Translations under genes and position numbers: made by a program | Notes under the pieces: model-generated | The model's database searches: none | The model's input: the letters and a program-made list of their open reading frames with translations, nothing else | What the model was told of the DNA's origin: nothing | Shown here: positions 1 to 64,000 of the stretch, in pieces | Layout of the letters: each line of letters starts with the position of its first letter | Position numbering within the stretch: position 1 is the first letter of the stretch | Source: Nitrospirillum viridazoti CBAmc | GTDB lineage: Bacteria > Pseudomonadota > Alphaproteobacteria > Azospirillales > Azospirillaceae | Reading direction: 5' to 3' | NCBI RefSeq assembly: GCF_000730165.1 | Contig: NZ_CP022111.1 | Location: 248,001 to 312,000, forward strand | Length of the DNA: 64,000 bases

Positions 1-57
1 GCCGAGGCCGAGGCGCCCTACTATGCTGCCGCCGACAACCAAACCTTGGCGGCATGA
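1..57 (+). CDS. 3' end of an unidentified gene (truncated by window edge)
   Basis: Frame 1 is open from the first base to a TGA at 55-57 and encodes 18 residues ending PYYAAADNQTLAA. Nothing identifies the product; the fragment is too short for a family call. It could equally be a chance open frame, though the Ala-rich, GC-third-position composition matches the neighbouring genes. The next gene runs toward it on the other strand, so if real it is convergent with the thiolase. Confidence 0.3.
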   Translation, partial: AEAEAPYYAAADNQTLAA

Positions 58-326
58 CTCACAACAGTCAGCCTCCGGTAAACTCGGGGCGGTTCACCTG
101 GGCCTACCTCGGCTCTCCTGACCTCAACTCTTCGAACCGCCCGGTGCAGACCCGCATGCCGGGTGGTGTGGGAGGGGCGCGGTCCAAAAGGATCGCCCCC
201 TATCCCGATTATCACTTTCTTCAGCTGTTTAAGTACGTTGCCTCGCTTTTCCCAGGAGGCCCACTTCGATGCCGGTTCACAGCTCAGCTTGTTGCAAGCG
301 GACGCCCGCAGGTGAAGCGCGTCCCT
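58..326. other. Gene-poor stretch with one weak hairpin
   Basis: No convincing coding frame lies here; the open frames are antisense-type or poor. A possible hairpin pairs GGGGCG (174-179) with CGCCCC (194-199) and TCC (183-185) with GGA (190-192) around an AAAA loop. No T-run follows, so it is at best a weak terminator between the left-edge fragment and the end of the thiolase gene. Confidence 0.3.
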
Positions 327-1517
327 CTATGCCCGGCGCTCCAGCACCATCGCGATACCCTGTCCTCCGCCGATGCACATGGTGGCCAGGCCATAGCGGC
401 CACCGATACGCTCCAGCTCATACAGTGCCTTGACGGTGATGATGGCGCCGGTGGCGCCCAGAGGGTGGCCCAATGCGATGGCGCCGCCGTTCGGATTGGT
501 TTTTTCGGGCGGCAGACCCAGGTGCTGAGAGACGGCACAGGCCTGGGCGGCGAAGGCCTCGTTGCTCTCGATGACGTCCATGTCCCCGACCGTCAGGTCG
601 GCTCGTCTCAAGGCGATTTCCACGGCGCCTACCGGACCCAGGCCCATCACCTCCGGGGCAACACCGGCGTGACCCCAGGATATGAGGCGGGACAGGATCG
701 GCAGGTTCCGCCGCTTGGCCTCCGCGGCGGACATGAGCACCACGGCGGCCGCCCCGTCATTGATGCCGGAGGCGTTGCCGGCCGTGACGGTGCCGTCGCG
801 CTGGAAGGCGGGGCGCAGGGTCGCGAGCTGCGCCGGCGACACGTCGGGCCGCACATGCTCATCGGTGTCGAACAGGGTGGTGCCCTTGCGGCTCTTGATC
901 TCGACCGGGACGATCTGGGACTTGAAGCGGCCCTCGGCGATGGCTCGCGCCGCCCGCTGGTGGCTCTCGGCGGCGAAGGTGTCCTGCTGTTCCCGTGTAA
1001 TGCCGCACCGCTTTGCCACGTTCTCGGCCGTGACCCCCATGTGGCCGTGGCCGAAGGGATCCGTCAGGACGGTCAGCAGGGCGTCCGTCAAAGCGGCGTC
1101 GCCCATCTTGGTGCCGCCGCGCGAGGAGGTCAGCACGTGGGGGGCGTTGCTCATGCTTTCCGCCCCGCCGGCGACCGCGACATCGCATTCCCCCAGCCGG
1201 ATAGCCTGTGCCGCCGAAATGATGGCCTGCAAGCCGGAACCGCAGAGCCGGTTCAGGGTCATGGCGGGGGCCGCCGCCGGGATGCCGGCGCGCAGTGCGG
1301 CCACCCGGGCCAGATAGGCGTCATGGGGGTGGCTGGGGATGACCTGCCCCATGACGACGTGGCCCACCCCCTCCGGGGCGGTGCCGGCCCGGCGCAGAGC
1401 CTCGCCGATGACGAGGGCGCCGAGGTCGGCCGGCGTGATGTCCTTCAGCGAGCCGAGGAACCCGCCCACGGCGGTTCGCACCGCCCCGACGATAACGACG
1501 TCATTGCCTGTAACCAT
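327..1517 (-). CDS. Acetyl-CoA C-acyltransferase (thiolase)
   Basis: A 396-residue thiolase of normal family length that cleaves a 3-ketoacyl-CoA with CoA (or condenses two acyl-CoAs) in the cytoplasm. All catalytic motifs are visible: the acyl-accepting cysteine at about residue 92 in NRLCGSGLQ, the histidine in ALGHPLGATG and the second cysteine in CIGGGQG near the C-terminus, with NEAF between. The ATG at 1517 is preceded by AGGAG. It is last of four genes on the minus strand (SnoaL, thioesterase, MDR, thiolase), 11 bases after the MDR stop, so it is probably co-transcribed. It probably releases acetyl- or propionyl-CoA in the last beta-oxidation step; chain-length preference cannot be read from sequence. 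Confidence 0.93.
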   Translation of the reverse strand: MVTGNDVVIVGAVRTAVGGFLGSLKDITPADLGALVIGEALRRAGTAPEGVGHVVMGQVIPSHPHDAYLARVAALRAGIPAAAPAMTLNRLCGSGLQAIISAAQAIRLGECDVAVAGGAESMSNAPHVLTSSRGGTKMGDAALTDALLTVLTDPFGHGHMGVTAENVAKRCGITREQQDTFAAESHQRAARAIAEGRFKSQIVPVEIKSRKGTTLFDTDEHVRPDVSPAQLATLRPAFQRDGTVTAGNASGINDGAAAVVLMSAAEAKRRNLPILSRLISWGHAGVAPEVMGLGPVGAVEIALRRADLTVGDMDVIESNEAFAAQACAVSQHLGLPPEKTNPNGGAIALGHPLGATGAIITVKALYELERIGGRYGLATMCIGGGQGIAMVLERRA

Positions 1518-1528
1518 CCTTAGTTCTC

Positions 1529-2488
1529 CTAGCCATGATCGGGGCCGGAATGCGGGTCGTCCCGCATCCTGATGAGGATCTTCCCCCGGGCCTGGCCGGT
1601 TTCGCTGTGGGCCATCGCCTGGGCGGCATCCTTCAGGGGATAGACCCTGTTCACCGGCAAGCGCAGGTGCCCGGTATCGACCAGCGCCGCAATCTCGCGC
1701 AGACCCTCCTGGTTCGGCGCCACCGCCACGGTCAGGGCGCGGATGCCCCGGGCGGCCGCCAAGTCGGCGGGCAGGGGGGCAGGATCCAGGGTGACCAGGG
1801 TACCGCCCGACCGAAGCACGGCGAAGGACTGGCGCTGGACGTCGCCGCCCACGCTGTCCACCACCAGGTCGACATCGCGCAGTTGGGCGGCGAAATCCTC
1901 GGTCCGGTAGTCGATGACGTGATCCGCGCCCAGGCCGGTGACGAACGCGCGATTGGCGGCGGAGCAGGTGGCGATTACCTCCGCGCCGGCCCGCTTGGCC
2001 AGCTGCACGGCCAGACACCCCACGCCGCCGGCTGCGGCGTGGATCAGCACGCGCTGGCCGGGCCTGAGGTCCCCGTGGTCGAACAGGGCCATCCGCGCCG
2101 TCAGGCCGGCCAAGGGCAGGCCCGCCGCTTCATGGAGGGGCATGTGCCTCGGCGCCGGCGCCACGCTGTCCACCTTGGCGACGACGTAATCCGCCCAGGC
2201 GCCGCCCCGCGGCACGGGGTTCATGCCAAAGACGGCTTGGCCAGGCGTGACGGCGGCCCCGGTACCGCCATCGACCACGGTTCCGGCGATGTCGGCCCCG
2301 GGAACGAAAGGCAGCGACAAGGGCACCCAGGCGCGGAACCAGCCGGCGCGGAATTTCCAGTCGGCGGGGTTGACCGAGCTGCCTTCCTGGCGGATCAGCA
2401 CTTCATTGGGGCCAGGCGACGGCACCGGAATCTCTTCCAGCCGCAGCCGCCTCGTGTCGCCATACGCGTGATACCGAACCGCCTGCAT
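1529..2488 (-). CDS. Quinone oxidoreductase-like MDR family oxidoreductase
   Basis: A 319-residue zinc-free medium-chain dehydrogenase/reductase. The N-terminal GroES-like part contains NPADWKFR and PFVPGADIAGTV; the Rossmann NADPH site reads AAAGGVGCLAVQLAK around residues 145-160. The cysteine/histidine ligands of zinc alcohol dehydrogenases are absent, which fits the QOR/enoyl-reductase branch. I chose ATG 2488 because GAGGAGG lies about 10 bases before it; ATG 2497 in the same frame has that site almost touching it. It lies between the thioesterase and the thiolase in one minus-strand unit, so reduction of an alpha,beta-unsaturated carbonyl intermediate is plausible but inferred. Confidence 0.85.
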   Translation of the reverse strand: MQAVRYHAYGDTRRLRLEEIPVPSPGPNEVLIRQEGSSVNPADWKFRAGWFRAWVPLSLPFVPGADIAGTVVDGGTGAAVTPGQAVFGMNPVPRGGAWADYVVAKVDSVAPAPRHMPLHEAAGLPLAGLTARMALFDHGDLRPGQRVLIHAAAGGVGCLAVQLAKRAGAEVIATCSAANRAFVTGLGADHVIDYRTEDFAAQLRDVDLVVDSVGGDVQRQSFAVLRSGGTLVTLDPAPLPADLAAARGIRALTVAVAPNQEGLREIAALVDTGHLRLPVNRVYPLKDAAQAMAHSETGQARGKILIRMRDDPHSGPDHG

Positions 2489-2507
2489 CGGCTTCATGCC
2501 TCCTCGA

Positions 2508-3392
2508 TCAGGTCGTGGCGCGGAAGAGGGCTTCCTGGCTGGTCGTGGCCACCAGCCGCCCGGCCCGGTCGTAAAGCAGGCCCCGTGCCAGCCCGCGGCC
2601 GTCGCTGCCCGAGGGCGTGTCGCAGACGTAAAGCAGCCACTGGTCGACGCGGACCGGTCTATGGAACCACATGGCATGGTCCAGGCTGTTGATCGTCAGG
2701 GCGTCGCGATTTGTGGACAGGCGGCCCGGCCCCACCGCCACGCCGGCCAACCAGTAGTCAGCGGCGAAGGCCAGGAGGGCGCGCTGCTGGTTGTCATCTT
2801 CCACTCCGGCCGCGCTGGGCATGCGCAGCCAGAAGGCGCGCTGTGGCTTGTCGGTGGGGCGGAGGAAATGGTCATCCGGTTCCACCAGACGCAATTCCAA
2901 GGGGAAAGGGGCCATGTAGGCGGCACTGGAAGGCGGCAGCCGGTCGACCTGGTTGGCGACATAGCGATCCATGGGGATCAGATCCTCAGGGGCCGGCATG
3001 TCGGGCGAGGGTGGGGCCTGATGGTCGAAGCCTGACTCCGGCTCATGAAAGGAACAGTGCATATGGAAGAGGGTCCGGCCCCCCTGCTGGGCGGTCACCC
3101 GGCGCGCGGCGAACCGCCGGCCATCCCGCAACGTCTCGACGATGTAGTCCACCGGCTGGCCAGCGCGGCCTGGGCGCAGGAAGTAGCCATGCAGCGAATG
3201 GGCGGGCCAGCCCGGCCCCGTGGCAGAGGCGGCGGCCAAGCTTTGCCCCAGCACGACGCCACCGAAAAGCGCGCCTGCGGGGTTGGCCTGGGTGTGCCAC
3301 GCCCTGAAGCGGCCCTCCGCCAACCTGTCCAGGCTCAGGACGCCGCCCGCCGTGATGGGGGCGGCCCGGTTCGTGTCGATGGCACCGTCCAT
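2508..3392 (-). CDS. Acyl-CoA thioesterase II (TesB family)
   Basis: A 294-residue double-hotdog thioesterase that hydrolyses acyl-CoA to free acid and CoA. The first hotdog holds NPAGALFGGVVLGQSLAAA and SLHGYFLRPG; the second holds SLDHAMWFHRP, whose Asp is part of the TesB catalytic set, and the C-terminal signature SDGRGLARGLLYDRAGRLVA followed by a conserved Gln in TSQEALFR. The ATG at 3392 lies 7 bases after the stop of the SnoaL gene and has no strong ribosome site, suggesting translational coupling; an in-frame ATG near 3440 would overlap that gene. In a CoA-based pathway it may free CoA from dead-end thioesters. Confidence 0.9.
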   Translation of the reverse strand: MDGAIDTNRAAPITAGGVLSLDRLAEGRFRAWHTQANPAGALFGGVVLGQSLAAASATGPGWPAHSLHGYFLRPGRAGQPVDYIVETLRDGRRFAARRVTAQQGGRTLFHMHCSFHEPESGFDHQAPPSPDMPAPEDLIPMDRYVANQVDRLPPSSAAYMAPFPLELRLVEPDDHFLRPTDKPQRAFWLRMPSAAGVEDDNQQRALLAFAADYWLAGVAVGPGRLSTNRDALTINSLDHAMWFHRPVRVDQWLLYVCDTPSGSDGRGLARGLLYDRAGRLVATTSQEALFRATT

Positions 3393-3399
3393 GCGCCGG

Positions 3400-3957
3400 T
3401 CAACCGGCCGCCGCGTGGCCGTCCACGAGCGGCCGCGCATAGGAGATGTCGTCCCGGTCGCGCCGACACGGACCGGTAGAACTGAGCGCGTGGGCCCAAT
3501 CCGCCGGTAGGGCCACGTCGTTGAAGGTGCCGACCTTCTCGTTGACGCAGACCCGGTGGGCGATGCCCCAGCGGCCCTCGCGCCTCTCGAACCGGTCGAC
3601 ATAGCGCCCGAAGCACAGGCTGGGCGGTCCTTCCCGGTTCTCCCCCCAGAAGATGTAGTAGGTCTCGCCATGGGCGACATCGCCGTCCAGTTCCACCGTG
3701 TGATTGGTGACGATGTGCTGGTGGCGCAGCTGATGCTGGCGATGATAGCCGATCGCCCAGTCCACGAAGGTGGCGGCGTCCCCCTCGGCCACGCCGTGCT
3801 GGTCGACGGCGTCGGGATGATAGGCGGACAGCATCAGGTCGCGGTCGAAACGGTCGACACCGCGGGTGTAGCGGAGCAGGCAATCTTGGATTTCCTGACG
3901 GTCCTTGGCCGCGCGGACGAAGGCCAGTAGATCGCGATCCAGGGATGTTTCGCTCAT
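3400..3957 (-). CDS. SnoaL-like (NTF2-fold) protein
   Basis: A 185-residue protein of the SnoaL-like/NTF2 superfamily, a cone-shaped fold used for small-molecule isomerases, dehydratases and dioxygenase beta subunits. The N-terminal helix LLRYTRGVDRFDRDLMLSAYHPDAV and the strand-rich HIVTNHTVELDGDVAHGETYYI segment with paired histidines are typical. It heads the minus-strand unit ending in the thiolase and is divergent from the TetR gene. Such proteins recur in hydrophobic-compound clusters, but I cannot assign a reaction. A second member is at 25710-26270, with low visible similarity outside the fold pattern. Confidence 0.8.
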   Translation of the reverse strand: MSETSLDRDLLAFVRAAKDRQEIQDCLLRYTRGVDRFDRDLMLSAYHPDAVDQHGVAEGDAATFVDWAIGYHRQHQLRHQHIVTNHTVELDGDVAHGETYYIFWGENREGPPSLCFGRYVDRFERREGRWGIAHRVCVNEKVGTFNDVALPADWAHALSSTGPCRRDRDDISYARPLVDGHAAAG

Positions 3958-4042
3958 TTGACTCTCACATCGGACGGGACGGACGGGAGAGTCGGTCCGG
4001 GGGGCGCACCGGGCAAGCGCGCCGTGGCATCGGTATTGGAGA

Positions 4043-4129
4043 ATTCATGAATGTGATATGGCGCATGCCCCCATCGGCTTCGCCGCCTTGATCGTGGATT
4101 AGAAGGAATGCAAGGGACATGCAATGTCC
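4043..4129. promoter_or_regulatory. Candidate operators between divergent SnoaL operon and TetR gene
   Basis: Two inverted repeats lie in the divergent intergenic region. ATTCATGAAT at 4043-4052 is a 10-base perfect palindrome in an AT-rich patch. GGACAT-GCA-ATGTCC at 4115-4129 is a perfect 6-3-6 repeat about 110 bases upstream of the regulator start. TetR-family proteins bind such repeats and usually control their own divergent promoter, so these are the natural candidates; binding is inferred. Confidence 0.4.
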
Positions 4130-4241
4130 GTAGGCCATTTCGCCGCGATGGAGGAACCGGCGGCCTTCGCTGAGAACGTGGCCTGCTTCTTTGCCGAACG
4201 GTGAGGCATCGGCTTTAATGGGCGGGGAGAGGCCGCTGGTG

Positions 4242-4931
4242 ATGCGAGGGGTTTTATCCAAGGTTGAGCCATCGCCGCCTTTGCGGCGGCCGCGCCGGCG
4301 CCGGCGGACGCAGTCGGAGGTGATCCAGCGCCTGGTGGACGCGGCGCACCAGCATTTCAATGAGCGCGGCTACACCGCCACCACGACCAAGGACATCGCC
4401 GCGACCGCCGATGTCAGCGAGACCCTGCTCTATCGCCATTTCGGCAGCAAGGCCGGCCTGTTCGACCAGGTGATCTTCGATCCCTTCGATCATATCGCCC
4501 AGCGGTTCCTGAATCCCGCCGGTACGGGGCCCGGTCCGACGCTGGATCTCGCGGGGGCGAAGGTCTTCCTGGACCAATTCCTGACTTTCCTGGACGGCAA
4601 TCATCGCCTGTTGCGCGACTTGCTGGTGAAAGGTATCGCCGAGACGGCGGACGAACGCAGCGAGGCCAGGCTCGACGGCATGCGGCGCCATTACCGCGAG
4701 GCCGCGAAACAACTGGAGGCGCTGTACCAGGAAACCGGCCAGCCCTGCCCGCTGGACCCCGACATCGCGGTGCGCCTGGCCTTGGGCATGGTGATTTCAG
4801 CCAGCCTGATGGGCGAGTGGCTGTTCCCTGACGGCGCCCCCGACCAGGATCGGTTGGCCGCCAATATCAGACTCATGATGATCCGCGCCTTGGCACCGGC
4901 GAAGGCAGCGACGGACGGATCCCCGGGCTAG
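4242..4931 (+). CDS. TetR/AcrR family transcriptional regulator
   Basis: A 229-residue TetR-type repressor. The N-terminal helix-turn-helix is clear: AAHQHFNERGYTATTTKDIA then ADVSETLLYRHFGSKAGLF, preceded by a very basic stretch (RRPRRRRR). The C-terminal half is the variable ligand-binding, dimerising region. I chose ATG 4242 because GGGAGAGG lies 9 bases upstream; an in-frame ATG at 4218 and a TTG at 4191 would add 8 or 17 residues. The P450 gene begins 42 bases downstream on the same strand, so the regulator probably heads that operon and may also control the divergent SnoaL operon. The layout recalls CamR of camphor clusters. Confidence 0.9.
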   Translation: MRGVLSKVEPSPPLRRPRRRRRTQSEVIQRLVDAAHQHFNERGYTATTTKDIAATADVSETLLYRHFGSKAGLFDQVIFDPFDHIAQRFLNPAGTGPGPTLDLAGAKVFLDQFLTFLDGNHRLLRDLLVKGIAETADERSEARLDGMRRHYREAAKQLEALYQETGQPCPLDPDIAVRLALGMVISASLMGEWLFPDGAPDQDRLAANIRLMMIRALAPAKAATDGSPG

Positions 4932-4973
4932 CTTATGTAGCGTCACTGCACAGCTAGTGTCTGGAGATCAACG

Positions 4974-6203
4974 ATGACAGCAAGCTTGGCTGCCGAGCGG
5001 CCGGCCCCCGTGCGACCGGAGCATGTGCCGGCGGAGCGCGTGGTGCACTTCGACATCTACGATGTGCCGGGGGCCGACGAGGATGTGCAACTTGCCTACC
5101 GCGCGTTCCAGCAGTCCTGCCCCGACATCTTCTGGACGCCGGCCAATGGCGGCCACTGGGTGGCGACCCGGGCCGAGGATATCGAGGCCATACAGCGGGA
5201 TCCGGAACGCTTCTCCCACCGGCGGGTGACCTTGCCGCCGATGCCGCCGGAGATGCCCCCGCAGATTCCGCTGGAATTGGACCCGCCCGTCCATGCCGCC
5301 TACCGCCGACCGCTAACCCGGGCGCTGCTGCCCAAGGTGGTCAACGCGCTGGAGGCCAAGGTCAATGACACCGCCGTCAGCCTGATCGAGGGGTTGAAGC
5401 CACGCGGCGAATGCGATTTCGTCGCTGACTTCGCCAAGATCCTGCCCATCGTCGTCTTCCTCGACCTGGTCGACCTGCCGCGCGCGGACAGCCCGGGCCT
5501 GCTGGAACTGACCGAGGACGCGGTGCGCGGCACGACCATGGAGGTGAAGCAGCGCGCCCATGCCGGTGTGGCCGCCTATCTGCACCCCTGGGTCACGGCC
5601 CGCCGGGAACGGCCGGGCGACGACCTGCTGTCGGTCATCGTCAACGCCGACATCGACGGGGAGCGCATCGGGTTCGGCGAGGCCATGGCCTTCGCCAGCC
5701 TGGTGCTGTTCGGCGGCCTGGACACCGTGGCATCCGTCCTGGGGTTCATCGCCCATTTCCTGGCGCGCAATCCCGATCATCGCCGCCAGCTGTGCGACCG
5801 GCTGGACGATGACGCCTTCCTGAACGGCGCCATCGAGGAACTGCTGCGTCGGCATGGTGCCGCCAATACCGCTCGGGTCGTGACCCGCGATCTGGAGTTC
5901 AAGGGCGTGTTCCTGAAGGCGGGAGACATGATCCTGCCACCCAATCTGCTGTACGGCCTGGATGAGCGGCGGGTGGACGACCCGTTGCGGGTGGATTTCA
6001 CCCGACCGTTCCCGGTTCCGCACGCCGTCTTCGGCAATGGTGCCCACACCTGTCCGGGCGCCGTGCTGGCGCGGCGGGAGATCAAGGCATTTCTGCGGGA
6101 GTGGCTGCGGCGCATCCCAGACTTCCAGGTGAAGCCGGGCGCCAAACCGGTGCTGGCGACGGGCATGGTCAACGGGGTGCTGAGCCTGCCCCTGGTCTGG
6201 TGA
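4974..6203 (+). CDS. Cytochrome P450, CYP101 (P450cam)-like
   Basis: A 409-residue soluble bacterial P450. The heme loop FGNGAHTCPG places the thiolate ligand at Cys360, close to Cys357 of P450cam. The I-helix GGLDTVASV carries the acid-alcohol pair, and ELLRRHG holds the ExxR glutamate and arginine. CYP101-type signatures include NGGHWVATR near the N-terminus and the C-terminal RIPDFQVKPGA then GVLSLPLVW. The loop that carries substrate-binding Tyr96 in P450cam is here Pro-rich (PPMPPEMPPQIPLELDPP) with no tyrosine, so the substrate is probably not camphor. GGAGATCAACG precedes ATG 4974. It takes electrons from a [2Fe-2S] ferredoxin, and one is encoded four genes on. Confidence 0.93.
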   Translation: MTASLAAERPAPVRPEHVPAERVVHFDIYDVPGADEDVQLAYRAFQQSCPDIFWTPANGGHWVATRAEDIEAIQRDPERFSHRRVTLPPMPPEMPPQIPLELDPPVHAAYRRPLTRALLPKVVNALEAKVNDTAVSLIEGLKPRGECDFVADFAKILPIVVFLDLVDLPRADSPGLLELTEDAVRGTTMEVKQRAHAGVAAYLHPWVTARRERPGDDLLSVIVNADIDGERIGFGEAMAFASLVLFGGLDTVASVLGFIAHFLARNPDHRRQLCDRLDDDAFLNGAIEELLRRHGAANTARVVTRDLEFKGVFLKAGDMILPPNLLYGLDERRVDDPLRVDFTRPFPVPHAVFGNGAHTCPGAVLARREIKAFLREWLRRIPDFQVKPGAKPVLATGMVNGVLSLPLVW

Positions 6204-6251
6204 CCGCGCCTGAACACCCAGGATTCTTAAAAACAAAACGGGAGGAAAAAC

Positions 6252-7049
6252 ATGACATCGGCAGTTCCACAGCTGGACCGGCTGTTCGGCCTGCAGGGCC
6301 GCACCGCGGTGATCACCGGCGCCGCGACGGGCATCGGGCGGGCGACCGCCCAACTGTTCGCCGACGCCGGCGCCCAGGTGGCCGCCCTGGATATCAACAT
6401 CGACAAGGCGGAGGAATTCGCCGCCGGGGTTCGGTCGAAAGGGGGGAAGGCGGTCGCGATCCGCATGGACCAGGGTGACCCGACGGCCGTCGCTGCCGCC
6501 TTCGCGCGGTTGGATGAAGAGCTTCCTCGTGTCGATGTCCTGCTGAACTGCGCCGCGATATATCCGCGCTGCAATTTCGAGACGGTGACGCCCGAGTTCC
6601 TGGACCGCATGTACGCCATCAACTTCCGCGGCGTCTTCCAGTGCACGCAAGAGGCGGTGAAGCGGATGAAGGCTACCGGCGGCGGGTCCATCATCAACAT
6701 CTCCTCCGTCACATCGCTGAAGGCCGGCATCTACGACAACGTCCAGTACGCCATGACGAAAGCGGCGCTGAACGCGCTGACGCAGTCCGTCGCCCTGGAA
6801 TATGCCGAACACAATATCCGCGTGAACGCCATCCTGCCCGGTGGGGTCGCCACCGAGGCCGCCGTGGCGTCCGTCCAGGTGGGCGATCCCTTGCGCGGCC
6901 CCTTCCTGCAGCCGGGTCGAGTGCCCCTGGGCAGCCGAAACGCCGATCCCCAGGAGATCGCCAGCGCCTGCCTCTACCTCGCCAGCGGCGCCTCCAGCTT
7001 CGTCACCGGCCAGTTGATCGCCGTCGACGGTGGTTTCCTCATCAGCTGA
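6252..7049 (+). CDS. Short-chain dehydrogenase/reductase (SDR)
   Basis: A 265-residue classical SDR. The cofactor site TGAATGIGR lies at about residues 23-31, NCAA replaces the usual NNAG, and the catalytic set is Ser in NISSVTS with YAMTK (Tyr/Lys) 14 residues on. GGGAGG at 6240-6245 sets the ATG at 6252. Its place between two P450 genes, where cam operons carry the hydroxycamphor dehydrogenase, suggests oxidation of a P450-made secondary alcohol to a ketone; camD itself is an MDR enzyme, so this would be an analogue rather than a homologue. Aspartate after the second beta strand (ALDI) favours NAD(H). Confidence 0.9.
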   Translation: MTSAVPQLDRLFGLQGRTAVITGAATGIGRATAQLFADAGAQVAALDINIDKAEEFAAGVRSKGGKAVAIRMDQGDPTAVAAAFARLDEELPRVDVLLNCAAIYPRCNFETVTPEFLDRMYAINFRGVFQCTQEAVKRMKATGGGSIINISSVTSLKAGIYDNVQYAMTKAALNALTQSVALEYAEHNIRVNAILPGGVATEAAVASVQVGDPLRGPFLQPGRVPLGSRNADPQEIASACLYLASGASSFVTGQLIAVDGGFLIS

Positions 7050-7062
7050 AAGCGGAACGGCC

Positions 7063-8310
7063 ATGGTTGCGCAAGCCCGGATCGCCATCCGCGATTTCGA
7101 CGACCCCACCTACGACCCTTTCGCGGCCGACGAGGTCAACTTTGGGGATCATCTCGATCCCTATCCCCAGATCGCGCGGTGGCGGGACCAGGCCCCCGTG
7201 ATCAAGGGCGCTTATCGGCCTGAAATGGGGCTGGCGGCGGCGCTGATGCCCGACCGGGAGAATTTCATCATCGTCGGCACCAGCGAGATCAACACCGTCC
7301 TGACCGATACCAGCCGCTTCTCCAACGCCGCCTATAAGTTCAACCTGGGCGTCACGTTCGGCCAGGGCAGCATCAGCACCATGGACAACCCGGACCATGG
7401 CCGCTGGCGCAAGATTTTCCAGAAGATCTTCCTGCCCCAGTACGTCAGCACCTGGGGTGAGACCATCGTCGACCCCGTGGTGCGGGACCTCATGGGGAAA
7501 TTCCTCGAACGCGGTCACGCCGACCTCATCGAGGAATTCACGCTCCGCTATCCCTTCGAGGTCATCTACCGCCAGCTGGATCTGCCGCAGAGCGATGTCC
7601 GAACCTTCCAGCGCCTGGCCATCGGCCAGACGGACTACGTCAACTATGAAAAGGCGATCGAGGCGGGCGTCAAACTGGGCGCGTACTTCAAGGATCTGGT
7701 GGCGGAACGGCGGGCCCGGCCGGGGGACGACCTGGTCAGTCTGCTGGCGCTGACCAGCGTCGATGGCGACTATTTGCCCGAGGAAATCCTGATCTCCTTC
7801 CTGCGGCAGCTGATGAACGCCGCCGGCGACACGACCTACCGAGGCACCAGTGTTCTTCTGACGGCCCTGCTGGAAAACCCCGATCAGCTAGAGGCCCTAC
7901 GCGCCAACCGGTCGCTGATCCCCCAGGCCATCGAGGAGGCCTTGCGCTGGGATGGCCCGGTGGCGGTGCAGCTGCGCATGGCCACCTGTGATACGCAACT
8001 GGCTGGCGTCGACATTCCCGCCGGGTCCTTGCTGGATGTCGTGGCCGGGGCGGCCAACCGCGACCCGGCGCTTTATCCCGATCCCGACCGCTTCAATATT
8101 TTCCGGGACAGGAAGCCGCATTTCTCCTTCTCACGCGGGCCGCACATCTGCGTCGGCCAGCATCTGGCGCGGGTGGAGATGACCCGCGCGCTGCATGCCG
8201 TGCTGGACCACTTGCCGGGCTTGCGTCCCGACCCTGACAAGCCCCGGGCCGAAATCCGCGGATCCATGATGCGGGTTCCCCACCACCTGTACGTCCGCTT
8301 TGGCGACTGA
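7063..8310 (+). CDS. Cytochrome P450 (second, non-CYP101 type)
   Basis: A 415-residue P450 distinct from its CYP101-like neighbours. The heme loop is FSRGPHICVG with Cys363 as ligand; the I-helix reads NAAGDTTYRG with the usual Thr pair, and EEALRWDGP holds ExxR. Residues 1-60 include a YDPFAADEVNFGDHLDPYPQ segment and an ISTMDNPDHGRWRK heme-propionate region. ATG 7063 was chosen over the GTG at 7030, which lies inside the upstream SDR gene. It ends 22 bases before the ferredoxin gene and is probably served by it. The CYP family cannot be named with confidence. Confidence 0.92.
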   Translation: MVAQARIAIRDFDDPTYDPFAADEVNFGDHLDPYPQIARWRDQAPVIKGAYRPEMGLAAALMPDRENFIIVGTSEINTVLTDTSRFSNAAYKFNLGVTFGQGSISTMDNPDHGRWRKIFQKIFLPQYVSTWGETIVDPVVRDLMGKFLERGHADLIEEFTLRYPFEVIYRQLDLPQSDVRTFQRLAIGQTDYVNYEKAIEAGVKLGAYFKDLVAERRARPGDDLVSLLALTSVDGDYLPEEILISFLRQLMNAAGDTTYRGTSVLLTALLENPDQLEALRANRSLIPQAIEEALRWDGPVAVQLRMATCDTQLAGVDIPAGSLLDVVAGAANRDPALYPDPDRFNIFRDRKPHFSFSRGPHICVGQHLARVEMTRALHAVLDHLPGLRPDPDKPRAEIRGSMMRVPHHLYVRFGD

Positions 8311-8332
8311 TCTCCAAGGATATTGATTAATC

Positions 8333-8650
8333 ATGCCCACTATCAGTGTGACCACCCGTGATGGTCGAGCGGTTCCCGTGATTGCCGAGGTCGGCCGATC
8401 CCTTATGGAAGCCATCCGGGGCGCCGGCATCGACGACCTGATGGCCCTGTGCGGCGGCTCATGTTCCTGTGCCACCTGCCATGTGAAGGTGGATGCCATG
8501 CACGCCCACCTTCTGTCGCCGGCCAGCGAGTACGAGAACGACCTGCTGGATAGCTCCAGCCACCGCGACGGCACATCCCGCCTGTCGTGCCAGATCACCG
8601 TCTCGGCGGAACTGGACGGCCTGCGCGTGACCATCGCACCTGAAGACTGA
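8333..8650 (+). CDS. [2Fe-2S] ferredoxin, putidaredoxin type
   Basis: A 105-residue vertebrate/putidaredoxin-type ferredoxin that passes single electrons to class I P450s. Cluster cysteines are Cys40, Cys46, Cys49 and Cys86, the exact CX5CX2C...C spacing of putidaredoxin; an extra Cys44 lies inside the loop. The C-terminal half has the conserved SRLSCQI and ELDGLRV segments. AAGGA lies about 12 bases before the ATG. No ferredoxin reductase is encoded anywhere in the window, so the electron supply must come from elsewhere in the genome. It may serve all three P450s of the island. Confidence 0.93.
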
Positions 8651-8662
8651 GGGGAGGAAGAC

Positions 8663-9796
8663 ATGACCTCAGTGAACGACAAGGTGCAGGCGCTGCTGGA
8701 AGAGCTGGTGGCCGGCGGTCGCGAGATTGGCGTGCAGGTTTGCGCCTGGCAGGGTGAGGAACAGATCGTCGACGCCTGGGCCGGCGTCGCCGATCCGGAA
8801 ACGGGCGTCAAGGTTGACGGTGACACCCTGTTCAACGTCTTCTCGGTGTCCAAAGCCGTCACGGCCGTGGCCGTGCACATGCAGGTGGAACGGGGGCTGA
8901 TCGATTACGACGCGCCCGTGGCGGCCTATTGGCCGGAATTCGCCCAGGCCGGCAAGGGCGATGTCACCGTGCGCCATGTGCTGAGCCATGTGTCCGGCGT
9001 GCTGCGCATGCCGCCGGACGTCACGCCGGAGCTGATGACCAACTGGGACTGGATGTGCCAGCGCATCGCCGAGATGCCGGCCGCCTATCCGGCGGGTAGC
9101 CGCTCCTCCTACCAGTCCATGACCTTCGGCTGGCTGCTGGGGGAGATTGTGCGCCGCACCGATCCAAAGCGGCGCCCTTTCGGCCAGTTCGTGAAGGATG
9201 AGATCGCTGATCCCTTGGGCGCCACGGATCTGTGGCTGGGCATTCCGGCCGCGGTGGAATCCCGCATCGCCCGCCTGAACGATGTCGCCGTCTATGTGAT
9301 GCCCGACGGCAACGCCATGCGTGAGGCGCAGCCGCTGGCCGTCGATCTGATGCCCGACCCGTTCGAACGGCCTTACGTGCGCAGGGCCTGTATCCCGGCC
9401 GTGGGCGGCATCTTCAACGCCCGCAGCATGGCGCGCTTCTGGGCCATGCTGGCCAATGGCGGCACGCTGGGTGGCGTGCGCCTGCTGTCGGCGGAACGGG
9501 TGGCCGGCTTCGCCGGTCCCCGGCCCCATTTCGACGACGCCGATCCCGTGTTCTTCGGCATGAAGGTGCCCATCGGCTGGGCGGGGTTCTGGCTGGGCGG
9601 GGCGGAGGCGCCGCCCGTGTCCGCCCCGCGCAACATGCGCGCGCTTTGCCACCCGGGCATGGGCGGCACCATCGGCTGGTCCGACCCGGACCTCAAGCTG
9701 GCGGTGGCGTTCTGCCATAACCGCATGTTCGACACGGTGGACATCACCCAGGACAGCCGCACCATGGTGGGCGACGTTATCCGGGCGGCGCTATGA
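8663..9796 (+). CDS. Serine hydrolase, class C beta-lactamase/EstB-like esterase
   Basis: A 377-residue protein of the beta-lactamase-related (family VIII esterase) group. The nucleophile motif is SVSK with Ser61 and Lys64; a YQS tyrosine motif follows near residue 152, and HPGMGGT stands where beta-lactamases have KTG. There is no signal peptide, which argues for a cytoplasmic esterase or lactonase rather than antibiotic resistance. A strong GGGGAGGAAG site precedes ATG 8663, and the stop overlaps the start of the GMC gene (ATGA), so the two are translationally coupled. Cleaving an ester or lactone made by oxidation of the substrate is a reasonable guess. Confidence 0.87.
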   Translation: MTSVNDKVQALLEELVAGGREIGVQVCAWQGEEQIVDAWAGVADPETGVKVDGDTLFNVFSVSKAVTAVAVHMQVERGLIDYDAPVAAYWPEFAQAGKGDVTVRHVLSHVSGVLRMPPDVTPELMTNWDWMCQRIAEMPAAYPAGSRSSYQSMTFGWLLGEIVRRTDPKRRPFGQFVKDEIADPLGATDLWLGIPAAVESRIARLNDVAVYVMPDGNAMREAQPLAVDLMPDPFERPYVRRACIPAVGGIFNARSMARFWAMLANGGTLGGVRLLSAERVAGFAGPRPHFDDADPVFFGMKVPIGWAGFWLGGAEAPPVSAPRNMRALCHPGMGGTIGWSDPDLKLAVAFCHNRMFDTVDITQDSRTMVGDVIRAAL

Positions 9797-11400
9797 CCGG
9801 CTGGGACTATGTGATCGTGGGTGCGGGTTCCGCCGGCTGCGTGCTGGCGGACCGCCTGTCCGAGAATCCGGCCAATCGCGTGCTGCTGCTGGAGGCGGGG
9901 CCGGAGGACAAGAGCCCCTTCATCCACATGCCGCGCGGCGCCGCCAAGCTGTACGGCGACCCGCGCCACGTCTGGTACTTCCAGACCGAGGCGCATGAGG
10001 ATGTGCCGTCCGAGGCGTGGCTGCGCGGCAAGATGCTGGGCGGGTCGTCCTCCATCAACGGGATGATGTACTTCCGGGGGCAGCCGCAGGACTACGACGG
10101 GTGGGAGGCCCTGGGCGCTACGGGATGGGGCTGGAACGAGATGGGGCGGGCGTTCCGCGCCATTGAACGCAACGGCTTCGCCGGCGACGAGGTTCGGGGC
10201 GATGGCCCTCTGGGCATCAGTCAGGAGACGGAACGGACCCCGCTGACGGAGGCTTTCATCGCCGCCGGCCAGCAAATGGGCGTGCCCAGGGTGGGGGATC
10301 TCAACCTGCCCCGGCAGGAAGGCGTGGGCTACACCACCCGTACCATCTGGAAGGGGCGGCGGCAGAGCGCGGCGCAGGCCTTCCTGAAGCGTGCGCGCGG
10401 GCGGCGGAATTTGCGGGTCGTGACCGGCGCCACCGTCGACCGTGTCCTGTTCGATGGGCGGCGAGCAGCCGGTGTGCGCGCCCAGGTCGCCGGCGTCGCG
10501 CAGGATTTCAAAGCGGAGGGTGAGGTCATCCTGTCGGCCGGCGCCCTCATGAGCCCGCAGATCCTGCAACGGTCGGGCGTGGGGTCCGCCGTCTTGCTCA
10601 GCTCGCTGGGCGTGCCAGTCGTGGTCGACAGTCCGGGCGTGGGCGAGCATATGCTGGAGCACCGGCTGTACATGATGTCCTATGACCTGGCCGGTCCCTA
10701 CAGCCACAATCCGCAGCTGCGAGGCATGCGGCTGGCGGTCAATGTGCTGCGCTACTACCTGACGCGGACCGGCCCCATGGCGGCGGGGTACGCCAACGTG
10801 GGTGCCTTCGCCCGCGTGCTGCCGGAATCCGCCACGCCGGACGTGGAGATCCTGCTGAGCCCCGCCCTCGCCACACCCGATGCGGCTGGCCGCCTGATGC
10901 CGGACGCGGGGCACAGCATTCAGCTTTTCGGTTATCCCCTGCGCTCGCGCAGTGAAGGTTTTGTGCGCATCGCCTCCGTCGATCCCAATCAACCGGCGCG
11001 CATCCAGGCCGGCTATCTGACGGACCCCTATGACTGCGCGGTCACGGTGGCCATGCACCGCTTTATCCGCCGCTGGATGCAGCAGCCGGCCATCGCTCCC
11101 CTGGTGGCGGGCGAGCGGGAACCAGGCCGGTCGCTGCTGACGGATGAGCAGATCTTGCGGGCCTTCCGCGCGCAGGGCCAGGCCGGCTACCACGCCTGCG
11201 GCACCTGCCGCATGGGTGATTTCAACGACGCGGCGTTGGACGCGCGGCTGCGGGTGAAGGGGGTGTCGGGCCTGAGGGTGATGGACGGTTCCATCATGCC
11301 CGCCATGGTGTCGGCCAACACCAACGGCCCGATCATGGCGGCGGCCTGGCGTGCGGCGGCACTTATCCTGGAGGATGGCCGGGCGCGGCTGGGGCGATAA
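9793..11400 (+). CDS. GMC family FAD-dependent oxidoreductase (choline dehydrogenase-like)
   Basis: A 535-residue glucose-methanol-choline enzyme that oxidises an alcohol with FAD. The dinucleotide site GAGSAGCVLADRL starts at residue 10, GGSSSINGMMYFRG is the GMC signature near residue 80, and the active-site pair is His in GYHACGTCRMG with Asn in SANTNGPIM near the C-terminus. It has no signal peptide. It overlaps the hydrolase gene by 4 bases and ends the plus-strand P450 operon at a hairpin. A paralogue is at 20647-22299. Likely substrate: a primary or secondary alcohol made upstream by a P450 or by ester cleavage. Confidence 0.92.
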   Translation: MTGWDYVIVGAGSAGCVLADRLSENPANRVLLLEAGPEDKSPFIHMPRGAAKLYGDPRHVWYFQTEAHEDVPSEAWLRGKMLGGSSSINGMMYFRGQPQDYDGWEALGATGWGWNEMGRAFRAIERNGFAGDEVRGDGPLGISQETERTPLTEAFIAAGQQMGVPRVGDLNLPRQEGVGYTTRTIWKGRRQSAAQAFLKRARGRRNLRVVTGATVDRVLFDGRRAAGVRAQVAGVAQDFKAEGEVILSAGALMSPQILQRSGVGSAVLLSSLGVPVVVDSPGVGEHMLEHRLYMMSYDLAGPYSHNPQLRGMRLAVNVLRYYLTRTGPMAAGYANVGAFARVLPESATPDVEILLSPALATPDAAGRLMPDAGHSIQLFGYPLRSRSEGFVRIASVDPNQPARIQAGYLTDPYDCAVTVAMHRFIRRWMQQPAIAPLVAGEREPGRSLLTDEQILRAFRAQGQAGYHACGTCRMGDFNDAALDARLRVKGVSGLRVMDGSIMPAMVSANTNGPIMAAAWRAAALILEDGRARLGR

Positions 11401-11423
11401 GGGGAGCGCTCGATAAGGGAAAC

Positions 11424-11448
11424 GGGAGGGGGCTCGGCGCCCCCTCTC
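11424..11448. terminator. Hairpin between convergent genes
   Basis: GAGGGGGC (11426-11433) pairs perfectly with GCCCCCTC (11439-11446) around a TCGGC loop, and flanking bases extend the stem. It separates the GMC gene (plus) from the small membrane protein gene (minus), so it can act in both directions. The following T-tracts are short, making intrinsic termination likely but not certain. Confidence 0.6.
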
Positions 11449-11677
11449 AGCATATGGACATGCTGCGGCAGGCCGCACCCCGGTCCACCAAGTGTTGCAT
11501 GAGATAGTCGGTGCTCTGGCTGCGGATGCGGTTGCGGATGGGGGTGATGACATCGAGGTCGGTGTTGAACACCACAGCGCACGCCATGAAGGTCAATGAT
11601 GCCACCGCGATGCCCAGGACCATGCCGGGCTGATAGGTTTTGCCGTCGGCTGGCTTGGCGTCCACACGCATTTTCAT
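11447..11677 (-). CDS. Small single-span membrane protein, unknown function
   Basis: A 76-residue protein with one hydrophobic segment at about residues 19-38 (GMVLGIAVASLTFMACAVVF), a basic cytoplasm-like N-terminus and a hydrophilic tail ending in RGAACRSMSIC with three cysteines counted over the tail and span. A strong GGGAGG lies 9 bases before ATG 11677, and codon third positions are GC-rich like the neighbours, so I take it as real. It lies 66 bases after the stop of the CYP101-like P450 on the same strand. I do not recognise a family; an anchor or accessory for the P450 is only a guess. Confidence 0.55.
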   Translation of the reverse strand: MKMRVDAKPADGKTYQPGMVLGIAVASLTFMACAVVFNTDLDVITPIRNRIRSQSTDYLMQHLVDRGAACRSMSIC

Positions 11678-11743
11678 CGTCTTTTCCTCCCTGGTGCTTT
11701 TTGTCGGGCCCACCACGGTCGGGTGCCGGGCCTTCGCTTTGCC

Positions 11744-12931
11744 TTAGGCTGCCCAACGTAGGGGTAGTTGCAGCACGCCGTTGACCGTGCCCGTCTGCTG
11801 CACCACCGCCTTTGCTGGATCGACTTCGAAATCCGGTATGCGTTTCAGCCACTCCTCCAGCAGGATGCGCATCTCCATCCGTGCGAGATTGGCGCCGGCG
11901 CAGCGGTGGGGGCCCCAGCCGAAGGTGCCGGTGGCGGTGGGACGGCGGCTGAAATCCACCTCGTCGGCGTGTGCGAACTGCTGTTCGTCAAGGCCATGCA
12001 GGCAGTTGGGCGCGACAATCAGATCGCCGGCCCGCAGCAGAACACCGTCCAACTCCACGTCCTGGACCACTGTGCGGACGTTGTTAGCGACGCCATGCCG
12101 GCGCATCAGTTCCTCGACCGCGAACGAGACCTGCTGCGGGTTCTCGATGATCCAACGCCGGTGTTCCGGGTGGTCTGCCAAGTAGCGCATGACGAACGCC
12201 ATCATCGATGCGACCGTGTCGAGGCCGGCGAACAGCAACAGGACGCTCATGCCCAGCACCTCGGTGTGCGTCAGGGGGCGGCCATCGACGTGGCTATGGA
12301 TGATGGTGGACAGCAGATCGTCGCCAGGTTCCGCGCGGCGCTTGGCGATCCACCGCTCCAGATAAACGATGATCTGCTGGAACGCCGCGTGCCGCTGCTC
12401 CGCCGTGGGGGACCGCGAGGAGGCACGGGCCAGGGCGTGCAGTTCCTCGCGGTCGTCAACCGGCAGGTCAACGATGGACAGGAAGATGGATAAGGGCATG
12501 ACCAGCGAGAAGTCCGCGACAAACTCGCATTTTCCGCGTGGCAGCAGATCCTCGATGATCCGGATCGCCAACTGCCGTGCCTGGACGCCGTACCGCTGGA
12601 CCGCGGCGGGGCGGAGCGCTGGCTCGATGAGGGCGCGGAAGGCCTTGTGCTGGTCACCGTCCCGTTGGATCGGCAGCATCTCGACCAGGAATTTTTTCGC
12701 CGGGATGCCGACCTCCCGGTTCGAGAACAGCGCGGGCGAGCCGTAAATTTTCTCGATCAGCTCGCCACTCGTCGCGATCCAATGCCCACCGTGGTGAGGG
12801 GTCCACAGTAGCGGGTGGGTGCCGCTCAGCGCCTTCCAGGCAAGGTGCGCATTCTCCGCCGCACCGGGCAGGTCGAAGATATTGACGTCGAGGACCCTAT
12901 CCCCGGGGACGTGATCGGGTTTCGCGGACAT
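11744..12931 (-). CDS. Cytochrome P450, second CYP101-like
   Basis: A 395-residue P450 of the P450cam type. The heme loop FGWGPHRCAG gives Cys344; the I-helix is AGLDTVASM, and ELMRRHG holds ExxR. HGGHWIATS and the C-terminal RIPDFEVDP then GVLQLPLRW match the CYP101-like enzyme at 4974. The substrate-loop segment is IPAKKFLVEMLPIQRDG, without the Tyr96 of P450cam and with DPP changed to RDG, so it should take a different substrate from both P450cam and its paralogue. AAGGAGG lies 9 bases before ATG 12931; the ATG at 12937 is an alternative with a 3-base spacer. It follows the acyl-CoA ligase gene in a minus-strand unit. Confidence 0.92.
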   Translation of the reverse strand: MSAKPDHVPGDRVLDVNIFDLPGAAENAHLAWKALSGTHPLLWTPHHGGHWIATSGELIEKIYGSPALFSNREVGIPAKKFLVEMLPIQRDGDQHKAFRALIEPALRPAAVQRYGVQARQLAIRIIEDLLPRGKCEFVADFSLVMPLSIFLSIVDLPVDDREELHALARASSRSPTAEQRHAAFQQIIVYLERWIAKRRAEPGDDLLSTIIHSHVDGRPLTHTEVLGMSVLLLFAGLDTVASMMAFVMRYLADHPEHRRWIIENPQQVSFAVEELMRRHGVANNVRTVVQDVELDGVLLRAGDLIVAPNCLHGLDEQQFAHADEVDFSRRPTATGTFGWGPHRCAGANLARMEMRILLEEWLKRIPDFEVDPAKAVVQQTGTVNGVLQLPLRWAA

Positions 12932-12972
12932 GTTCATGCTCCTCCTTTCCCCGCCGCCGGCGGCCGTGGCTG

Positions 12973-14535
12973 TCACACCATTTGCTTGAGGGCGAATTTC
13001 AGGACCTTGCCCGAGGTGTTCATGGGCAGGGCATCGACGAAGGTGACGGCGCGCGGCACCTTGTAGTTGGCAAGGTTGGATTTGCTCCACGCGATGACCT
13101 CGGCTTCCGTCAGGGTGGAGCCGGGACTGCGCACGATGAAGGCATGGCCCACCTCACCCAGGCGGGCATCCGGCACGCCGACGATGGCGCAGGCGCGCAA
13201 GCCCGCCAACCCGGCCATCTGGCGCTCGATTTCCGCCGGATAGACGTTGAAGCCGCCGACGATGTACATGTCCTTCAGGCGGTCCGTGATCTTCAGGTAG
13301 CCATCGGCGTCGAACACGCCGATATCGCCGCTGTGCAGCCAGCCGTCCGCGTCCAGCGTGGCGCGGGTCGCTTCGGGGCTGTCCAGATATTCGATCAGCA
13401 GCTTGTCGTCGCGGATCAGCACCTCCCCCGCCTGGCCAGCCGGAAGGGGGCGGCCGTCGGCATCCGCGACGCGAACCTCCGTTCCGGGGATGGCCTTGCC
13501 CACGGTGCGGGCCACGCGTTCGATGGGATCACCGGGCAGGGTCTGGGTGGCGGAGCCGCAGCACTCCGTCATGCCATAGCCGGTGGACACGGTGGCGTTG
13601 GGAAGCTCCCGTCGCAGATTCCGCATCAGCTCCATGGGGATGGTGGTGCCGCCGGTGCTGAGGAAACGCAGGCTGCTGATGTCCCAATCGGCGCGGTTGG
13701 GATGGGCCAGCACCTCTTGCCACACGGTTGGCGGTGCCGCCATGACGCTGATGCGGTTGGTGGCGATCAGGTCCAGGACCGCAGCACCGTCATAGGCCTC
13801 CGGCCAATAGACGGTGGCGCCGGTCATCAGTCCCGACACCCAGCCCGCCTTGTAGGAAGCATTGTGGGAGAAGGGGCCGAACACACAGTAGTGGTCGTCG
13901 GCCGTCATGTCGGTGATGCCGTGCCAGGCCCGTCCCCCACCCAGGGAGCGCTTGTGGTCGAACAAGGCCCCCTTGGCCTGACCGGTGGTGCCGGAGGTGA
14001 ACATGATGTCGGCGATGTCGTCGGGCGTGACCGTGGCTGCCCTGGCCGCCAATTGGTCGTCCGTCACGCCGGCCGCGTCGGCCAGGAAGGCGTCCCATGC
14101 CCGCTCCCGTCCCCTCAGCTTGGCGGGGTCGGCCTTCAGGACGAGGATGTCCCGCAGCCCGGGCATCTCTTCCGTCCGCAGCATGTCGGGGTAATGGCGC
14201 CCCAGGAAGTCACCGACGCTGATCAGCCGGGTTATGCGCGCGCGGCGGACGATATCCGCCACCTCACCGCCCCGCAGCCGGGTATTCAACGGCACGACCA
14301 CGCCGCCGATGCGCTGGGCGCCGGCGGCCACGGCCACCCACTCGGCCATGTTGGGCGCCCAGATCCCGACCCGGTCGCCTTTCGCCAGCCCGCCGCTCAG
14401 GAACGCCTTGGCGACACGGTCCGCCAGGACGTCGAGGGCGGCGAAGCTGGTTGACCCGTCCGTCCGGCTGACGAGCGCCGGCTTGGTCCCGTACTTCCGG
14501 GCGGCTGTCCTGAGCAGAGCGGGAATGGTGGTCAT
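12973..14535 (-). CDS. AMP-forming acyl-CoA synthetase (FadD-like)
   Basis: A 520-residue adenylate-forming ligase that activates a carboxylic acid to its CoA thioester using ATP. The phosphate loop FTSGTTGQAKG is at residues 179-189, GYGMTECCGSA is the A5 motif, DGWLHSGDIG the A7 motif, and the hinge and catalytic lysine lie in KITDRLKDMYIVGG and NTSGKVLK. Length and motifs are normal for FadD3/FadD17-type ligases of cyclic acids, but substrate cannot be assigned. It sits 28 bases after the aldehyde dehydrogenase gene, an arrangement that suggests aldehyde to acid to acyl-CoA in sequence. Confidence 0.92.
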   Translation of the reverse strand: MTTIPALLRTAARKYGTKPALVSRTDGSTSFAALDVLADRVAKAFLSGGLAKGDRVGIWAPNMAEWVAVAAGAQRIGGVVVPLNTRLRGGEVADIVRRARITRLISVGDFLGRHYPDMLRTEEMPGLRDILVLKADPAKLRGRERAWDAFLADAAGVTDDQLAARAATVTPDDIADIMFTSGTTGQAKGALFDHKRSLGGGRAWHGITDMTADDHYCVFGPFSHNASYKAGWVSGLMTGATVYWPEAYDGAAVLDLIATNRISVMAAPPTVWQEVLAHPNRADWDISSLRFLSTGGTTIPMELMRNLRRELPNATVSTGYGMTECCGSATQTLPGDPIERVARTVGKAIPGTEVRVADADGRPLPAGQAGEVLIRDDKLLIEYLDSPEATRATLDADGWLHSGDIGVFDADGYLKITDRLKDMYIVGGFNVYPAEIERQMAGLAGLRACAIVGVPDARLGEVGHAFIVRSPGSTLTEAEVIAWSKSNLANYKVPRAVTFVDALPMNTSGKVLKFALKQMV

Positions 14536-14563
14536 CAGGCAACGATCCTTGGGAAGGGCTGAA

Positions 14564-16045
14564 TCAGCGGGTGATCAGGTGGGAGGGGGCATGGGGCAGG
14601 AAGACGGCCTTGACCTCGGTGAAGCCGTGCAAACCCTCGATGCCGCCTTCGCGGCCCATGCCTGATTGCTTGAAGCCGCCATAGGGCAGGGTGTAGTCGA
14701 TGACCCGCCCGTTTTGGCTGAAGTTGCCGGTACGCACGCGGCGGGCGATGGCATAGGCCCGGTCCGTGTCCTGGGTGAACACGCCGCCGGACAGGCCGTA
14801 GGGGCTGTCGTTGGCGATGGCGACGGCCTCGTCCTCGCTGTCGTAGGCGATGATGCTGCCCACCGGGCCGAAGATCTCCTCCCGGGCCAGGGGCATGGAA
14901 TTGTCCACACGGGTGAACAGGGTGGGCGCGATAAACCAGCCGCGCTCCAGGTGGGCGGGACGGGTGCCGCCGGTCACCAGCGTGGCGCCATCGCGTCGTC
15001 CCTGGTCGATGAAGCTCTGCACGCGCTCCAACTGCCGCTTGGCGACCAGGGGGCCCATCTGTGTGCCCGAGACGAAGGGATCGCCCACTTGGACGGCCTG
15101 AAAGGCGGCGGCCATGGCCTCGGTGATGTTGGTCAGGCGGTGGCGCGGCACCAGGATGCGGCTGAAGGCGGCGCATTGCTGGCCACACAGGCCGATCAGC
15201 GTGGGCAGGACACCGCCGAGGATCGTCTCGATAGGGGCGTCGTCCAGCACGATGGCGGCGGACTTGCCGCCCAATTCCAGGGCGACGCGGGTCATGCGGC
15301 CGGCGCAGACGGCGGCGATGTGGCGGCCGGCGGCTGTCGAGCCGGTGAAGCTGACCTTGTCGACACCCTCATGCCGGATCAGATGGTCGGCGGCCTCGCG
15401 TTGGGAAGGCACGACCGACAGGATGCCGGGCGGCAGGCCGGCCGCCTCCGCGCACTCGGCCAACAGCAACGCTTCCAGCGGCGTTTCCGGGGCCGGCTTG
15501 GCGATGATGGCGCAGCCAGCCGCCAGCGCTGGCGCGACCTTCAGCAGCAGGGTCGCCAGCGGGGCGTTCCAGGGGACGACGGCGGCGGCCACGCCCACGG
15601 GCTCCCGCACCACCACGCAGGTGCCGCCACGGGCCGGCGTGCGCACTTCCTCGAAGCCTTCCGCCGCCAGGCCGGCGTAATAGTCGAAGTAGCCTCGGGC
15701 CAGGCGCGCGGACATCTGGGCCTGGGGCAAGGGGATGCCGACCTGCAGGGCCCAGGCATGGGCGAAGTCATCGGCCCGAGCCTCCAGCCGGTCGGCCATG
15801 GCCCTCAGAAACGCGGCGCGTTCCAGCCCGGTCGTGCGGGGCCAGGGGCCAGTATCGAAGGCTTGGCGGGCGGCGGCCACGGCGCGGTCCATGTCAGCCG
15901 GCCCCGCCTCGGCCACGCATCCCACCAGTCGTTCCGTCGATGGCGACACGATGTCCAGCTTGGCGCCGGACAGGGGGCTGACCCAGTCGCCGCCGATGAA
16001 AAGGCAATCGGGGTGGCGCAGGTTCACCAGCGTGGGATGAGTCAC
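14564..16045 (-). CDS. Aldehyde dehydrogenase (NAD(P)+)
   Basis: A 493-residue ALDH superfamily enzyme that oxidises an aldehyde to the acid. Catalytic Cys291 is in GQQCAAF and the general base Glu257 in VALELGGKSA; VVPWNAPL (about residues 157-164) and FTGSTAAG form the cofactor site. The start is GTG at 16045 with TTGGAG about 6 bases upstream. It lies between the TonB receptor and the acyl-CoA ligase in the same orientation, so it probably makes the acid the ligase activates. Confidence 0.92.
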   Translation of the reverse strand: MTHPTLVNLRHPDCLFIGGDWVSPLSGAKLDIVSPSTERLVGCVAEAGPADMDRAVAAARQAFDTGPWPRTTGLERAAFLRAMADRLEARADDFAHAWALQVGIPLPQAQMSARLARGYFDYYAGLAAEGFEEVRTPARGGTCVVVREPVGVAAAVVPWNAPLATLLLKVAPALAAGCAIIAKPAPETPLEALLLAECAEAAGLPPGILSVVPSQREAADHLIRHEGVDKVSFTGSTAAGRHIAAVCAGRMTRVALELGGKSAAIVLDDAPIETILGGVLPTLIGLCGQQCAAFSRILVPRHRLTNITEAMAAAFQAVQVGDPFVSGTQMGPLVAKRQLERVQSFIDQGRRDGATLVTGGTRPAHLERGWFIAPTLFTRVDNSMPLAREEIFGPVGSIIAYDSEDEAVAIANDSPYGLSGGVFTQDTDRAYAIARRVRTGNFSQNGRVIDYTLPYGGFKQSGMGREGGIEGLHGFTEVKAVFLPHAPSHLITR

Positions 16046-16113
16046 GGCAGGCTCCAATTTCCGGAAAAGGAAAAGGCCTGGGCGGGGTTCATCCCTGACC
16101 AGGCCCGATGCAA

Positions 16114-18516
16114 TCAGAACCTGTAACCGATCTGGACACCATACATGCGGGGGTCGCCGTAGACGCTGGACTGGAAGCCCAGTCCTTCGGCGATCAGGCC
16201 CAGCACGCCGACGCGGTACTGCTTGTCCAGGACGTTGTTGCAGAACAGGGCGGCGTTCAGGCCGGTGTGCTTGATGTCGTTCCATTCCACCCGCATGTTC
16301 ACCAGCCCATAGGGTGACTGCCGACCCTGGATTTCGAAATCATCGAGGTAAATCTGGCTGCGCCAGGTGAAGTTGGCGGTGAACTGCGCCTGGCCCCAAC
16401 TGGGGTCGATGGGGGCGTACACGGTGCCGGTCAGGCCCAGCTGGTGGCGGGGCATGCCGCGCTGGGCGATTTCATGCAGGCCGTTGAGGACGGCAGCGCC
16501 TTTTTCGATCTCCACATTCACATAGGAATAGAAGCCGGTCAGACTGAACACATCGGTGTTGTAGGTGAACTCCAGCTCCCCGCCGGTGTTGCGCTGCTCC
16601 GCCGTGTTGTCGATGACGGTGACGATGGTGTCGGGGATGCCGTCGCCATTGGTGTCGACGCTGGCGGCGCGCTGCTTCTGCACGTCCGAGCCATTTTGCA
16701 GGAATAGGGCGGCGCTGGTGGTCCAGCGCCCGTCCCACAGGCGGCCGTTGCTCTTCAGGCCGATTTCGTACTCATCCACCTTTTCCGGCCGGAAGGGCTG
16801 CAACTGCAGCCAGTTTGTGGCGCGGGTGGAAAAGCCACCGGACCGATAGCCGTGCCGGAACGAGGCGTAGGTGGTCAGGTGGTCGCTGGGCTCATACTGC
16901 AGCGTGGCGTCGTAGGTGATCTGGGCGAAGTCGGCATGATTGCCGAAGGCGCACTGCGACATGGGCACGGACTGGATGCCCGGCGTGGCAAGGTCCGTGT
17001 CGAACTGGCAACTGTTCAGGTTGGGCAGGGCGGAAACGACGGTGATCTTCTTTTGGTCCAGATTGTAGCGCACACCCGACGACAGGCTGATTTCGGGCGT
17101 GATCTTGTAGGTGCCGGCGGCGAAGGCCGCGTAGGACTGGGAATAGCCCTGGCCGGTCTGCTGCTGGATGAACAGCGACGCGGGTGTGGTCTGGGGCACG
17201 CGGGCCCCGGCGAACACCAGTTGAGGCAGGGTATTGGCGTAGGAGCCGTCGATGCCCGTTTCCTTGAAGAAATAGCCCCCCAGGATGTAGGTCAGGTCCT
17301 TGTTGAAGGCGCTGCCCTGCAACTGCAGTTCCTCGCTGTAGTTGCTGATGCGGGCGAACTGGTACGGCGTGATCAGGAAAGCCGGGATGCCGTCGTAGTC
17401 CTGTACGACGTCGCGGGTCAGGCGGCGCCAGCCGAAGATGTTCTTCAGCGTCAGGTCATCGGACAGTTCAATGGTGGTCTTGTTGGTGATGCCCTGGTTG
17501 CTGTTCTTCTCATAGGGCTTGCCCCAGGCATCCAGGTTGCCGCCGTCACCGGCGCCCATGTCCAGGGTGTAGGGATGCGCCTTGAACAGCGCCTGGGCCG
17601 CCGCGAATTCGGCCGGGATGTTGGTGGTGATGAGCCCCGCCTGGCGCAGCTGTTCATAATTGGAGATGACCGACGGCTGGGCAATGCTGGTTAGAAACGC
17701 GGCCGTGCCGTTCTCGTTGCTGCGGTACCAGTCATAGATGGTCAGGCTTTCCACCCCTTCCCACGGCTTGGCCATGAGGGAGGCGCGGAAGCTGTTATAG
17801 TCCGTGTCGTTGTAGTGGCGGCCCGAACCCACGTCCGTGGCCCAGCCGTCGCGGCGGCTGGCATCGCCCGCGATGCGCAGGGCGAACTTGTCCCCCAGGG
17901 GGACGTTCAGCATGGCGTAGCCTTCGCGAGCGTTGTAGTTGCCGAAGGTCCCGCGCACCTCACCCTCGACCGTGTCCATCTTCGGGTGGGCGGGTTCCAC
18001 CAGCACGGCGCCGCCGGTCATATTGCGGCCGAACAGGGTACCCTGGACGCCGCGCAGGACCTGGACCGATTCCAGGTCGTAGAAGCCGGCGTTGAAGCCG
18101 TAGGGGCGGGGCTGCACCACTTCGGCGAAGTAGGTGCCCACCGCGGGATCGGTGAAGAGCTGCGTTTCCTGGGTCCGCTGGCCGCGCATGGAAAACGCGG
18201 CGTTGCTGCGCTGGGTGAAGCCGCTGGTGATGGACAGGGCGGGAACGCGGTACTGCAGGTCCTGCACGTTGGTGACGCCATCACGCGTCAGCGCGTCACC
18301 CGAAACAGCGGAGACGGCGATGGGCACGTCCTGCAGGTTTTCTGCGCGGCGGCGGGCCGTCACGACGACCTCGGCCAGCAGATCGTCATTGGCCGGCGCG
18401 TCCTGCGCGGCGGCTGGTGCGGGGGAGGATGGGGAGGTTTGCTGCGCCTTGGCGGGCACCTCCATCTGGAGTGCCGTGATCGCCGAGGCTGCAAGTAGAG
18501 CGTGTCGCAGTTTCAT
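16114..18516 (-). CDS. TonB-dependent outer-membrane receptor
   Basis: An 800-residue TonB-dependent transporter. A signal peptide (MKLRHALLAASAITALQ then cleavage near AKAQQ) is followed by the TonB-box-like EVVVTARRR, a plug domain with LRGVQGTLFGRNMTGGAV at about residues 150-170, and a 22-strand-type barrel ending in the aromatic GYRF expected for outer-membrane proteins. GGGAGGATTTG precedes ATG 18516. No siderophore genes are near; in oxidative catabolic islands of this kind such receptors import hydrophobic organic substrates, so uptake of the pathway substrate is the likeliest role. Confidence 0.93.
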   Translation of the reverse strand: MKLRHALLAASAITALQMEVPAKAQQTSPSSPAPAAAQDAPANDDLLAEVVVTARRRAENLQDVPIAVSAVSGDALTRDGVTNVQDLQYRVPALSITSGFTQRSNAAFSMRGQRTQETQLFTDPAVGTYFAEVVQPRPYGFNAGFYDLESVQVLRGVQGTLFGRNMTGGAVLVEPAHPKMDTVEGEVRGTFGNYNAREGYAMLNVPLGDKFALRIAGDASRRDGWATDVGSGRHYNDTDYNSFRASLMAKPWEGVESLTIYDWYRSNENGTAAFLTSIAQPSVISNYEQLRQAGLITTNIPAEFAAAQALFKAHPYTLDMGAGDGGNLDAWGKPYEKNSNQGITNKTTIELSDDLTLKNIFGWRRLTRDVVQDYDGIPAFLITPYQFARISNYSEELQLQGSAFNKDLTYILGGYFFKETGIDGSYANTLPQLVFAGARVPQTTPASLFIQQQTGQGYSQSYAAFAAGTYKITPEISLSSGVRYNLDQKKITVVSALPNLNSCQFDTDLATPGIQSVPMSQCAFGNHADFAQITYDATLQYEPSDHLTTYASFRHGYRSGGFSTRATNWLQLQPFRPEKVDEYEIGLKSNGRLWDGRWTTSAALFLQNGSDVQKQRAASVDTNGDGIPDTIVTVIDNTAEQRNTGGELEFTYNTDVFSLTGFYSYVNVEIEKGAAVLNGLHEIAQRGMPRHQLGLTGTVYAPIDPSWGQAQFTANFTWRSQIYLDDFEIQGRQSPYGLVNMRVEWNDIKHTGLNAALFCNNVLDKQYRVGVLGLIAEGLGFQSSVYGDPRMYGVQIGYRF

Positions 18517-18732
18517 CAAATCCTCCCGTCTATTTTTTCATTTATCAGGCTTCATCGACTTGGCCGAACACCGAGCCCAGGCCATGGGGACAGCTTGCCT
18601 GCCATGTCATTAAAGCTTCCTCAGCAAACCTCTTGCGGTGAGGCTGTGAGCATTTGGGCGATGAAGGTCTCGGACTTTTCTAACTGGGAACGGTGGCACC
18701 CGGAAGCGGCCGGTTACCCCGAATGGTGAGGG

Positions 18733-18746
18733 ATCGGATAGGCGAT
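18733..18746 (+). repeat. Recurring intergenic motif, copy 1
   Basis: ATCGGATAGGCGAT occurs here, 25 bases beyond the stop of the SDR gene and about 215 bases upstream of the TonB receptor start. The same 14 bases (15 with the preceding G) recur at 27033-27046, and close variants lie at 48331-48344 and 50869-50882. The ends ATCG and CGAT are mutually complementary. All four copies are intergenic. Confidence 0.5.
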
Positions 18747-18771
18747 TTCGATAGGGTGGAAAATCGTTGCC

Positions 18772-19560
18772 TCAGGTCTCCACCACGACGGGCAGCGACA
18801 TGATGCCGTCCACGCCGCCATCCACATGCAGCGCGTGTCCCGTCACGTAGGACGAGGCGTCGGAGGCCAGGAACAGGGCCGGGCCGATGATCTCACCGGC
18901 GTCGCCGAACCGCCCCATGGCGATGGCGTCGCGGAAGACCTGGGCCCGTTGCGGGTGGCCGACGGTGGGAGCCGCCATGTCCGTGTCGAAGAAGCCGGGC
19001 GAGATGGCGTTGCAGGTGACCCCCTGGGGGGCGAACTCCGCCGCGACCGCGCGGGTCAGTCCCAGCACGGCATGCTTGCTGGCTGTATAGGCGGACAGGT
19101 TGGGGCGCCCCGTCTCCGCGACGTACGAGGCGAAGTTGATGATGCGGCCCCAGCCGCGCGCCGCCATGGCGGGCCCCAAGGCCCGGCAAAGCAGGTACAT
19201 GGACGCGACATTGACGTCGAACATCCGCTGCCAGTCCGCGAGCGTTGATGTGGCCAGCGGACCCCAACCGGCGATGGCGCCGTTGTTGACCAGGATGTCG
19301 ATGGCCGGGCCATCGGTTTCCAGGGCCCGGGCGGCCGTCTCGACGGCGGGCAGGTCGCCCAGGTCGAAGGACTGGATCCGGGCGTTCACGCCCAGGGCGC
19401 GGATTTCATCGGCCACGGTTTCCAGCTTGGCGGTGTCCCGCGCCGCCACGACCAGGTTCGCGCCCGCCTGGGCGAAACCCAGCGCGATGGCCCGGCCCAG
19501 ACCGCGAGAGGCACCGGTGACCAGGGCGGTACGACCGGCCAATGAAAACAGCGCGCTCAT
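18772..19560 (-). CDS. Short-chain dehydrogenase/reductase (SDR)
   Basis: A 262-residue classical SDR with TGASRGLGRA at about residues 15-24, NNGA, catalytic Ser in NFASYVA and YTASK 13 residues later; ISPGFFDTDM follows. GGAGAG lies 6 bases before ATG 19560; an in-frame ATG at 19566 almost touches that site. It is the first gene of a minus-strand series but a 255-base gap with its own sequence signals separates it from the TonB gene. The sequence resembles FabG/gluconate-5-dehydrogenase-like SDRs; substrate unknown, probably a hydroxylated pathway intermediate. Confidence 0.9.
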   Translation of the reverse strand: MSALFSLAGRTALVTGASRGLGRAIALGFAQAGANLVVAARDTAKLETVADEIRALGVNARIQSFDLGDLPAVETAARALETDGPAIDILVNNGAIAGWGPLATSTLADWQRMFDVNVASMYLLCRALGPAMAARGWGRIINFASYVAETGRPNLSAYTASKHAVLGLTRAVAAEFAPQGVTCNAISPGFFDTDMAAPTVGHPQRAQVFRDAIAMGRFGDAGEIIGPALFLASDASSYVTGHALHVDGGVDGIMSLPVVVET

Positions 19561-19733
19561 CTTCATCTCTCCATCCATGTCGGACGGTTGATAAGCGCGC
19601 CTCGCTTTTCTGGAAACAGGCCGGCGCCAGTCATCACAGCGGCGATGATTGGGGGCGGGGGACTCCCCGGCGATGATGAGGCGGGCGTAGACAAGGACGG
19701 CCACATCCACCCGCCTGGGAGCTTTGTCAGCCC

Positions 19734-20612
19734 GTGTCCCTGGTCTCCGCCGCCGCGCCCGCGCTTGCCGCGACGCCCCTCAGCCCCGCCTTGGGCAGCG
19801 TCATCACCGGCCTGGATCTGGGCCGTTGCACCGACGATGCGCGGACCATGCGGGCCCTGATCGACCTGTTGCACCAGCGCGGCGTCCTGGTCATCAAGGG
19901 CCAGAACCTGTCGGACGCCGACTATGTCCGTTTCGGCCGCCAGTGGGGCCGGCCGCTGGAGTTCTTCATCAAGGAACACCGCCGCCAGGACCATCCGGAA
20001 ATGATCCGGATCAACAACGATCCGGCGACCCCACCCGCCCTGCGCGACGGCGCTGTCCATTGGCATTCCGACGGAAGTTATGAGGCGGAACCGGCGGCGG
20101 TCACCATGCTGTACGGCAAGGAAGCTCCGCGCGAGGGTGGTGAGACGCTGTTCGCCAGCACCGCCGCCGCGTTCGAGGCGCTGCCCGCCGGCCGCCGGAT
20201 GACGCTGGAAGGGCTGGTCGCCATCCACGAGTTGGGGGCGGCCCCCTGGATCGAAGGGGAGACCCCGCCCGATCCCAACCGGCCCAAGCGGGACATGCCC
20301 CGGCAGCGGCATCCCTTGGTCATACGACACCCCGTGACCGGGCGGCGCGCCCTGTTCACCTCGGGCACAGCCTGCGGTATCGAGGGCATGGACCAGGAGG
20401 CGGCTATGGCCTTGATCCACTTCCTGCGCGCCCACATCACCCAGCGGCAGTTCCGCATCAGCTACAAGGTGCTGCCGGGCGACATTGTGCTTTGGGACAA
20501 CTACAGCACGGTCCACAGCGCGACACCCGTCGCCTACTCGGATGCCGAGGGCGAGCGACGCCTGCTGTACCGCATCAGCACCAAAGGCATGCCCGCCTTA
20601 TGCAGGGCTTGA
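19734..20612 (+). CDS. TauD/TfdA family Fe(II)/2-oxoglutarate dioxygenase
   Basis: A 292-residue dioxygenase that hydroxylates or oxidatively cleaves a substrate while turning 2-oxoglutarate into succinate. The iron facial triad is His and Asp in HWHSDGSY (about residues 105-112) and a distal His in WDNYSTVHSATP; the Arg that holds 2-oxoglutarate is in RRLLYRI. The start is GTG at 19734, with only a distant GGGAG, so translation may be weak. It is divergent from the SDR and 34 bases upstream of a GMC gene, which may oxidise its product. Family members act on sulfonates, phenoxyacids and carnitine-like molecules, so the substrate is open. Confidence 0.88.
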   Translation: MSLVSAAAPALAATPLSPALGSVITGLDLGRCTDDARTMRALIDLLHQRGVLVIKGQNLSDADYVRFGRQWGRPLEFFIKEHRRQDHPEMIRINNDPATPPALRDGAVHWHSDGSYEAEPAAVTMLYGKEAPREGGETLFASTAAAFEALPAGRRMTLEGLVAIHELGAAPWIEGETPPDPNRPKRDMPRQRHPLVIRHPVTGRRALFTSGTACGIEGMDQEAAMALIHFLRAHITQRQFRISYKVLPGDIVLWDNYSTVHSATPVAYSDAEGERRLLYRISTKGMPALCRA

Positions 20613-20646
20613 GCCTCAATCATAAAAATTCGCGATGGGAGGAATC

Positions 20647-22299
20647 ATGGCGCCGGTGGAGGCGGACTACATCGTCATTGGCGCGGGCTCAGCGGGCTGT
20701 GTCCTGGCCAACCGGCTGTCCGCGGATGGCCGCACCCGGGTGCTGCTGCTGGAGGCGGGCGGCGACGACCGTCCCTGGCGCAATCCGGCGCATTTCCTGA
20801 GCACCGTCAACATTCACCTGCCGGCGGGGTTCACCCGGCTGCTGTCGGATTCCAGGGTCAACTGGAATTACAGAAGCGAGCCGGATCCCAGCACGGGTGG
20901 TCGCCAATATGCCGTCCCCCGGGGCAAGGTCCTGGGCGGCTCGTCCTCCATCAACGGCATGCTGTACATGCGGGGCCTGCCGGAGGATTACGACGGCTGG
21001 CGGCAGCTGGGCTGCGTCGGCTGGGCCTGGTCCGACCTGGAGCCACTGTTCCGCCGGGTGGAAAACCAGGCGGGGCGGGAGGACGACATTGGCGCGGGCA
21101 AGGGTGGGCCCCTTGATGTGGGCGACCCGCCCATCGATCATCCTATGCTGGAGGCGATGCTGCGGGCTTTCCAGGAAGCGGGGGCGCCGCTCAGCCCCGA
21201 TCTGAACGGCGCCTCGCGCGAAGGGGTCATGCGGGCGCGCCTGAACATCAGCGGGGGCCGCCGGCGGTCCACCGCCGTCTGCTACCTGCACCCGGCGCTG
21301 CGCCGGTCCAATCTTTGGGTCGAGACACGTGCCCAGGCGACCCGGCTGCTGTTCGACGGCCGGCGCGTGGTGGGCGTCGAATATCGCCAGGGCGACCGGT
21401 TGGTGACGGCCACGGCCGGGCGGGAGGTGCTGCTGTCCGGCGGCGCCATCGCGTCGCCGCAGCTGTTGGAACTGTCGGGGATCGGCCAGGCCCAGCGGCT
21501 GCGGGAGCTGGGCATCGCGCCGGTCGTCGACAGCCCGGGCGTGGGTGAGAACCTGGCCGACCACTACTCTTGCTCCGTCAAGGCGCGCCTGCGGACGGGC
21601 GCGCCCAGTTTCAACGCCTTGTCGCGTGGAACCGGCCTGCTGGGGCAGATGTTGCGCTATGTTGTCAGCCGTTCGGGGCTGCTTGCACTTGGGGGCTCCA
21701 ACCTCACGGCGTTTCTGAAGTCCGACCCGGTACTGGATCTGCCTGATTTGCAGTTCTTTGCCAGTCCCGGCACCGTGGATTCGGCGGCCACGCTGAAGAC
21801 GGGCCGGATCACCATGGAGCACGAGCCGGGCTTGACGATTGCCAGCTATGTCATGCGGCCCCGATCCCGCGGCAGTGTGCATGCTCGCAGTTCCGATCCC
21901 AATGACGCGCCTGCCATCGTGCCCAATTATTTGTCGGACGAAATGGACCGGCGTGTCATGGTTGCGGGCCTTAAGTGGTGCCGCCGGGTACTGAACCAGC
22001 AGGCACTGGCACCCTATCTGGACCATGAACTGGTTCCGGGAGCCGAGCGGCAGGAAGACGAAGCACTGCTGGCCTTTGCCCGTAAGACAGGGACGACCGC
22101 CTATCATCCGGTCGGTACGTGCGCTATGGGGGGCGATGACCGCGGTGTGGTCGATCCGCGGCTGCGTGTGCGCGGTGTCTCAGGTCTCAGGGTGGTGGAT
22201 GCTTCCGTCATGCCCAGCCTGGTCTCGGCGAATACCCACGCGCCGACCGTGGTCATCGCGGAAAAGGCAGCCGACATGATCCGTGAGGATTCAGCCTGA
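20647..22299 (+). CDS. GMC family FAD-dependent oxidoreductase
   Basis: A 550-residue GMC enzyme, paralogous to 9793-11400. GAGSAGCVLANRL is at about residues 12-24, GGSSSINGMLYMRG is the family signature, and the catalytic His is in AYHPVGTCAMGG with a second His in SANTHAPTVV (Asn in the other copy). ATG 20647 has GGGAGG 4 bases before it; the ATG at 20635 lies within the ribosome-site sequence. It follows the dioxygenase gene and probably oxidises an alcohol to an aldehyde or ketone. Its stop faces that of the CoA-transferase across a hairpin. Confidence 0.92.
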   Translation: MAPVEADYIVIGAGSAGCVLANRLSADGRTRVLLLEAGGDDRPWRNPAHFLSTVNIHLPAGFTRLLSDSRVNWNYRSEPDPSTGGRQYAVPRGKVLGGSSSINGMLYMRGLPEDYDGWRQLGCVGWAWSDLEPLFRRVENQAGREDDIGAGKGGPLDVGDPPIDHPMLEAMLRAFQEAGAPLSPDLNGASREGVMRARLNISGGRRRSTAVCYLHPALRRSNLWVETRAQATRLLFDGRRVVGVEYRQGDRLVTATAGREVLLSGGAIASPQLLELSGIGQAQRLRELGIAPVVDSPGVGENLADHYSCSVKARLRTGAPSFNALSRGTGLLGQMLRYVVSRSGLLALGGSNLTAFLKSDPVLDLPDLQFFASPGTVDSAATLKTGRITMEHEPGLTIASYVMRPRSRGSVHARSSDPNDAPAIVPNYLSDEMDRRVMVAGLKWCRRVLNQQALAPYLDHELVPGAERQEDEALLAFARKTGTTAYHPVGTCAMGGDDRGVVDPRLRVRGVSGLRVVDASVMPSLVSANTHAPTVVIAEKAADMIREDSA

Positions 22300-22310
22300 G
22301 GTTCCGGCGA

Positions 22311-22332
22311 GAAGGGGTCAGATGACCCCTTC
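22311..22332. terminator. Perfect hairpin at convergent gene ends
   Basis: GAAGGGGTCA (22311-22320) and TGACCCCTTC (22323-22332) form a perfect 10-base inverted repeat with a 2-base centre, overlapping the stop codon of the CoA-transferase and lying 11 bases after the GMC stop. There is no T-run, so termination would be imperfect, but the position at converging genes is typical of a shared terminator. Confidence 0.5.
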
Positions 22333-23547
22333 GGCCCGCAGCCGCGCCAGCGTGTCGGCGTCGAAGCCCAGTTCGTCCGCCAGCACGGCGTCAGTGTGCT
22401 GCCCCAGCATGGGCGGGGCGTCGTAGCGGGTGATAGGGGTGGCGGAGAAATGCAGGGGATTGCGCAGGACCTGCAGGTCCGGCGCCAGGGGGTGGGGGGC
22501 TGCCACGGCCATGCCGCGGTGGCGCATCTGCGGGTCGGCGAAGACCTGGTCCAGGGTGTTGATGGGGCCGCTGGGGATGCCGAAGGCCTCCAGCCGCTCC
22601 AGCCAGTGGGCCACGGTGTTCCGGCGGAAGATGGCGTCGAACTCCGCCGTCAGGGCGTCGCGGTTCTCCACCCGCAGGATGTTGGTGTGGAACAGAGGAT
22701 GGGCGGCCAGGTCCGGCCGCTCCACCGCATCGCACAGGCGGCCATATTGAACATCATTGCCAGCGGTCAGCATGATGGCGCCGTCGCTGCAGGGGAACAG
22801 GGTGGATGGCATGCCGCCGTTGCCCTGGGTACCCCGACGCACGGGAACCTCGCCTGATGTCAGATAGATCTGGGCGTAATGCGATAGTGCCGCCACCATA
22901 CAATCCAGCAGGGCGACATCGATGAACTGACCCGTTCCGCCGTTGGCGTCGCGGCTATACAGCGCCGCCAAAATGGCGTTCGACACGTTCAGGCCGGTGA
23001 TGACGTCGGCGATGCTGGGCCCGACCTTCATGGGGCCGCCGCCCGGCTTGTGGTCCGGCAGGCCGGTCACGCTCATCAGGCCGCTCTGTCCCTGGAAGAC
23101 CGCGTCGTAGCCCGGCTTCTTGGCATAGGGGCCCGACTGGCCGTACCCGGTGACCGAGCAATAGATGACACCCGGGTTCAGGGCCCGGATGGCGTCGTAA
23201 TCCAGTCCATAGCGCTTCAGGTCGCCGACCTTGTAGTTCTCCAGCACCACGTCGGCCTTGGCCGCCAATCGCCGGATGATGTCCTGGCCCTGGGCGCAGG
23301 CGATGTTGACCGTGACTGATTTCTTGTTGCGGTTTGCCGACAGGTAAAAGGCGTTCTCCCGCGTCGGGTGGCCATCCGGCCCGGTGAGGTAGGGGGCACC
23401 GAAGACGCGCGAGTCGTCGCCCGTGCCCGGCCGTTCCACCTTGATCACGTCGGCGCCCAGGTCGGCCAGCATCTGCCCGGCCAGGGGCCCCGCCAACACC
23501 CGCGAAAGGTCCAGGACCCGGACATTGCTCAACGGCAGAATGGCCAT
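22318..23547 (-). CDS. CaiB/BaiF family (class III) CoA-transferase
   Basis: A 409-residue class III CoA-transferase that moves CoA between acyl groups without ATP. The N-terminal LDLSRVLAGPLAGQMLADLGADVIKVE is the family signature; the aspartate that forms the mixed anhydride is in GYDAVFQGQSGLM near residue 165, and NRNKKSVTVN is the CoA-binding strand. Length is typical. It is a single minus-strand gene divergent from the crotonase at 23769. BaiF and CaiB act on bile acid and carnitine CoA esters, which fits recycling CoA from a late product to an entering acid. Confidence 0.92.
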   Translation of the reverse strand: MAILPLSNVRVLDLSRVLAGPLAGQMLADLGADVIKVERPGTGDDSRVFGAPYLTGPDGHPTRENAFYLSANRNKKSVTVNIACAQGQDIIRRLAAKADVVLENYKVGDLKRYGLDYDAIRALNPGVIYCSVTGYGQSGPYAKKPGYDAVFQGQSGLMSVTGLPDHKPGGGPMKVGPSIADVITGLNVSNAILAALYSRDANGGTGQFIDVALLDCMVAALSHYAQIYLTSGEVPVRRGTQGNGGMPSTLFPCSDGAIMLTAGNDVQYGRLCDAVERPDLAAHPLFHTNILRVENRDALTAEFDAIFRRNTVAHWLERLEAFGIPSGPINTLDQVFADPQMRHRGMAVAAPHPLAPDLQVLRNPLHFSATPITRYDAPPMLGQHTDAVLADELGFDADTLARLRAEGVI

Positions 23548-23768
23548 GCGTTATTTCCCTCTTTCCGAAACCGGCGCGGGTGCGCCTGCCTTCCTGCCGT
23601 TCCATACCGTCCCGCCATGATTGGCAAGGCGGCGGCCGTTTCCGGCGGCACCCATCACCCCCATGATGTGAGGGGCTTTCAAGCCGCCCAGGCTCGCCGG
23701 CGGGCCATCGGCGCAGTAGATCCGCTGCACCGCCCGGTCGAAGGGCGGCAAGGGGAGGACTGCGGAGC

Positions 23769-24572
23769 ATGGATGACATACTTCGGGACATGCCGGCGCC
23801 GGGCGTCTGCCGCCTCACGCTCAACCGTCCCGATGCGCTGAACGCCCTGGCCTACAGCACCTATGAGGCGCTGATCAGCCAGCTCGAGGCGGTGCGTTTC
23901 GACCCCACGATTCAGGTCGTCATCCTGACTGGCGCCGGCCGCGCGTTCTGCGCCGGCCACGATTTGCGCAGCGGCGGCAGTCCGAGCTGGGTGGCCGAGG
24001 GGCAAGGCAAGGCGCAGGCCAGCCGCGCCATCCTGGCCAAGCTAGGCAACATTCCCCTGTTGATGCGATCCTTGCCGCAGCCCGTCATCGCGGCGGTGAA
24101 CGGCGTCACGGCCGGTGCCGGCTATTCGCTGGCGCTGGCGGCGGACATCGCCATTGCCGCCCGCTCCGCCCGCTTCGTCAACGCCTTCCACAATGCTGGG
24201 ACGGGGCATGAGCTGGGGCTGAGCTACCTGTTGCCCCGGGCCATCGGGGCGCAGCGGGCGGCGGAACTGCTGCTGACCGGCCGGCCGGTCCCGGCGGAGG
24301 AGGCGGCCGCCATCGGCCTGGTGCTGCGGATGGTCGAGGATGACCGGCTGGCGGACGAGGCGCTGGCGCTGGCCGCCGCCATCCAGGCCAACAGCCCCAT
24401 CGGCATCGCGCTGACCAAGCAGACCCTGTGGCTGAACGCCGACGCTGGCAGCCTGCAGGCGGCGATAGAGCTGGAGAACCGCGCCATCTTCATCAGCCAG
24501 TCGACCGAGGACACGGCGGAAAAACGCAAGGCCTTCTTCGAGAAGCGCGCGCCTGTCTTCGTCGGGCGCTGA
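23769..24572 (+). CDS. Enoyl-CoA hydratase/isomerase family (crotonase), atypical active site
   Basis: A 267-residue crotonase. The oxyanion-hole segments are present (GRAFCAGHDL at about 58-67; NGVTAGAGYSLALAADI near 105-121), so it binds acyl-CoA. Both hydratase glutamates are missing: the GGGxE position is Ser (GAGYSLA) and the PE position reads FVNAFHNAG. A simple hydratase reaction is therefore doubtful; hydrolase, isomerase or lyase chemistry is possible. It heads a plus-strand series and ends 4 bases before the OYE gene. GGGGAGG lies upstream of ATG 23769. Confidence 0.88.
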   Translation: MDDILRDMPAPGVCRLTLNRPDALNALAYSTYEALISQLEAVRFDPTIQVVILTGAGRAFCAGHDLRSGGSPSWVAEGQGKAQASRAILAKLGNIPLLMRSLPQPVIAAVNGVTAGAGYSLALAADIAIAARSARFVNAFHNAGTGHELGLSYLLPRAIGAQRAAELLLTGRPVPAEEAAAIGLVLRMVEDDRLADEALALAAAIQANSPIGIALTKQTLWLNADAGSLQAAIELENRAIFISQSTEDTAEKRKAFFEKRAPVFVGR

Positions 24573-24576
24573 CGCC

Positions 24577-25707
24577 ATGGACGCGCTGTTCCAGCCCCTC
24601 ACCATCCGGGGGAACCGCCTGGCCAACCGCGTGGTGATGGCGCCCATGTCGCGTTATCACTGCCCCGGCGGGGTGCCGGGCGCGGATGTTGCCGCCTACT
24701 ATCGTCGCCGGGCGGAAGCGGGCGTCGGCCTGATCATCACCGAGGGGGTGGGCATCGACCATCCGCGGGCGGTGGATCATCCGGGCGTTCCCCGTCTCCA
24801 CGGCGACGCGGCCCTGGCCGGCTGGCGGATGGTGGTGGACGAGGTGCACGCCGCCGACGGGGTCATCTGGGCCCAGCTCTGGCATCAGGGGCCGATGTGG
24901 AACGTGGAATATGCCGGTGACACGAGCGCCGGCCTGCGGCCATCCGGCATCTGGGGGCCGGCCGACGGCATCATCTCCCTTCCCCATGAGGCGCGGTTCC
25001 GGGCGCTGCCCGCCACATCGCCCATGACCGAGGACGACATCCAGGACGTCATCGACGCCTATGCCCGGTCCGCGGGGCGGGCGCGGGCGCTGGGCTTCGA
25101 CGGCATCGCCATCCATGGTGCCCACGGTTACCTGATCGACAGCTTCCTCTGGCGCCATACCAACCGGCGGGAAGATCGCTGGGGCGGGGACGCACGGGGG
25201 CGGGCGGCGTTCGGCGCCGCCGTCATCAGCGCCGTCCGCAAGGCGGTTGGGGAGGAAGTGCCCATCGCGCTGCGTCTCTCACAGTTCAAGATGCAGGACT
25301 ACACGGCCCGCATCGCCGATACGGCCGATGAATTGGGTGCCCTGCTGGCGCCCCTGGCGGAGGCCGGTGTGGATGTCTTTGACGGCAGCCAGCGCTTCTT
25401 CGACAGCCCGCTGTTCGCGGGTTCCACCCTGAACCTGGCCGGCTGGTGCCGCAAATTGACGGGGCGCCTGGCCATGACGGTGGGAGGCGTGGGCTTCGGC
25501 AAGAGCCGTGGCCTGGCCCGGCATATCGACGACAGCCAGGCGGTGGACAACAACCTGCCCCTTCTGGTCGAGCGCTTCGGGCGCGGGGAATTCGATCTGG
25601 TGGGGGTGGGACGCGCGCTGCTCAACGATCCCGAGTGGCTGCTCAAGGCCCAGGCTGGTGTGCCTTTCAAGCCCTTCGATCCCGCCAATCTGCATCGGCT
25701 GACCTGA
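24577..25707 (+). CDS. Old Yellow Enzyme-type NADH:flavin oxidoreductase
   Basis: A 376-residue FMN-binding TIM-barrel of the OYE family, without the FeS/NAD domains of 2,4-dienoyl-CoA reductase. APMSRY (about residues 22-27) matches the APMTR FMN motif, HGAHGYLIDSFLW carries the barrel loop, and NRREDRWGGD matches the family NxRxDxYGG pattern; VGVGRALLNDPEW binds FMN phosphate. OYE enzymes reduce activated C=C bonds; BaiCD/BaiH, which act on bile-acid rings, are relatives. It lies between a crotonase and a SnoaL gene in a tight run, so ring or side-chain double-bond reduction on a CoA ester is plausible. Confidence 0.9.
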   Translation: MDALFQPLTIRGNRLANRVVMAPMSRYHCPGGVPGADVAAYYRRRAEAGVGLIITEGVGIDHPRAVDHPGVPRLHGDAALAGWRMVVDEVHAADGVIWAQLWHQGPMWNVEYAGDTSAGLRPSGIWGPADGIISLPHEARFRALPATSPMTEDDIQDVIDAYARSAGRARALGFDGIAIHGAHGYLIDSFLWRHTNRREDRWGGDARGRAAFGAAVISAVRKAVGEEVPIALRLSQFKMQDYTARIADTADELGALLAPLAEAGVDVFDGSQRFFDSPLFAGSTLNLAGWCRKLTGRLAMTVGGVGFGKSRGLARHIDDSQAVDNNLPLLVERFGRGEFDLVGVGRALLNDPEWLLKAQAGVPFKPFDPANLHRLT

Positions 25708-25709
25708 GA

Positions 25710-26270
25710 ATGGCCATGGACGATCTCCTGCGGCGACTTGATCGATTGGAATCCCTGGCCGCCATCCAGCAACTGCCCGTGCGCTACGCCTTGGCGGTGG
25801 ATGGTCGGGATCTGGACGCCTGGGTGGAATTGTTCGTGGACGATGTGGACTGCGGCCGCCATGGCAAGGGACGTGCCGCGCTGCGGAGCATCATCGAGCC
25901 GCAATTGCGCACCTTCTACCGATCCATCCACCAGATCTGCGGCCACCAAGTGGATCTGACGGACGCCGACCAGGCAAGCGGCGCCGTCTACTGCCGGGCG
26001 GAGCATGAGGACGCCGGTCGCTGGGTCGTCATGGCCATCGTCTACTTCGACGACTATGTCCGCCGGGACGGACGCTGGTTCTTCAGCCGGCGGCGGGAAA
26101 GGCACTGGTACAGCGCCGATTGGGTCACCCGCCCGGCGGCACCCTTCCGCGATTGGCCGACCCACGATCATCCGCCCCGGCTGCCGGGCGACTTCCCGCG
26201 CTGGCGTGACTTCTGGGCAGGCAGCGACCCCGCCGCCGTCGCGGCGTTGACGGAGGAACCCATATGGTGA
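25710..26270 (+). CDS. SnoaL-like (NTF2-fold) protein, second copy
   Basis: A 186-residue SnoaL-fold protein. The helix LPVRYALAVDGRDLDAWVELFVDDVD and the strands around RWVVMAIVYFDDYVRRDGRWFFSRRRE fit the family. A HQICGHQVDL segment provides histidines at the place usual for a polar pocket. It follows the OYE gene by 2 bases and its stop overlaps the next SDR start (ATGGTGA), so these are translationally coupled. The reaction is unknown; isomerase or dehydratase activity is the family theme. A second ATG at 25716 is an equally possible start. Confidence 0.8.
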   Translation: MAMDDLLRRLDRLESLAAIQQLPVRYALAVDGRDLDAWVELFVDDVDCGRHGKGRAALRSIIEPQLRTFYRSIHQICGHQVDLTDADQASGAVYCRAEHEDAGRWVVMAIVYFDDYVRRDGRWFFSRRRERHWYSADWVTRPAAPFRDWPTHDHPPRLPGDFPRWRDFWAGSDPAAVAALTEEPIW

Positions 26271-27022
26271 AGCAACGCTTCGCCGGGCGCTCGGTGCTGG
26301 TCACCGGTGGCGCGTCCGGAATCGGCCGGGCCGCGGCCCTGGCCTTCGCGTCCGAAGGGGCCCGCGTGACCATCGGCGACCTGGATGCCCCGGGCGGGGC
26401 CGCGGTGGTGGATGAGATCCAGGCCGCCGGCGGTACGGCGCAATTCATCGCCGCCGATTGCACCATCGAAGGCGACGTGGCGGCGCTGGTCGCCGGGGCG
26501 GTCGGAGCGTTCGGCCCCCTGGCGCATGCGGTCAACAACGTGGGTCTCTCGCGACCTGGCACGGTCGAGACCACCACGCGCGAGGACTGGGACTGGACCT
26601 TGGCCACGACATTGACCGCCACTTGGCTGGGTCTGAAGCATGAACTGCCCGTGATGCTGGCCCATGGCGGGGGCGCCATCGTCAACACCGCGTCCATGTC
26701 GGGCAAGATGGTCACGCCAGCAGCCCCGCCGGCCTACGGCGCCGCCAAGGCGGGCGTGATCCATCTGACCGCCTACGCGTCGGCCCTGTACGCGGCGCGC
26801 GGCGTCCGGATCAACAGCGTGTCGCCCGGCCTGGTGGCGACGCCGGTCATCGCCCGGATGTTCGACGCGGAACAGCAGGCGGAGATCGCGGGCGGCGGCC
26901 AGTCCATCGCCCGGGCCGTCCAGCCGGTGGAGATCGCGGCCACGGTGCTTTTCCTATGCAGCGACGATGCCGCCATGATCACCGGCACCGATACGGAGGT
27001 CTGCGGCGGCCGGCGCGCGTGA
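26264..27022 (+). CDS. Short-chain dehydrogenase/reductase (SDR)
   Basis: A 252-residue classical SDR with TGGASGIGRA at about residues 14-23, NNVG, catalytic Ser in NTASMSG, YGAAK and SPGLVATPV. Asp in IGDLDAP suggests NAD(H). It overlaps the SnoaL gene by 7 bases and ends the first segment of this plus-strand run; 132 bases with palindromes follow before folE. It probably oxidises a hydroxy group on the same intermediate handled by the OYE and SnoaL proteins. Confidence 0.9.
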   Translation: MVKQRFAGRSVLVTGGASGIGRAAALAFASEGARVTIGDLDAPGGAAVVDEIQAAGGTAQFIAADCTIEGDVAALVAGAVGAFGPLAHAVNNVGLSRPGTVETTTREDWDWTLATTLTATWLGLKHELPVMLAHGGGAIVNTASMSGKMVTPAAPPAYGAAKAGVIHLTAYASALYAARGVRINSVSPGLVATPVIARMFDAEQQAEIAGGGQSIARAVQPVEIAATVLFLCSDDAAMITGTDTEVCGGRRA

Positions 27023-27032
27023 CGGGGGCATG

Positions 27033-27046
27033 ATCGGATAGGCGAT
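27033..27046 (+). repeat. Recurring intergenic motif, copy 2
   Basis: ATCGGATAGGCGAT, identical to 18733-18746, starts 11 bases after the SDR stop and about 109 bases before the folE start. Both exact copies lie just beyond the 3' end of an SDR gene, so a downstream-of-SDR origin by duplication and a shared regulatory role are both possible. Confidence 0.5.
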
Positions 27047-27071
27047 AAGGCGCCTGCTTTCCGCACCGCCG

Positions 27072-27137
27072 CTGGTCCGGACCAGGTGGCGCTTTCTAGG
27101 ATCATAGGGACATGAGAGCCGGCACTTTCCGTGCCGG
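27072..27137. promoter_or_regulatory. Palindrome and leader hairpin upstream of folE
   Basis: CTGGTCCGGACCAG at 27072-27085 is a perfect 14-base palindrome, a good operator shape. Farther on, CCGGCAC (27119-27125) and GTGCCGG (27131-27137) form a 7-base hairpin with a TTTCC loop, about 18 bases before the folE start, where it could affect translation. Function is inferred from position only. Confidence 0.4.
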
Positions 27138-27154
27138 ACAGGATAACGACACCC

Positions 27155-27742
27155 ATGATGCCGCTCCACACCAACCCGGCCGACGTGCCGGAACCCGTCC
27201 AGCAGGCGATACGCACCATCATCGAATGGGCCGGCGATGATCCCAGCCGTGAAGGCCTTGAGGACACGCCAAGGCGCGTGGCGCGGGCATGGCGGGAATA
27301 TTGCCGGGGCTACGCCGAGGACCCCGCCCGCCATCTGGAGCGCGTGTTCTATGAGGTCGGCGGCTATGACGAGATCGTGCTGCTGAAGGACATCCCCTTC
27401 CAGTCGCACTGCGAGCACCACATGGCGCCCATCGTGGGTAAGGCGCACATCGCCTATCTGCCGCGCAACCACGTGGTCGGTATCTCCAAACTGGCGCGTG
27501 TGCTGCACGCCTACGCCCGCCGCCTACAGGTTCAGGAGCGCCTGACGGCCGAGGTGGCGGACTGCATCTGGAGACACCTGAAGCCCCAGGGGGTGGCGGT
27601 GGTGATCGAGGCGACGCACGGCTGCATGACCTCGCGCGGTGTGAACACCCCCAACGTCGCCATGAAGACCAGCCGCATGATGGGCGTTTTCCGCGACGAC
27701 GAAAGAAGCCGGAAGGAAGTGCTGGATCTGATGGGCGTCTAG
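27155..27742 (+). CDS. folE: GTP cyclohydrolase I
   Basis: A 195-residue type I GTP cyclohydrolase that turns GTP into 7,8-dihydroneopterin triphosphate, the first step of tetrahydrofolate (and tetrahydrobiopterin) synthesis. Zinc ligands are Cys86 and His89 in SHCEHHMAP and Cys157 in HGCMTSRG, and the length matches short bacterial FolE. GREGLEDTPRRV-type and NVVGISKLAR-type conserved stretches are present. ATG 27155 (or 27158) was chosen; a GTG at 27131 lies inside a leader hairpin. It is a pterin gene inside a catabolic run, 44 bases before an ACAD gene. It may be a second copy supporting a pathway need for folate, or simply a neighbour captured in the run. Confidence 0.95.
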   Translation: MMPLHTNPADVPEPVQQAIRTIIEWAGDDPSREGLEDTPRRVARAWREYCRGYAEDPARHLERVFYEVGGYDEIVLLKDIPFQSHCEHHMAPIVGKAHIAYLPRNHVVGISKLARVLHAYARRLQVQERLTAEVADCIWRHLKPQGVAVVIEATHGCMTSRGVNTPNVAMKTSRMMGVFRDDERSRKEVLDLMGV

Positions 27743-27786
27743 GCGCCCTGGCCCGCTTTGCCCAGCCCTGTTTCATGAGGAAGACG

Positions 27787-28950
27787 ATGCGTGATTGGAA
27801 TGCGCTGTCCGACGAGGCGTTCCGCCTTGCCGCCCGGGACTTCATCGAAGCGCACTGCCCGGCCCATTTGCGGCGGGGGGAGGAGCATGTGCGCTGGGCG
27901 CAGTCCAAGGACTGGTACCACGCCATGGCGGCACACGGCTGGCTGGCGCCGGGATGGCCCGTGGAGCACGGCGGCATGGCGCTGAAGCCGGCCAAGCACC
28001 TGATCTATCTGGAGGAGTGGGCGCGTGCCGGCATCTCGCGGGTGATGGAGCAAGGTGTGCTGAACGTGGGGCCGGTGTTGCTGGCGCACGGGACGCCGGA
28101 CCAGATCGCCCACTACCTGCCGCGCATCCTGTCGGGCGAGGATTTGTGGTGCCAGGGCTTCTCCGAACCCGGCGCCGGATCAGACCTGGCCGGCCTGCGC
28201 ACCGAAGCGCGTATCGAAGGCGACACCTTCGTCATCAACGGCCATAAGATCTGGACCTCCGGTGCCGTCGACGCCAACCACATCTTCGTCCTGGCCCGTA
28301 CCGACAAGACGGTGAAGAAGCAGGCCGGCATCAGCTTCATCCTGGTGGACATGAACCAGCCGGGCGTGACGGTGAAGCCCATTGTCACCGTCAATGGCGA
28401 TGCCGAATTCGCCGAGGTTTTCCTCGACAACGTGCGCGCGCCGGTGGCCAATCTGGTGGGTGGCCTCAACAACGGCTGGCGGGTCGCGCAATCTCTGCTG
28501 GGGTTCGAGCGGGTCTGGGCCGGCTCCCCGCATATGGGCCGTCAGGCCATGGATCGGATGGTTCGCGTGGCGCGGCTGGCGGGACGGGACCGTGACCCGG
28601 CCATTGTTGATCGCATCGCCCAGCTGCAGCTCGACCTGGCGGACAATAGCGAGATGTACGAGCGCCTGGCCCAGGAAATCCGCGCGGGACACAGCTTCGG
28701 CTTCGAGGTGTCGACCCTGAAGATCGTGGCCACCGAGACCTATGCCCGCATCACCGAGCTGACTCTGGAGATCGCGGGTGAACAGGGTGGCCTGGCGGGG
28801 GAGGCGCCCTTCGCCGATGGGCCCCTTGTGCTTGGGAAGGCCGACCTGCTGCGCGACTACCTGACGGCGCGGGCGCCCATGATTTATGGCGGCACCGTGC
28901 AGATCCACCGCAACATCCTGGCCAAGCGCGTGCTTGGCCTGCCGGCGTGA
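27787..28950 (+). CDS. Acyl-CoA dehydrogenase, large-type subunit of a likely pair
   Basis: A 387-residue ACAD that would introduce an alpha,beta double bond in an acyl-CoA using FAD. The middle-domain signature WCQGFSEPGAGSDLAGLRT (about residues 121-139) and INGHKIWTSG are intact; the C-terminal AGEQGGLAGEAPF and YGGTVQIHRNILAKRVLGLP form the dimer and flavin end. AGGAAGACG precedes ATG 27787. It is followed after 8 bases by a shorter ACAD that lacks the EPGAGSD signature, the layout of heterotetrameric alpha2beta2 ACADs known from steroid side-chain degradation (FadE26/27, FadE28/29). Confidence 0.9.
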   Translation: MRDWNALSDEAFRLAARDFIEAHCPAHLRRGEEHVRWAQSKDWYHAMAAHGWLAPGWPVEHGGMALKPAKHLIYLEEWARAGISRVMEQGVLNVGPVLLAHGTPDQIAHYLPRILSGEDLWCQGFSEPGAGSDLAGLRTEARIEGDTFVINGHKIWTSGAVDANHIFVLARTDKTVKKQAGISFILVDMNQPGVTVKPIVTVNGDAEFAEVFLDNVRAPVANLVGGLNNGWRVAQSLLGFERVWAGSPHMGRQAMDRMVRVARLAGRDRDPAIVDRIAQLQLDLADNSEMYERLAQEIRAGHSFGFEVSTLKIVATETYARITELTLEIAGEQGGLAGEAPFADGPLVLGKADLLRDYLTARAPMIYGGTVQIHRNILAKRVLGLPA

Positions 28951-28958
28951 GACCAACC

Positions 28959-30059
28959 ATGGCGACGGAAAACGACATTGTTGCGGAACTGGCGGCCAGC
29001 GCGCAGCGGGTGGTCGCCGACGGGCCGGGGCCCACCGGCGCGCGATCCCGGCGTAGCCAGCTGCCCGGCTACGACCCGTCCTCTCTCGGACTGCTGACGG
29101 ATCTCGGCTGGCTGGGCATCCTGGTGCCGGAGGAGGATGGCGGCATCGGGCTGGGCTTGCCTGAGATGGCGGCCGTGGTGCGGGAATTGGAAAAGGGCCT
29201 TATGGGGGAGCCGCTGCTGCCCTACGCGGTCCTTGGCGCCCGGGTGCTGGTTCATGGCGACGGCCCGGCCCGGGCGGCACTGCTGGCCCAGGTACCGGCC
29301 GGGGAATGCCTGGCGGCCCTGGCCCTGGATTTCAATGGCGCCTTGCCGGCCGTGACCGCCGTTCCCGCCGACGGGGGCTGGCGCCTTTCCGGTCAGGCCG
29401 GCTCCGTCGTGGGTGGGGTTTCCGCCACCCATCTGCTGGTGCCCGCCCAGGCACCGGATGGGGTGCGCCTGTTCGCCGTGCCGGCGAACAGCCCCGGTGT
29501 GACGAAGGCTCATCTCTGGCGCGCGGACGACACGCCCTTGGGGCAGGTCGCGCTGGCCGAGGTGGTCGTTGGGAATGGTGAGGTGTTGGCCACGCCCGCG
29601 GCGGCGGAGACGGCCGTGGCACGCGCCCTGGATGAAACCCGCATCGTCGTGGCCGCCGGCTTGCTGGGACTGTCGGAGCATATGCTGGCCATGACCCTGG
29701 TTTACATGGGCGTGCGCAAGCAGTACGGCCAGTTGATTGGTTCCTTCCAGGCGCTGCAGCACAAGGCCGTCGATCTCTACATCGACAAGGAACGCGCGGC
29801 GGCGGCGCTGCAGTTCGGTCTGGCCACCGGCGGCGACCCGGCCACCCTGCCGCTGGCGGCGGTGCGGGCCAAGGGCCGATGCAGCGACACCGCCTGCCGG
29901 GTGGCGCGAGACTCCATTCAACTGCACGGCGCCATCGGCTTCACGGACGAACATGACCTGGGCCTGTACGTCAAACGGGCTCTGACCTTGTCCGCCTGGC
30001 TGGGCAATGCCGGCGAGCAGCGTCGGCGCTTCATCGACATGGGGTGGGCTTTGGCATGA
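28959..30059 (+). CDS. Acyl-CoA dehydrogenase, small-type partner subunit
   Basis: A 366-residue ACAD relative. The N-terminal LGWLGILVPEEDGGIGLGLPEM and C-terminal YMGVRKQYGQLIGSFQALQHKAVDLYI and ARDSIQLHGAIGFTDEHDL are clear, but the middle domain is degenerate: the W-x-EPGAGSD signature is missing. That matches the partner subunit of heteromeric ACADs, which completes the FAD pocket of the large subunit. ATG 28959 lies 8 bases after the previous stop; a GTG at 28947 overlaps that stop and is an alternative. Its stop overlaps the fused ACAD start (ATGA), so three ACAD polypeptides are made from one coupled mRNA. Confidence 0.88.
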   Translation: MATENDIVAELAASAQRVVADGPGPTGARSRRSQLPGYDPSSLGLLTDLGWLGILVPEEDGGIGLGLPEMAAVVRELEKGLMGEPLLPYAVLGARVLVHGDGPARAALLAQVPAGECLAALALDFNGALPAVTAVPADGGWRLSGQAGSVVGGVSATHLLVPAQAPDGVRLFAVPANSPGVTKAHLWRADDTPLGQVALAEVVVGNGEVLATPAAAETAVARALDETRIVVAAGLLGLSEHMLAMTLVYMGVRKQYGQLIGSFQALQHKAVDLYIDKERAAAALQFGLATGGDPATLPLAAVRAKGRCSDTACRVARDSIQLHGAIGFTDEHDLGLYVKRALTLSAWLGNAGEQRRRFIDMGWALA

Positions 30060-32359
30060 GCGACAGCATCGACTTGGCGGAGTTGCGCGCCAGCATCCGC
30101 GACGTCTTGGTCCAGGAGGCCGACAGCGTCCGCGTCCACGCCCATGTCGACCGGCTGGCTGGCGCGATGGCTGGAGGCCGGGTGACGGCGGATTGTTTTC
30201 ATGACAGGGCGTTGGCGGCCACGGTCGCGTCCCTAGGCTGGGCGGGGCTGGGCGTCACCGAGGCCGACGGCGGCTTGGGCCTGGGCATGGAAGCCCTGGC
30301 CGTCCTTCATGAGGAACTGGGGCGATGCGTGGCGCCTATTCCGCTGCTGTCCACCTATCTGGTCGCCGACGTTCTGGGCCAGGCGCCACATGTGGTGCGC
30401 GACCGCTGGCTGCCGGCTTTGCTCTCGGGTGAGATTTTCGCCGCCTACGCCCCGGCCACGCGGCTGGCCGGTGACCGCCTGACCGGCCAGGTCACGCACG
30501 TCCTGGACGGCGCGTCGGCGGGTGTCTTCCTGCTTGGCCTGAAGGGCGGACGTCTGGCCCTGGTTGCCCGGGATGCGCCGGGGCTTACGGTTACGCCGGT
30601 ACCGGCCGTGGATCATACGCGCGGAATGGCGCATCTGGCCTTGCAGGATGTGGCGGTGGATCTGCTTCCCGTGCCGGCGGCCGTCGCCGACCGCCACGCC
30701 GCCCTGGCGCTGGCCTGTGACAGCCTGGGCGGCGCCCAGGCGGTGCTGGAGAAGACGATCGAGTATCTGAAGGTCCGCACGCAGTTCGACCAGCCCCTGG
30801 GGCGGTTCCAGGCGCTGAAGCACCGGGTGGCCGACCACAAGCTGCGGCTGGAGGTCGCCCGGTCCCTGGTGGCCGAGGCGTTGGCGGCGGAGGAGGGTGA
30901 CTGGGCCCTGGGCCTGGCCCAGCTGGCCCGCGCCGGCGCCAATGCCGCCTATGTCGCCATCGCGGATGATGCCGTGCAGCTTCACGGTGGCATCGGCTTC
31001 ACCTGGGAACTGGACATCCACCTCTATCTGAAACGGGCCCGCCTCAACCGAGCCCTGTTCGGCGGGGACGATTCCGCGATGGATTTGGCGGCGGCCGCCT
31101 TGGTCACCGTTCCGCCGGCACCGGCCGTGGCACCGGTTGCCGGCGCGCCTCGCCCCCTTGACCACGTGTCGAACGAAGAGGCGTTCCGGGCGGCCGTCCG
31201 GGCTTGGCTGTCAGCCGTTGTTCCCGCCGATTGGAAGGGCCGCCTCTTGGGCGCGCCGGAGGAGGACTACGTCGCCTTCCAGCGCCGCTGGTTCGATGAA
31301 TTGAAGAAGGTTGGGCTGGCGACGCCGCACTGGCCGAAGTCCTGGGGCGGCGAGGACCTGCCGCTGACGCACGCCGTCATCCTGAATGAGGAGTTGGCCC
31401 GCGCGGACGCGCCGCGGCCGGACATGTTCACCGTGTCCCTTTTCCATTTGCCGGCCACCTTGTTCGCCTACGGCACGCCGGTGCAGCAGGAGCGCTATCT
31501 CACCGGTGTGCGCGATCGGGGCGAGGTCTGGTGCCAGGGCTTTTCCGAGCCCGGTGCCGGCTCCGACCTGGCCAGCCTGCGCACACGGGCGGAGAAGCGG
31601 ACCAGGGAGGATGGTCGGGTCGTCTACGTGGTAAACGGACAGAAGGTCTGGTCCTCCTACGCCGCGAACGCCCGCTATTGCCTGTTGCTAGCCCGCACCG
31701 ATCCGCAGGCACCGAAGAAACAGGCCGGCATCTCCTACTTCATCATGGATATGGACGCCCCGGGCGTGACTTGCCGTCCCATTCGCCAGATGAACGGCGG
31801 GGCGGAATTCTGCGAGCTGTTCCTGGATGACGTGGAAATCCCGGCGGAGAACCTGATCGGCGCCGAGGGCGAGGGTTGGCGCATCGCCCAGGCCACGTTG
31901 TCGGCGGAGCGGGGGCTGATCATCGTGGACTTGGTGGAACGTTTGCGCTTCGCCATGGAAGGACTGCTGTCCGCAGCCGGTACCGGCGCTGTCGGCTGGT
32001 GGTCCGACTCCGCGCACCGGCGCGCCTTCATGGGCCATTACGGTCGCATGCTGGCGGTGCGGCGCACCATCCGCGACATGATGGCGGAGGTGGCGGCTGA
32101 TCCCCATATGGGCGCTTCTCCCCTGCCGACCTACGTGAAGCTTCTCTACTCGGAACTGCTGCACGAGCACACCGCTTTCCTGCTGGACCGTGGCGGACCG
32201 GCGGTGCAGGTGGCGCGACCACGGCTGACCGGCGACGGCAACCAGGCTGTGGGTCCCTATGAGGCTTACCTGTGGAGTTACGCCTGGACCATCGCCGGCG
32301 GCGCTAACGAAGTGCTGAAAAACATTGTGGCGGAACGGGTCCTGGGTTTGCCGCGCTGA
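30056..32359 (+). CDS. Fused double acyl-CoA dehydrogenase (FadE34-like architecture)
   Basis: A 767-residue protein made of two ACAD units. Residues 1-345 resemble the small-type subunit (ADGGLGLGMEAL; YLKVRTQFDQPLGRFQALKHR; QLHGGIGFTWELDIHLYLKRA). An Ala/Pro-rich linker at about 347-370 follows. Residues 371-767 are a large-type unit starting SNEEAFRAAVRAWL with WCQGFSEPGAGSDLASLRT and a C-terminal GGANEVLKNIVAERVLGLP. Mycobacterial FadE34 (ChsE3) is a known fused ACAD acting on a steroid side-chain CoA ester. Fusion of partner subunits next to an unfused pair suggests successive dehydrogenations of a branched or cyclic acyl-CoA. It overlaps the preceding gene by 4 bases. Confidence 0.9.
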   Translation: MSDSIDLAELRASIRDVLVQEADSVRVHAHVDRLAGAMAGGRVTADCFHDRALAATVASLGWAGLGVTEADGGLGLGMEALAVLHEELGRCVAPIPLLSTYLVADVLGQAPHVVRDRWLPALLSGEIFAAYAPATRLAGDRLTGQVTHVLDGASAGVFLLGLKGGRLALVARDAPGLTVTPVPAVDHTRGMAHLALQDVAVDLLPVPAAVADRHAALALACDSLGGAQAVLEKTIEYLKVRTQFDQPLGRFQALKHRVADHKLRLEVARSLVAEALAAEEGDWALGLAQLARAGANAAYVAIADDAVQLHGGIGFTWELDIHLYLKRARLNRALFGGDDSAMDLAAAALVTVPPAPAVAPVAGAPRPLDHVSNEEAFRAAVRAWLSAVVPADWKGRLLGAPEEDYVAFQRRWFDELKKVGLATPHWPKSWGGEDLPLTHAVILNEELARADAPRPDMFTVSLFHLPATLFAYGTPVQQERYLTGVRDRGEVWCQGFSEPGAGSDLASLRTRAEKRTREDGRVVYVVNGQKVWSSYAANARYCLLLARTDPQAPKKQAGISYFIMDMDAPGVTCRPIRQMNGGAEFCELFLDDVEIPAENLIGAEGEGWRIAQATLSAERGLIIVDLVERLRFAMEGLLSAAGTGAVGWWSDSAHRRAFMGHYGRMLAVRRTIRDMMAEVAADPHMGASPLPTYVKLLYSELLHEHTAFLLDRGGPAVQVARPRLTGDGNQAVGPYEAYLWSYAWTIAGGANEVLKNIVAERVLGLPR

Positions 32360-32384
32360 CGCGGTCCCGGGCGGGAGGAAGACA

Positions 32385-33299
32385 ATGAGCGACCAGCGCA
32401 AATGGCTGAAGTCGGCCGATACCCTGTTGTTCGAGGTGGCGGACGGGGTTGCGACCATCACCCTGAACCGGCCGGAGAAGCGCAACGCCCTCGGCGCCCA
32501 GATGCTGGAGGAATTCCGGCAGGCGTTGCTGGAGGCGGACGACCGCACGGACGTCAACGTCATCCTCATGCGCGGTGCCGGTCGTGACTTTTGTGCCGGT
32601 TACGACCTGATGGGCAGCTACGGCGGGGCCGGGGATGCGGCACCGGCCTATGACCCGGCTCAATACCGGACCCGTGCCGGCACCCTGGACGACGACATCT
32701 GGAACCTGGCCCGCCAGCAGGACCTGACCCTGATCCTGCTGGACCTGCACAAGCCGGTGGTGGCTGAGGTCCAGGGCAACTGCTTGGCCGGCGGCACGGA
32801 TCTCGCCTTTTCCTGCGACCTGGTCATCGTGGCGGACGATGCCAAAATCGGCTTTCCGGCGGCGCGGGCCAACGGCACGCCGCCCACCAACCTGTGGCTC
32901 TACCATTGCGGGCCGCAGTGGGCCAAACGGATGCTGTTCACCGGCGACACCATCTCGGGCTTGGACGCCGCCCGCATCGGTCTGGCGCTGGAGTCCTATC
33001 CGCCGGACCGGCTGGCCGATGAGGCGCTGGCCCTGGCCCGGCGCATCGCCCACGTCGACGCGGAGATCCTGGCTACCCACAAGCGGGTGGTGAACCTGCA
33101 GCTGGAACTGGCCGGCGCACGGACGGCGCAGCGCTTCGCCGCCGAGCTGGATGCGCGCGCCCACCTTTCCCAGGGACCACGCCGCCGGCGGTTCCGCCAG
33201 GATATGGCGGAGAGCGGCCTCAAGGAGGCGCTGAAGCAGCGTGACGCGCCCTTCGGCGACGGCCGGGTGCGCCTGCGCGCGCGCGGGCAGCCGGACTGA
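32385..33299 (+). CDS. Enoyl-CoA hydratase/isomerase family (crotonase), atypical active site
   Basis: A 304-residue crotonase, longer than usual because of an insertion after GAGRDFCAGYDL (about residues 65-76) and an Arg-rich tail. The oxyanion loop GNCLAGGTDLAFSCDL is present. Of the two catalytic glutamates the first is Asp (GGTDLA) and the second is Ala (FPAARANG), so classic hydration is uncertain. GGGAGGAAG precedes ATG 32385, 25 bases after the fused ACAD. Being directly downstream of three ACAD genes, it likely acts on their enoyl-CoA product by hydration, isomerisation or ring opening. Confidence 0.88.
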   Translation: MSDQRKWLKSADTLLFEVADGVATITLNRPEKRNALGAQMLEEFRQALLEADDRTDVNVILMRGAGRDFCAGYDLMGSYGGAGDAAPAYDPAQYRTRAGTLDDDIWNLARQQDLTLILLDLHKPVVAEVQGNCLAGGTDLAFSCDLVIVADDAKIGFPAARANGTPPTNLWLYHCGPQWAKRMLFTGDTISGLDAARIGLALESYPPDRLADEALALARRIAHVDAEILATHKRVVNLQLELAGARTAQRFAAELDARAHLSQGPRRRRFRQDMAESGLKEALKQRDAPFGDGRVRLRARGQPD

Positions 33300-33369
33300 T
33301 GTCGGCGGCATCGGCGTAGGACGCGACCGCGTCCGGCGTTTGAGGGCACAAAAACAAGCAGGGGGACGC

Positions 33370-34584
33370 ATGGAATATCTGTCGGCCACGGCCAGGCTGG
33401 AGTGGCGCAATCATTGGCGCGTGGTGGTGGGCTCCGGTATCGGCATGGCCTGCGGCTATTCGGCCTTCCCCTTCGTCGCCAGCCTGTTCGTCCAGCCCTT
33501 GGAACAGGCCTTCGGCTGGACGCGGGGCCAGCAGGCCCTGTCGCACAACGCCAATCTGGTGGCGGCCCTGCTGGCGCCCTTCATCGGGGCGCTTGTGGAC
33601 GCACGCGGGGTGCGGCGGGTGTTGCTGCCGGCCATCGGCATCGTCGGCCTGTTCTACGCCGCCCTTGCCAACCTCACACCGTCGCTCATCCATTACTACG
33701 CGGCCATGTCCTGCCTGGTGCTGACCGGTATGGCGACGACGGGTCTCTCCTACACCCGGGCCGTCACCAGCTGGTTCCGGCAGTCGCGTGGCCTGGCGCT
33801 CGCGGTGTCGCGCCTGGGATTGGCTGTCGCCGGCGCCCTCCTGCCCATGGCCATCTACGGCGCCATACACCGCTGGGGCTACGCGGGCGGCTTCTACACG
33901 CTGGCCGGGGTTATTCTGTTGCTCGGGTGGCCCGTAAGCTGGGCCTTGGTATCCGACCGGCGCGGCACGGCGGAGGAGCGGCAGCAGGTCGCCGCAGCAG
34001 GCTGGCGCCTGTGGCCTAGCCTGCTGCGCAACCGCCGTGTCCTGCTGATGTGCCTGGCCGCCGGCCTCACCTATGGGCCGGCCATCGGTCTGTTGACGCA
34101 GATGCAGCCGCTGCTGGTCTCTAAGGGCGTCGCTCCGGCCACGGCCGCCGGCCTGTTGAGCCTGCTGGCCGTCTCCACCTTCCTCGGCACGCTGATCACT
34201 GGGGCCATCGTTGACCGGATCTGGGCCCCCATCCTGGGTTTCCTGTTCACCATGGGGCCGGTGGCGGGGTGCGCGGCGCTGATGGCCCTGTCCACCCCCG
34301 GCACCGGCGTGGCGGCCGTCGCCGTGGTCCTGATCGGCCTGGCCCAGGGGGCGGAGATCGACCTGATCGGCTACATGATCGCCCGCTATTTCGGTATGCA
34401 GGCGTTCTCGGCCATCTACGGCCTCACCGTGCTGGCCACCGGCGTCTGTTCCGCTGCCGGCGCCATGGTGATCGGACAGCTGTACGACCGGTTCGGCAGC
34501 TACAACCCCGCTTTGGGGCTGGCGGCCGGCTGCTTTCTGATCGCGTCGTTCACCTATCTGCTGCTGGGCCGCTATCCGCGCTGA
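33370..34584 (+). CDS. MFS transporter (monocarboxylate/oxalate-formate type)
   Basis: A 404-residue major facilitator with 12 predicted membrane helices. The loop between helices 2 and 3 reads GALVDARGVRRVL, a relaxed form of the MFS motif A, and SWFRQSRGLALAVSRLG is typical of the monocarboxylate transporter branch; TGAIVDRIWAP repeats the pattern in the second half. AGGGGGACGC precedes ATG 33370. As last gene of the ACAD run it may move the acidic substrate or export a product across the inner membrane, complementing the TonB receptor. It converges on the Ltp2-like gene with a 9-base gap and no clear terminator. Confidence 0.87.
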   Translation: MEYLSATARLEWRNHWRVVVGSGIGMACGYSAFPFVASLFVQPLEQAFGWTRGQQALSHNANLVAALLAPFIGALVDARGVRRVLLPAIGIVGLFYAALANLTPSLIHYYAAMSCLVLTGMATTGLSYTRAVTSWFRQSRGLALAVSRLGLAVAGALLPMAIYGAIHRWGYAGGFYTLAGVILLLGWPVSWALVSDRRGTAEERQQVAAAGWRLWPSLLRNRRVLLMCLAAGLTYGPAIGLLTQMQPLLVSKGVAPATAAGLLSLLAVSTFLGTLITGAIVDRIWAPILGFLFTMGPVAGCAALMALSTPGTGVAAVAVVLIGLAQGAEIDLIGYMIARYFGMQAFSAIYGLTVLATGVCSAAGAMVIGQLYDRFGSYNPALGLAAGCFLIASFTYLLLGRYPR

Positions 34585-34593
34585 AACCGTAGA

Positions 34594-35754
34594 CTAAACT
34601 GTGGCTGCGGTGCCCAGCACCACGGTGGCTTGGCTGGACAGCACGCCACCGTTGCCGTGGGCCAGCGCCAGATGGGCATCTGGTATCTGGCGTTCCCCCG
34701 CTTCGCCCCGCAGCTGGCGGACGGCTTCCACCAGCAGGAACAGGCCGTACATGCCGGGATGGACACAGGATAGGCCGCCGCCGTTGGTGTTCACGGCCAA
34801 TCGGCCGCCGGGGGCTATGGCACCATCTGCGACGAACCGCCCCCCTTCACCCTTGGGGCAGAATCCCAGATCTTCCAGGAACAGGATGGGGGTGATGGTG
34901 AAGGCGTCGTAGAGCATGACCAGGTCGATGTCGCGCGGCCGTACCTTCGCCTGGGCATAAGCCTGCGCGCCCGACCGCGCGGCGCCGGTGACGGTCAGGT
35001 CCGGCATGCCCGAGATTTCGCGGTGGGTCACCGCATGGGCGGCCCCCAGCACGGCGATCGGCGCCTTCCGACAATGCCGTGCCCGGTCGGCGCGCACCAT
35101 GACGATGGCGGCGGCACCGTCGTTGAACAGGCAGCAATCGCGTACGCTCAAGGGGTCGGACACCATGCGGGCGCCCAGCACGTCGTCGATGGACAGGGGG
35201 TCGCGGACCGCGGCCTCCGGGTTCAGCTGGGCCCAGCGCCGGGCCGCCACCGCCACCTCCGCCAGGTGTTCCCGTGTGGTGCCGTACAGATGCATGTGCC
35301 GGCTTGCCGCCAGCGCGTAGGAGGAGATGGGGGCCAGCGGCTGGTAAGGCGCCTCCCAGGGCGAGGGGCGGGTCATGCCCACGGCCTTGGGTGGAACACT
35401 GGCCGGGTTGGACCCATAGGCGATGAGGGCGCAATCGATCAGCCCGGCGTCCAGTGCCAGCGCCGCTTGCTGCACATAGACCTCGAAGGCGGAACCGCCG
35501 GTGCGGTTGCAGTCCGTCACCTTGGGCTGCAGGCCCAGATACTCGACCAGCTCCATGCCGCCCAGCGCCTCATAGGGGGCTGAGGTGTAGACGGCGTCGA
35601 CGTCGGCCAAGGTCAGGCCAGCGTCGGCCAAGGCTATCAAGGATGCTTGGGCGGCCATATCCACGGCCGCCACCCCGGGGCAGCGGCCGATGCCGAAGGT
35701 GGCGGCGCCAACGATGGCGGTCTTACCGCGGGGGAAGCCGTGCTTATGAGTCAT
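34594..35754 (-). CDS. Thiolase-fold protein without nucleophilic Cys (Ltp2/SCPx-like, probable retro-aldolase)
   Basis: A 386-residue thiolase-superfamily protein of the lipid-transfer-protein/SCPx branch. The position of the acyl-accepting cysteine reads CNRTGGSAF, Gly86 replacing Cys, and the second cysteine site is HGNGGVLSS instead of CIGGG. The His is kept in GGGLSCVHPGMYG. A normal Claisen thiolase is therefore ruled out; Ltp2 of steroid degraders has the same losses and performs a retro-aldol cleavage of a tertiary 3-hydroxyacyl-CoA. It overlaps a DUF35 gene by 4 bases, the partner type required by Ltp2. Retro-aldol cleavage of a branched side chain is the best inference. Confidence 0.85.
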   Translation of the reverse strand: MTHKHGFPRGKTAIVGAATFGIGRCPGVAAVDMAAQASLIALADAGLTLADVDAVYTSAPYEALGGMELVEYLGLQPKVTDCNRTGGSAFEVYVQQAALALDAGLIDCALIAYGSNPASVPPKAVGMTRPSPWEAPYQPLAPISSYALAASRHMHLYGTTREHLAEVAVAARRWAQLNPEAAVRDPLSIDDVLGARMVSDPLSVRDCCLFNDGAAAIVMVRADRARHCRKAPIAVLGAAHAVTHREISGMPDLTVTGAARSGAQAYAQAKVRPRDIDLVMLYDAFTITPILFLEDLGFCPKGEGGRFVADGAIAPGGRLAVNTNGGGLSCVHPGMYGLFLLVEAVRQLRGEAGERQIPDAHLALAHGNGGVLSSQATVVLGTAATV

Positions 35755-36110
35755 GCAGGCACAAAAACCAGCGTCGGCTGGTCTCCCAGAATATCGATGC
35801 GGGCACGGACGGCCATGCCGATACGAACGGTGTCGGCGGCGATGTCCACCACCCGGCTCATCAGGCGCGGCCCCTCCGCCAAGTCGACCAGCACTACATT
35901 GTAGGACTCGGCAGGGTCCTTCTTGCGAACCACTGTCACAGCATGGACCCAGCCCTGGCCCGACGCTTCCACCCAGTCCAGATCCTGGGCGCCGGTGCCG
36001 GGCTCAGCCACGCGGGGATGAAAGACATGGCGGCCGGTGGACCGGCTGCGCTGGATCATGAAGCGACCCTGGGCCAGATGCGCCCGCCACTCCTCCTCAG
36101 GGTGCAGCAT
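35751..36110 (-). CDS. DUF35 OB-fold protein lacking zinc-ribbon cysteines
   Basis: A 119-residue DUF35 protein. The OB-fold half (SGQGWVHAVTVVRKKDPAESYNVVLVDLAEGPRLMSRV) is well formed. The N-terminal zinc-ribbon half keeps its outline, with QRSRSTGRHVFHPRV where relatives have CxxC pairs, but the whole protein has no cysteine, so it cannot bind zinc there. DUF35 proteins pair with thiolase-fold enzymes such as Ltp2 and help hold the acyl-CoA. It lies 4 bases after the crotonase and overlaps the Ltp2-like gene, making a compact three-gene module. Confidence 0.88.
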   Translation of the reverse strand: MLHPEEEWRAHLAQGRFMIQRSRSTGRHVFHPRVAEPGTGAQDLDWVEASGQGWVHAVTVVRKKDPAESYNVVLVDLAEGPRLMSRVVDIAADTVRIGMAVRARIDILGDQPTLVFVPA

Positions 36111-36114
36111 GACC

Positions 36115-36885
36115 TCAGGCCCCCGTGAACTGGGGCGGCCGCTTCTCGCGGAAGGCGGCCAAGCCCTCGTGATGGTCGTCCGTGCGACTGGCGATGGGCT
36201 GCATGGTGAATTCCATGTCCAGGAACTGGTCGAAGGAGCTGGATGCCGCCAAGTCGAACTGGCGCTTGGCCAGGCCCAGCGCCACCGTGGGACCGGCGGC
36301 GAAGGAGTTCGCCAGCTCCAGCGCCCGGTCCATCAGGTGCTCGCCATCCACCTTCTCCAGGGCCAGGCCCAGGCTCACGGCTTCGTCGGCCCGGATCATG
36401 CGGCCGGAATAGGCGATTTCCTTGGCCCGCATGGCGCCCACCTGCTGGCGCAGCAGCCAGGCCGATCCGCCATCGGGCGTTAGGCCGATGTTGCGGAAAA
36501 TTTGGGCGAACTTGGCCCGTTCCGACACCAGAACAATATCGCAGCATAGGGCATAGGCCCAGCCCACGCCCACGCAGATGCCCGGAACGGCGGCGATGGT
36601 CGGCTTTTTCAGGTGGTAGATCGCGCGGGCGATGCGGTGCAGGGTGTGCATGCGCTCCAGTGAGCCGTTGATGCCGCCCTGGCCCATGTTGCCCACATCC
36701 ATGCCGGAGCAGAACTCCCCGCCCGCGCCGGTCAGCACGACGGCCCGGATGGCCGGGTCCAGGGCGATGGCCTCGAACGCCTCCCACAGCTGGCGGCGCA
36801 TTTCCTGGGTGATGGCGTTCTTCGTCTCCGGCCGGTTCAACGTGACGACGGCGACGCTGTCGCGCTGGTCGACGGTAATGGTCAT
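36115..36885 (-). CDS. Enoyl-CoA hydratase/isomerase family (crotonase), isomerase-like
   Basis: A 256-residue crotonase. NRPETKNAITQEM and GAGGEFCSGMDVGNMG give the CoA and oxyanion sites. Glutamates of hydratases are absent (GVGWAYALCCD; FAQIFRNIG), but GLTPDGGSAWLL has an Asp at the place used by PaaG-type and delta3-delta2 enoyl-CoA isomerases, so double-bond isomerisation is likelier than hydration. AGGAAGG lies 8 bases before ATG 36885. It is first of the minus-strand crotonase/DUF35/Ltp2-like unit and divergent from the thiolase at 37075. Confidence 0.88.
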   Translation of the reverse strand: MTITVDQRDSVAVVTLNRPETKNAITQEMRRQLWEAFEAIALDPAIRAVVLTGAGGEFCSGMDVGNMGQGGINGSLERMHTLHRIARAIYHLKKPTIAAVPGICVGVGWAYALCCDIVLVSERAKFAQIFRNIGLTPDGGSAWLLRQQVGAMRAKEIAYSGRMIRADEAVSLGLALEKVDGEHLMDRALELANSFAAGPTVALGLAKRQFDLAASSSFDQFLDMEFTMQPIASRTDDHHEGLAAFREKRPPQFTGA

Positions 36886-36973
36886 CGGGCTTTCCTTCCT
36901 GGAATGGCCTCTGGGTAGGGCGTGTCGTTCCCGTTTCCGCCCCTGTCCGCCTGAGGTCAAGGCAGGGGGGGCT

Positions 36974-36979
36974 TATAAT
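36974..36979 (+). promoter_or_regulatory. Candidate -10 element for the thiolase gene
   Basis: TATAAT, a perfect sigma-70 -10 hexamer and rare in this GC-rich sequence, lies in the 189-base divergent gap, about 95 bases before the thiolase start. No good -35 box is spaced 17 bases upstream, so an activator may be needed. Position and rarity are the only support. Confidence 0.35.
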
Positions 36980-37074
36980 CGGAAGCGCGATGGATTCCGG
37001 CACCGTCTTGGTGTCTCGGCGACGCACCTCTTACCTAGGGTCCGATAGTTCTTGTGACTGAAAGGGTCGCCCCC

Positions 37075-38253
37075 ATGAAGGAAGCCGCCATCGTCGCCAC
37101 CGCCCGCACGCCCATCGGCAAGGCGCATCGCGGCGCCCTCAACAACATCCACGGCGCCAGCATGGCCGCCCATGTCATCACTGCGGCGGTAGCGCGAGCG
37201 GGGCTGGAGCCTGGCGAGGTGGAGGATGTCCTGCTGGGAACGGCGCGGGCGGAGGGGGCGGTGGGCTCCAACATCGCGCGCCAGGCGGCGCTGCGGGCGG
37301 GCCTGCCGGTCACCGTCGCCGGCGTCACCTTGGATCGCAAGTGTTCCTCCGGCCTGCAGACCATCGCCATGGCGGGGCAGCGCATCCGCTCGGGCGAAGG
37401 GGGCATCTACATTGCCGGCGGGGTCGAGACCGTGTCGCTGGTCGATCCCCACCGCAACAAGTTCCGGAACCAGGACGAATGGCTGGCGGAGCATCTGCCC
37501 GAGGTCTATTGGCCTATGATCCGCACGGGGGACACCGTGGCCCACCGCTATGGCATCGGCCGTGAGGCGCAGGACGTCTTTTCGGTGGAGAGCCAGCGCC
37601 GCACCGCGGCCGGCCAGGCCGAGGGCCGGTTCGAGGCGGAGATCGCGCCCATCACCACGGTCAAGAATGTGGTGGACAAGGGCGGCGCTGTGACGGGCCA
37701 GGAAACGGTGACCTTGACGCAGGACGAGGGCAACCGCCCGGGCACCACGCTGGCCGCGCTGTCCAATCTGAAGCCTGTGTATGAGGGCGGTACCATCACG
37801 GCTGGCAACGCCAGCCAGTTGTCTGACGGGGCCAGCGTCTGCGTGGTGATGGAGGCGGATGAAGCCGCCCGCCGCGGCCTACCCATCCTGGGTCTGTTCA
37901 AGGGGATGGATGTCGTCGGCTGCGCGCCGGATGAGATGGGTATCGGGCCGGCGGTGGCCGTGCCCAAGCTACTGGCCAAGCATGGCCTGACGGTGGATGA
38001 CATCGATCTGTGGGAGATGAACGAAGCCTTCGCGGTCCAGGTCATCTATTGCCGGGACAAGCTGGGCATAGACAACGACCGCCTGAATGTCGACGGTGGC
38101 GCCATTTCCATCGGCCACCCCTTCGGGATGTCCGGCTCCCGCCTCACTGGCCACGCCCTGATCGAAGGCTGCCGTCGGCGGGCCCGGCGAGTGGTGGTCA
38201 CCATGTGCATCGGCGGCGGCATGGGGGCCGCCGCCCTGTTTGAAATTCCCTGA
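37075..38253 (+). CDS. Acetyl-CoA acetyltransferase (thiolase), second
   Basis: A 392-residue thiolase with full active site: nucleophile Cys90 in [13 protein letters not shown], His in [10 protein letters not shown] and second cysteine in CIGGGMG. It differs from the thiolase at 327 in the covering loop ([15 protein letters not shown]), so the two probably take different acyl chains. AAAGGG lies about 9 bases before ATG 37075; a GTG at 37054 has no ribosome site. A single plus-strand gene in the divergent pair with the crotonase unit, it should complete thiolytic cleavage after the hydratase and dehydrogenase steps. Confidence 0.93.
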
Positions 38254-38276
38254 TCCCCAGCGGCCGGGGCGCCGGT

Positions 38277-38963
38277 TCAGGCACCCCTCATAACCGGGAT
38301 GAGGGCGCCGGTGATGGCGCGGGACGCGGGAGAGGCCAAGAACAGGATGACGTCGGCCAGCGCCTGGGGGCTGACCCAGGTGCCATGGTCGGCATTGGGC
38401 ATGTCCGCGCGGTTAGCGGGGGTATCGATGATGCTGGGCAGGACGGCGTTCACGGTGATGTCCTGGCCCGCCAGCTCGGCCGCCAGACTTTCCGTCAGGC
38501 GGTGGACGGCGGATTTGGCGGCGGCATAGGCGCCCATGCCGCCATCGGCGTGCACCGCGCCCTTGGCGCCGATGTTGATGATGCGCGCGCCGGCACGTCG
38601 CAGCAGGCTGGGCAGGGCCGCCTTGGTCATGGTGGTCGCGGTCACGGCGTTCATGGCGTAGAGCCGCGTCCAGGTGTCGACCTGCCCGGTTCCCAGCCTT
38701 TCCCATTTGAAACCGCCGGCGACGTTGACCAGGACGTCCACGCCGCTCCAGGCCTCGACCACGCGGGTGACGACGTGGCCGGCGGCATCGGTGTCGGTCA
38801 GGTCCACGCCCCCCAGATCCAGGCCGCCGTCGGGCGTGGCATCAGTGGCGGCGGGGGCGTGGTCCACCCGGGCCACCCGGTCGCCCTGGGCCGCGAAGGC
38901 GGCGGCCACGACGCGGCCCAGGGCGCCGAAGCCGCCGGTGACGATGACGGTGCGCTTGGTCAT
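38277..38963 (-). CDS. SDR family protein with replaced catalytic Ser
   Basis: A 228-residue SDR. TGGFGALGRV at about residues 9-18 is the cofactor motif, NVAGG replaces NNAG and YAAAK supplies Tyr/Lys. The position 13 residues before the Tyr, normally Ser, is Ala (NIGAKGAVH). Loss of that Ser usually weakens ketoreductase activity, so substrate handling is unusual. AAGGAG lies 8 bases before ATG 38963, and it follows the ligase stop by 12 bases, making a two-gene minus-strand unit. Confidence 0.87.
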   Translation of the reverse strand: MTKRTVIVTGGFGALGRVVAAAFAAQGDRVARVDHAPAATDATPDGGLDLGGVDLTDTDAAGHVVTRVVEAWSGVDVLVNVAGGFKWERLGTGQVDTWTRLYAMNAVTATTMTKAALPSLLRRAGARIINIGAKGAVHADGGMGAYAAAKSAVHRLTESLAAELAGQDITVNAVLPSIIDTPANRADMPNADHGTWVSPQALADVILFLASPASRAITGALIPVMRGA

Positions 38964-38975
38964 GGGGAAAACTCC

Positions 38976-40541
38976 TTAGAGAGGGGCCGTCGCGTACTGC
39001 CGGCGCAGGCTGATCTTGTCGACCTTGCCGCTGGGCAGCAGCGGCAGCGCCGGCACGAAGACGACGTGTCGGGGTTTCTTGTAGCTGGCGATCAGGGTCT
39101 GGCTGTGGGTGATGATGGCGTCGGCCGTGGGGGCGGTGCCCGCCTTGGGCACGATGATGGCCATGACCGTCTCCCCCCACTTGGGATCGGGCACGCCAAT
39201 GACGGCCACCGACGCGACGTCCGGATGCTCGGCCACCGCGCGCTCGACTTCCTGGCTGTAGATGTTCTCCCCGCCGGAAATGATCATGTCCTTCTTGCGG
39301 TCGACCAGGAAGATGTTGCCGGCGGCGTCGGCGTAGCCCAGGTCACCGGTACGCAGCCAGCCGTCGCGCAGCGCCTCGATGGTGGCGGCGCTGTTGTTCC
39401 AGTAACCGGTCATGACCGAGGCGGACCTTAGCCACAGCTCCCCTGTTTCCCCTGGGGCGCAATCGCGGTCCAGGCCGGTGTCATCAGTGGCGACGATGCG
39501 CATCTCCGCCTTGGCATTGGGCTGGCCGATGGACGACAGCAGGGCCGCGTCGGTCCCCTCCAGCGCATGTTTATGCTTGGGCAGCGACGTGCCGTTGCCC
39601 TCACTCATGCCCCAGCCGTTCACGAACACCGGGCCGAAGCGGGCCAGGGCTCGCCGCAGCAGGGCCGGGGACATCGGGGCCGCGGCGTAGGCGATGGTTT
39701 CCACGCTGCTGGTGTCGACCGTGCGGCCGGCGGCGTCGCGGGCCTCCGCCGCGTCCAGCATGGCCTGCAGCATCTGGGGCACGAAGTGCAGGTTGGTGAT
39801 GTGGTCGGCCGCGACGATGTCCAGCACCGCCTCCGGTTCAAACCCGCGCTGGATGAACAGCGTGCCGCAGCGCCACATCTGGGCGTAGCTGGACGACTGG
39901 GCGCCCGCGTGGAACAGGGGCATCACCACCAGGCTGCGCCCGCCGGTGCGGAAGTCGAACATCATGGCCATCTGCTCGCCCAGCGTCAGCTCGGCCAGGT
40001 GGGACCGCATGACCCCCTTGGGCCGCCCCGTCGTGCCGCTGGTGTAGAGCAAGGTGGCGATTTCATCGGTATGAACCTGCTGGTTGGCCAGCGGGGCGCG
40101 GCAGCCTGCGATGAAGGCCCCATAGGGAATGGCCCAGTCACCCACGTCGCCATCCAGGCAGACATAGTGTCGGACCGACAGCTGTTGGCGGATGCTGGCG
40201 ATGGCGGGGGCGTAGGCGGCCTCGAACAGCAGCACATGCGGCTGCGTGTCGTTCAGGATGTGCTGGATTTCCGGTGTCGCCAGGCGAAAGTTAACCGTAG
40301 CCACGATCAGCCCGGACAGCCAGCAGCCGGCCATGGCTTCCCAATAGCGGTCGCTGTTCATGCCCAGCAGCGCCACCCGGTCCTGCCGTTGGCATCCGGC
40401 GGCCAGCAGGGACGCGCCCAGTGCCTCGGCCTGGTGAAGCAGATCGATGTTGGTGGTGCGCCGCCCCTGGAACACGGTCGCGGCGTCCTCCGGGAAGAAG
40501 CGGGCATTGCGGCGAACGAGATCGCCCAGGGACTGGATCAT
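38976..40541 (-). CDS. AMP-forming acyl-CoA synthetase, second
   Basis: A 521-residue adenylate-forming CoA ligase. The phosphate loop YTSGTTGRPKG is at residues 166-176, NGWGMSEGNGT is the A5 motif, DGWLRTGDLG the A7 motif, and DRKKDMIISGGENIYSQEVE then LPSGKVDK hold hinge and catalytic Lys. It differs from the ligase at 12973 in the substrate-lining A4-A5 region (PLFHAGAQSSSYAQMW against PFSHNASYKAGW), so the two probably activate different acids. It is first in a unit with an SDR and faces a 249-base gap shared with the 2-oxoacid dehydrogenase genes. Confidence 0.92.
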   Translation of the reverse strand: MIQSLGDLVRRNARFFPEDAATVFQGRRTTNIDLLHQAEALGASLLAAGCQRQDRVALLGMNSDRYWEAMAGCWLSGLIVATVNFRLATPEIQHILNDTQPHVLLFEAAYAPAIASIRQQLSVRHYVCLDGDVGDWAIPYGAFIAGCRAPLANQQVHTDEIATLLYTSGTTGRPKGVMRSHLAELTLGEQMAMMFDFRTGGRSLVVMPLFHAGAQSSSYAQMWRCGTLFIQRGFEPEAVLDIVAADHITNLHFVPQMLQAMLDAAEARDAAGRTVDTSSVETIAYAAAPMSPALLRRALARFGPVFVNGWGMSEGNGTSLPKHKHALEGTDAALLSSIGQPNAKAEMRIVATDDTGLDRDCAPGETGELWLRSASVMTGYWNNSAATIEALRDGWLRTGDLGYADAAGNIFLVDRKKDMIISGGENIYSQEVERAVAEHPDVASVAVIGVPDPKWGETVMAIIVPKAGTAPTADAIITHSQTLIASYKKPRHVVFVPALPLLPSGKVDKISLRRQYATAPL

Positions 40542-40790
40542 CGTTGGGTCGGCTTTCGCTGATCTCTTTTGGGGTCTCGAGACCTCGCCTCGCTATTGGG
40601 GGAAGCGGCTTCGGCGGGTCCACCGTTTCCGGCCGCGACGGCCAAGCCTACACATGGGCGATATCCCAGGGGCTCGCCGCAGGCCGTGAGTGCCCGGCGC
40701 CGGGAAACATGAGACAGCCAGAAACGCAGGGGCAGGCGCGTCCGCCGCCCTGACGAGAGACCCTGAAACCAGGAGGGGAGGCCCTATCCC

Positions 40791-41801
40791 ATGACGGCCC
40801 CTACCATCACGGGCGTGACGCCCGATGCGGCCACCCAGCGCGACATCTATCGGCGCATGGCGTTGATCAAGGCCAACGACGAGCGGGCCCGCAAGGTCAT
40901 CCGCGCCGGCAAGCTGGTGCTGCCCTACTACTCGCCGCGCGGGCAGGAAGTCATCCCCAGCGCCCTCTCGGTGCTACTGACCAACGACGACTACATCTGC
41001 ACGATCTATCGCGGCATCCATGACATGCTGGCCAAGGGTGTGCCCCTGAAGGACCTGTGGGCGGAATTGGCGGGCCGGGTGACGGGTACCTGCAAGGGCA
41101 AGGGCGGCCCCATGCACATCACCCATCCCAAGTCCGGAGTGATGGTCACCACCGGCATCGTCGGCAGTTCCATGCCCATCGCCAACGGCCTGGCCTGGGC
41201 CTCGCAGATCAAGGGCGACGGCCGCGTCACCGTGGCCTATTTCGGCGACGGCGCCTCCAACATCGGCGCCTTCCATGAATCGCTGAACCTGGCGGCGGTG
41301 TGGAAACTGCCGGTGGTGTTCGTCTGCCAGAACAATGAGTGGGGTGAGCACACGGCCTACGAAAAGGCGACGTCCGCCCGGCAGATCGCCGATCGCGCGG
41401 TGGGCTATGCCATGCCGGGCGCCCGTGTCGACGGCAACGACCCCTTCGCCATGTATGCCGCCGCCAAGGACGCCGTCGACCGGGCTCGGGCGGGTGGTGG
41501 TCCCACGCTGATCGAGGCGATGACCTACCGCTTCCACGGCCACGTCCTAGGCGATGCCGATGCCTACATGGACAAGGCGCGGAAGGAGGCTGCCGTGGCC
41601 GCCGACCCCGTTCCCCGGTTCCGCGCCCACCTGATCGCCGAGGGCATCGCGACCGAGGCCGAGTTGGCCGAGGTCGAGGCGGCCATCGAGGCCGAGCTGG
41701 ATGAGGCCGTGGCCCATGCCCTGGCCAGCGACTATCCCACGGTGGAAGAGCTGGCCCGTGACGTTTTCGCCCCAGAAGCCGTTGTCGGGGAGGCCGCCTG
41801 A
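40791..41801 (+). CDS. 2-oxoacid dehydrogenase E1 alpha subunit (pyruvate/acetoin type)
   Basis: A 336-residue thiamine-diphosphate E1 alpha chain of the acetoin/branched-chain/pyruvate dehydrogenase class, which decarboxylates a 2-oxoacid and passes the acyl group to lipoate. The ThDP motif runs from GDGASNIGAFHESLN (about residue 153) to VCQNNEW. KGKGGPMHI and YRFHGH are conserved. AGGAGGGGAGG precedes ATG 40791. The stop overlaps the E1 beta start (TGATG), so the pair is made in equal amounts. Substrate is not decidable; acetoin-type or a branched 2-oxoacid released from the ring skeleton are options. Confidence 0.93.
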   Translation: MTAPTITGVTPDAATQRDIYRRMALIKANDERARKVIRAGKLVLPYYSPRGQEVIPSALSVLLTNDDYICTIYRGIHDMLAKGVPLKDLWAELAGRVTGTCKGKGGPMHITHPKSGVMVTTGIVGSSMPIANGLAWASQIKGDGRVTVAYFGDGASNIGAFHESLNLAAVWKLPVVFVCQNNEWGEHTAYEKATSARQIADRAVGYAMPGARVDGNDPFAMYAAAKDAVDRARAGGGPTLIEAMTYRFHGHVLGDADAYMDKARKEAAVAADPVPRFRAHLIAEGIATEAELAEVEAAIEAELDEAVAHALASDYPTVEELARDVFAPEAVVGEAA

Positions 41802-42796
41802 TGTCCGATACCAGCCAGATCACCATCCTGCAGGCCATCAACAAGGCCCTGACCGACGCCATGGCGGAGGATGACAGCGTCCTGGTTCTGGGCGAGGAAG
41901 TTGCCGACCCGGAAGAGGGCGGCATCGTCGGCGTGACCAAGGGCCTGTCCACCCGCTTCGGTCCGCATCGCGTGCGGTCCACGCCCATCTCCGAGCAGGC
42001 CATCATCGGCGCCGCCATTGGCGCCAGCCTGGCTGGCTTCAAGCCGGTGGCGGAGATCATGCTGATGAACTTCACCACGGTGGCCATGGACATGATCGTC
42101 AACCACGCGGCCAAGCTGCGGTTCATGTCGGGCGGCCAAACCCATGTGCCCATCGTCATCCGCACCATGACCGGGGCGGGCTTCGGTACCGGCGGCCAGC
42201 ATTGCGATTACCTGGAGGCCTGGTTCGCCCATACCGCCGGCATCAAGGTGGTGGCCCCGTCCAATGCCGCGGACGCCTACGGCCTGATGCGCAGCGCCAT
42301 TGAGGATCCCGATCCGGTCCTGTTCATCGAGAACCTGCCGACCTACTGGACACCCAGCGCCGCCCCGCAGCCGGGCGCCCGTGTGCCGCTGGGTAAGGCC
42401 AGCGTGCTGTCTCCAGGCCAGGACGTGACCGTTATCGCCTATGCCCGCATGGTGCAGGAGGCGCAGGCCGCCGTGGCCGTCCTCAAGGCCGGCGGTATCT
42501 CGGCCGAGTTGATCGACCTGCGCTCCGTGGCGCCCTGGGACCGGCGCACCGTGTTGGAGTCCGTGGCCCGCACCGGCAGGGCCCTGGTGGTGCATGAGGC
42601 GGTGACGCCGTTCGGCGTGGGGGCGGAGATCAGCGCCGTCATCCATGAGGAACTGTTCAGCCGGCTGAAGGCGCCGGTGAAGCGGTTGGGTGGCGCCTTC
42701 TGTCCGGTGCCCTTCTCCAAACCGTTGGAGACGGCGTTCGCGCCCCGCGCCACCGACATCGAGGCCGCCGTCCGGTCGCTGCTCGCGACCGCCTGA
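41801..42796 (+). CDS. 2-oxoacid dehydrogenase E1 beta subunit
   Basis: A 331-residue E1 beta chain forming the alpha2beta2 E1 with the upstream gene. Transketolase pyrimidine-domain features are seen: LGEEVADPEEGGIVGVTKGL near residue 30, PISEQAIIGAAIGA with the Glu that activates ThDP, and the C-terminal VVHEAVTPFGVGAEISA. It starts within the stop of E1 alpha. The downstream 60-base gap leads to the lipoyl protein. Confidence 0.93.
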   Translation: MSDTSQITILQAINKALTDAMAEDDSVLVLGEEVADPEEGGIVGVTKGLSTRFGPHRVRSTPISEQAIIGAAIGASLAGFKPVAEIMLMNFTTVAMDMIVNHAAKLRFMSGGQTHVPIVIRTMTGAGFGTGGQHCDYLEAWFAHTAGIKVVAPSNAADAYGLMRSAIEDPDPVLFIENLPTYWTPSAAPQPGARVPLGKASVLSPGQDVTVIAYARMVQEAQAAVAVLKAGGISAELIDLRSVAPWDRRTVLESVARTGRALVVHEAVTPFGVGAEISAVIHEELFSRLKAPVKRLGGAFCPVPFSKPLETAFAPRATDIEAAVRSLLATA

Positions 42797-42856
42797 CGCC
42801 GCCGCCCCGCAACCCAACTCCTGCAAACACAACGCCCGCGACATAAGAGGATATTG

Positions 42857-43087
42857 ATGGCTACGGAAGTGTTGCTGCCCAAGATCGGCTTTTCCATGAA
42901 CGAAGGGCTGCTGAGCGAGTGGCTGGTGCCCGACGGCGGACAGGCCGTGGAAGGGCAGCCGCTCTACGCGATGGAAAGCGAGAAGTCGACGCAGGAGGTG
43001 GAAAGCCCCGCCACCGGCACGTTGCGCATCAAGGCCCAGGTGGGGGAGACTTACGAGGTCGGAACCCTGCTGGCCGTCATCGAATAG
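42857..43087 (+). CDS. Free-standing lipoyl (biotinyl-like) carrier protein
   Basis: A 76-residue protein that is just one lipoyl domain: LLPKIGFSMNEGLLSEWL at the start, then MESEKSTQEVESP with the lipoylated Lys43, and a closing G-x-L strand. In standard complexes this domain is fused to the E2 acyltransferase; here the gene stops and the catalytic domain follows as a separate gene 12 bases on. It would act as a mobile carrier between E1, E2 and an E3. AGAGG lies 6 bases before ATG 42857; a TTG at 42854 is in frame but not needed. Confidence 0.92.
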   Translation: MATEVLLPKIGFSMNEGLLSEWLVPDGGQAVEGQPLYAMESEKSTQEVESPATGTLRIKAQVGETYEVGTLLAVIE

Positions 43088-43099
43088 GGGCCCGCGATC

Positions 43100-43843
43100 A
43101 TGAGCGCATTGCTGGAGGGGCTGGCCCCTTGGCCGGAAACGGACTTCGCCGCCTTCGGCCCTGTGGAAACCCGCAAACTGTCCCGGATCCAGGCCTTGGT
43201 TGGGGCCTTCCTGGGCCGCAACTGGGTGGCCATCCCCCATGTCACCCACCAGGATGAGGCGGACATCACCGAGTTGGAGCAGCGCCGGCGAGACCGCAAC
43301 GCCGCCGGTGGCCCGAAGATCACCATCGTGCCCCTGCTGGTGAAGGCCATGGCCGCCGGCCTGAAGGCCTTTCCCCAGTTCAACGCCTCGCTGGACCTGG
43401 CCAACAAGACGCTGGTCCTGAAACAGTACGTGCATATCGGCGTAGCCGTGGACACACCCGGGGGCCTGTTGGTGCCGGTGGTGCGGGATTGCGACACCAA
43501 GAGCCTGGACACCATCGCCACCGAGATCGCCGCCCTGTCGGAAAAGGCCCGCACCAAGGGCTTGCCCATGGCCGAGATGTCGGGCGGCTGCATGAGCCTG
43601 ACCTCACTGGGGCATATTGGGGGGACCGGCTTCACCCCCATCGTCAACGTGCCCGAGGTGGCCATCCTGGGCGTGACCCGCGTCCGTCCGGTGGCCACCC
43701 CGGCACCCGATGGCGGCGTGGTCTGGCGCCAGGTCCTGCCCCTGTCGCTGAGCTACGACCACCGCGTCATCAACGGCGCCGACGCTGCCCGGTTCTGCCG
43801 GTTCATCGCCGACCGCTTGGCTGATCCCGCCCTGTTCGACTGA
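43100..43843 (+). CDS. E2 acyltransferase catalytic domain without lipoyl or E1/E3-binding domains
   Basis: A 247-residue 2-oxoacid dehydrogenase acyltransferase core. It begins near VETRKLSRIQALVGAFLGRNWVAIPHVT, the usual start of the CAT-like domain, and ends with SLSYDHRVINGADAARF, whose His and Asp are catalytic. There is no lipoyl domain and no peripheral subunit-binding domain, which normally tether E1 and E3. The acyl group must be fetched from the separate lipoyl protein. No dihydrolipoamide dehydrogenase (E3) is encoded in the window. Confidence 0.92.
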   Translation: MSALLEGLAPWPETDFAAFGPVETRKLSRIQALVGAFLGRNWVAIPHVTHQDEADITELEQRRRDRNAAGGPKITIVPLLVKAMAAGLKAFPQFNASLDLANKTLVLKQYVHIGVAVDTPGGLLVPVVRDCDTKSLDTIATEIAALSEKARTKGLPMAEMSGGCMSLTSLGHIGGTGFTPIVNVPEVAILGVTRVRPVATPAPDGGVVWRQVLPLSLSYDHRVINGADAARFCRFIADRLADPALFD

Positions 43844-43860
43844 GAACAGGTAAAACTGAA

Positions 43861-43897
43861 GCGCCGCGCTGATGGTTCAGCGCGGCGCCATTTTTTT
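43861..43897. terminator. Strong bidirectional intrinsic terminator
   Basis: A perfect 12-base stem, GCGCCGCGCTGA (43861-43872) with TCAGCGCGGCGC (43877-43888), closes a TGGT loop and is followed by seven T (43891-43897). On the other strand the hairpin is followed by a T-rich TTCAGTTTT. It separates the E2 gene (plus) from the CMD-like gene (minus). Confidence 0.92.
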
Positions 43898-43916
43898 GGT
43901 ACGGGCCTGTGGCAGG

Positions 43917-44342
43917 TCAGAGCAACCCGCGCTCCTCCGAGGTCTTGACGTTGGGGTCCAGCCCCACCTCGCGCAGGGCCTCGATGACCGCGGTGGTGGC
44001 CGAGGCGACGGCGGGGAAGCCGACGTAGGGCAGGGCCTGGATCAGCACGCCTTCCAGTTCCGCCACTGTCAGGCCGTTGGCCACCCCGATCTTCACATGG
44101 TTCTTCAGTTCCGCTGTTTGGCGCTGGGCGATCAACACACCGATGACCACCAGGCTCTTCTGCTTCCGCTCCAGTCCCTCGCGTCCCCAGGCATCGGCGA
44201 AGGCATGGTGCAGGGCCATCTGCGAAATGGCCGAGCCGAACTTGCCCGACGTGGCGGCCGTCCGCAGCGCGTCGCTGAAGGTTGGCCCCATCATGTCACC
44301 GATCACCGCCAGCCCGCGTTCACTCTTTTCGTCCAACGGCAT
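43917..44342 (-). CDS. Carboxymuconolactone decarboxylase (CMD) family protein
   Basis: A 141-residue all-helical CMD-like protein. LERKQKSLVVIGVLIAQRQTAELKNHVKIGVANGLTVAELEGVLIQALPYVGFPAVASAT is the family core (kept here in outline). The CxxC of the AhpD branch is absent, so it belongs to the PcaC-like side, although no protocatechuate genes are nearby. Its role may be decarboxylation or lactone handling of a pathway intermediate. AAAGGG precedes ATG 44342, and it follows the amidohydrolase gene by 45 bases on the same strand. Confidence 0.85.
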   Translation of the reverse strand: MPLDEKSERGLAVIGDMMGPTFSDALRTAATSGKFGSAISQMALHHAFADAWGREGLERKQKSLVVIGVLIAQRQTAELKNHVKIGVANGLTVAELEGVLIQALPYVGFPAVASATTAVIEALREVGLDPNVKTSEERGLL

Positions 44343-44387
44343 GTCCGTTTCCCTTTTGCCTTGTTGAGTCTCTCAAGGCGCTCCGCC

Positions 44388-46109
44388 TCAGGCGGCGGGC
44401 GCGCTTCTGGCGCCGCGCACCAGACGGCCGGGCAACGCGCCCGTGGCGCGGCCGTTGCGATAGGTCACGGTGCCGGAGACGATGGTCGCCTCGTAGCCGT
44501 CGGCCTTCTGGCTCAGCCGCCGTCCGGCCGCCGGCAGGTCGCGCTTCACCCGGGGCGCGTAGAGGTGCAGGCGATCCAGGTCGATGACGTTGATGTCCGC
44601 CTTGAAGCCGGGCTTCAGGATTCCCCGGTCGTTCAGGCAGACCGAGGCCGCCGTCTCGCGCGACAGCATGCTGATGGCCTGTTCCAGGGGCAGGCGCTTC
44701 TGGTCGCGCACGTACTGCGTTAGCAGGAAGGTGGGGTAGGCGGCGTCGCAGATCATGCCGTAGTGGGCCCCGCCATCGCCTAGGCCCAGGACGGTGCCGG
44801 GCTGGCCGAACAGGTTGGCGGCGGCGTCGAAGCGCCCGCCCTCGGTATTGCCCATGGGGCAGTAGATGATGGTGCGGCCGTTGTTGCGCAGCAGCTCATC
44901 ATACATCAGTTCCCGCTCATCCACACCGAGGGTGGCGGCGCGGGCCTTGATGCTGTCCTCGGCCGCCGGGTTGTAGTTCGGCGGATCGCCCAGGGGGAAC
45001 AGCAGGTGGGTCTGTTGCACCACCCAGAGGAAGAAGGGGTTGGGGTCCTGCGGCTCCTCCGCCAATAGCCGGGCGCGCATTTCGGGGTCGCGCATGGCCG
45101 CCACCTTCTCATCCAGCGGCAGGTGCTCGATGGCTTTGTAGCTGGGGTTCAGGGAGAAGGGGTGGTAGCTCAGGTCCAGGCCGAACAGCATGCCGATGGG
45201 ACGGGGATAGTACTGGCCGCTGATGGGCAGGCCATCCTTGCGGGCCTGCACCAGGCCGTCCATGTAACCACGCCAGCCGCCCTTGATCGTTTCCCCGGTC
45301 AGCAGGCTGAAGTTCACCGGCCGGCCCGACACTTCCGCCAGGGTGCGGATGACGGTGAATTCCTCCGTCGCGTCGCGGCTGGTGTTGGGGATCAGCTGGA
45401 ACACGCCCGTGCCGGTGTCGGCCAGACCACCCGCCAAGGCCCGCAACTCATCCACCTCGGTCTGGGTGGACGGCGCCGGCCGGCCGTCGCGGAAGCGGTG
45501 GGCCAGCTGGCGCGAGGTGCTGACGCCGATGGCACCGGCGGCGATCGCTTCCGCCGTCAGGCGCCGCATCTCCGCCAGGTCGGTGTCGGTCGGCGGTTCC
45601 AGGTTGGCGCCCCGTTCGCCCATCACATAGACCCGCAGCGGGCTATGGGGGATCTGGGCGGCGAAGTCGATGTCCGATTGGCGCTGGTCCAAGGCGTCGA
45701 GATAGTCCGGGAAGCTTTCCCAGTTCCAGGGAACGCCATCGGCCATGACCACTTCAGGAATATCTTCCACCCCTTCCATCAGCTTGATGGTCAGCTGGCG
45801 ATCGCTGGCCCGAGCTGGGGCGAAGCCCACGCCGCAGTTGCCCATGATCACGGTGGTGATGCCATGGTCGGACGAGGGGGCCAGCCGGTTCTCCCAAGTA
45901 ATCTGGCCATCGTAGTGGGTGTGCACGTCGACGAAACCGGGGGTCACGATCAGGCCCGCGGCGTTGATTTCCTCGCGCCCCGTGCCCGGGACGCTGCCGA
46001 CGGCGGCGATACGCGCGCCGGTGATGGCGATGTCTCCGGTGTAGGGGGCGGCACCGGTGCCGTCGACGATCGTGCCGCCGCGGATCACCAGATCATAATC
46101 CTGGGTCAT
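44388..46109 (-). CDS. D-aminoacylase-like amidohydrolase
   Basis: A 573-residue amidohydrolase of the N-acyl-D-amino-acid deacylase group. The metal motif VDVHTHYDGQ is at about residues 60-69, NCGVGFAP holds the metal-bridging Cys of D-aminoacylases, and GLGDGGAHYGMICDA contains the catalytic Asp; the C-terminal beta domain has GILKPGFKADINVID. Family members hydrolyse N-acyl or cyclic amide bonds, so an amide, ester or lactone in the pathway could be the target. It is unusual in a beta-oxidation cluster, and I cannot name its substrate. Confidence 0.9.
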   Translation of the reverse strand: MTQDYDLVIRGGTIVDGTGAAPYTGDIAITGARIAAVGSVPGTGREEINAAGLIVTPGFVDVHTHYDGQITWENRLAPSSDHGITTVIMGNCGVGFAPARASDRQLTIKLMEGVEDIPEVVMADGVPWNWESFPDYLDALDQRQSDIDFAAQIPHSPLRVYVMGERGANLEPPTDTDLAEMRRLTAEAIAAGAIGVSTSRQLAHRFRDGRPAPSTQTEVDELRALAGGLADTGTGVFQLIPNTSRDATEEFTVIRTLAEVSGRPVNFSLLTGETIKGGWRGYMDGLVQARKDGLPISGQYYPRPIGMLFGLDLSYHPFSLNPSYKAIEHLPLDEKVAAMRDPEMRARLLAEEPQDPNPFFLWVVQQTHLLFPLGDPPNYNPAAEDSIKARAATLGVDERELMYDELLRNNGRTIIYCPMGNTEGGRFDAAANLFGQPGTVLGLGDGGAHYGMICDAAYPTFLLTQYVRDQKRLPLEQAISMLSRETAASVCLNDRGILKPGFKADINVIDLDRLHLYAPRVKRDLPAAGRRLSQKADGYEATIVSGTVTYRNGRATGALPGRLVRGARSAPAA

Positions 46110-46280
46110 GTTTCTCTCCCGCTGCCGCCCCGGGACCGGAATGCCGGGTTACCGGCGGGCGGCGAATTCATGGGGTCCTGCACGCGCTGCCGCCCATGCG
46201 GCCGGCTCGGCGAGGGGCCGGCCTGATCCTAGACGCGGGCCTTACGGTCAGGAGACGAATGCCGGCCGGCCGGGGCATCT

Positions 46281-47222
46281 CTACGAGGATGCGATATCTG
46301 CCGATGTCGATGCCGGGGGCATTGTCAGGGAATCCCATCGAAGATGGTCGGTCAGGAAGTCGAAAACCGCCTTCACGGCTGCCGGCACCTCTCCGTCCCG
46401 ACCCAGGGTCAGGGTCACAGGGCTGGGGGCGGGCGGCCAATCCGGCAGCAGAACCACCAGGTGGCCGTCCGCCACCGGCTCCGCCACCAGGATGTTCAGG
46501 ATCTGGGCGATGCCTGCGCCTGCGATGGCGGCCTCGGTCATGGCGGCGCCGTCATTGAACGTCAGGGCGGGCTTGGGCCGCAGCCAGGTCGACGCGCCGC
46601 CGCGCGTCAGGCGCCAGCGGTTGCCGCCGGGTGATTCCACGCTGGAATAGAGGATGCAGTCATGGTCGTTCAGCTCCTCCGGCGTCCGTGGGCACCCCCG
46701 GCGGGCCAGGTAGCCGGGGGATGCCACCAGCTGCAGCTGCCCGGTTCCCAGCTTGATCGTCGTGCGCGCCATGTCGGGGACGGTGCCCACCCGCAATATG
46801 ATGTCGAAGCCGTCAGGGCGGTACAGGGTCCCCCGGTCGCCCAGGCTGAGGTCGATCACGATGCCGGGATAGGCCTGGCGGCATGCCGGGATCAGCGGCA
46901 GGATCAGGCGACGCCCCAAGGACGCTGGCGCATCGATGCGCACCCTGCCGGTCGGGCGTCCGTCCGCCTCGCGCATGGCGGCCTCGGCGGCGGTCACCGC
47001 TTCCAGGATGCCGCGGGCATGGCTCAGGAACAGGCGCCCTTGGTCGGTCAACTCCAGGCGCCGGGTGCTGCGGTTCAGCAGCTTGGCGTTCAGGTTCGCT
47101 TCCAGCCGGGCCAGATGCATGGTGACCATGGCCGGGGAAAGACGCAACCGGGTCGCCGCCCGGCTCATCGAGCCGACGTCCACGATTGTCGTGAAGACCA
47201 TCAATTCAACGATTTGCGTCAT
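46281..47222 (-). CDS. LysR family transcriptional regulator
   Basis: A 313-residue LysR protein. The N-terminal helix-turn-helix spans FTTIVDVGSMSRAATRLRLSPAMVTMHLARLE (about residues 10-41) followed by LLNRSTRRLELTDQG; residues 90-300 are the effector-binding domain. It is divergent from the dioxygenase gene at 47336, the standard arrangement in which a LysR protein controls its neighbour and itself. A T-N11-A box lies in the gap. Effector unknown. Confidence 0.93.
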   Translation of the reverse strand: MTQIVELMVFTTIVDVGSMSRAATRLRLSPAMVTMHLARLEANLNAKLLNRSTRRLELTDQGRLFLSHARGILEAVTAAEAAMREADGRPTGRVRIDAPASLGRRLILPLIPACRQAYPGIVIDLSLGDRGTLYRPDGFDIILRVGTVPDMARTTIKLGTGQLQLVASPGYLARRGCPRTPEELNDHDCILYSSVESPGGNRWRLTRGGASTWLRPKPALTFNDGAAMTEAAIAGAGIAQILNILVAEPVADGHLVVLLPDWPPAPSPVTLTLGRDGEVPAAVKAVFDFLTDHLRWDSLTMPPASTSADIASS

Positions 47223-47303
47223 GATTATTTGATCATGCGAAATCTTCCCTTTGAGTAATAGGGGATTATTCAGGCATCGCCGGGCTGATACCTCTTGGGT
47301 ATC
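47221..47303. promoter_or_regulatory. LysR-type binding sites in the divergent gap
   Basis: GATACC-TCTTG-GGTATC at 47287-47303 is a perfect 6-5-6 inverted repeat that contains the LysR T-N11-A signature (T 47289, A 47301), 33 bases before the dioxygenase start. ATGAT-N6-ATCAT at 47221-47236 overlaps the LysR start codon and could serve for autorepression. Binding is inferred from sequence form and position. Confidence 0.55.
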
Positions 47304-47335
47304 GACAATAAAAAGCTATGTGGAGGATATGGGCC

Positions 47336-48295
47336 ATGGCCATCGAAGAAATCCCCCTTTCTCCCAATCTGGGCCTTGAGGTGCGCGGCGTGGACTTGAC
47401 GCGTCCGCTGACGCTGGCGGAGGAGGCCGCCATCCTCGACGCCTGGATCCGGGCCGGCGTGCTGCTGTTCCGGGGGGCGGGGGCCAGCGACGAGATCCAC
47501 ATGCGGCTGAGCCGCGTGTTCGGCCAGATGGAGCCGGCGGCCACCGCCGACATGAACAACCCCGACAACCCCTATCTCATGACCTTGGCCTACGACCCGG
47601 AGGACACCAAGGCGCGCTTCAACCGCCACTACGTCGTGGACGGCGTTCCGCGCGCCGGCTGGCTGGGCTGGCACTGGGACCAGAGCTTCATGCCGACCAT
47701 CGTGCGGGGCGCCGTCCTGCGCATGACCCGCCCGGCGGCGGAAATGGGGGAAACTGGATTCATCGACGCCATCGCCGCCTATGACCGCCTGTCGCCGGAG
47801 CTGAAGCGGCGCATCGAGGGGCTGGAGGTGGTGTACGAGTTCAACCCGGACTTCACCTCCGGCCAGTTCGGCTTTCCCAAGGACATCTCGGCGCTTCCGC
47901 GCGCGGCCAGCGGTGGCGGCACCGCCGTGCGGTACGATTTCCCACCCTGCGTCCATCCCTTGGTCATCACCCAGCAGGAAACGGGGCGGAAAGTGTTGAA
48001 ACTGTCGCCCATGCATTCCCGCTACGTCCTGGGGATGGACAAGGCCGAGAGCGACGCCCTGCTGGAGGAACTGGCCAACCATCTGTGTGATGAGCGCTAC
48101 GCCTACTTCCACCCCTGGGGGCAGGACGACATGGTGGTCTGGGACAATTGGCGGGTCATCCATTCCGCCCGGGGCGTGCCTTTGCACTGCCGGCGCCAGG
48201 CCATGCGCACGACCATCATGGGCGACTACAAGGTGGGGCGCTACCTGGATCCGGCGCTGGACCGCGACCGCAAGGTCAACCGCCTGGTCGACTGA
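47336..48295 (+). CDS. TauD/TfdA family Fe(II)/2-oxoglutarate dioxygenase, second
   Basis: A 319-residue 2-oxoglutarate dioxygenase. The N-terminal LGLEVRGVDLTRPLT is a TauD/TfdA hallmark; the iron ligands are His and Asp in WHWDQSF (about residues 113-119) and His in DNWRVIHSARG, with the 2-oxoglutarate Arg in CRRQAMRTT. GGAGG lies 9 bases before ATG 47336, so the ATG at 47318 is not needed. It is controlled by the divergent LysR gene in all likelihood. It shares only family motifs with the dioxygenase at 19734, so a different substrate is expected. Confidence 0.9.
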   Translation: MAIEEIPLSPNLGLEVRGVDLTRPLTLAEEAAILDAWIRAGVLLFRGAGASDEIHMRLSRVFGQMEPAATADMNNPDNPYLMTLAYDPEDTKARFNRHYVVDGVPRAGWLGWHWDQSFMPTIVRGAVLRMTRPAAEMGETGFIDAIAAYDRLSPELKRRIEGLEVVYEFNPDFTSGQFGFPKDISALPRAASGGGTAVRYDFPPCVHPLVITQQETGRKVLKLSPMHSRYVLGMDKAESDALLEELANHLCDERYAYFHPWGQDDMVVWDNWRVIHSARGVPLHCRRQAMRTTIMGDYKVGRYLDPALDRDRKVNRLVD

Positions 48296-48306
48296 CCTCC
48301 TGCCCG

Positions 48307-48334
48307 CGATGTTGGGGGGCGCCCCCCAACATCG
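48307..48334. terminator. Perfect 28-base palindrome after the dioxygenase gene
   Basis: CGATGTTGGGGGGC and its exact complement lie back to back (14 + 14 bases, no spacer), 12 bases after the dioxygenase stop. The folded RNA would be a very stable hairpin. There is no T-run, so it may stop or slow polymerase or protect the transcript end rather than be a classic terminator. It overlaps the recurring motif at 48331. Confidence 0.6.
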
Positions 48335-48344
48335 GATGGGCGAT
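48331..48344 (+). repeat. Recurring intergenic motif, copy 3 (variant)
   Basis: ATCGGATGGGCGAT differs from the two exact copies (18733, 27033) at one base. It begins inside the last bases of the 28-base palindrome and lies about 129 bases before the amidohydrolase start. Confidence 0.4.
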
Positions 48345-48472
48345 CAATCGGCGGCCGGTCCGCATCGCCACTGCCGCGTCCCATTTCCTCTGTTAAGCCA
48401 GGGTCGAATTCCACGGGACAACGTAGCGTCGCTTTCCAACCGGGGCGGCCGATCAGTGGGGAGAGGACAATC

Positions 48473-49705
48473 ATGGCCACGCAAGCGCAAGTGAAACCGG
48501 CGGCTTCCAAGCCGCTCTACACCGGACCGATCTTCGACGCCGACGCCCATTTCTGGGAAACGGACGAAGCGTGGAGCGCTTACCTTCCGGAAAAGGTGAA
48601 GGCGGACTGGGGCATCACCTTCCGCAAGGGGCCGTCCGGCGACTTCGCCATGTATGTCGGCCCGCGCAAGGTGGAGATCAGCGCCGACCACCTGTTCGAG
48701 GACGGCCGCGTTCCGGCGCCGGGCAAGCTGCATGAGTGGCTGCGGGCGATGAAGGAAGGCAAGGCGGAGATCGACCTGCACGTCCCCAAGACGCCCGACA
48801 TGATGGAGCCCGAGGCCCGGCTGGCCCTGATGGACCGGTGGGACGTGCGCGGCAGCATCCTGTTCGTGGGCAACATGATCACGGCCATCAGCTACCTGGA
48901 TCAGCCGGCCGCGGCCTACGAGGTGCTGAACGCTTATAACCATTGGCTCTACGACCAGTGGAAGTTCAATTACAAGGACCGGCTGTTCGCCGCCCCCATC
49001 GTGACGCTGATGGACCTGGAGAAGGCTTGCGACCAGGTCCGCTGGTGCATCAAGCACGGCGCCCGCCTGATCCTGATGCCCATGGGGCCTTACAACGGCA
49101 AGGCGCCGGCACATCCGGACCACGACCCGTTCTGGGCCATCGTGAATGAGGCGGGCCTGCGGGTGGTCTTCCACGTTTCCGAAGCCATCTACATGAAGGA
49201 CCACATGGCCGTCTGGGGCGAGCCGGTGCAGCAGTCGCGCATCCGGCAGACGGCTTTCGTGTGGATGCACGGCTATTCCGAGCGGCCGGTGGTGGAAACG
49301 CTGTCCAGCTTCATCTTCTGGAACTTTTTCGAGCGCTTCCCCAACGTGAAGCTGCTATCGGCCGAGAACGGCGCCGAATGGGTGCCGGCGATGCTGCAGA
49401 AAATGGACAAGTGCCGCGGCATGGCTAAGAACGGCTACTGGCCCGGTGGCCAGTTGAAGGAGCGGCCCAGCCGCATCTTCGCGCGGAACGTGTCCGTGGT
49501 GGCCTATCCCGAGGACAACATCAAGGCGATCATCGACCAGGTGGGCAACGCCGATTGGATCCTGATGGGATCGGACTACCCCCACGCCGAGGGCGTGGAA
49601 GAGCCGCGCATCTTCGCGGAGGAAGCCTGCAAGGGCGTGTCCGACGCCGATACCGCCAAGATCATGTACGAGAACGGCATGCGTTTTATGGGGCTAACCC
49701 CCTGA
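48473..49705 (+). CDS. Amidohydrolase family 2 (TIM-barrel metal hydrolase/decarboxylase)
   Basis: A 410-residue member of the amidohydrolase-2 group, which includes ACMSD-type decarboxylases and ring hydrolases. IFDADAHFWE near residue 22 takes the place of the HxH metal motif, VFHVSE supplies a histidine near residue 235, and GSDYPHAEG near residue 365 contains the conserved Asp. GGGGAGAGG precedes ATG 48473. Relatives occur repeatedly in steroid and terpenoid clusters, with hydrolysis of a ring-cleaved or beta-diketone intermediate suspected. It stands alone between the palindrome and a terminator. Confidence 0.88.
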   Translation: MATQAQVKPAASKPLYTGPIFDADAHFWETDEAWSAYLPEKVKADWGITFRKGPSGDFAMYVGPRKVEISADHLFEDGRVPAPGKLHEWLRAMKEGKAEIDLHVPKTPDMMEPEARLALMDRWDVRGSILFVGNMITAISYLDQPAAAYEVLNAYNHWLYDQWKFNYKDRLFAAPIVTLMDLEKACDQVRWCIKHGARLILMPMGPYNGKAPAHPDHDPFWAIVNEAGLRVVFHVSEAIYMKDHMAVWGEPVQQSRIRQTAFVWMHGYSERPVVETLSSFIFWNFFERFPNVKLLSAENGAEWVPAMLQKMDKCRGMAKNGYWPGGQLKERPSRIFARNVSVVAYPEDNIKAIIDQVGNADWILMGSDYPHAEGVEEPRIFAEEACKGVSDADTAKIMYENGMRFMGLTP

Positions 49706-49755
49706 TCGCCGCCCCTGTCGCTTGACCTCTCTGCGGGCTGGGAGGCCTGCCACCT

Positions 49756-49790
49756 GGGCCGTCCCTGAGAAGGGGCGGCCCGCTTCTTTC
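49756..49790. terminator. Intrinsic terminator-like hairpin
   Basis: GGGCCGTCCCT (49756-49766) pairs with AGGGGCGGCCC (49771-49781) through one G-T wobble around a GAGA tetraloop, then GCTTCTTTC follows. It lies 50 bases after the amidohydrolase stop and just beyond the IclR stop on the other strand, so it serves converging genes. Confidence 0.7.
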
Positions 49791-50640
49791 ATGGGCCTTT
49801 CAAGTCATCATCCGTCGCCAGGCCGGACGCCTGGCGGCCGACACGCACGGTGTGCGCCAGCAGGGCGGGGAAGGAATTGCGCAGTCGTTCGATAGGGGCC
49901 GCCACTATCAGGGCGCCCAGGACGGCATCGTTGGCGTCATGGACCGGGACGGCGATGGCGGCCGTGTCGGGCAGCATCTCCCCGAAGCTGGCGCAGTAGC
50001 CCAGGCGGCGGATTTCATCCAGGCTTTCCTCGACCTGCTCGGGCGAGGTGCGGGTCGCGGGGGTCAACGGTCTCAGGTGCGCCCGCGCGAAATAAGCCTG
50101 ACGCTGGTTGGCGGGGGCATGGGCCAGCAGGACCCGGCCGGCGGCGCTGGCATAGAGGGGCGCCCGCAGGCCCACCCGCATGGCGTAATGCACTGGCTGC
50201 GGGCTGTTCACGGCGTCGGTGTAAATGGCTTGGCCGATATCCCAGTCGGCGATGGCGAAGCCCACGGACTCGCCGGTCGTCGATGCCAATTCCCGCACAT
50301 AGTGCCGGACCAGGTCCGGCAGCGACCAGGACGAGAGGATGGTGCCTGCCAGGCGGTAGGCCCCGGGGCCTAGCTGATACAGCCCGCCTTCCATGATGAG
50401 GAAACCGTCGGCCACCAGCGCCCGCAGCGAACTGACGAAGGTGCTCTTGGGCACGTCCAGCGCCTGACTCAGTTCAGACAGCGTCATCCCCTGCCGCCGC
50501 CGGGCGAGAAGGTCGAACAGGTCGAGCACGCGCGACATGGCGCGCGGCCCGCCGTTCCCCTTGCCAATCTCAACGGTGGAACTGCTTTCAACCAGGCGGG
50601 CCTTGGCGCCCACGCGTTTGGCGACGAACTGATCGGTCAC
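49789..50640 (-). CDS. IclR family transcriptional regulator
   Basis: A 283-residue IclR regulator. The winged helix lies around RVLDLFDLLARRRQGMTLSELSQALDVPKSTFVSSLRALVADGFL (about residues 32-76); the GAF-like effector domain follows, with ASAAGRVLLA near residue 170. The start is taken as GTG 50640; downstream ATGs would cut into the HTH, and no ATG lies just upstream. It is divergent from a second IclR gene across a 302-base gap with an IclR-type palindrome. It may regulate the amidohydrolase or the neighbouring ACAD genes. Confidence 0.88.
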   Translation of the reverse strand: MTDQFVAKRVGAKARLVESSSTVEIGKGNGGPRAMSRVLDLFDLLARRRQGMTLSELSQALDVPKSTFVSSLRALVADGFLIMEGGLYQLGPGAYRLAGTILSSWSLPDLVRHYVRELASTTGESVGFAIADWDIGQAIYTDAVNSPQPVHYAMRVGLRAPLYASAAGRVLLAHAPANQRQAYFARAHLRPLTPATRTSPEQVEESLDEIRRLGYCASFGEMLPDTAAIAVPVHDANDAVLGALIVAAPIERLRNSFPALLAHTVRVGRQASGLATDDDLKGP

Positions 50641-50942
50641 AGCGGTCCCGCCTTTATTCCCTGCGTTGCGATCCCCGGGGGCGGGGACTGGATCTGCCGT
50701 GCCACGGTTGCCATGGCCAACTCCTTGTGAGTGGGCGAGCCGACCTCGAACCAGCCGCAATTTTGCGCTGCGAGTTCCAGTGGTGCAACAACCGCGACCG
50801 GGCCAACAAGTTGCGTCACCGATGTAGCTGTTCGGAAAACCGAACACAATACGAAAAACCGCTTGCACATCGGATGGGTGATGCCCTAGCTTTGCTGTCA
50901 GGCCCATCCAAAAAGGGGTCATCGCGGAGGACAGAGGACGCC
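50641..50942. promoter_or_regulatory. Gap between divergent IclR genes with a palindromic operator
   Basis: The 302-base gap has no convincing gene. TGTTCGG-AAAA-CCGAACA (50829-50846) is a perfect 7-4-7 repeat; its GTTCG...CGAAC form matches the palindromes bound by IclR-type regulators such as PcaR and PcaU. It lies about 97 bases before the plus-strand IclR start. The motif copy at 50869-50882 follows it. Which of the two regulators binds cannot be told. Confidence 0.55.
50869..50882 (+). repeat. Recurring intergenic motif, copy 4 (variant)
   Basis: ATCGGATGGGTGAT differs at two positions from the exact copies and lies 60 bases before the plus-strand IclR start, overlapping what could be its promoter (TTGCAC at 50864-50869 as a weak -35). 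Confidence 0.35.
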
Positions 50943-51791
50943 ATGAGCAGCAAGGACATGCGCACCGTCAAATCGGCGCACCGGGCACTGGAAATCCTGG
51001 AATACTTCGACAGCAAGCACCGCACGGCGACGGTCATGGACCTGTCCCGCTCGCTGGCCTATCCGCAATCCAGCACGTCGGAGCTACTGCGTTGCCTGAC
51101 CCAGCTGGGCTATCTGCATTACAACCGGTACCGGCGCACCTATACGCCTACCGCCCGCGTGGCGTTCCTGGGCAGCTGGGTGGACCCCAAGCTGTTCCGG
51201 GGTGGAACGATCCTGAACATCGTCGACCGCGTGGCCGAGGCGGTGGGGGAGACGGTGGTCCTGTCCACCGCCAACAACTATGTGGTCCAGCACCTCCATG
51301 TGGTCGAGGGTCCCCAGGCGGAGGCCGTGCAGGAGCATGCCGGCAACGTCACCTCCCTGCTGCACAGCCCGCAAGGCAAACTGCTGCTGGCGACCTACCA
51401 GGAAGGGCAGGTGCGCTCCGCCCTGCATCGGCTGAACGCGGAAGAGTCTGATGTCGAACGGCGGGTCCGCATCGCGGAACGCGCCCAGGAACTGGCGCGC
51501 CTGCGCACCATCGGCTGGCTGGCGGAACCCGATGCGCACGCGCCGGGCATCGGCGTGCTGGCGGCCATGCTGCTGCCGCGCCGGGGCATGGACCGGCTGG
51601 TTCTCAGCGTCCTGGCGCCCAACGAGGTGATCGAGGCGCGCAAGATCGAAATCATCCGCCTGATCCGGGACGAGCGGCGGGCCGCGTTCCCGCCCCGCGC
51701 CAAGCAGGCGCCGGTCGCCGTCAACATACGGGTGGAACAGCCGCCCGTCTGGCAGGAGGCCGCGACTCCCCGTCAATTGGCCCATGCCTGA
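50943..51791 (+). CDS. IclR family transcriptional regulator, second
   Basis: A 282-residue IclR protein. The N-terminal HTH covers SAHRALEILEYFDSKHRTATVMDLSRSLAYPQSSTSELLRCLTQLGYL in outline (about residues 11-58), followed by YTPTARVAFLG and the effector domain with SPQGKLLLATY. AGAGGACGCC precedes ATG 50943. It is followed by an MDR and an ACAD pair on the same strand within 24 and 102 bases, so it probably controls these genes, and the palindrome upstream may be its site. It shares little with the divergent IclR beyond the fold. Confidence 0.9.
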   Translation: MSSKDMRTVKSAHRALEILEYFDSKHRTATVMDLSRSLAYPQSSTSELLRCLTQLGYLHYNRYRRTYTPTARVAFLGSWVDPKLFRGGTILNIVDRVAEAVGETVVLSTANNYVVQHLHVVEGPQAEAVQEHAGNVTSLLHSPQGKLLLATYQEGQVRSALHRLNAEESDVERRVRIAERAQELARLRTIGWLAEPDAHAPGIGVLAAMLLPRRGMDRLVLSVLAPNEVIEARKIEIIRLIRDERRAAFPPRAKQAPVAVNIRVEQPPVWQEAATPRQLAHA

Positions 51792-51815
51792 CGAACGGCC
51801 GGCCGGGCGTCGCGC

Positions 51816-52769
51816 ATGAAGGCCGCCATCATCGCGGCGGCCGGCCAGCTCCCTGAGGTGAGACACCTGCCCGACCCCGGGCCGCCGGGGCTGGGCCAGG
51901 TGCTGGTGGCCATGCTCTTGGCCCCCATCAACCCCGCCGACCGGCAGGTGATCACGCGATCCTATGCCTTCCCGATGTCCTATCCGCTGATACTGGGGGC
52001 GGAGGGTGTAGGGCGCGTTATGGCCTTGGGGCCTGGCGTCCAAGGCATTGCCGAAGGGGACCGCGTGCTGCCGCTGGATCGCGGCAATTGGTGCAGCCAT
52101 CGCCTCATGTCTGCCGACCGACTGATCGTGATCCCTTCCGATGTGCCTGACGACCAGGCCGCCATGTTGCGCATCAATCCCGCCACAGCATGGCGTCTGC
52201 TGGACCAGGCCCGGTTGGGTGCCGGTGATTGGGTCATTCAGAACGGCGCCAATTCGGCGGTGGCCCGCTGGGTCCGGCTGCTGGCGAGCCAGCGTGGCGT
52301 CGGCGTGGTGAACGTGGCGCGGTCGCCGCCGGCGCATCGCCCGGATGCGGAGATATGGCTGGCCGACGGGCCGGATCTTCCCACCGAGGTGGCACGCGCC
52401 CTGCGGGATCGTCCCGTTCCCCTTGCGTTCGACTGTGTTGCCGGCCCCGCCACCGCACGCCTTGCCAGCTGCGTGTCGCCGGACGGTCAAGTCGTCATTT
52501 TCGGCCATCTGTCGGGCGAGGACTGTGTTCTTCCGTCCGGCTTGCTGACCGGGCGGGGCTTGATCGTGCGCGGCTTCAGCTTGCGTCCCGCCGAGGCTAC
52601 CGAGGCGCCCGCCACCGTGGCGGCACTGTATTCCCGGCTGGCGAGGCTCGCCTGCCGGCCGGAGGCGCACACGCCCGTCGCGGCCACATACCCCTTGGAT
52701 GCGCTTTCCACCGCTTTGTCCACGGCCGGATGCGGCGTGGGCCGCGTTCTATTGGCGTTGGACCGCTGA
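51816..52769 (+). CDS. MDR family oxidoreductase, trans-2-enoyl-CoA reductase (MECR)-like
   Basis: A 317-residue zinc-free MDR. APINPADRQVITRSYAFP and PLILGAEGVGRVMALG match the MECR/Etr1 branch, and NGANSAVARWVRLLASQRGVGVVNVARS corresponds to its NASNSGVGQ-type NADPH site and following strand. These enzymes reduce 2-enoyl thioesters. In an ACAD operon it could reduce an unsaturated CoA intermediate, the reverse direction of an ACAD at another position. It follows the IclR gene by 24 bases. Confidence 0.82.
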   Translation: MKAAIIAAAGQLPEVRHLPDPGPPGLGQVLVAMLLAPINPADRQVITRSYAFPMSYPLILGAEGVGRVMALGPGVQGIAEGDRVLPLDRGNWCSHRLMSADRLIVIPSDVPDDQAAMLRINPATAWRLLDQARLGAGDWVIQNGANSAVARWVRLLASQRGVGVVNVARSPPAHRPDAEIWLADGPDLPTEVARALRDRPVPLAFDCVAGPATARLASCVSPDGQVVIFGHLSGEDCVLPSGLLTGRGLIVRGFSLRPAEATEAPATVAALYSRLARLACRPEAHTPVAATYPLDALSTALSTAGCGVGRVLLALDR

Positions 52770-52871
52770 CGATATCGGCCATGCGCTGCTTGGAGCGCCC
52801 GCCAGGGGCCGTGGTTGACCCTGGCCGCCCGCTCTGGGAATGGGGAAGGGGACCACCCTTTGAGGGACGCC

Positions 52872-54056
52872 ATGAATCTCGATTTCACCGATGAGGACCG
52901 GGCCTTCCGGGCCGACGTGCGCATCTTCCTGGCCAAGGCGCTGCCCGATGACCTGCGCCGCAAGATGGTGGAGCGCCGCCATCTCGCCAAAGAGGACATC
53001 GTGCGCTGGCAACGCATCCTGAACGCTAGGGGCTGGGCGGTGCCCGCTTGGCCGGTGGAATGGGGCGGACAGCCATGGACGCCCACCCAGCGCTATATTT
53101 TCCAGGAAGAAATGGCCCTGGCCCACGCGCCTGAGGGGTCGCCCTTCAACGTCAACATGATAGGGCCGGTTATCGCCAAGTTCGGGACGGAGGAACAGAA
53201 GCGCCGCTTCCTGCCGCGCATCGCCAATATCGATGATTGGTGGTGCCAGGGCTTTTCCGAGCCCGGCGCCGGATCCGACCTGGCCGCCTTGAAGACCAGC
53301 GCTGTGCGTGATGGCGACGACTACGTGCTCAACGGCCAGAAGATCTGGACGACGCAGGCCCAGCACGCCGACTGGATGTTCGCCCTGGTCCGCACCGACA
53401 ACACCGGCAAGAAGCAGCAGGGCATCACCTTCCTGCTGCTGGAGATGAGAAGCCCGGGCATCATCGTCCGCCCCATTCCGTCCATCGACGGCATCAGCGA
53501 CCTCAACGAGGTGTTCTTCGACAATGTCCGCGTGCCGGTGGCGAACCGCATCGGTGAAGAGGGGCGCGGCTGGGATTATGCCAAGCACTTGCTGGGCCAT
53601 GAGCGCAGCGGCATCGCGCGCATTGGTCTGTCCAAGGAGCGCCTGGCCCAGTTGCGCCACCTGCGGGCGGACCTGGCGGCACGGGGCATGCTGACGGCGG
53701 CGGAACAGGCGCGTCTTGACCGCAAGTTGGCCGAGGTGGCGGTGGAATTGCGGGCGCTGGAGCTGACCCAGCTGCGGGTCGTGGCGGCCGACACCGCCGG
53801 TGGGGGCGCCGCCGGGGCCGCATCGATCCTGAAGATCAAGGGCACGGAGCTGCAGCAGCGCATGACGGAGCTGACCCTGGAACTGGCCGGGCCCGCCGGC
53901 CTGGGCGTGCCCGATCACCATGGCGACGGCGACGGGACGGACGGCTGGCGGGCCGCCGCGCCCCTGTTCTACTTCACCATGCGCAAGGTCTCGATCTTCG
54001 GCGGCTCGAACGAGATTCAAAAAAACATCATTGCCAAGACGATGCTGGGCCTGTGA
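52872..54056 (+). CDS. Acyl-CoA dehydrogenase, large-type subunit of second pair
   Basis: A 394-residue ACAD with WCQGFSEPGAGSDLAALKT (about residues 124-142), NGQKIWTTQAQHADW and the C-terminal KVSIFGGSNEIQKNIIAKTMLGL. It is a closer match in layout to FadE-type enzymes of bile-acid and steroid side chains than to short-chain ACADs. GAGGG lies 7 bases before ATG 52872. The partner-type ACAD starts 8 bases after its stop, so the two probably form one heteromeric enzyme. Confidence 0.92.
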   Translation: MNLDFTDEDRAFRADVRIFLAKALPDDLRRKMVERRHLAKEDIVRWQRILNARGWAVPAWPVEWGGQPWTPTQRYIFQEEMALAHAPEGSPFNVNMIGPVIAKFGTEEQKRRFLPRIANIDDWWCQGFSEPGAGSDLAALKTSAVRDGDDYVLNGQKIWTTQAQHADWMFALVRTDNTGKKQQGITFLLLEMRSPGIIVRPIPSIDGISDLNEVFFDNVRVPVANRIGEEGRGWDYAKHLLGHERSGIARIGLSKERLAQLRHLRADLAARGMLTAAEQARLDRKLAEVAVELRALELTQLRVVAADTAGGGAAGAASILKIKGTELQQRMTELTLELAGPAGLGVPDHHGDGDGTDGWRAAAPLFYFTMRKVSIFGGSNEIQKNIIAKTMLGL

Positions 54057-54064
54057 GGACTGCC

Positions 54065-55198
54065 ATGGATTTCGATCTTACCGAAGAACAGCGCCTGCTG
54101 TCCGAAACCGTCAGCCGCTTCGTGGCCGACCGGTACGACTTCCACAGCCGGCTGAAGGCGATGGCCGAGGAGCGTGGCTACAGCAGGGCCATATGGGGCC
54201 AGATGGCCGACCTGGGCCTGTTGGGCCTACCCTTCGCCGAGGACGACGGCGGCTTCGGCGGCGGTGGCGTGGAAACCCTGCTGGTGATGGAGGCGCTGGG
54301 ACGGGGGCTGGTGGTCGAACCCTATGCCGGCGCGATCCTGCTGGCCGGCGGGGCCTTGCGCCTGGCCGGCAGCCCGGCGCAGAAGGCCGCCCGCATGGAG
54401 GGCATCATCGCCGGCCAGTACCTGATGGCCCTGGCACACAGCGAACCGGACGGTCCCCGCCATACGGTGGACCAGCTGCGGACCCGGGCTATCGCTGACG
54501 ACAAGGGCTGGCGGCTGACGGGGGCCAAGACGGCTGTCATCGCTGGCGACAGCGCCGACGAACTGATCGTGAGCGCGGCTACGCCGGGCGGGGTCACGCT
54601 GTTCCTGGTCGATCCCCAGGCGGATGGGGTCGTTGTTCAAGGCCGGTCCGGCTATGACGGCTGCCGCGTGGCGGACCTGCGTCTGGACGGGGTATGGGCG
54701 CCGGCCAACGCGGTGTTGGGCGGCGTCGGCTCCGGCAGCGCCACGCTGACCCGGCTGTTCGAGGAGGTGACCGCGGCGCTGGTGGCCGAAGCGGTGGGCA
54801 TCATGACCGACGCCCTGAACACCACGGTGGATTACCTGAAGACCCGCAGCCAGTTCGGCGTGGCCATCGGCAGCTTCCAGGCGCTGCAGCACCGGGCCGT
54901 GGACATGATGATGCAGGTGGAACTGGCCCGCAGCATGGCCATCCTGGCGGCCCTGTCCATGGACATGCCGGCGGAGGAACGGCGATTGAATATCGCCGCG
55001 GCCAAGGCCAAGGTCGGCCAGGCGGCCCGTTTCGTGGGCCAGCAGGCGGTGCAGCTGCACGGTGCCATCGGCCTGACCCTGGAATACAAGATCGGCCACG
55101 CCTTCAAGCGGCTGACCGCCATCGACGCCCTGCTGGGGGACGCGGACCACCATCTGGATGTGATCGCCGAGGCTGGCGGACTGCCGGCCATCGGCTGA
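54065..55198 (+). CDS. Acyl-CoA dehydrogenase, small-type partner of second pair
   Basis: A 377-residue ACAD relative. FDLTEEQRLLSETVSRFV, LGLPFAEDDGGFGGGGVE and YLKTRSQFGVAIGSFQALQHRAVDMMM are clear, along with QLHGAIGLTLEYKIGHAFKR. The middle domain reads LAHSEPDGPRHTVDQL in place of EPGAGSD, so FAD and substrate contacts are incomplete as in other partner subunits. GAGGACTGCC overlapping the previous stop provides the ribosome site. It ends the IclR-led plus-strand unit. Confidence 0.9.
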   Translation: MDFDLTEEQRLLSETVSRFVADRYDFHSRLKAMAEERGYSRAIWGQMADLGLLGLPFAEDDGGFGGGGVETLLVMEALGRGLVVEPYAGAILLAGGALRLAGSPAQKAARMEGIIAGQYLMALAHSEPDGPRHTVDQLRTRAIADDKGWRLTGAKTAVIAGDSADELIVSAATPGGVTLFLVDPQADGVVVQGRSGYDGCRVADLRLDGVWAPANAVLGGVGSGSATLTRLFEEVTAALVAEAVGIMTDALNTTVDYLKTRSQFGVAIGSFQALQHRAVDMMMQVELARSMAILAALSMDMPAEERRLNIAAAKAKVGQAARFVGQQAVQLHGAIGLTLEYKIGHAFKRLTAIDALLGDADHHLDVIAEAGGLPAIG

Positions 55199-55238
55199 GC
55201 ACCGCCAGGTGCCATTTGTGAGGGCGGTAGGCCCGTCT

Positions 55239-55964
55239 TCACACGGGCGCGTCGGCGGCCAGGTTCAGCAGGGTCGCTGAAAGCGCGCTTGGCGCCGAAT
55301 AAAAGGGCGAGTGGTCCGTATCAAGGCTTTCCACCCGCCAGCAGGGCAAGGCGTCATACATGGCCCGTTGCTTGACAACCGGCACGACCTGATCCTGCCG
55401 GCACTCGACATACGCGCGGGGGACGCACCCGAACCTCCCTTCGCTCAGCCGCATTTCGGCCGCACCGGCGAACAGTGGCTCAGGGGTAAGCAGCGACGCC
55501 GCCCGGGCCGCGAGATGCGGAGGCGTCGTATTGTAGAAGAAGGGGCGCAACAGTCTGGTGTCGAAGGTGGTCGACACGCCGCTGGGACATAGGGTGATGC
55601 CCGCCCGGAGCTGCGGGTCAGGGGGGCCGAGCACATCCGCCATCTTGTGGCCGTCGGGTGCCAGGATCGCGGCGATGTAAATCGTGGTTCGCAGGGCTTC
55701 CGGGGCCATTTCGGCGACCTGGCTGATGACGATCCCCGCCCGGCTGTGCCCTGCCAGAACACAAGGCTCCGGCTGCTGGCGCACCAGGGCGGCAAGGTCG
55801 TGGGTCCAGTCCGCGAACGACAGGCTCGCCAGCGATCTGCGGTCCGCACCCATGCCGGGGAGATCCGGCGTAAAGACCGTATGGCCTGCTGCGGCCAGCT
55901 GTGGCGCCACCAATTCCCAACACCAGGCTCCGTGCCAGGCTCCGGAGACGAGAATGAAGATCAT
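55239..55964 (-). CDS. Alpha/beta hydrolase (MES/HNL-like esterase)
   Basis: A 241-residue alpha/beta hydrolase. The nucleophile elbow is AGHSRAG near residue 72; Asp is probably in ECRQDQVVP and His in DTDHSPFYSAP, matching the plant methyl-esterase/hydroxynitrile-lyase branch seen also in bacteria. VSGAWHGAWCWELV near the N-terminus forms the oxyanion loop. It is last of four minus-strand genes, 6 bases after the hydroxyacyl-CoA dehydrogenase. Hydrolysis of a methyl ester or of a CoA or lactone intermediate is possible. Confidence 0.88.
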   Translation of the reverse strand: MIFILVSGAWHGAWCWELVAPQLAAAGHTVFTPDLPGMGADRRSLASLSFADWTHDLAALVRQQPEPCVLAGHSRAGIVISQVAEMAPEALRTTIYIAAILAPDGHKMADVLGPPDPQLRAGITLCPSGVSTTFDTRLLRPFFYNTTPPHLAARAASLLTPEPLFAGAAEMRLSEGRFGCVPRAYVECRQDQVVPVVKQRAMYDALPCWRVESLDTDHSPFYSAPSALSATLLNLAADAPV

Positions 55965-55970
55965 GGGGCA

Positions 55971-56957
55971 TCAATCCAGGTTGGACGGCGGCTCTTCCTG
56001 ATTGGCGAGACCATCCGATAGGGTTTGCAGCAGCCGCAGGACCATTTGATCCTGGTGCCGCGCGATGTCGGCCACCGGCTGTCCGCCGTTGGCCTCGGTC
56101 ACTTGCCTCACCAGCAGGGCCTGCAGTTTCGGATTTGCCAGGTCGGGGTCCTTCATGGTCTTCCAACGCGCCAGGATGCCGGGCGAGAAATGGCTGAGGA
56201 AGCCGGCAAGCCCCGCCTCGCCGCCGCTGGTGTGGAAGGTGGTGAACTGCCCCTGGACGGCCCATTTCAGGGCGGGGCCGAAGCGGATGGCCCGATCCAC
56301 GTCCTCCACCGTGGCATAGCCCCCCGCCACCAGGGCCACCGCCTCGCGGAACATGGCGCTGGTCAGGCGATTGGCGATGTGGCCCACGATCTCCCGCCGG
56401 ACATGCACGGGCTGCTTGCGCATGGAGGCGTAGAGCGCCGTCACGGTTTCCACCGCCACGGGGTCGGTCCGGCCGCCGCCGCCCACCTCCACCAAGGGCA
56501 TCAGGTGGACGGGGTTGAAGGGGTGGCCCAGGACGCAGCGCTGCGGGTGGAGGCACCCTTCCTGCAACTGGCTGACCGGCATGCCGGAGGTGCTGCTGGC
56601 GATGATGACGTCCGGCGGGGCCAGGCGGCCTAAATCGGCATACAGCGCTGCCTTCACCTCTGGCCGTTCCGGCGCACTCTCCTGGACGAAATCGGCCCCG
56701 TCCAGCGCCGCTGCCAGGTCCGTATGGAAGGTCACGGCCGTGGGGTCGGCACCGGCGGCCAAACCCCGTTCGCGTAGGGCCGGCCAGGCGGCAGCGATAT
56801 GGGCCCGTACCTTGGCCGGGGCGTCGGGGGTGGGATCGGCAACCGCAACCGCATACCCTCGGGCCAGGAACGCCGCCACCCATCCCGCTCCGATCAGGCC
56901 GGCGCCGACCACGGCAACCTTGGTGATGGTGTCGGCACCGCGGTAGGAGGCGGCCAT
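55971..56957 (-). CDS. 3-hydroxyacyl-CoA dehydrogenase (stand-alone)
   Basis: A 328-residue NAD-dependent 3-hydroxyacyl-CoA dehydrogenase, close in layout to L-carnitine dehydrogenase. VAVVGAGLIGAGWVAAFLARGY is the NAD motif at about residues 14-35 (kept here as its outline), QESAPE is the dinucleotide loop, and LGHPFNPVHLMPLVEVG contains the catalytic His. The C-terminal helical domain begins near residue 195. It lies 3 bases after the crotonase stop, and its product would be the 3-ketoacyl-CoA used by the thiolases or the retro-aldolase module. Confidence 0.9.
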   Translation of the reverse strand: MAASYRGADTITKVAVVGAGLIGAGWVAAFLARGYAVAVADPTPDAPAKVRAHIAAAWPALRERGLAAGADPTAVTFHTDLAAALDGADFVQESAPERPEVKAALYADLGRLAPPDVIIASSTSGMPVSQLQEGCLHPQRCVLGHPFNPVHLMPLVEVGGGGRTDPVAVETVTALYASMRKQPVHVRREIVGHIANRLTSAMFREAVALVAGGYATVEDVDRAIRFGPALKWAVQGQFTTFHTSGGEAGLAGFLSHFSPGILARWKTMKDPDLANPKLQALLVRQVTEANGGQPVADIARHQDQMVLRLLQTLSDGLANQEEPPSNLD

Positions 56958-56960
56958 GGC

Positions 56961-57770
56961 TCAATACCCTTCGAAGGTGGGCTTGCGCTTCTCCGCGAAG
57001 GCCGTCGCCGCCTCCTTGTAGTCATGCGTCAGCATGGTCAGGGATTCGTACGCGATCGACAGCTCCAGGACCTGGTTCAACTGGGCCTTCAGCTGCTTGT
57101 TCACCGCGGCCTTGGACCAGCGCACCGCCCAGACGGGGTTGGCGGCGATTTCCGTCGCCACCTTCAACGCCTCCTCCAGGACTGTTTCCCGGGGGTGGGC
57201 GTAGTTGATCAGGCCCAGGGCGGCGGCCTCCGCACCCTTCAGCACCTTGCCGCGCATCAGGAATTCCTTGGCGCGTTGCGGGCCGACCAGCAGGGGCCAC
57301 ACGACGGCGCCGCCATCGCCGGCCACCAGGCCGACCTTGACGTGGGTATCGCCCAGGCGGGCGTCGTCGGCCACCAGGCTCATGTCGCAGAACAGCGCCA
57401 AGGTCAGGCCCAGGCCAATGGCATCGCCATTGACCGCAGCGATCACCGGCTGGGGCGTCAACAGCATGTGTTCGAAGATGCGCAGCGTATTCTGCGGCAC
57501 CCGCAGGGCGTACTTCAGCCCAAATTCAGTGCCGGCGCGGGCGGCCATCTTCTTGACATCCCCGCCGGCGGAGAAGGCGCGGCCGGCCCCGGTCAGGACG
57601 ATGGCCTTGATGCTTTCATCCTGGGCCAGGTCCACCCAGATATATTCCAGTTCCTTGTGGTTCTCCGGCCCGACGGCATTCAGCTTTTCAGGGTCATTCA
57701 TGGTGACGGTGGCGACGCCGTTGCCATCGATCTCGACCTTCAGGAACTCGTACTTGCTGTAGTCAACCAT
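56961..57770 (-). CDS. Enoyl-CoA hydratase/isomerase family (crotonase), atypical active site
   Basis: A 269-residue crotonase. GAGRAFSAGGDVKKM and NGDAIGLGLTLALFCDM hold the oxyanion residues. The two hydratase glutamates are replaced (GLGLTLA; LGDTHVKVG), but VGLVAGDGGAVVW has an Asp near the PaaG-type position, so an isomerase or hydrolase is possible. ATG 57770 is preceded by AGGAG about 12 bases up. It is between FadB-like and hydroxyacyl-CoA dehydrogenase genes in one unit. Confidence 0.88.
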   Translation of the reverse strand: MVDYSKYEFLKVEIDGNGVATVTMNDPEKLNAVGPENHKELEYIWVDLAQDESIKAIVLTGAGRAFSAGGDVKKMAARAGTEFGLKYALRVPQNTLRIFEHMLLTPQPVIAAVNGDAIGLGLTLALFCDMSLVADDARLGDTHVKVGLVAGDGGAVVWPLLVGPQRAKEFLMRGKVLKGAEAAALGLINYAHPRETVLEEALKVATEIAANPVWAVRWSKAAVNKQLKAQLNQVLELSIAYESLTMLTHDYKEAATAFAEKRKPTFEGY

Positions 57771-57827
57771 CTCTCTCGTTCTCCTAGGGGCACCGCCTCG
57801 GTTGGACGGCACCAGTCTCTCGGTTCC

Positions 57828-59930
<2,103 letters not shown>

Positions 59931-60252
59931 GGCCTAGGCCCCGTGTCACCGCTTGTGAGGAAGAAGGGCCGGCCCCGGCGACACGGGCTGGGCGGTGTCG
60001 GGCGCAGGGCCGGCTGTCTTCACCAGCGGTTGCGGGGCCCCGCCTGTCAAGAAAGGGGCCCGGCCGGGGTGGAGTCATCGCGGATACGTACACTTGCGCG
60101 TTCGTGTCGGCGTTGTTCGCCGCCCTTGGGAAAGTCGACTACCCCTGTCCATGACGATGACGGGCCCGTGCTTCCCCGACGCTTCGGGCCGCGAGGGCCC
60201 ATGACACCCGCCGCTCCGCGGCTGGGCCGATTGCCAGGTGATGGAAAGAGCA
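59931..60252. other. 322-base gap between divergent FadB-like and ACAD genes
   Basis: No convincing gene lies here. The stretch is GC-rich with several short repeats: CGACAC-N10-GTGTCG around 59979-60000 and the palindrome GCGGGGCCCCGC at 60032-60043. The gap should hold both promoters, and a regulator site is likely, but I see no hexamers good enough to call. Confidence 0.45.
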
Positions 60253-61401
60253 ATGCATTTCAATCTGACCGATGAACAGTCGATGTTCCGCGATTCCGTG
60301 GCCGCGTTCGCCCGGCGCCATCTGGCCGCCGGCGCCCTGGCCCGCGCCCATGCCGATGACTATCCCTGGGATGTAGCCCGCCTAATGGCGGAGCAGGGCC
60401 TGCTGGGCATCACCGTGCCGGAGGAAAAGGGCGGCGTCGGCGGCTCCCTCATGGACGCGGTGATTGCCATAGAGCAGATCGCCGCCGTCTGTCCCCGGTC
60501 GGCCGACGTGATCCAGGCCGGCAATTTCGGCGCCATCCGCACCTTCGCCCAATTCGCCAATGAGCAGCAGCAGAAGGACTATCTGCAGCCGCTGCTGACC
60601 GGCGATGGGCTGATCGCCGTGGCCATGACCGAACCGGACGCGGGTTCCGCCGTCACCGAGCTGACCACCATGGCCGTGCCGGACGGCGACGGTTTCCGCG
60701 TGACCGGCCAGAAGATCTTCACCACCCATGGCCTGCACGCCACGGTGTTCCTGGTCTATGTCCGCTACGGTCCGGGCACGGGCAACATCGGTTCCGTCCT
60801 GATCGAGCGCGGGCAGGAGGGCTTCACCTTCGGCAAGCCGGTCCGCTTCCTGTCGGGCGAGGAATGGAACCCGCTGTTCTTCGACAATGTCTATGTGCCC
60901 AAGGAAAAGGTCCTGCTGGGGCCTGGCGGCTTCAAGAAGCAGATCGCCGGCTTCAATGTGGAGCGCATCGGCAACACGGCGCGCAGCTTGGCCCTGGGAC
61001 GCTACGCCTACACGGTCGCGCTGGAGCACGCCAAGACCCGCAAGCAATTCGGCCGCCTGCTGTGCGACTTCCAGGGACTTCAATGGAAGTTCGCGGAGAT
61101 GAAGGTGAAGCTGGACGCGGCCCAGCTGCTGCTCTACCGCGCCGCCGCCAATGCCGACGCCGGCCTGCCCTCGGCCGAGGAAACGGCCATCGCCAAGGTC
61201 GCCTGCAACCGCGCCGGTTTCGAGTGCGCGAATGAGGCCATGCAGATCATGGGCGGTGCCGGCTTCAGCGAGGACGGACTGGTCGAATACTGCCTGCGCC
61301 GCACCCGCGGTTGGATGATCGCCGGCGGCACCATCGAAATCCTGCTGAACCGCATCGCCGAAACGGTCTTCGACCGGCGCTTCGCGCAAGCGCCGGCGTG
61401 A
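60253..61401 (+). CDS. Acyl-CoA dehydrogenase (single, canonical type)
   Basis: A 382-residue homomeric-type ACAD. FNLTDEQSMFRDSVAAFAR starts the helical domain, VAMTEPDAGSAVTEL (about residues 122-136) is the FAD signature, and GYAYTVA-like KTRKQFGRLLCDFQGLQWKFA and MQIMGGAGF complete it. GTIEILLNRIAE near the C-terminus holds a Glu at the usual catalytic-base segment. ATG 60253 follows GGAAAG; an ATG at 60241 is in frame. It starts the plus-strand unit that includes the Rieske and flavoprotein genes. Confidence 0.92.
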   Translation: MHFNLTDEQSMFRDSVAAFARRHLAAGALARAHADDYPWDVARLMAEQGLLGITVPEEKGGVGGSLMDAVIAIEQIAAVCPRSADVIQAGNFGAIRTFAQFANEQQQKDYLQPLLTGDGLIAVAMTEPDAGSAVTELTTMAVPDGDGFRVTGQKIFTTHGLHATVFLVYVRYGPGTGNIGSVLIERGQEGFTFGKPVRFLSGEEWNPLFFDNVYVPKEKVLLGPGGFKKQIAGFNVERIGNTARSLALGRYAYTVALEHAKTRKQFGRLLCDFQGLQWKFAEMKVKLDAAQLLLYRAAANADAGLPSAEETAIAKVACNRAGFECANEAMQIMGGAGFSEDGLVEYCLRRTRGWMIAGGTIEILLNRIAETVFDRRFAQAPA

Positions 61402-61448
61402 TGGGCCAGCATTCGGCACAAGACAGAACATCAGGGAGGGAGAGGGCG

Positions 61449-62783
61449 ATGACCGACAGGATCGACGCGCCGAAACTGGAAACGGACCGGCCTGAGGTGC
61501 GGCCGGATTTCGTTCCGGCTGCCAGCTACATCGCGCCGGAATACGTCCGGCTGGAAAAGGAACGGCTGTGGCCCCGGGTGTGGCAGATGGCCTGCCGCGA
61601 GGAGGAGATCGCCCAACCGGGCGACTACTACACCTACGACATCGCGGATGAGTCCATCACCGTCGTCCGGCAGAAGTCCGGCGCCATCGCCGCCTACTTC
61701 AACGTCTGTCCCCACCGGGGGCGGCGCCTGACGGCCGGCTGCGGCCATACCGCCCGCCTGCACTGCAAGTACCACGGCTGGAAATGGACGCTGGACGGCA
61801 AGCCGGCGGACATCGTCGACCGTCAGGATTGGGGTGACTGCCTGCAGGATGCCGACGTCACGCTGGAGGCGGTGAAGGTCGGTACCTGGGGGGGCTGGGT
61901 CTTCATTAACATGGACCCGGAGTGCGAGCCCCTGGAGGAATTCCTGGAGCCTGCCAAGGCCATTCTGGATCCCTACCAGTTCGACAAGATGCGCTACGTC
62001 TGGCGCAAGAGCATCGTCATGCCCTGCAATTGGAAGGTGGCGTTGGAGGCCTTCAACGAGGGCTATCACGTCCAGACGACGCACCGCCAGCTGCTGGCCT
62101 ATCTGGACGACATGACCTACAGCGCCGCCAAGGGCAAGCACGGCATGTTCGGCTATGCCCCCAACCGGCTGTACGGCCTGCCCAGTCCGCGCCTGGGCGA
62201 GGCGAAGGGCGACATGCGCCGGGGCCTCTACCTGTTCAACAAGGAAATCTGGGACACCCTGCAGGCCACCACGACGAAAGAGATGCTGGCCGCCGCCGCC
62301 CGCCTGGTGGAACTGCCGGAAGACGCCGACCCCTACACCATCTATGGCGCCTTTGCCCAATTCCATCGGGAGGAGGCGGCGAAGAACAACCGGCCCTTCC
62401 CCGACGTGCCGGTGGAAACGCTGATCGCCGCCGGCACCGACTGGCACATCTTCCCCAACCTGGTCTTCCTGCAGCAGCCGACCAACGTGCTGTTCTACCG
62501 GGCGCGGCCCAACGGCGACGACCCCGACAGCTGCATCTTCGAGATCAACGTCATCGAGCGCTTCGCCGAGGGCGCCAATCCCGACGTGGCGGTGGAGCAC
62601 GGGGCCGACTGGGCCAAGGTCGATTGGGGCCTCATTCTGGAGCAGGACTTCCAGAACATGGGCGAGGTGCAGAAGGGCATGAAATCCCGCGGCTTCAAGG
62701 GCGCGCGGCCCAGCCCGGTGCAGGAACGCGCCATCAGCAACTTCCATGAAACCCTGCATCACTATCTGTGGGACAAGAACTGA
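61449..62783 (+). CDS. Rieske non-heme iron oxygenase, alpha subunit
   Basis: A 444-residue ring-hydroxylating oxygenase alpha subunit. Rieske [2Fe-2S] ligands are Cys87, His89, Cys106 and His109 (CPHRGRRL and CKYHGW). Mononuclear iron ligands include His207 and His212 in FNEGYHVQTTH; the bridging acid before them is Glu204 rather than the usual Asp, as in the CntA-type branch. No beta subunit or reductase gene is adjacent, so it is probably an alpha-only monooxygenase that uses another reductase. GGGAGGGAGAGG precedes ATG 61449. The stop overlaps the next start (TGATG), coupling it to the KstD-like flavoprotein. Confidence 0.92.
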   Translation: MTDRIDAPKLETDRPEVRPDFVPAASYIAPEYVRLEKERLWPRVWQMACREEEIAQPGDYYTYDIADESITVVRQKSGAIAAYFNVCPHRGRRLTAGCGHTARLHCKYHGWKWTLDGKPADIVDRQDWGDCLQDADVTLEAVKVGTWGGWVFINMDPECEPLEEFLEPAKAILDPYQFDKMRYVWRKSIVMPCNWKVALEAFNEGYHVQTTHRQLLAYLDDMTYSAAKGKHGMFGYAPNRLYGLPSPRLGEAKGDMRRGLYLFNKEIWDTLQATTTKEMLAAAARLVELPEDADPYTIYGAFAQFHREEAAKNNRPFPDVPVETLIAAGTDWHIFPNLVFLQQPTNVLFYRARPNGDDPDSCIFEINVIERFAEGANPDVAVEHGADWAKVDWGLILEQDFQNMGEVQKGMKSRGFKGARPSPVQERAISNFHETLHHYLWDKN

Positions 62784-64000
62784 TGAGCCAGTGGGACGAA
62801 ACGGCCGACTTCGTGATCGTCGGCTCCGGGGGCGGATCCATGGCCGCCGGCCTGTACCTGAAGTCCATCGGCAAGCAGCCGCTGATCCTGGAGAAAACCG
62901 ACAAGATCGGCGGGTCCACCGCCATGTCCGGCGGCGTGCTGTGGATTCCCAACCACCCGCTGCAGGCCCGTTTCGGCGTCCAGGACAGTGAGGAGGCCGG
63001 GCGTCGCTACCTCAACGCGGCGGTGGGCCACGACGCCGGCCCCGGCTCGACGCCTGCCCGGAAGGAGGCGTTCCTGAAGGCCGGGCCGCCGATGGTCACC
63101 TTCCTGGAAAGCCAGGGGATGCAATTCATCCGCGCCGAGGGCTGGTCCGATTATTATGACGAGCTGGACGGCGGCTGCGCCCGCAGCCGGTCCCTGGCCG
63201 CGCCCATGCTGGACGCTCGCGACATGGGCCCACTGTTCGACAATCTGCGCATGGGTCCCATGGTTGTGCCACTGCCGGTGGACCAGACGCGCAACATCAC
63301 CCTGGCCACGCGCACGCTCAAAGGCATGTGGGAAGGGGTGAAGCTGCTGATGCGGCTGCGGCGCATGGCCAAGACGGGTAAGCCCATCCTGAGCTATGGT
63401 GGCGCGTTGCAGGGGCGCATGCTGATGCTGTCGGAAGCCAAGGGCGTGCCCATCCGCACCAACTGCGGCATCGTCGATCTGGTGGAAGAGGAAGGCCGTA
63501 TCACCGGCGTGGTGGTGGCGCAGGATGGACAGCGCCGCCGCATCCGCGCCCGGGACGGCGTGCTGATCAATGCTGGCGGCTTTTCCCGCAACAGGGCCAT
63601 GCGTGAGAAGTACGGGCCGTCGCCGGCCTCCACCGACTGGACCAACGCCAACCCCGGCGACACGGGCGAGATGATCGAGATCGCCCAGGCCCATGGCGCC
63701 GCCCTGGACCTGATGGACCAGGCCTGGTGGGTGCCCGGCACCCTGCCACCCAACGGCGCCGTCTTCATGCATGTGACCGACCTATCCAAGCCCCACGTCA
63801 TCGTGGTGGACCAGAACGGCCGGCGCATCATGAACGAAAGCCAGTCCTACATGGCCAACGGCCAAGCCCTGTACAAAGCCGGTGTACCCGCCTGGGTGAT
63901 CATGGACAGCCGCCACCGCCAGCGCTACGCCTGGGGCGTGCAGCCGCCAGGACAGACGCCGGACGACTGGAAATCCAGCGGCTATATGAAGTCGGCCTCC
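62783..64000 (+). CDS. FAD-dependent dehydrogenase, 3-ketosteroid delta1-dehydrogenase (KstD)-like, 3' truncated
   Basis: The first 406 residues of a flavoprotein of the fumarate reductase/KstD superfamily are present before the window ends; family members have about 500-580. FVIVGSGGGSMAAGLYLKS at residues 10-28 and KIGGSTAMSGGVLWIPNH (about 41-58) are the FAD signatures, and NAGGFSRN near residue 275 closes the FAD domain. KstD removes hydrogens from ring A of 3-ketosteroids; relatives act on other cyclic ketones. Coupled to a Rieske oxygenase, the layout recalls KshA/KstD steroid ring opening, but substrate is open. Confidence 0.85.
   Translation, partial: MSQWDETADFVIVGSGGGSMAAGLYLKSIGKQPLILEKTDKIGGSTAMSGGVLWIPNHPLQARFGVQDSEEAGRRYLNAAVGHDAGPGSTPARKEAFLKAGPPMVTFLESQGMQFIRAEGWSDYYDELDGGCARSRSLAAPMLDARDMGPLFDNLRMGPMVVPLPVDQTRNITLATRTLKGMWEGVKLLMRLRRMAKTGKPILSYGGALQGRMLMLSEAKGVPIRTNCGIVDLVEEEGRITGVVVAQDGQRRRIRARDGVLINAGGFSRNRAMREKYGPSPASTDWTNANPGDTGEMIEIAQAHGAALDLMDQAWWVPGTLPPNGAVFMHVTDLSKPHVIVVDQNGRRIMNESQSYMANGQALYKAGVPAWVIMDSRHRQRYAWGVQPPGQTPDDWKSSGYMKSAS

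What the first reader, a model, noticed from the sequence alone, without database searches (positions are those of the whole stretch)
1..64000. An apparently undescribed cyclic-terpenoid or steroid-like catabolic island
At least 50 genes for oxygenation, CoA activation, heteromeric-ACAD beta-oxidation, a retro-aldolase-like module and a KstD-like flavoprotein lie together with import, MFS and five regulators. No extradiol dioxygenase, KstR or Mce genes are present, so it does not match the known mycobacterial or Comamonas steroid sets, nor the camphor set. The combination of P450cam-like enzymes with steroid-type side-chain machinery is the unusual point.
Basis: partly seen in the sequence, partly recalled or inferred. 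Interest (0 to 1): 0.7.

Follow-up and report, generated by a model that had tools for sequence, protein, structure and literature searches.

The report
Catabolic island with extradiol-free ring module
This stretch of a bacterial genome is a movable-looking set of about 50 breakdown genes, probably for a ringed plant or sterol-like compound; related sets occur in other bacteria, and the usual ring-cutting enzyme is missing from it.

Summary
In detail: 57 genes, mostly catabolic, with P450s, CoA ligases, paired and fused acyl-CoA dehydrogenases, a Ltp2/Sal-like protein with OB-fold partner, a Rieske oxygenase and a KstD-type flavoprotein. It is not the 9,10-seco steroid pathway: IpdA, KshA and HsaC orthologs were not found in this genome, while two same-genus genomes carry them. 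Nor is the combination unique: 35 of 72 genes have reciprocal best hits in a Paraburkholderia sprentiae plasmid region (6 in a same-size control stretch) and 26 in Azospirillum sp. B510. The rarest shared part is Rieske + KstD-like + a thiamine-dependent dehydrogenase (E1/lipoyl/E2), contiguous in P. sprentiae. I read it as an extradiol-free way to open a ring beside a ketone; that step is inferred, and some relatives have only two of the three parts. The genes lie in a strain-variable region beside tRNA-Glu and an integrase. The substrate is unknown; a polycyclic plant isoprenoid is my guess, and a mosaic of pathways the main rival. Ten searches of open-licence papers listed nothing describing the set.

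The parts
327..3957 (-). Operon: BktB-type thiolase (327-1517), Zn-ADH/quinone oxidoreductase (1529-2488), acyl-CoA thioesterase (2508-3440), SnoaL-like (3400-3957)
   Evidence: RBH to P. sprentiae: thiolase 61%, SnoaL 54%
4320..4931 (+). TetR-family regulator; below the NCBIfam cut-off of all 10 families listed, KstR not among them
4974..6203 (+). CYP101-like (P450cam-like) cytochrome P450
   Evidence: I-helix DT pair and heme motif; 52% RBH in P. sprentiae
6252..7049 (+). SDR oxidoreductase
7063..8310 (+). Second P450, not P450cam-like; 59% in P. sprentiae, 53% in B510, 50% in N. pentaromativorans US6-1
8333..8650 (+). 2Fe-2S ferredoxin (start moved upstream from 8405)
8663..9796 (+). EstA-type beta-lactamase-fold serine hydrolase
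   Evidence: 53-54% RBH
9793..11400 (+). GMC (choline dehydrogenase-like) oxidoreductase
   Evidence: 51% RBH in P. sprentiae and B510
11744..12937 (-). Second CYP101-like P450; best solved match listed as 'Cytochrome P450' 3lxh, then CYP101D1
12973..14535 (-). FadD3-like acyl-CoA ligase, below the FadD3 model cut-off (588 vs 657 bits)
   Evidence: 45% RBH in the G001 steroid cluster
14564..16045 (-). Aldehyde dehydrogenase
16114..18465 (-). TonB-dependent receptor
18772..19566 (-). SDR oxidoreductase
   Evidence: 47% RBH in P. sprentiae
19734..22299 (+). TauD-like dioxygenase (19734-20612) and GMC oxidoreductase (20647-22299)
22318..23547 (-). CaiB/BaiF CoA-transferase
   Evidence: 57% RBH in P. 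sprentiae
23769..27022 (+). Hydratase, OYE-type reductase, SnoaL-like, SDR
   Evidence: OYE 52-57% and SnoaL 57-62% RBH
27155..27742 (+). FolE (GTP cyclohydrolase I); role here unexplained
   Evidence: DNA of this gene also matches a stretch of contig C1
27787..32359 (+). ACAD alpha/beta-like pair (27787-28950, 28959-30059) and a fused ACAD (30056-32359) whose halves match two chains of one solved complex, Tcur3481 and Tcur3483
32385..34584 (+). Enoyl-CoA hydratase (58% and 61% RBH in P. sprentiae and B510) and MFS transporter
34594..36885 (-). Ltp2/Sal-like thiolase-fold protein with a YDAF motif (34594-35754), OB-fold/ChsH2-C protein without cysteines (35751-36110), hydratase (36115-36885)
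37075..40541 (.). Thiolase (+, 37075-38253), SDR (-, 38277-38963), acyl-CoA ligase (-, 38976-40541)
40791..43843 (+). Thiamine-dependent dehydrogenase of 2-oxo acid type: E1alpha, E1beta, free lipoyl domain, E2 catalytic domain
   Evidence: E1alpha type in 1 of 385 sampled alphaproteobacteria and 17 of 72,556 plasmids
43917..46109 (-). Carboxymuconolactone decarboxylase-like and Amidohydro_3 proteins
46281..50640 (.). LysR (-), TauD-like dioxygenase (+), Amidohydro_2 (+, 48473-49705, 64% RBH in P. sprentiae), IclR (-)
50943..55198 (+). IclR, Zn-ADH, ACAD pair of PimC/PimD type (52872-54056, 54065-55198)
55239..59930 (-). Alpha/beta hydrolase, 3-hydroxyacyl-CoA dehydrogenase, hydratase, FadB-like bifunctional enzyme
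60253..61401 (+). Single acyl-CoA dehydrogenase
61449..62783 (+). Rieske oxygenase with CxH and CxxH pairs; not found by the KshA query
62783..64000 (+). KstD-type flavoprotein, continues to 64429; aligned Tyr, Tyr and Tyr-PGAG positions of the KstD active site present

Best explanation
The window is part of a catabolic island in a variable region next to tRNA-Glu in a close relative of Azospirillum sp. B4. It most likely degrades a polycyclic isoprenoid (plant terpenoid or sterol-like compound). Proposed flow, all inferred from families: TonB import; P450/ferredoxin hydroxylation; GMC, SDR and aldehyde dehydrogenase oxidation to acids; CoA activation; beta-oxidation by heteromeric ACADs with hydratases, hydroxyacyl-CoA dehydrogenases and thiolases, with an aldol-type cut by the Ltp-like pair. 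The remaining ring ketone is desaturated by the KstD-like enzyme and hydroxylated by the Rieske enzyme; the thiamine-dependent E1/lipoyl/E2 complex then cuts the resulting 1,2-dioxygenated or 2-oxo acid intermediate to an acyl-CoA, so no extradiol dioxygenase is needed. Shown: the genes, the presence of key residues, recurrence of much of the set, and that three classical steroid core genes were not found. Inferred: the substrate, every reaction, and the ring-opening step.
For: Families. Recurrence: 35 of 72 genes have RBHs in P. sprentiae 520-640 kb (32 at 40% identity or more) and 26 of 72 (24 at 40% or more; one of them an IS fragment) in 76 kb of B510, against 6 (3) in a control 120 kb of the same P. 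sprentiae plasmid and 16 (7) in 80 kb of a same-genus steroid cluster. 21 genes have RBHs in both, among them P450, EstA, GMC, OYE, ligase, E1alpha, E1beta, lipoyl, ACAD pair, Rieske, KstD-like, ETF. Module: Rieske-KstD-E1alpha-E1beta-lipoyl-E2 contiguous in P. sprentiae; Rieske-E1alpha-E1beta-lipoyl-ligase-KstD on one strand in B510; KstD next to E1alpha-E1beta in RAC03 (one small hypothetical gene between) and V4; Rieske-2Fe2S-FAD-E1alpha-E1beta-lipoyl in Streptomyces NBC_00564; record overlaps far above chance. KstD residues. Fused ACAD. IpdA/KshA/HsaC orthologs not found. Variable site.
Against: In the window the E1/E2 genes and the Rieske-KstD pair are 17.6 kb apart. In RAC03 and V4 the Rieske gene is about 123 and 68 kb from E1alpha, and in RAC03 it sits beside a different thiamine enzyme. 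Same-genus G004 has Rieske (49%) and KstD-like (46%) genes with no E1 gene in the 40 kb fetched. Diaphorobacter and PGU19 have the E1 type without a close KstD-like gene. The sister genome G006, with another island, also gives 20 RBHs (11 at 40% or more), so part of the overlap reflects common catabolic families. Many window genes (fused ACAD, the 27.8-30.1 kb ACAD pair, FolE, both TauD, TonB receptor, FadB) have no RBH in P. sprentiae or B510. No expression or growth data.
Confidence: 0.5

Rival explanations
1. Mosaic: several independent catabolic operons for different substrates gathered at one integration hot spot, not one pathway.
For: The Ltp-like gene type occurs in 95 of 385 sampled alphaproteobacteria; of the 10 neighbourhoods fetched (some alike, such as G203/G088 and G175/G272) none resembles the window beyond a few genes. 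Outside its near relative G005 no locus seen reproduces the whole window. Another island with 90% identical ETF and 80% identical thiolase DNA sits at the same site in G006. Four regulators of three families lie in the window.
Against: 29 window genes have RBHs within one 120-kb stretch of P. sprentiae and 15 of the 21 genes shared with both P. sprentiae and B510 lie in the window; the control stretch gives 6.
Confidence: 0.33
2. Smaller cyclic isoprenoid such as a monoterpenoid, ionone or abscisic acid, as the P450cam-like enzymes suggest.
For: Two CYP101-type P450s in the window and a third at about 73 kb.
Against: Four ACAD enzymes, two of them gene pairs and one fused pair, and a Ltp-like pair suggest a bulky substrate (inference). 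The abscisic-acid user Novosphingobium P6W was listed only in the CYP101 plasmid search (36.7%), not among the hits of the second P450, Rieske, E1alpha or KstD searches (its chromosome was not searched).
Confidence: 0.12
3. A variant of the known 9,10-seco steroid pathway with missing genes elsewhere in the genome.
For: KstD-like residues, FadD3-like ligase, Ltp-like pair, IpdE2-like ACAD parts.
Against: IpdA, KshA and HsaC queries taken from same-genus G001, which match G003 at 100%, find only distant proteins here.
Confidence: 0.05

Closest known systems
Plasmid region of Paraburkholderia sprentiae WSM5005 pl1WSM5005, 520-640 kb (no characterisation found)
   Same: 35 RBHs of 72 genes; includes P450s, EstA, GMC, OYE, E1/E2, Rieske, KstD-like, ETF, Ltp-like pair
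   Different: Gene order differs; region has MMPL, DUF1302 and DUF1329 proteins where this island has TonB receptors; no RBH for the fused ACAD, FolE or TauD genes
Azospirillum sp. B510 pAB510b, 130-206 kb (no characterisation found)
   Same: 26 RBHs of 72 genes (one is an IS fragment), including Rieske, KstD-like, E1alpha, E1beta and lipoyl genes
   Different: No RBH for the Ltp-like pair or E2; many IS elements
9,10-seco steroid degradation (here seen in same-genus genome G001)
   Same: KstD-type residues, FadD3-like ligase, paired ACADs, Ltp-like protein
   Different: No KshA, HsaC or IpdA ortholog found in the genome
Camphor pathway (P450cam)
   Same: CYP101-like P450s and a 2Fe-2S ferredoxin
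   Different: No Baeyer-Villiger monooxygenase among the family hits of the window genes; large CoA-dependent machinery instead (pathway content recalled)
TcLtp2 / CtSal steroid side-chain aldolases
   Same: Thiolase fold, OB-fold partner gene next door, Tyr in place of the thiolase His
   Different: Motif is YDAF, not YDHF or YDCY; partner protein has no zinc-binding cysteines

Membership tests
9,10-seco steroid pathway | IpdA, KshA and HsaC orthologs in the genome | tested here: not met
   queries from G001, positive in G003
9,10-seco steroid pathway | Extradiol dioxygenase in the cluster | tested here: not met
   none among family hits of window genes; genome matches to TIGR03213 (3, all under cut-off) and LigB (2, over cut-off) lie outside the window and fetched flanks
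KstD (3-ketosteroid dehydrogenase) | Active-site Tyr/Tyr/Tyr/Gly (numbering recalled as Y119, Y318, Y487, G491) | tested here: met
KstD (3-ketosteroid dehydrogenase) | Curated model score (NF009478, cut-off 789) | tested here: inconclusive
   542 bits, but only the first 406 residues were scored
KshA | Window Rieske found by a KshA query | tested here: not met
   the three G000 matches lie on other contigs
Heteromeric ACAD | Parts matching the two different chains of a solved complex | tested here: met
   fused ACAD: halves match Tcur3481 and Tcur3483 (6wy8, 6wy9); its oligomeric state was not testable
Ltp2/Sal aldolase | YDHF (Ltp2) or YDCY (Sal) catalytic motif | tested here: not met
   YDAF at residue 282
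Ltp2/Sal aldolase | Zn-binding DUF35 partner | tested here: not met
   OB_ChsH2_C domain found but the protein has no cysteine
CYP101 P450 | Closest solved relatives are CYP101 members | tested here: met
   about 280-319 bits for CYP101 members against 166 bits for the next family; same for 11744-12937
CYP101 P450 | At least 40% identity to a named CYP101 (threshold recalled) | not tested
   identity was reported only to records named 'cytochrome P450'
tRNA-associated genomic island | tRNA plus adjacent integrase and strain-variable cargo | tested here: met
   tRNA-Glu -19567..-19492 and integrase from -19407; content beyond it differs in G001, G002, G003, G006
tRNA-associated genomic island | Direct repeat (attR) at the far end | tested here: not met
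   no second copy of the tRNA 3' end on the + strand from -80 to +144 kb
Abietane (dit) pathway | Ring dioxygenase with an extradiol enzyme | tested here: not met
   no extradiol enzyme among the family hits; dit genes recalled, not compared

The most novel reading that the evidence does not exclude
Bacteria of several lineages (alpha- and betaproteobacteria, perhaps Streptomyces) open a non-aromatic ring of a polycyclic isoprenoid with a three-part module, KstD-like desaturase + Rieske oxygenase + lipoyl-dependent thiamine dehydrogenase, giving an acyl-CoA directly and bypassing aromatisation and extradiol cleavage.
Probability: 0.22. Interest if true: 0.75.

Novelty: new variant of a known kind. 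Interest (0 to 1): 0.5.

Why it matters
Aerobic degradation of sterol- and terpenoid-like rings is known mainly (recalled) through aromatisation and extradiol cleavage. A recurring plasmid- and island-borne set without an extradiol gene, pairing KstD- and Rieske-type enzymes with a thiamine-dependent complex, points to another ring-opening logic in bacteria that include a legume-nodule isolate and isolates from tomatine-treated soil, and it gives a few small operons to test first.

Tried and rejected
Classical steroid pathway: rejected. Synteny by DNA: only G005 (a contig of the same length as one of Azospirillum sp. B4, so probably that strain) shares the middle of the window, about 14.6-55.7 kb over three contigs at 89-98% DNA identity; only one 20-kb chunk was searched. 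Alphaproteobacterial contexts of CYP101-like and Ltp-like hits were of little help. The identical inverted IS66 copies at -19164..-15987 and 105009..108186 looked like a composite transposon; rejected, because each copy has its own 8-bp target duplication and G001, G002 and G003 lack the left copy. Abscisic acid: the 12 passages of PMC7996341 shown name no degradation genes. Tomatine: in PMC10653915 the words pyruvate dehydrogenase, acetoin and P450 do not occur; ten Tom-isolate plasmids carry the E1alpha type at 65.5-66.5%, and passages report strain RC1 degrading steroidal but not oleanane saponins. Ten paper searches listed no paper that, by title and start of abstract, describes this set; PMC12294881 on a terpenoid-transforming Rhodococcus was listed but not read. 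Rieske hits in G045, G173 and G270 sit with an ACAD pair and a ligase but no E1 in the 20 kb fetched. Predicted structures and fold searches were not used.

Counts to read with care: RBHs needed E 1e-8 and over 60% query coverage, and the 72 genes include one IS fragment at -233..57; one search hid genes under 40% for L140-L143; one search examined 9 of 17 E1alpha records (the other 8 are Tom plasmids); only the best 4-5 candidates per genome were scored, so a true relative could be missed; the chance values treat related records as independent. In Streptomyces the best KstD match is not the FAD gene next to E1alpha. On rechecking I lowered the novel case from 0.25 to 0.22, because in RAC03 and V4 the Rieske gene is far from E1alpha and G004 has the pair without E1.
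Full report
What is there. The window is G000:C2:248001-312000 of a 7.38-Mb genome in 4 contigs. Its nearest named relative found is Azospirillum sp. B4, 98% identical over the fused ACAD. My gene caller finds 57 genes, 56 complete and 91% coding in the flanked call. Families are from NCBIfam and Pfam (56 of 57 genes) and solved structures. The genes fall into short divergent operons rather than one long one. The set continues to the right: AraC, TonB receptor, MFS, ETF alpha/beta, a third CYP101-type P450, ferredoxin, ferredoxin reductase and a long OYE-type enzyme reach about 80 kb (TonB, MFS, ETF and ferredoxin named by eye).

Is it the steroid pathway? No. Same-genus genomes G001 and G003 hold a cluster that I read as a classical steroid set (HsaA, HsaD-G, KshA, KstD, IpdAB, EchA20 and FadD3 types, named by me from the G001 sequence). 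G001's IpdA, KshA and HsaC proteins as queries match G003 at 100% but find only distant proteins in this genome (E 3e-14, 4e-13 and 9e-5). Two LigB-type proteins, three type I extradiol matches under cut-off and other Rieske proteins exist elsewhere in the genome, outside the window and its fetched flanks.

Is it unprecedented? No. Searches of 72,556 plasmids with single proteins led to one region of P. sprentiae pl1WSM5005 and one of Azospirillum B510 pAB510b. Of 72 genes (-233 to 80 kb, including one IS fragment), 35 have reciprocal best hits in P. sprentiae 520-640 kb, 29 of them in the window, and 26 in B510 130-206 kb (one is the IS fragment); 21 in both, 15 of these in the window. A control 120 kb of the same P. 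sprentiae plasmid gives 6. Same-genus catabolic clusters give 16 (G001 steroid), 20 (G006) and 15 (G004), of which 7, 11 and 4 reach 40% identity, against 32 and 24 for P. sprentiae and B510. N. pentaromativorans US6-1, Sphingomonas paeninsulae, Massilia putida, Rhodococcus USK13 and one Sphingobium RAC03 region give 11, 13, 9 (one the IS fragment), 9 and 4.

The rare core. The E1alpha type is found in 1 of 385 sampled alphaproteobacteria (this genome) at E 1e-95 and in 17 plasmid records at E 1e-70. The Rieske type is in 4 of 385 and 11 plasmids; the KstD-like type in 8 plasmids. Record overlaps are 4 (E1alpha and KstD), 5 (E1alpha and Rieske) and 5 (Rieske and KstD), with chance values near 1e-13, 2e-16 and 2e-18 if records were independent, which they are not. 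Overlap in a record is not always closeness: in RAC03 and V4 the Rieske gene lies about 123 and 68 kb from E1alpha. Of 9 E1alpha neighbourhoods examined, 7 hold a KstD-like match at E under 1e-70 within about 20 kb (P. sprentiae, B510, RAC03, V4, two Tom plasmids, Streptomyces) and 6 a Rieske match at E under 1e-40 (P. sprentiae, B510, Diaphorobacter, two Tom plasmids, Streptomyces; four of these only 28-37% identical). PGU19 has only a weak KstD match and Diaphorobacter none. In P. sprentiae the six genes are contiguous on one strand. In this window the two halves are 17.6 kb apart, and in same-genus G004 a Rieske and a KstD-like gene (49% and 46%) occur with no E1 gene in the 40 kb fetched.

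Mechanism. The KstD-like protein keeps the aligned active-site tyrosines and the YPGAG motif; the Rieske protein has CxH and CxxH pairs. E1alpha is a divergent pyruvate-dehydrogenase-type subunit with a GDG motif, next to E1beta, a free lipoyl domain and an E2 catalytic domain; no E3 gene is among the family hits of the window. I infer that desaturation and hydroxylation beside a ring ketone give a 1,2-dioxygenated ring or a 2-oxo acid which the thiamine complex cuts to an acyl-CoA. In Rhodococcus USK13 and RAC03 the Rieske gene sits close to an FAD-dependent oxidoreductase and a thiamine-binding protein of another type, and S. paeninsulae has a more distant E1 set (39-43%) near Rieske and KstD-like genes; these fit the same logic with different thiamine enzymes. 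All of this is inference from families. The fused ACAD matches both chains of a solved complex. The Ltp-like protein has Tyr where thiolases have His, as in Ltp2 and Sal, but YDAF instead of YDHF or YDCY (passages of PMC12329534 seen), so I call it aldolase-like, not a member.

Where it sits. A tRNA-Glu lies at -19567..-19492, followed by an integrase gene interrupted by IS66. All 7 genomes of the genus searched have the left flank. G001, G002 and G003 lack this IS66 copy and run from the flank into integrase sequence before diverging; in G003 the stretch homologous to 89-102 kb lies about 13 kb from its integrase; in G006 the same flank leads into another catabolic island with 90% identical ETF and 80% identical thiolase DNA. 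No attR was found. So a variable site is well supported; its right border is not known.

Verdict. A real catabolic island with a recurring gene set; substrate unknown; single pathway more likely than not but not shown; the extradiol-free ring module is the testable novelty. Ten searches of open-licence PMC listed no paper on it.

Noticed in passing
window 27155-27742: FolE (GTP cyclohydrolase I) gene inside the catabolic operon, while its DNA also matches a stretch of contig C1; no role found.
   Followed up: partly
L031-L034 (G001:C16:10001-90000): A same-genus genome carries what looks like a classical steroid degradation cluster.
   Followed up: partly
window -19164..-15987 and 105009..108186: Two 100% identical inverted IS66-type elements of 3178 bp, each with its own 8-bp target duplication; the left one interrupts the integrase gene.
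   Followed up: yes
L035-L038 and L177 (G006:C1:175001-275000): A different catabolic island beside the same flank in another genome of the genus.
   Followed up: partly
window -233..57: Fragment matching an annotated IS3 transposase of Massilia putida (73%) and an ORF of B510 (81%), just before the first catabolic gene.
   Followed up: no
window 140809-143999: Two genes that look like an indolepyruvate-ferredoxin-oxidoreductase type enzyme further right on the contig; named by eye from sequence, not searched.
   Followed up: no
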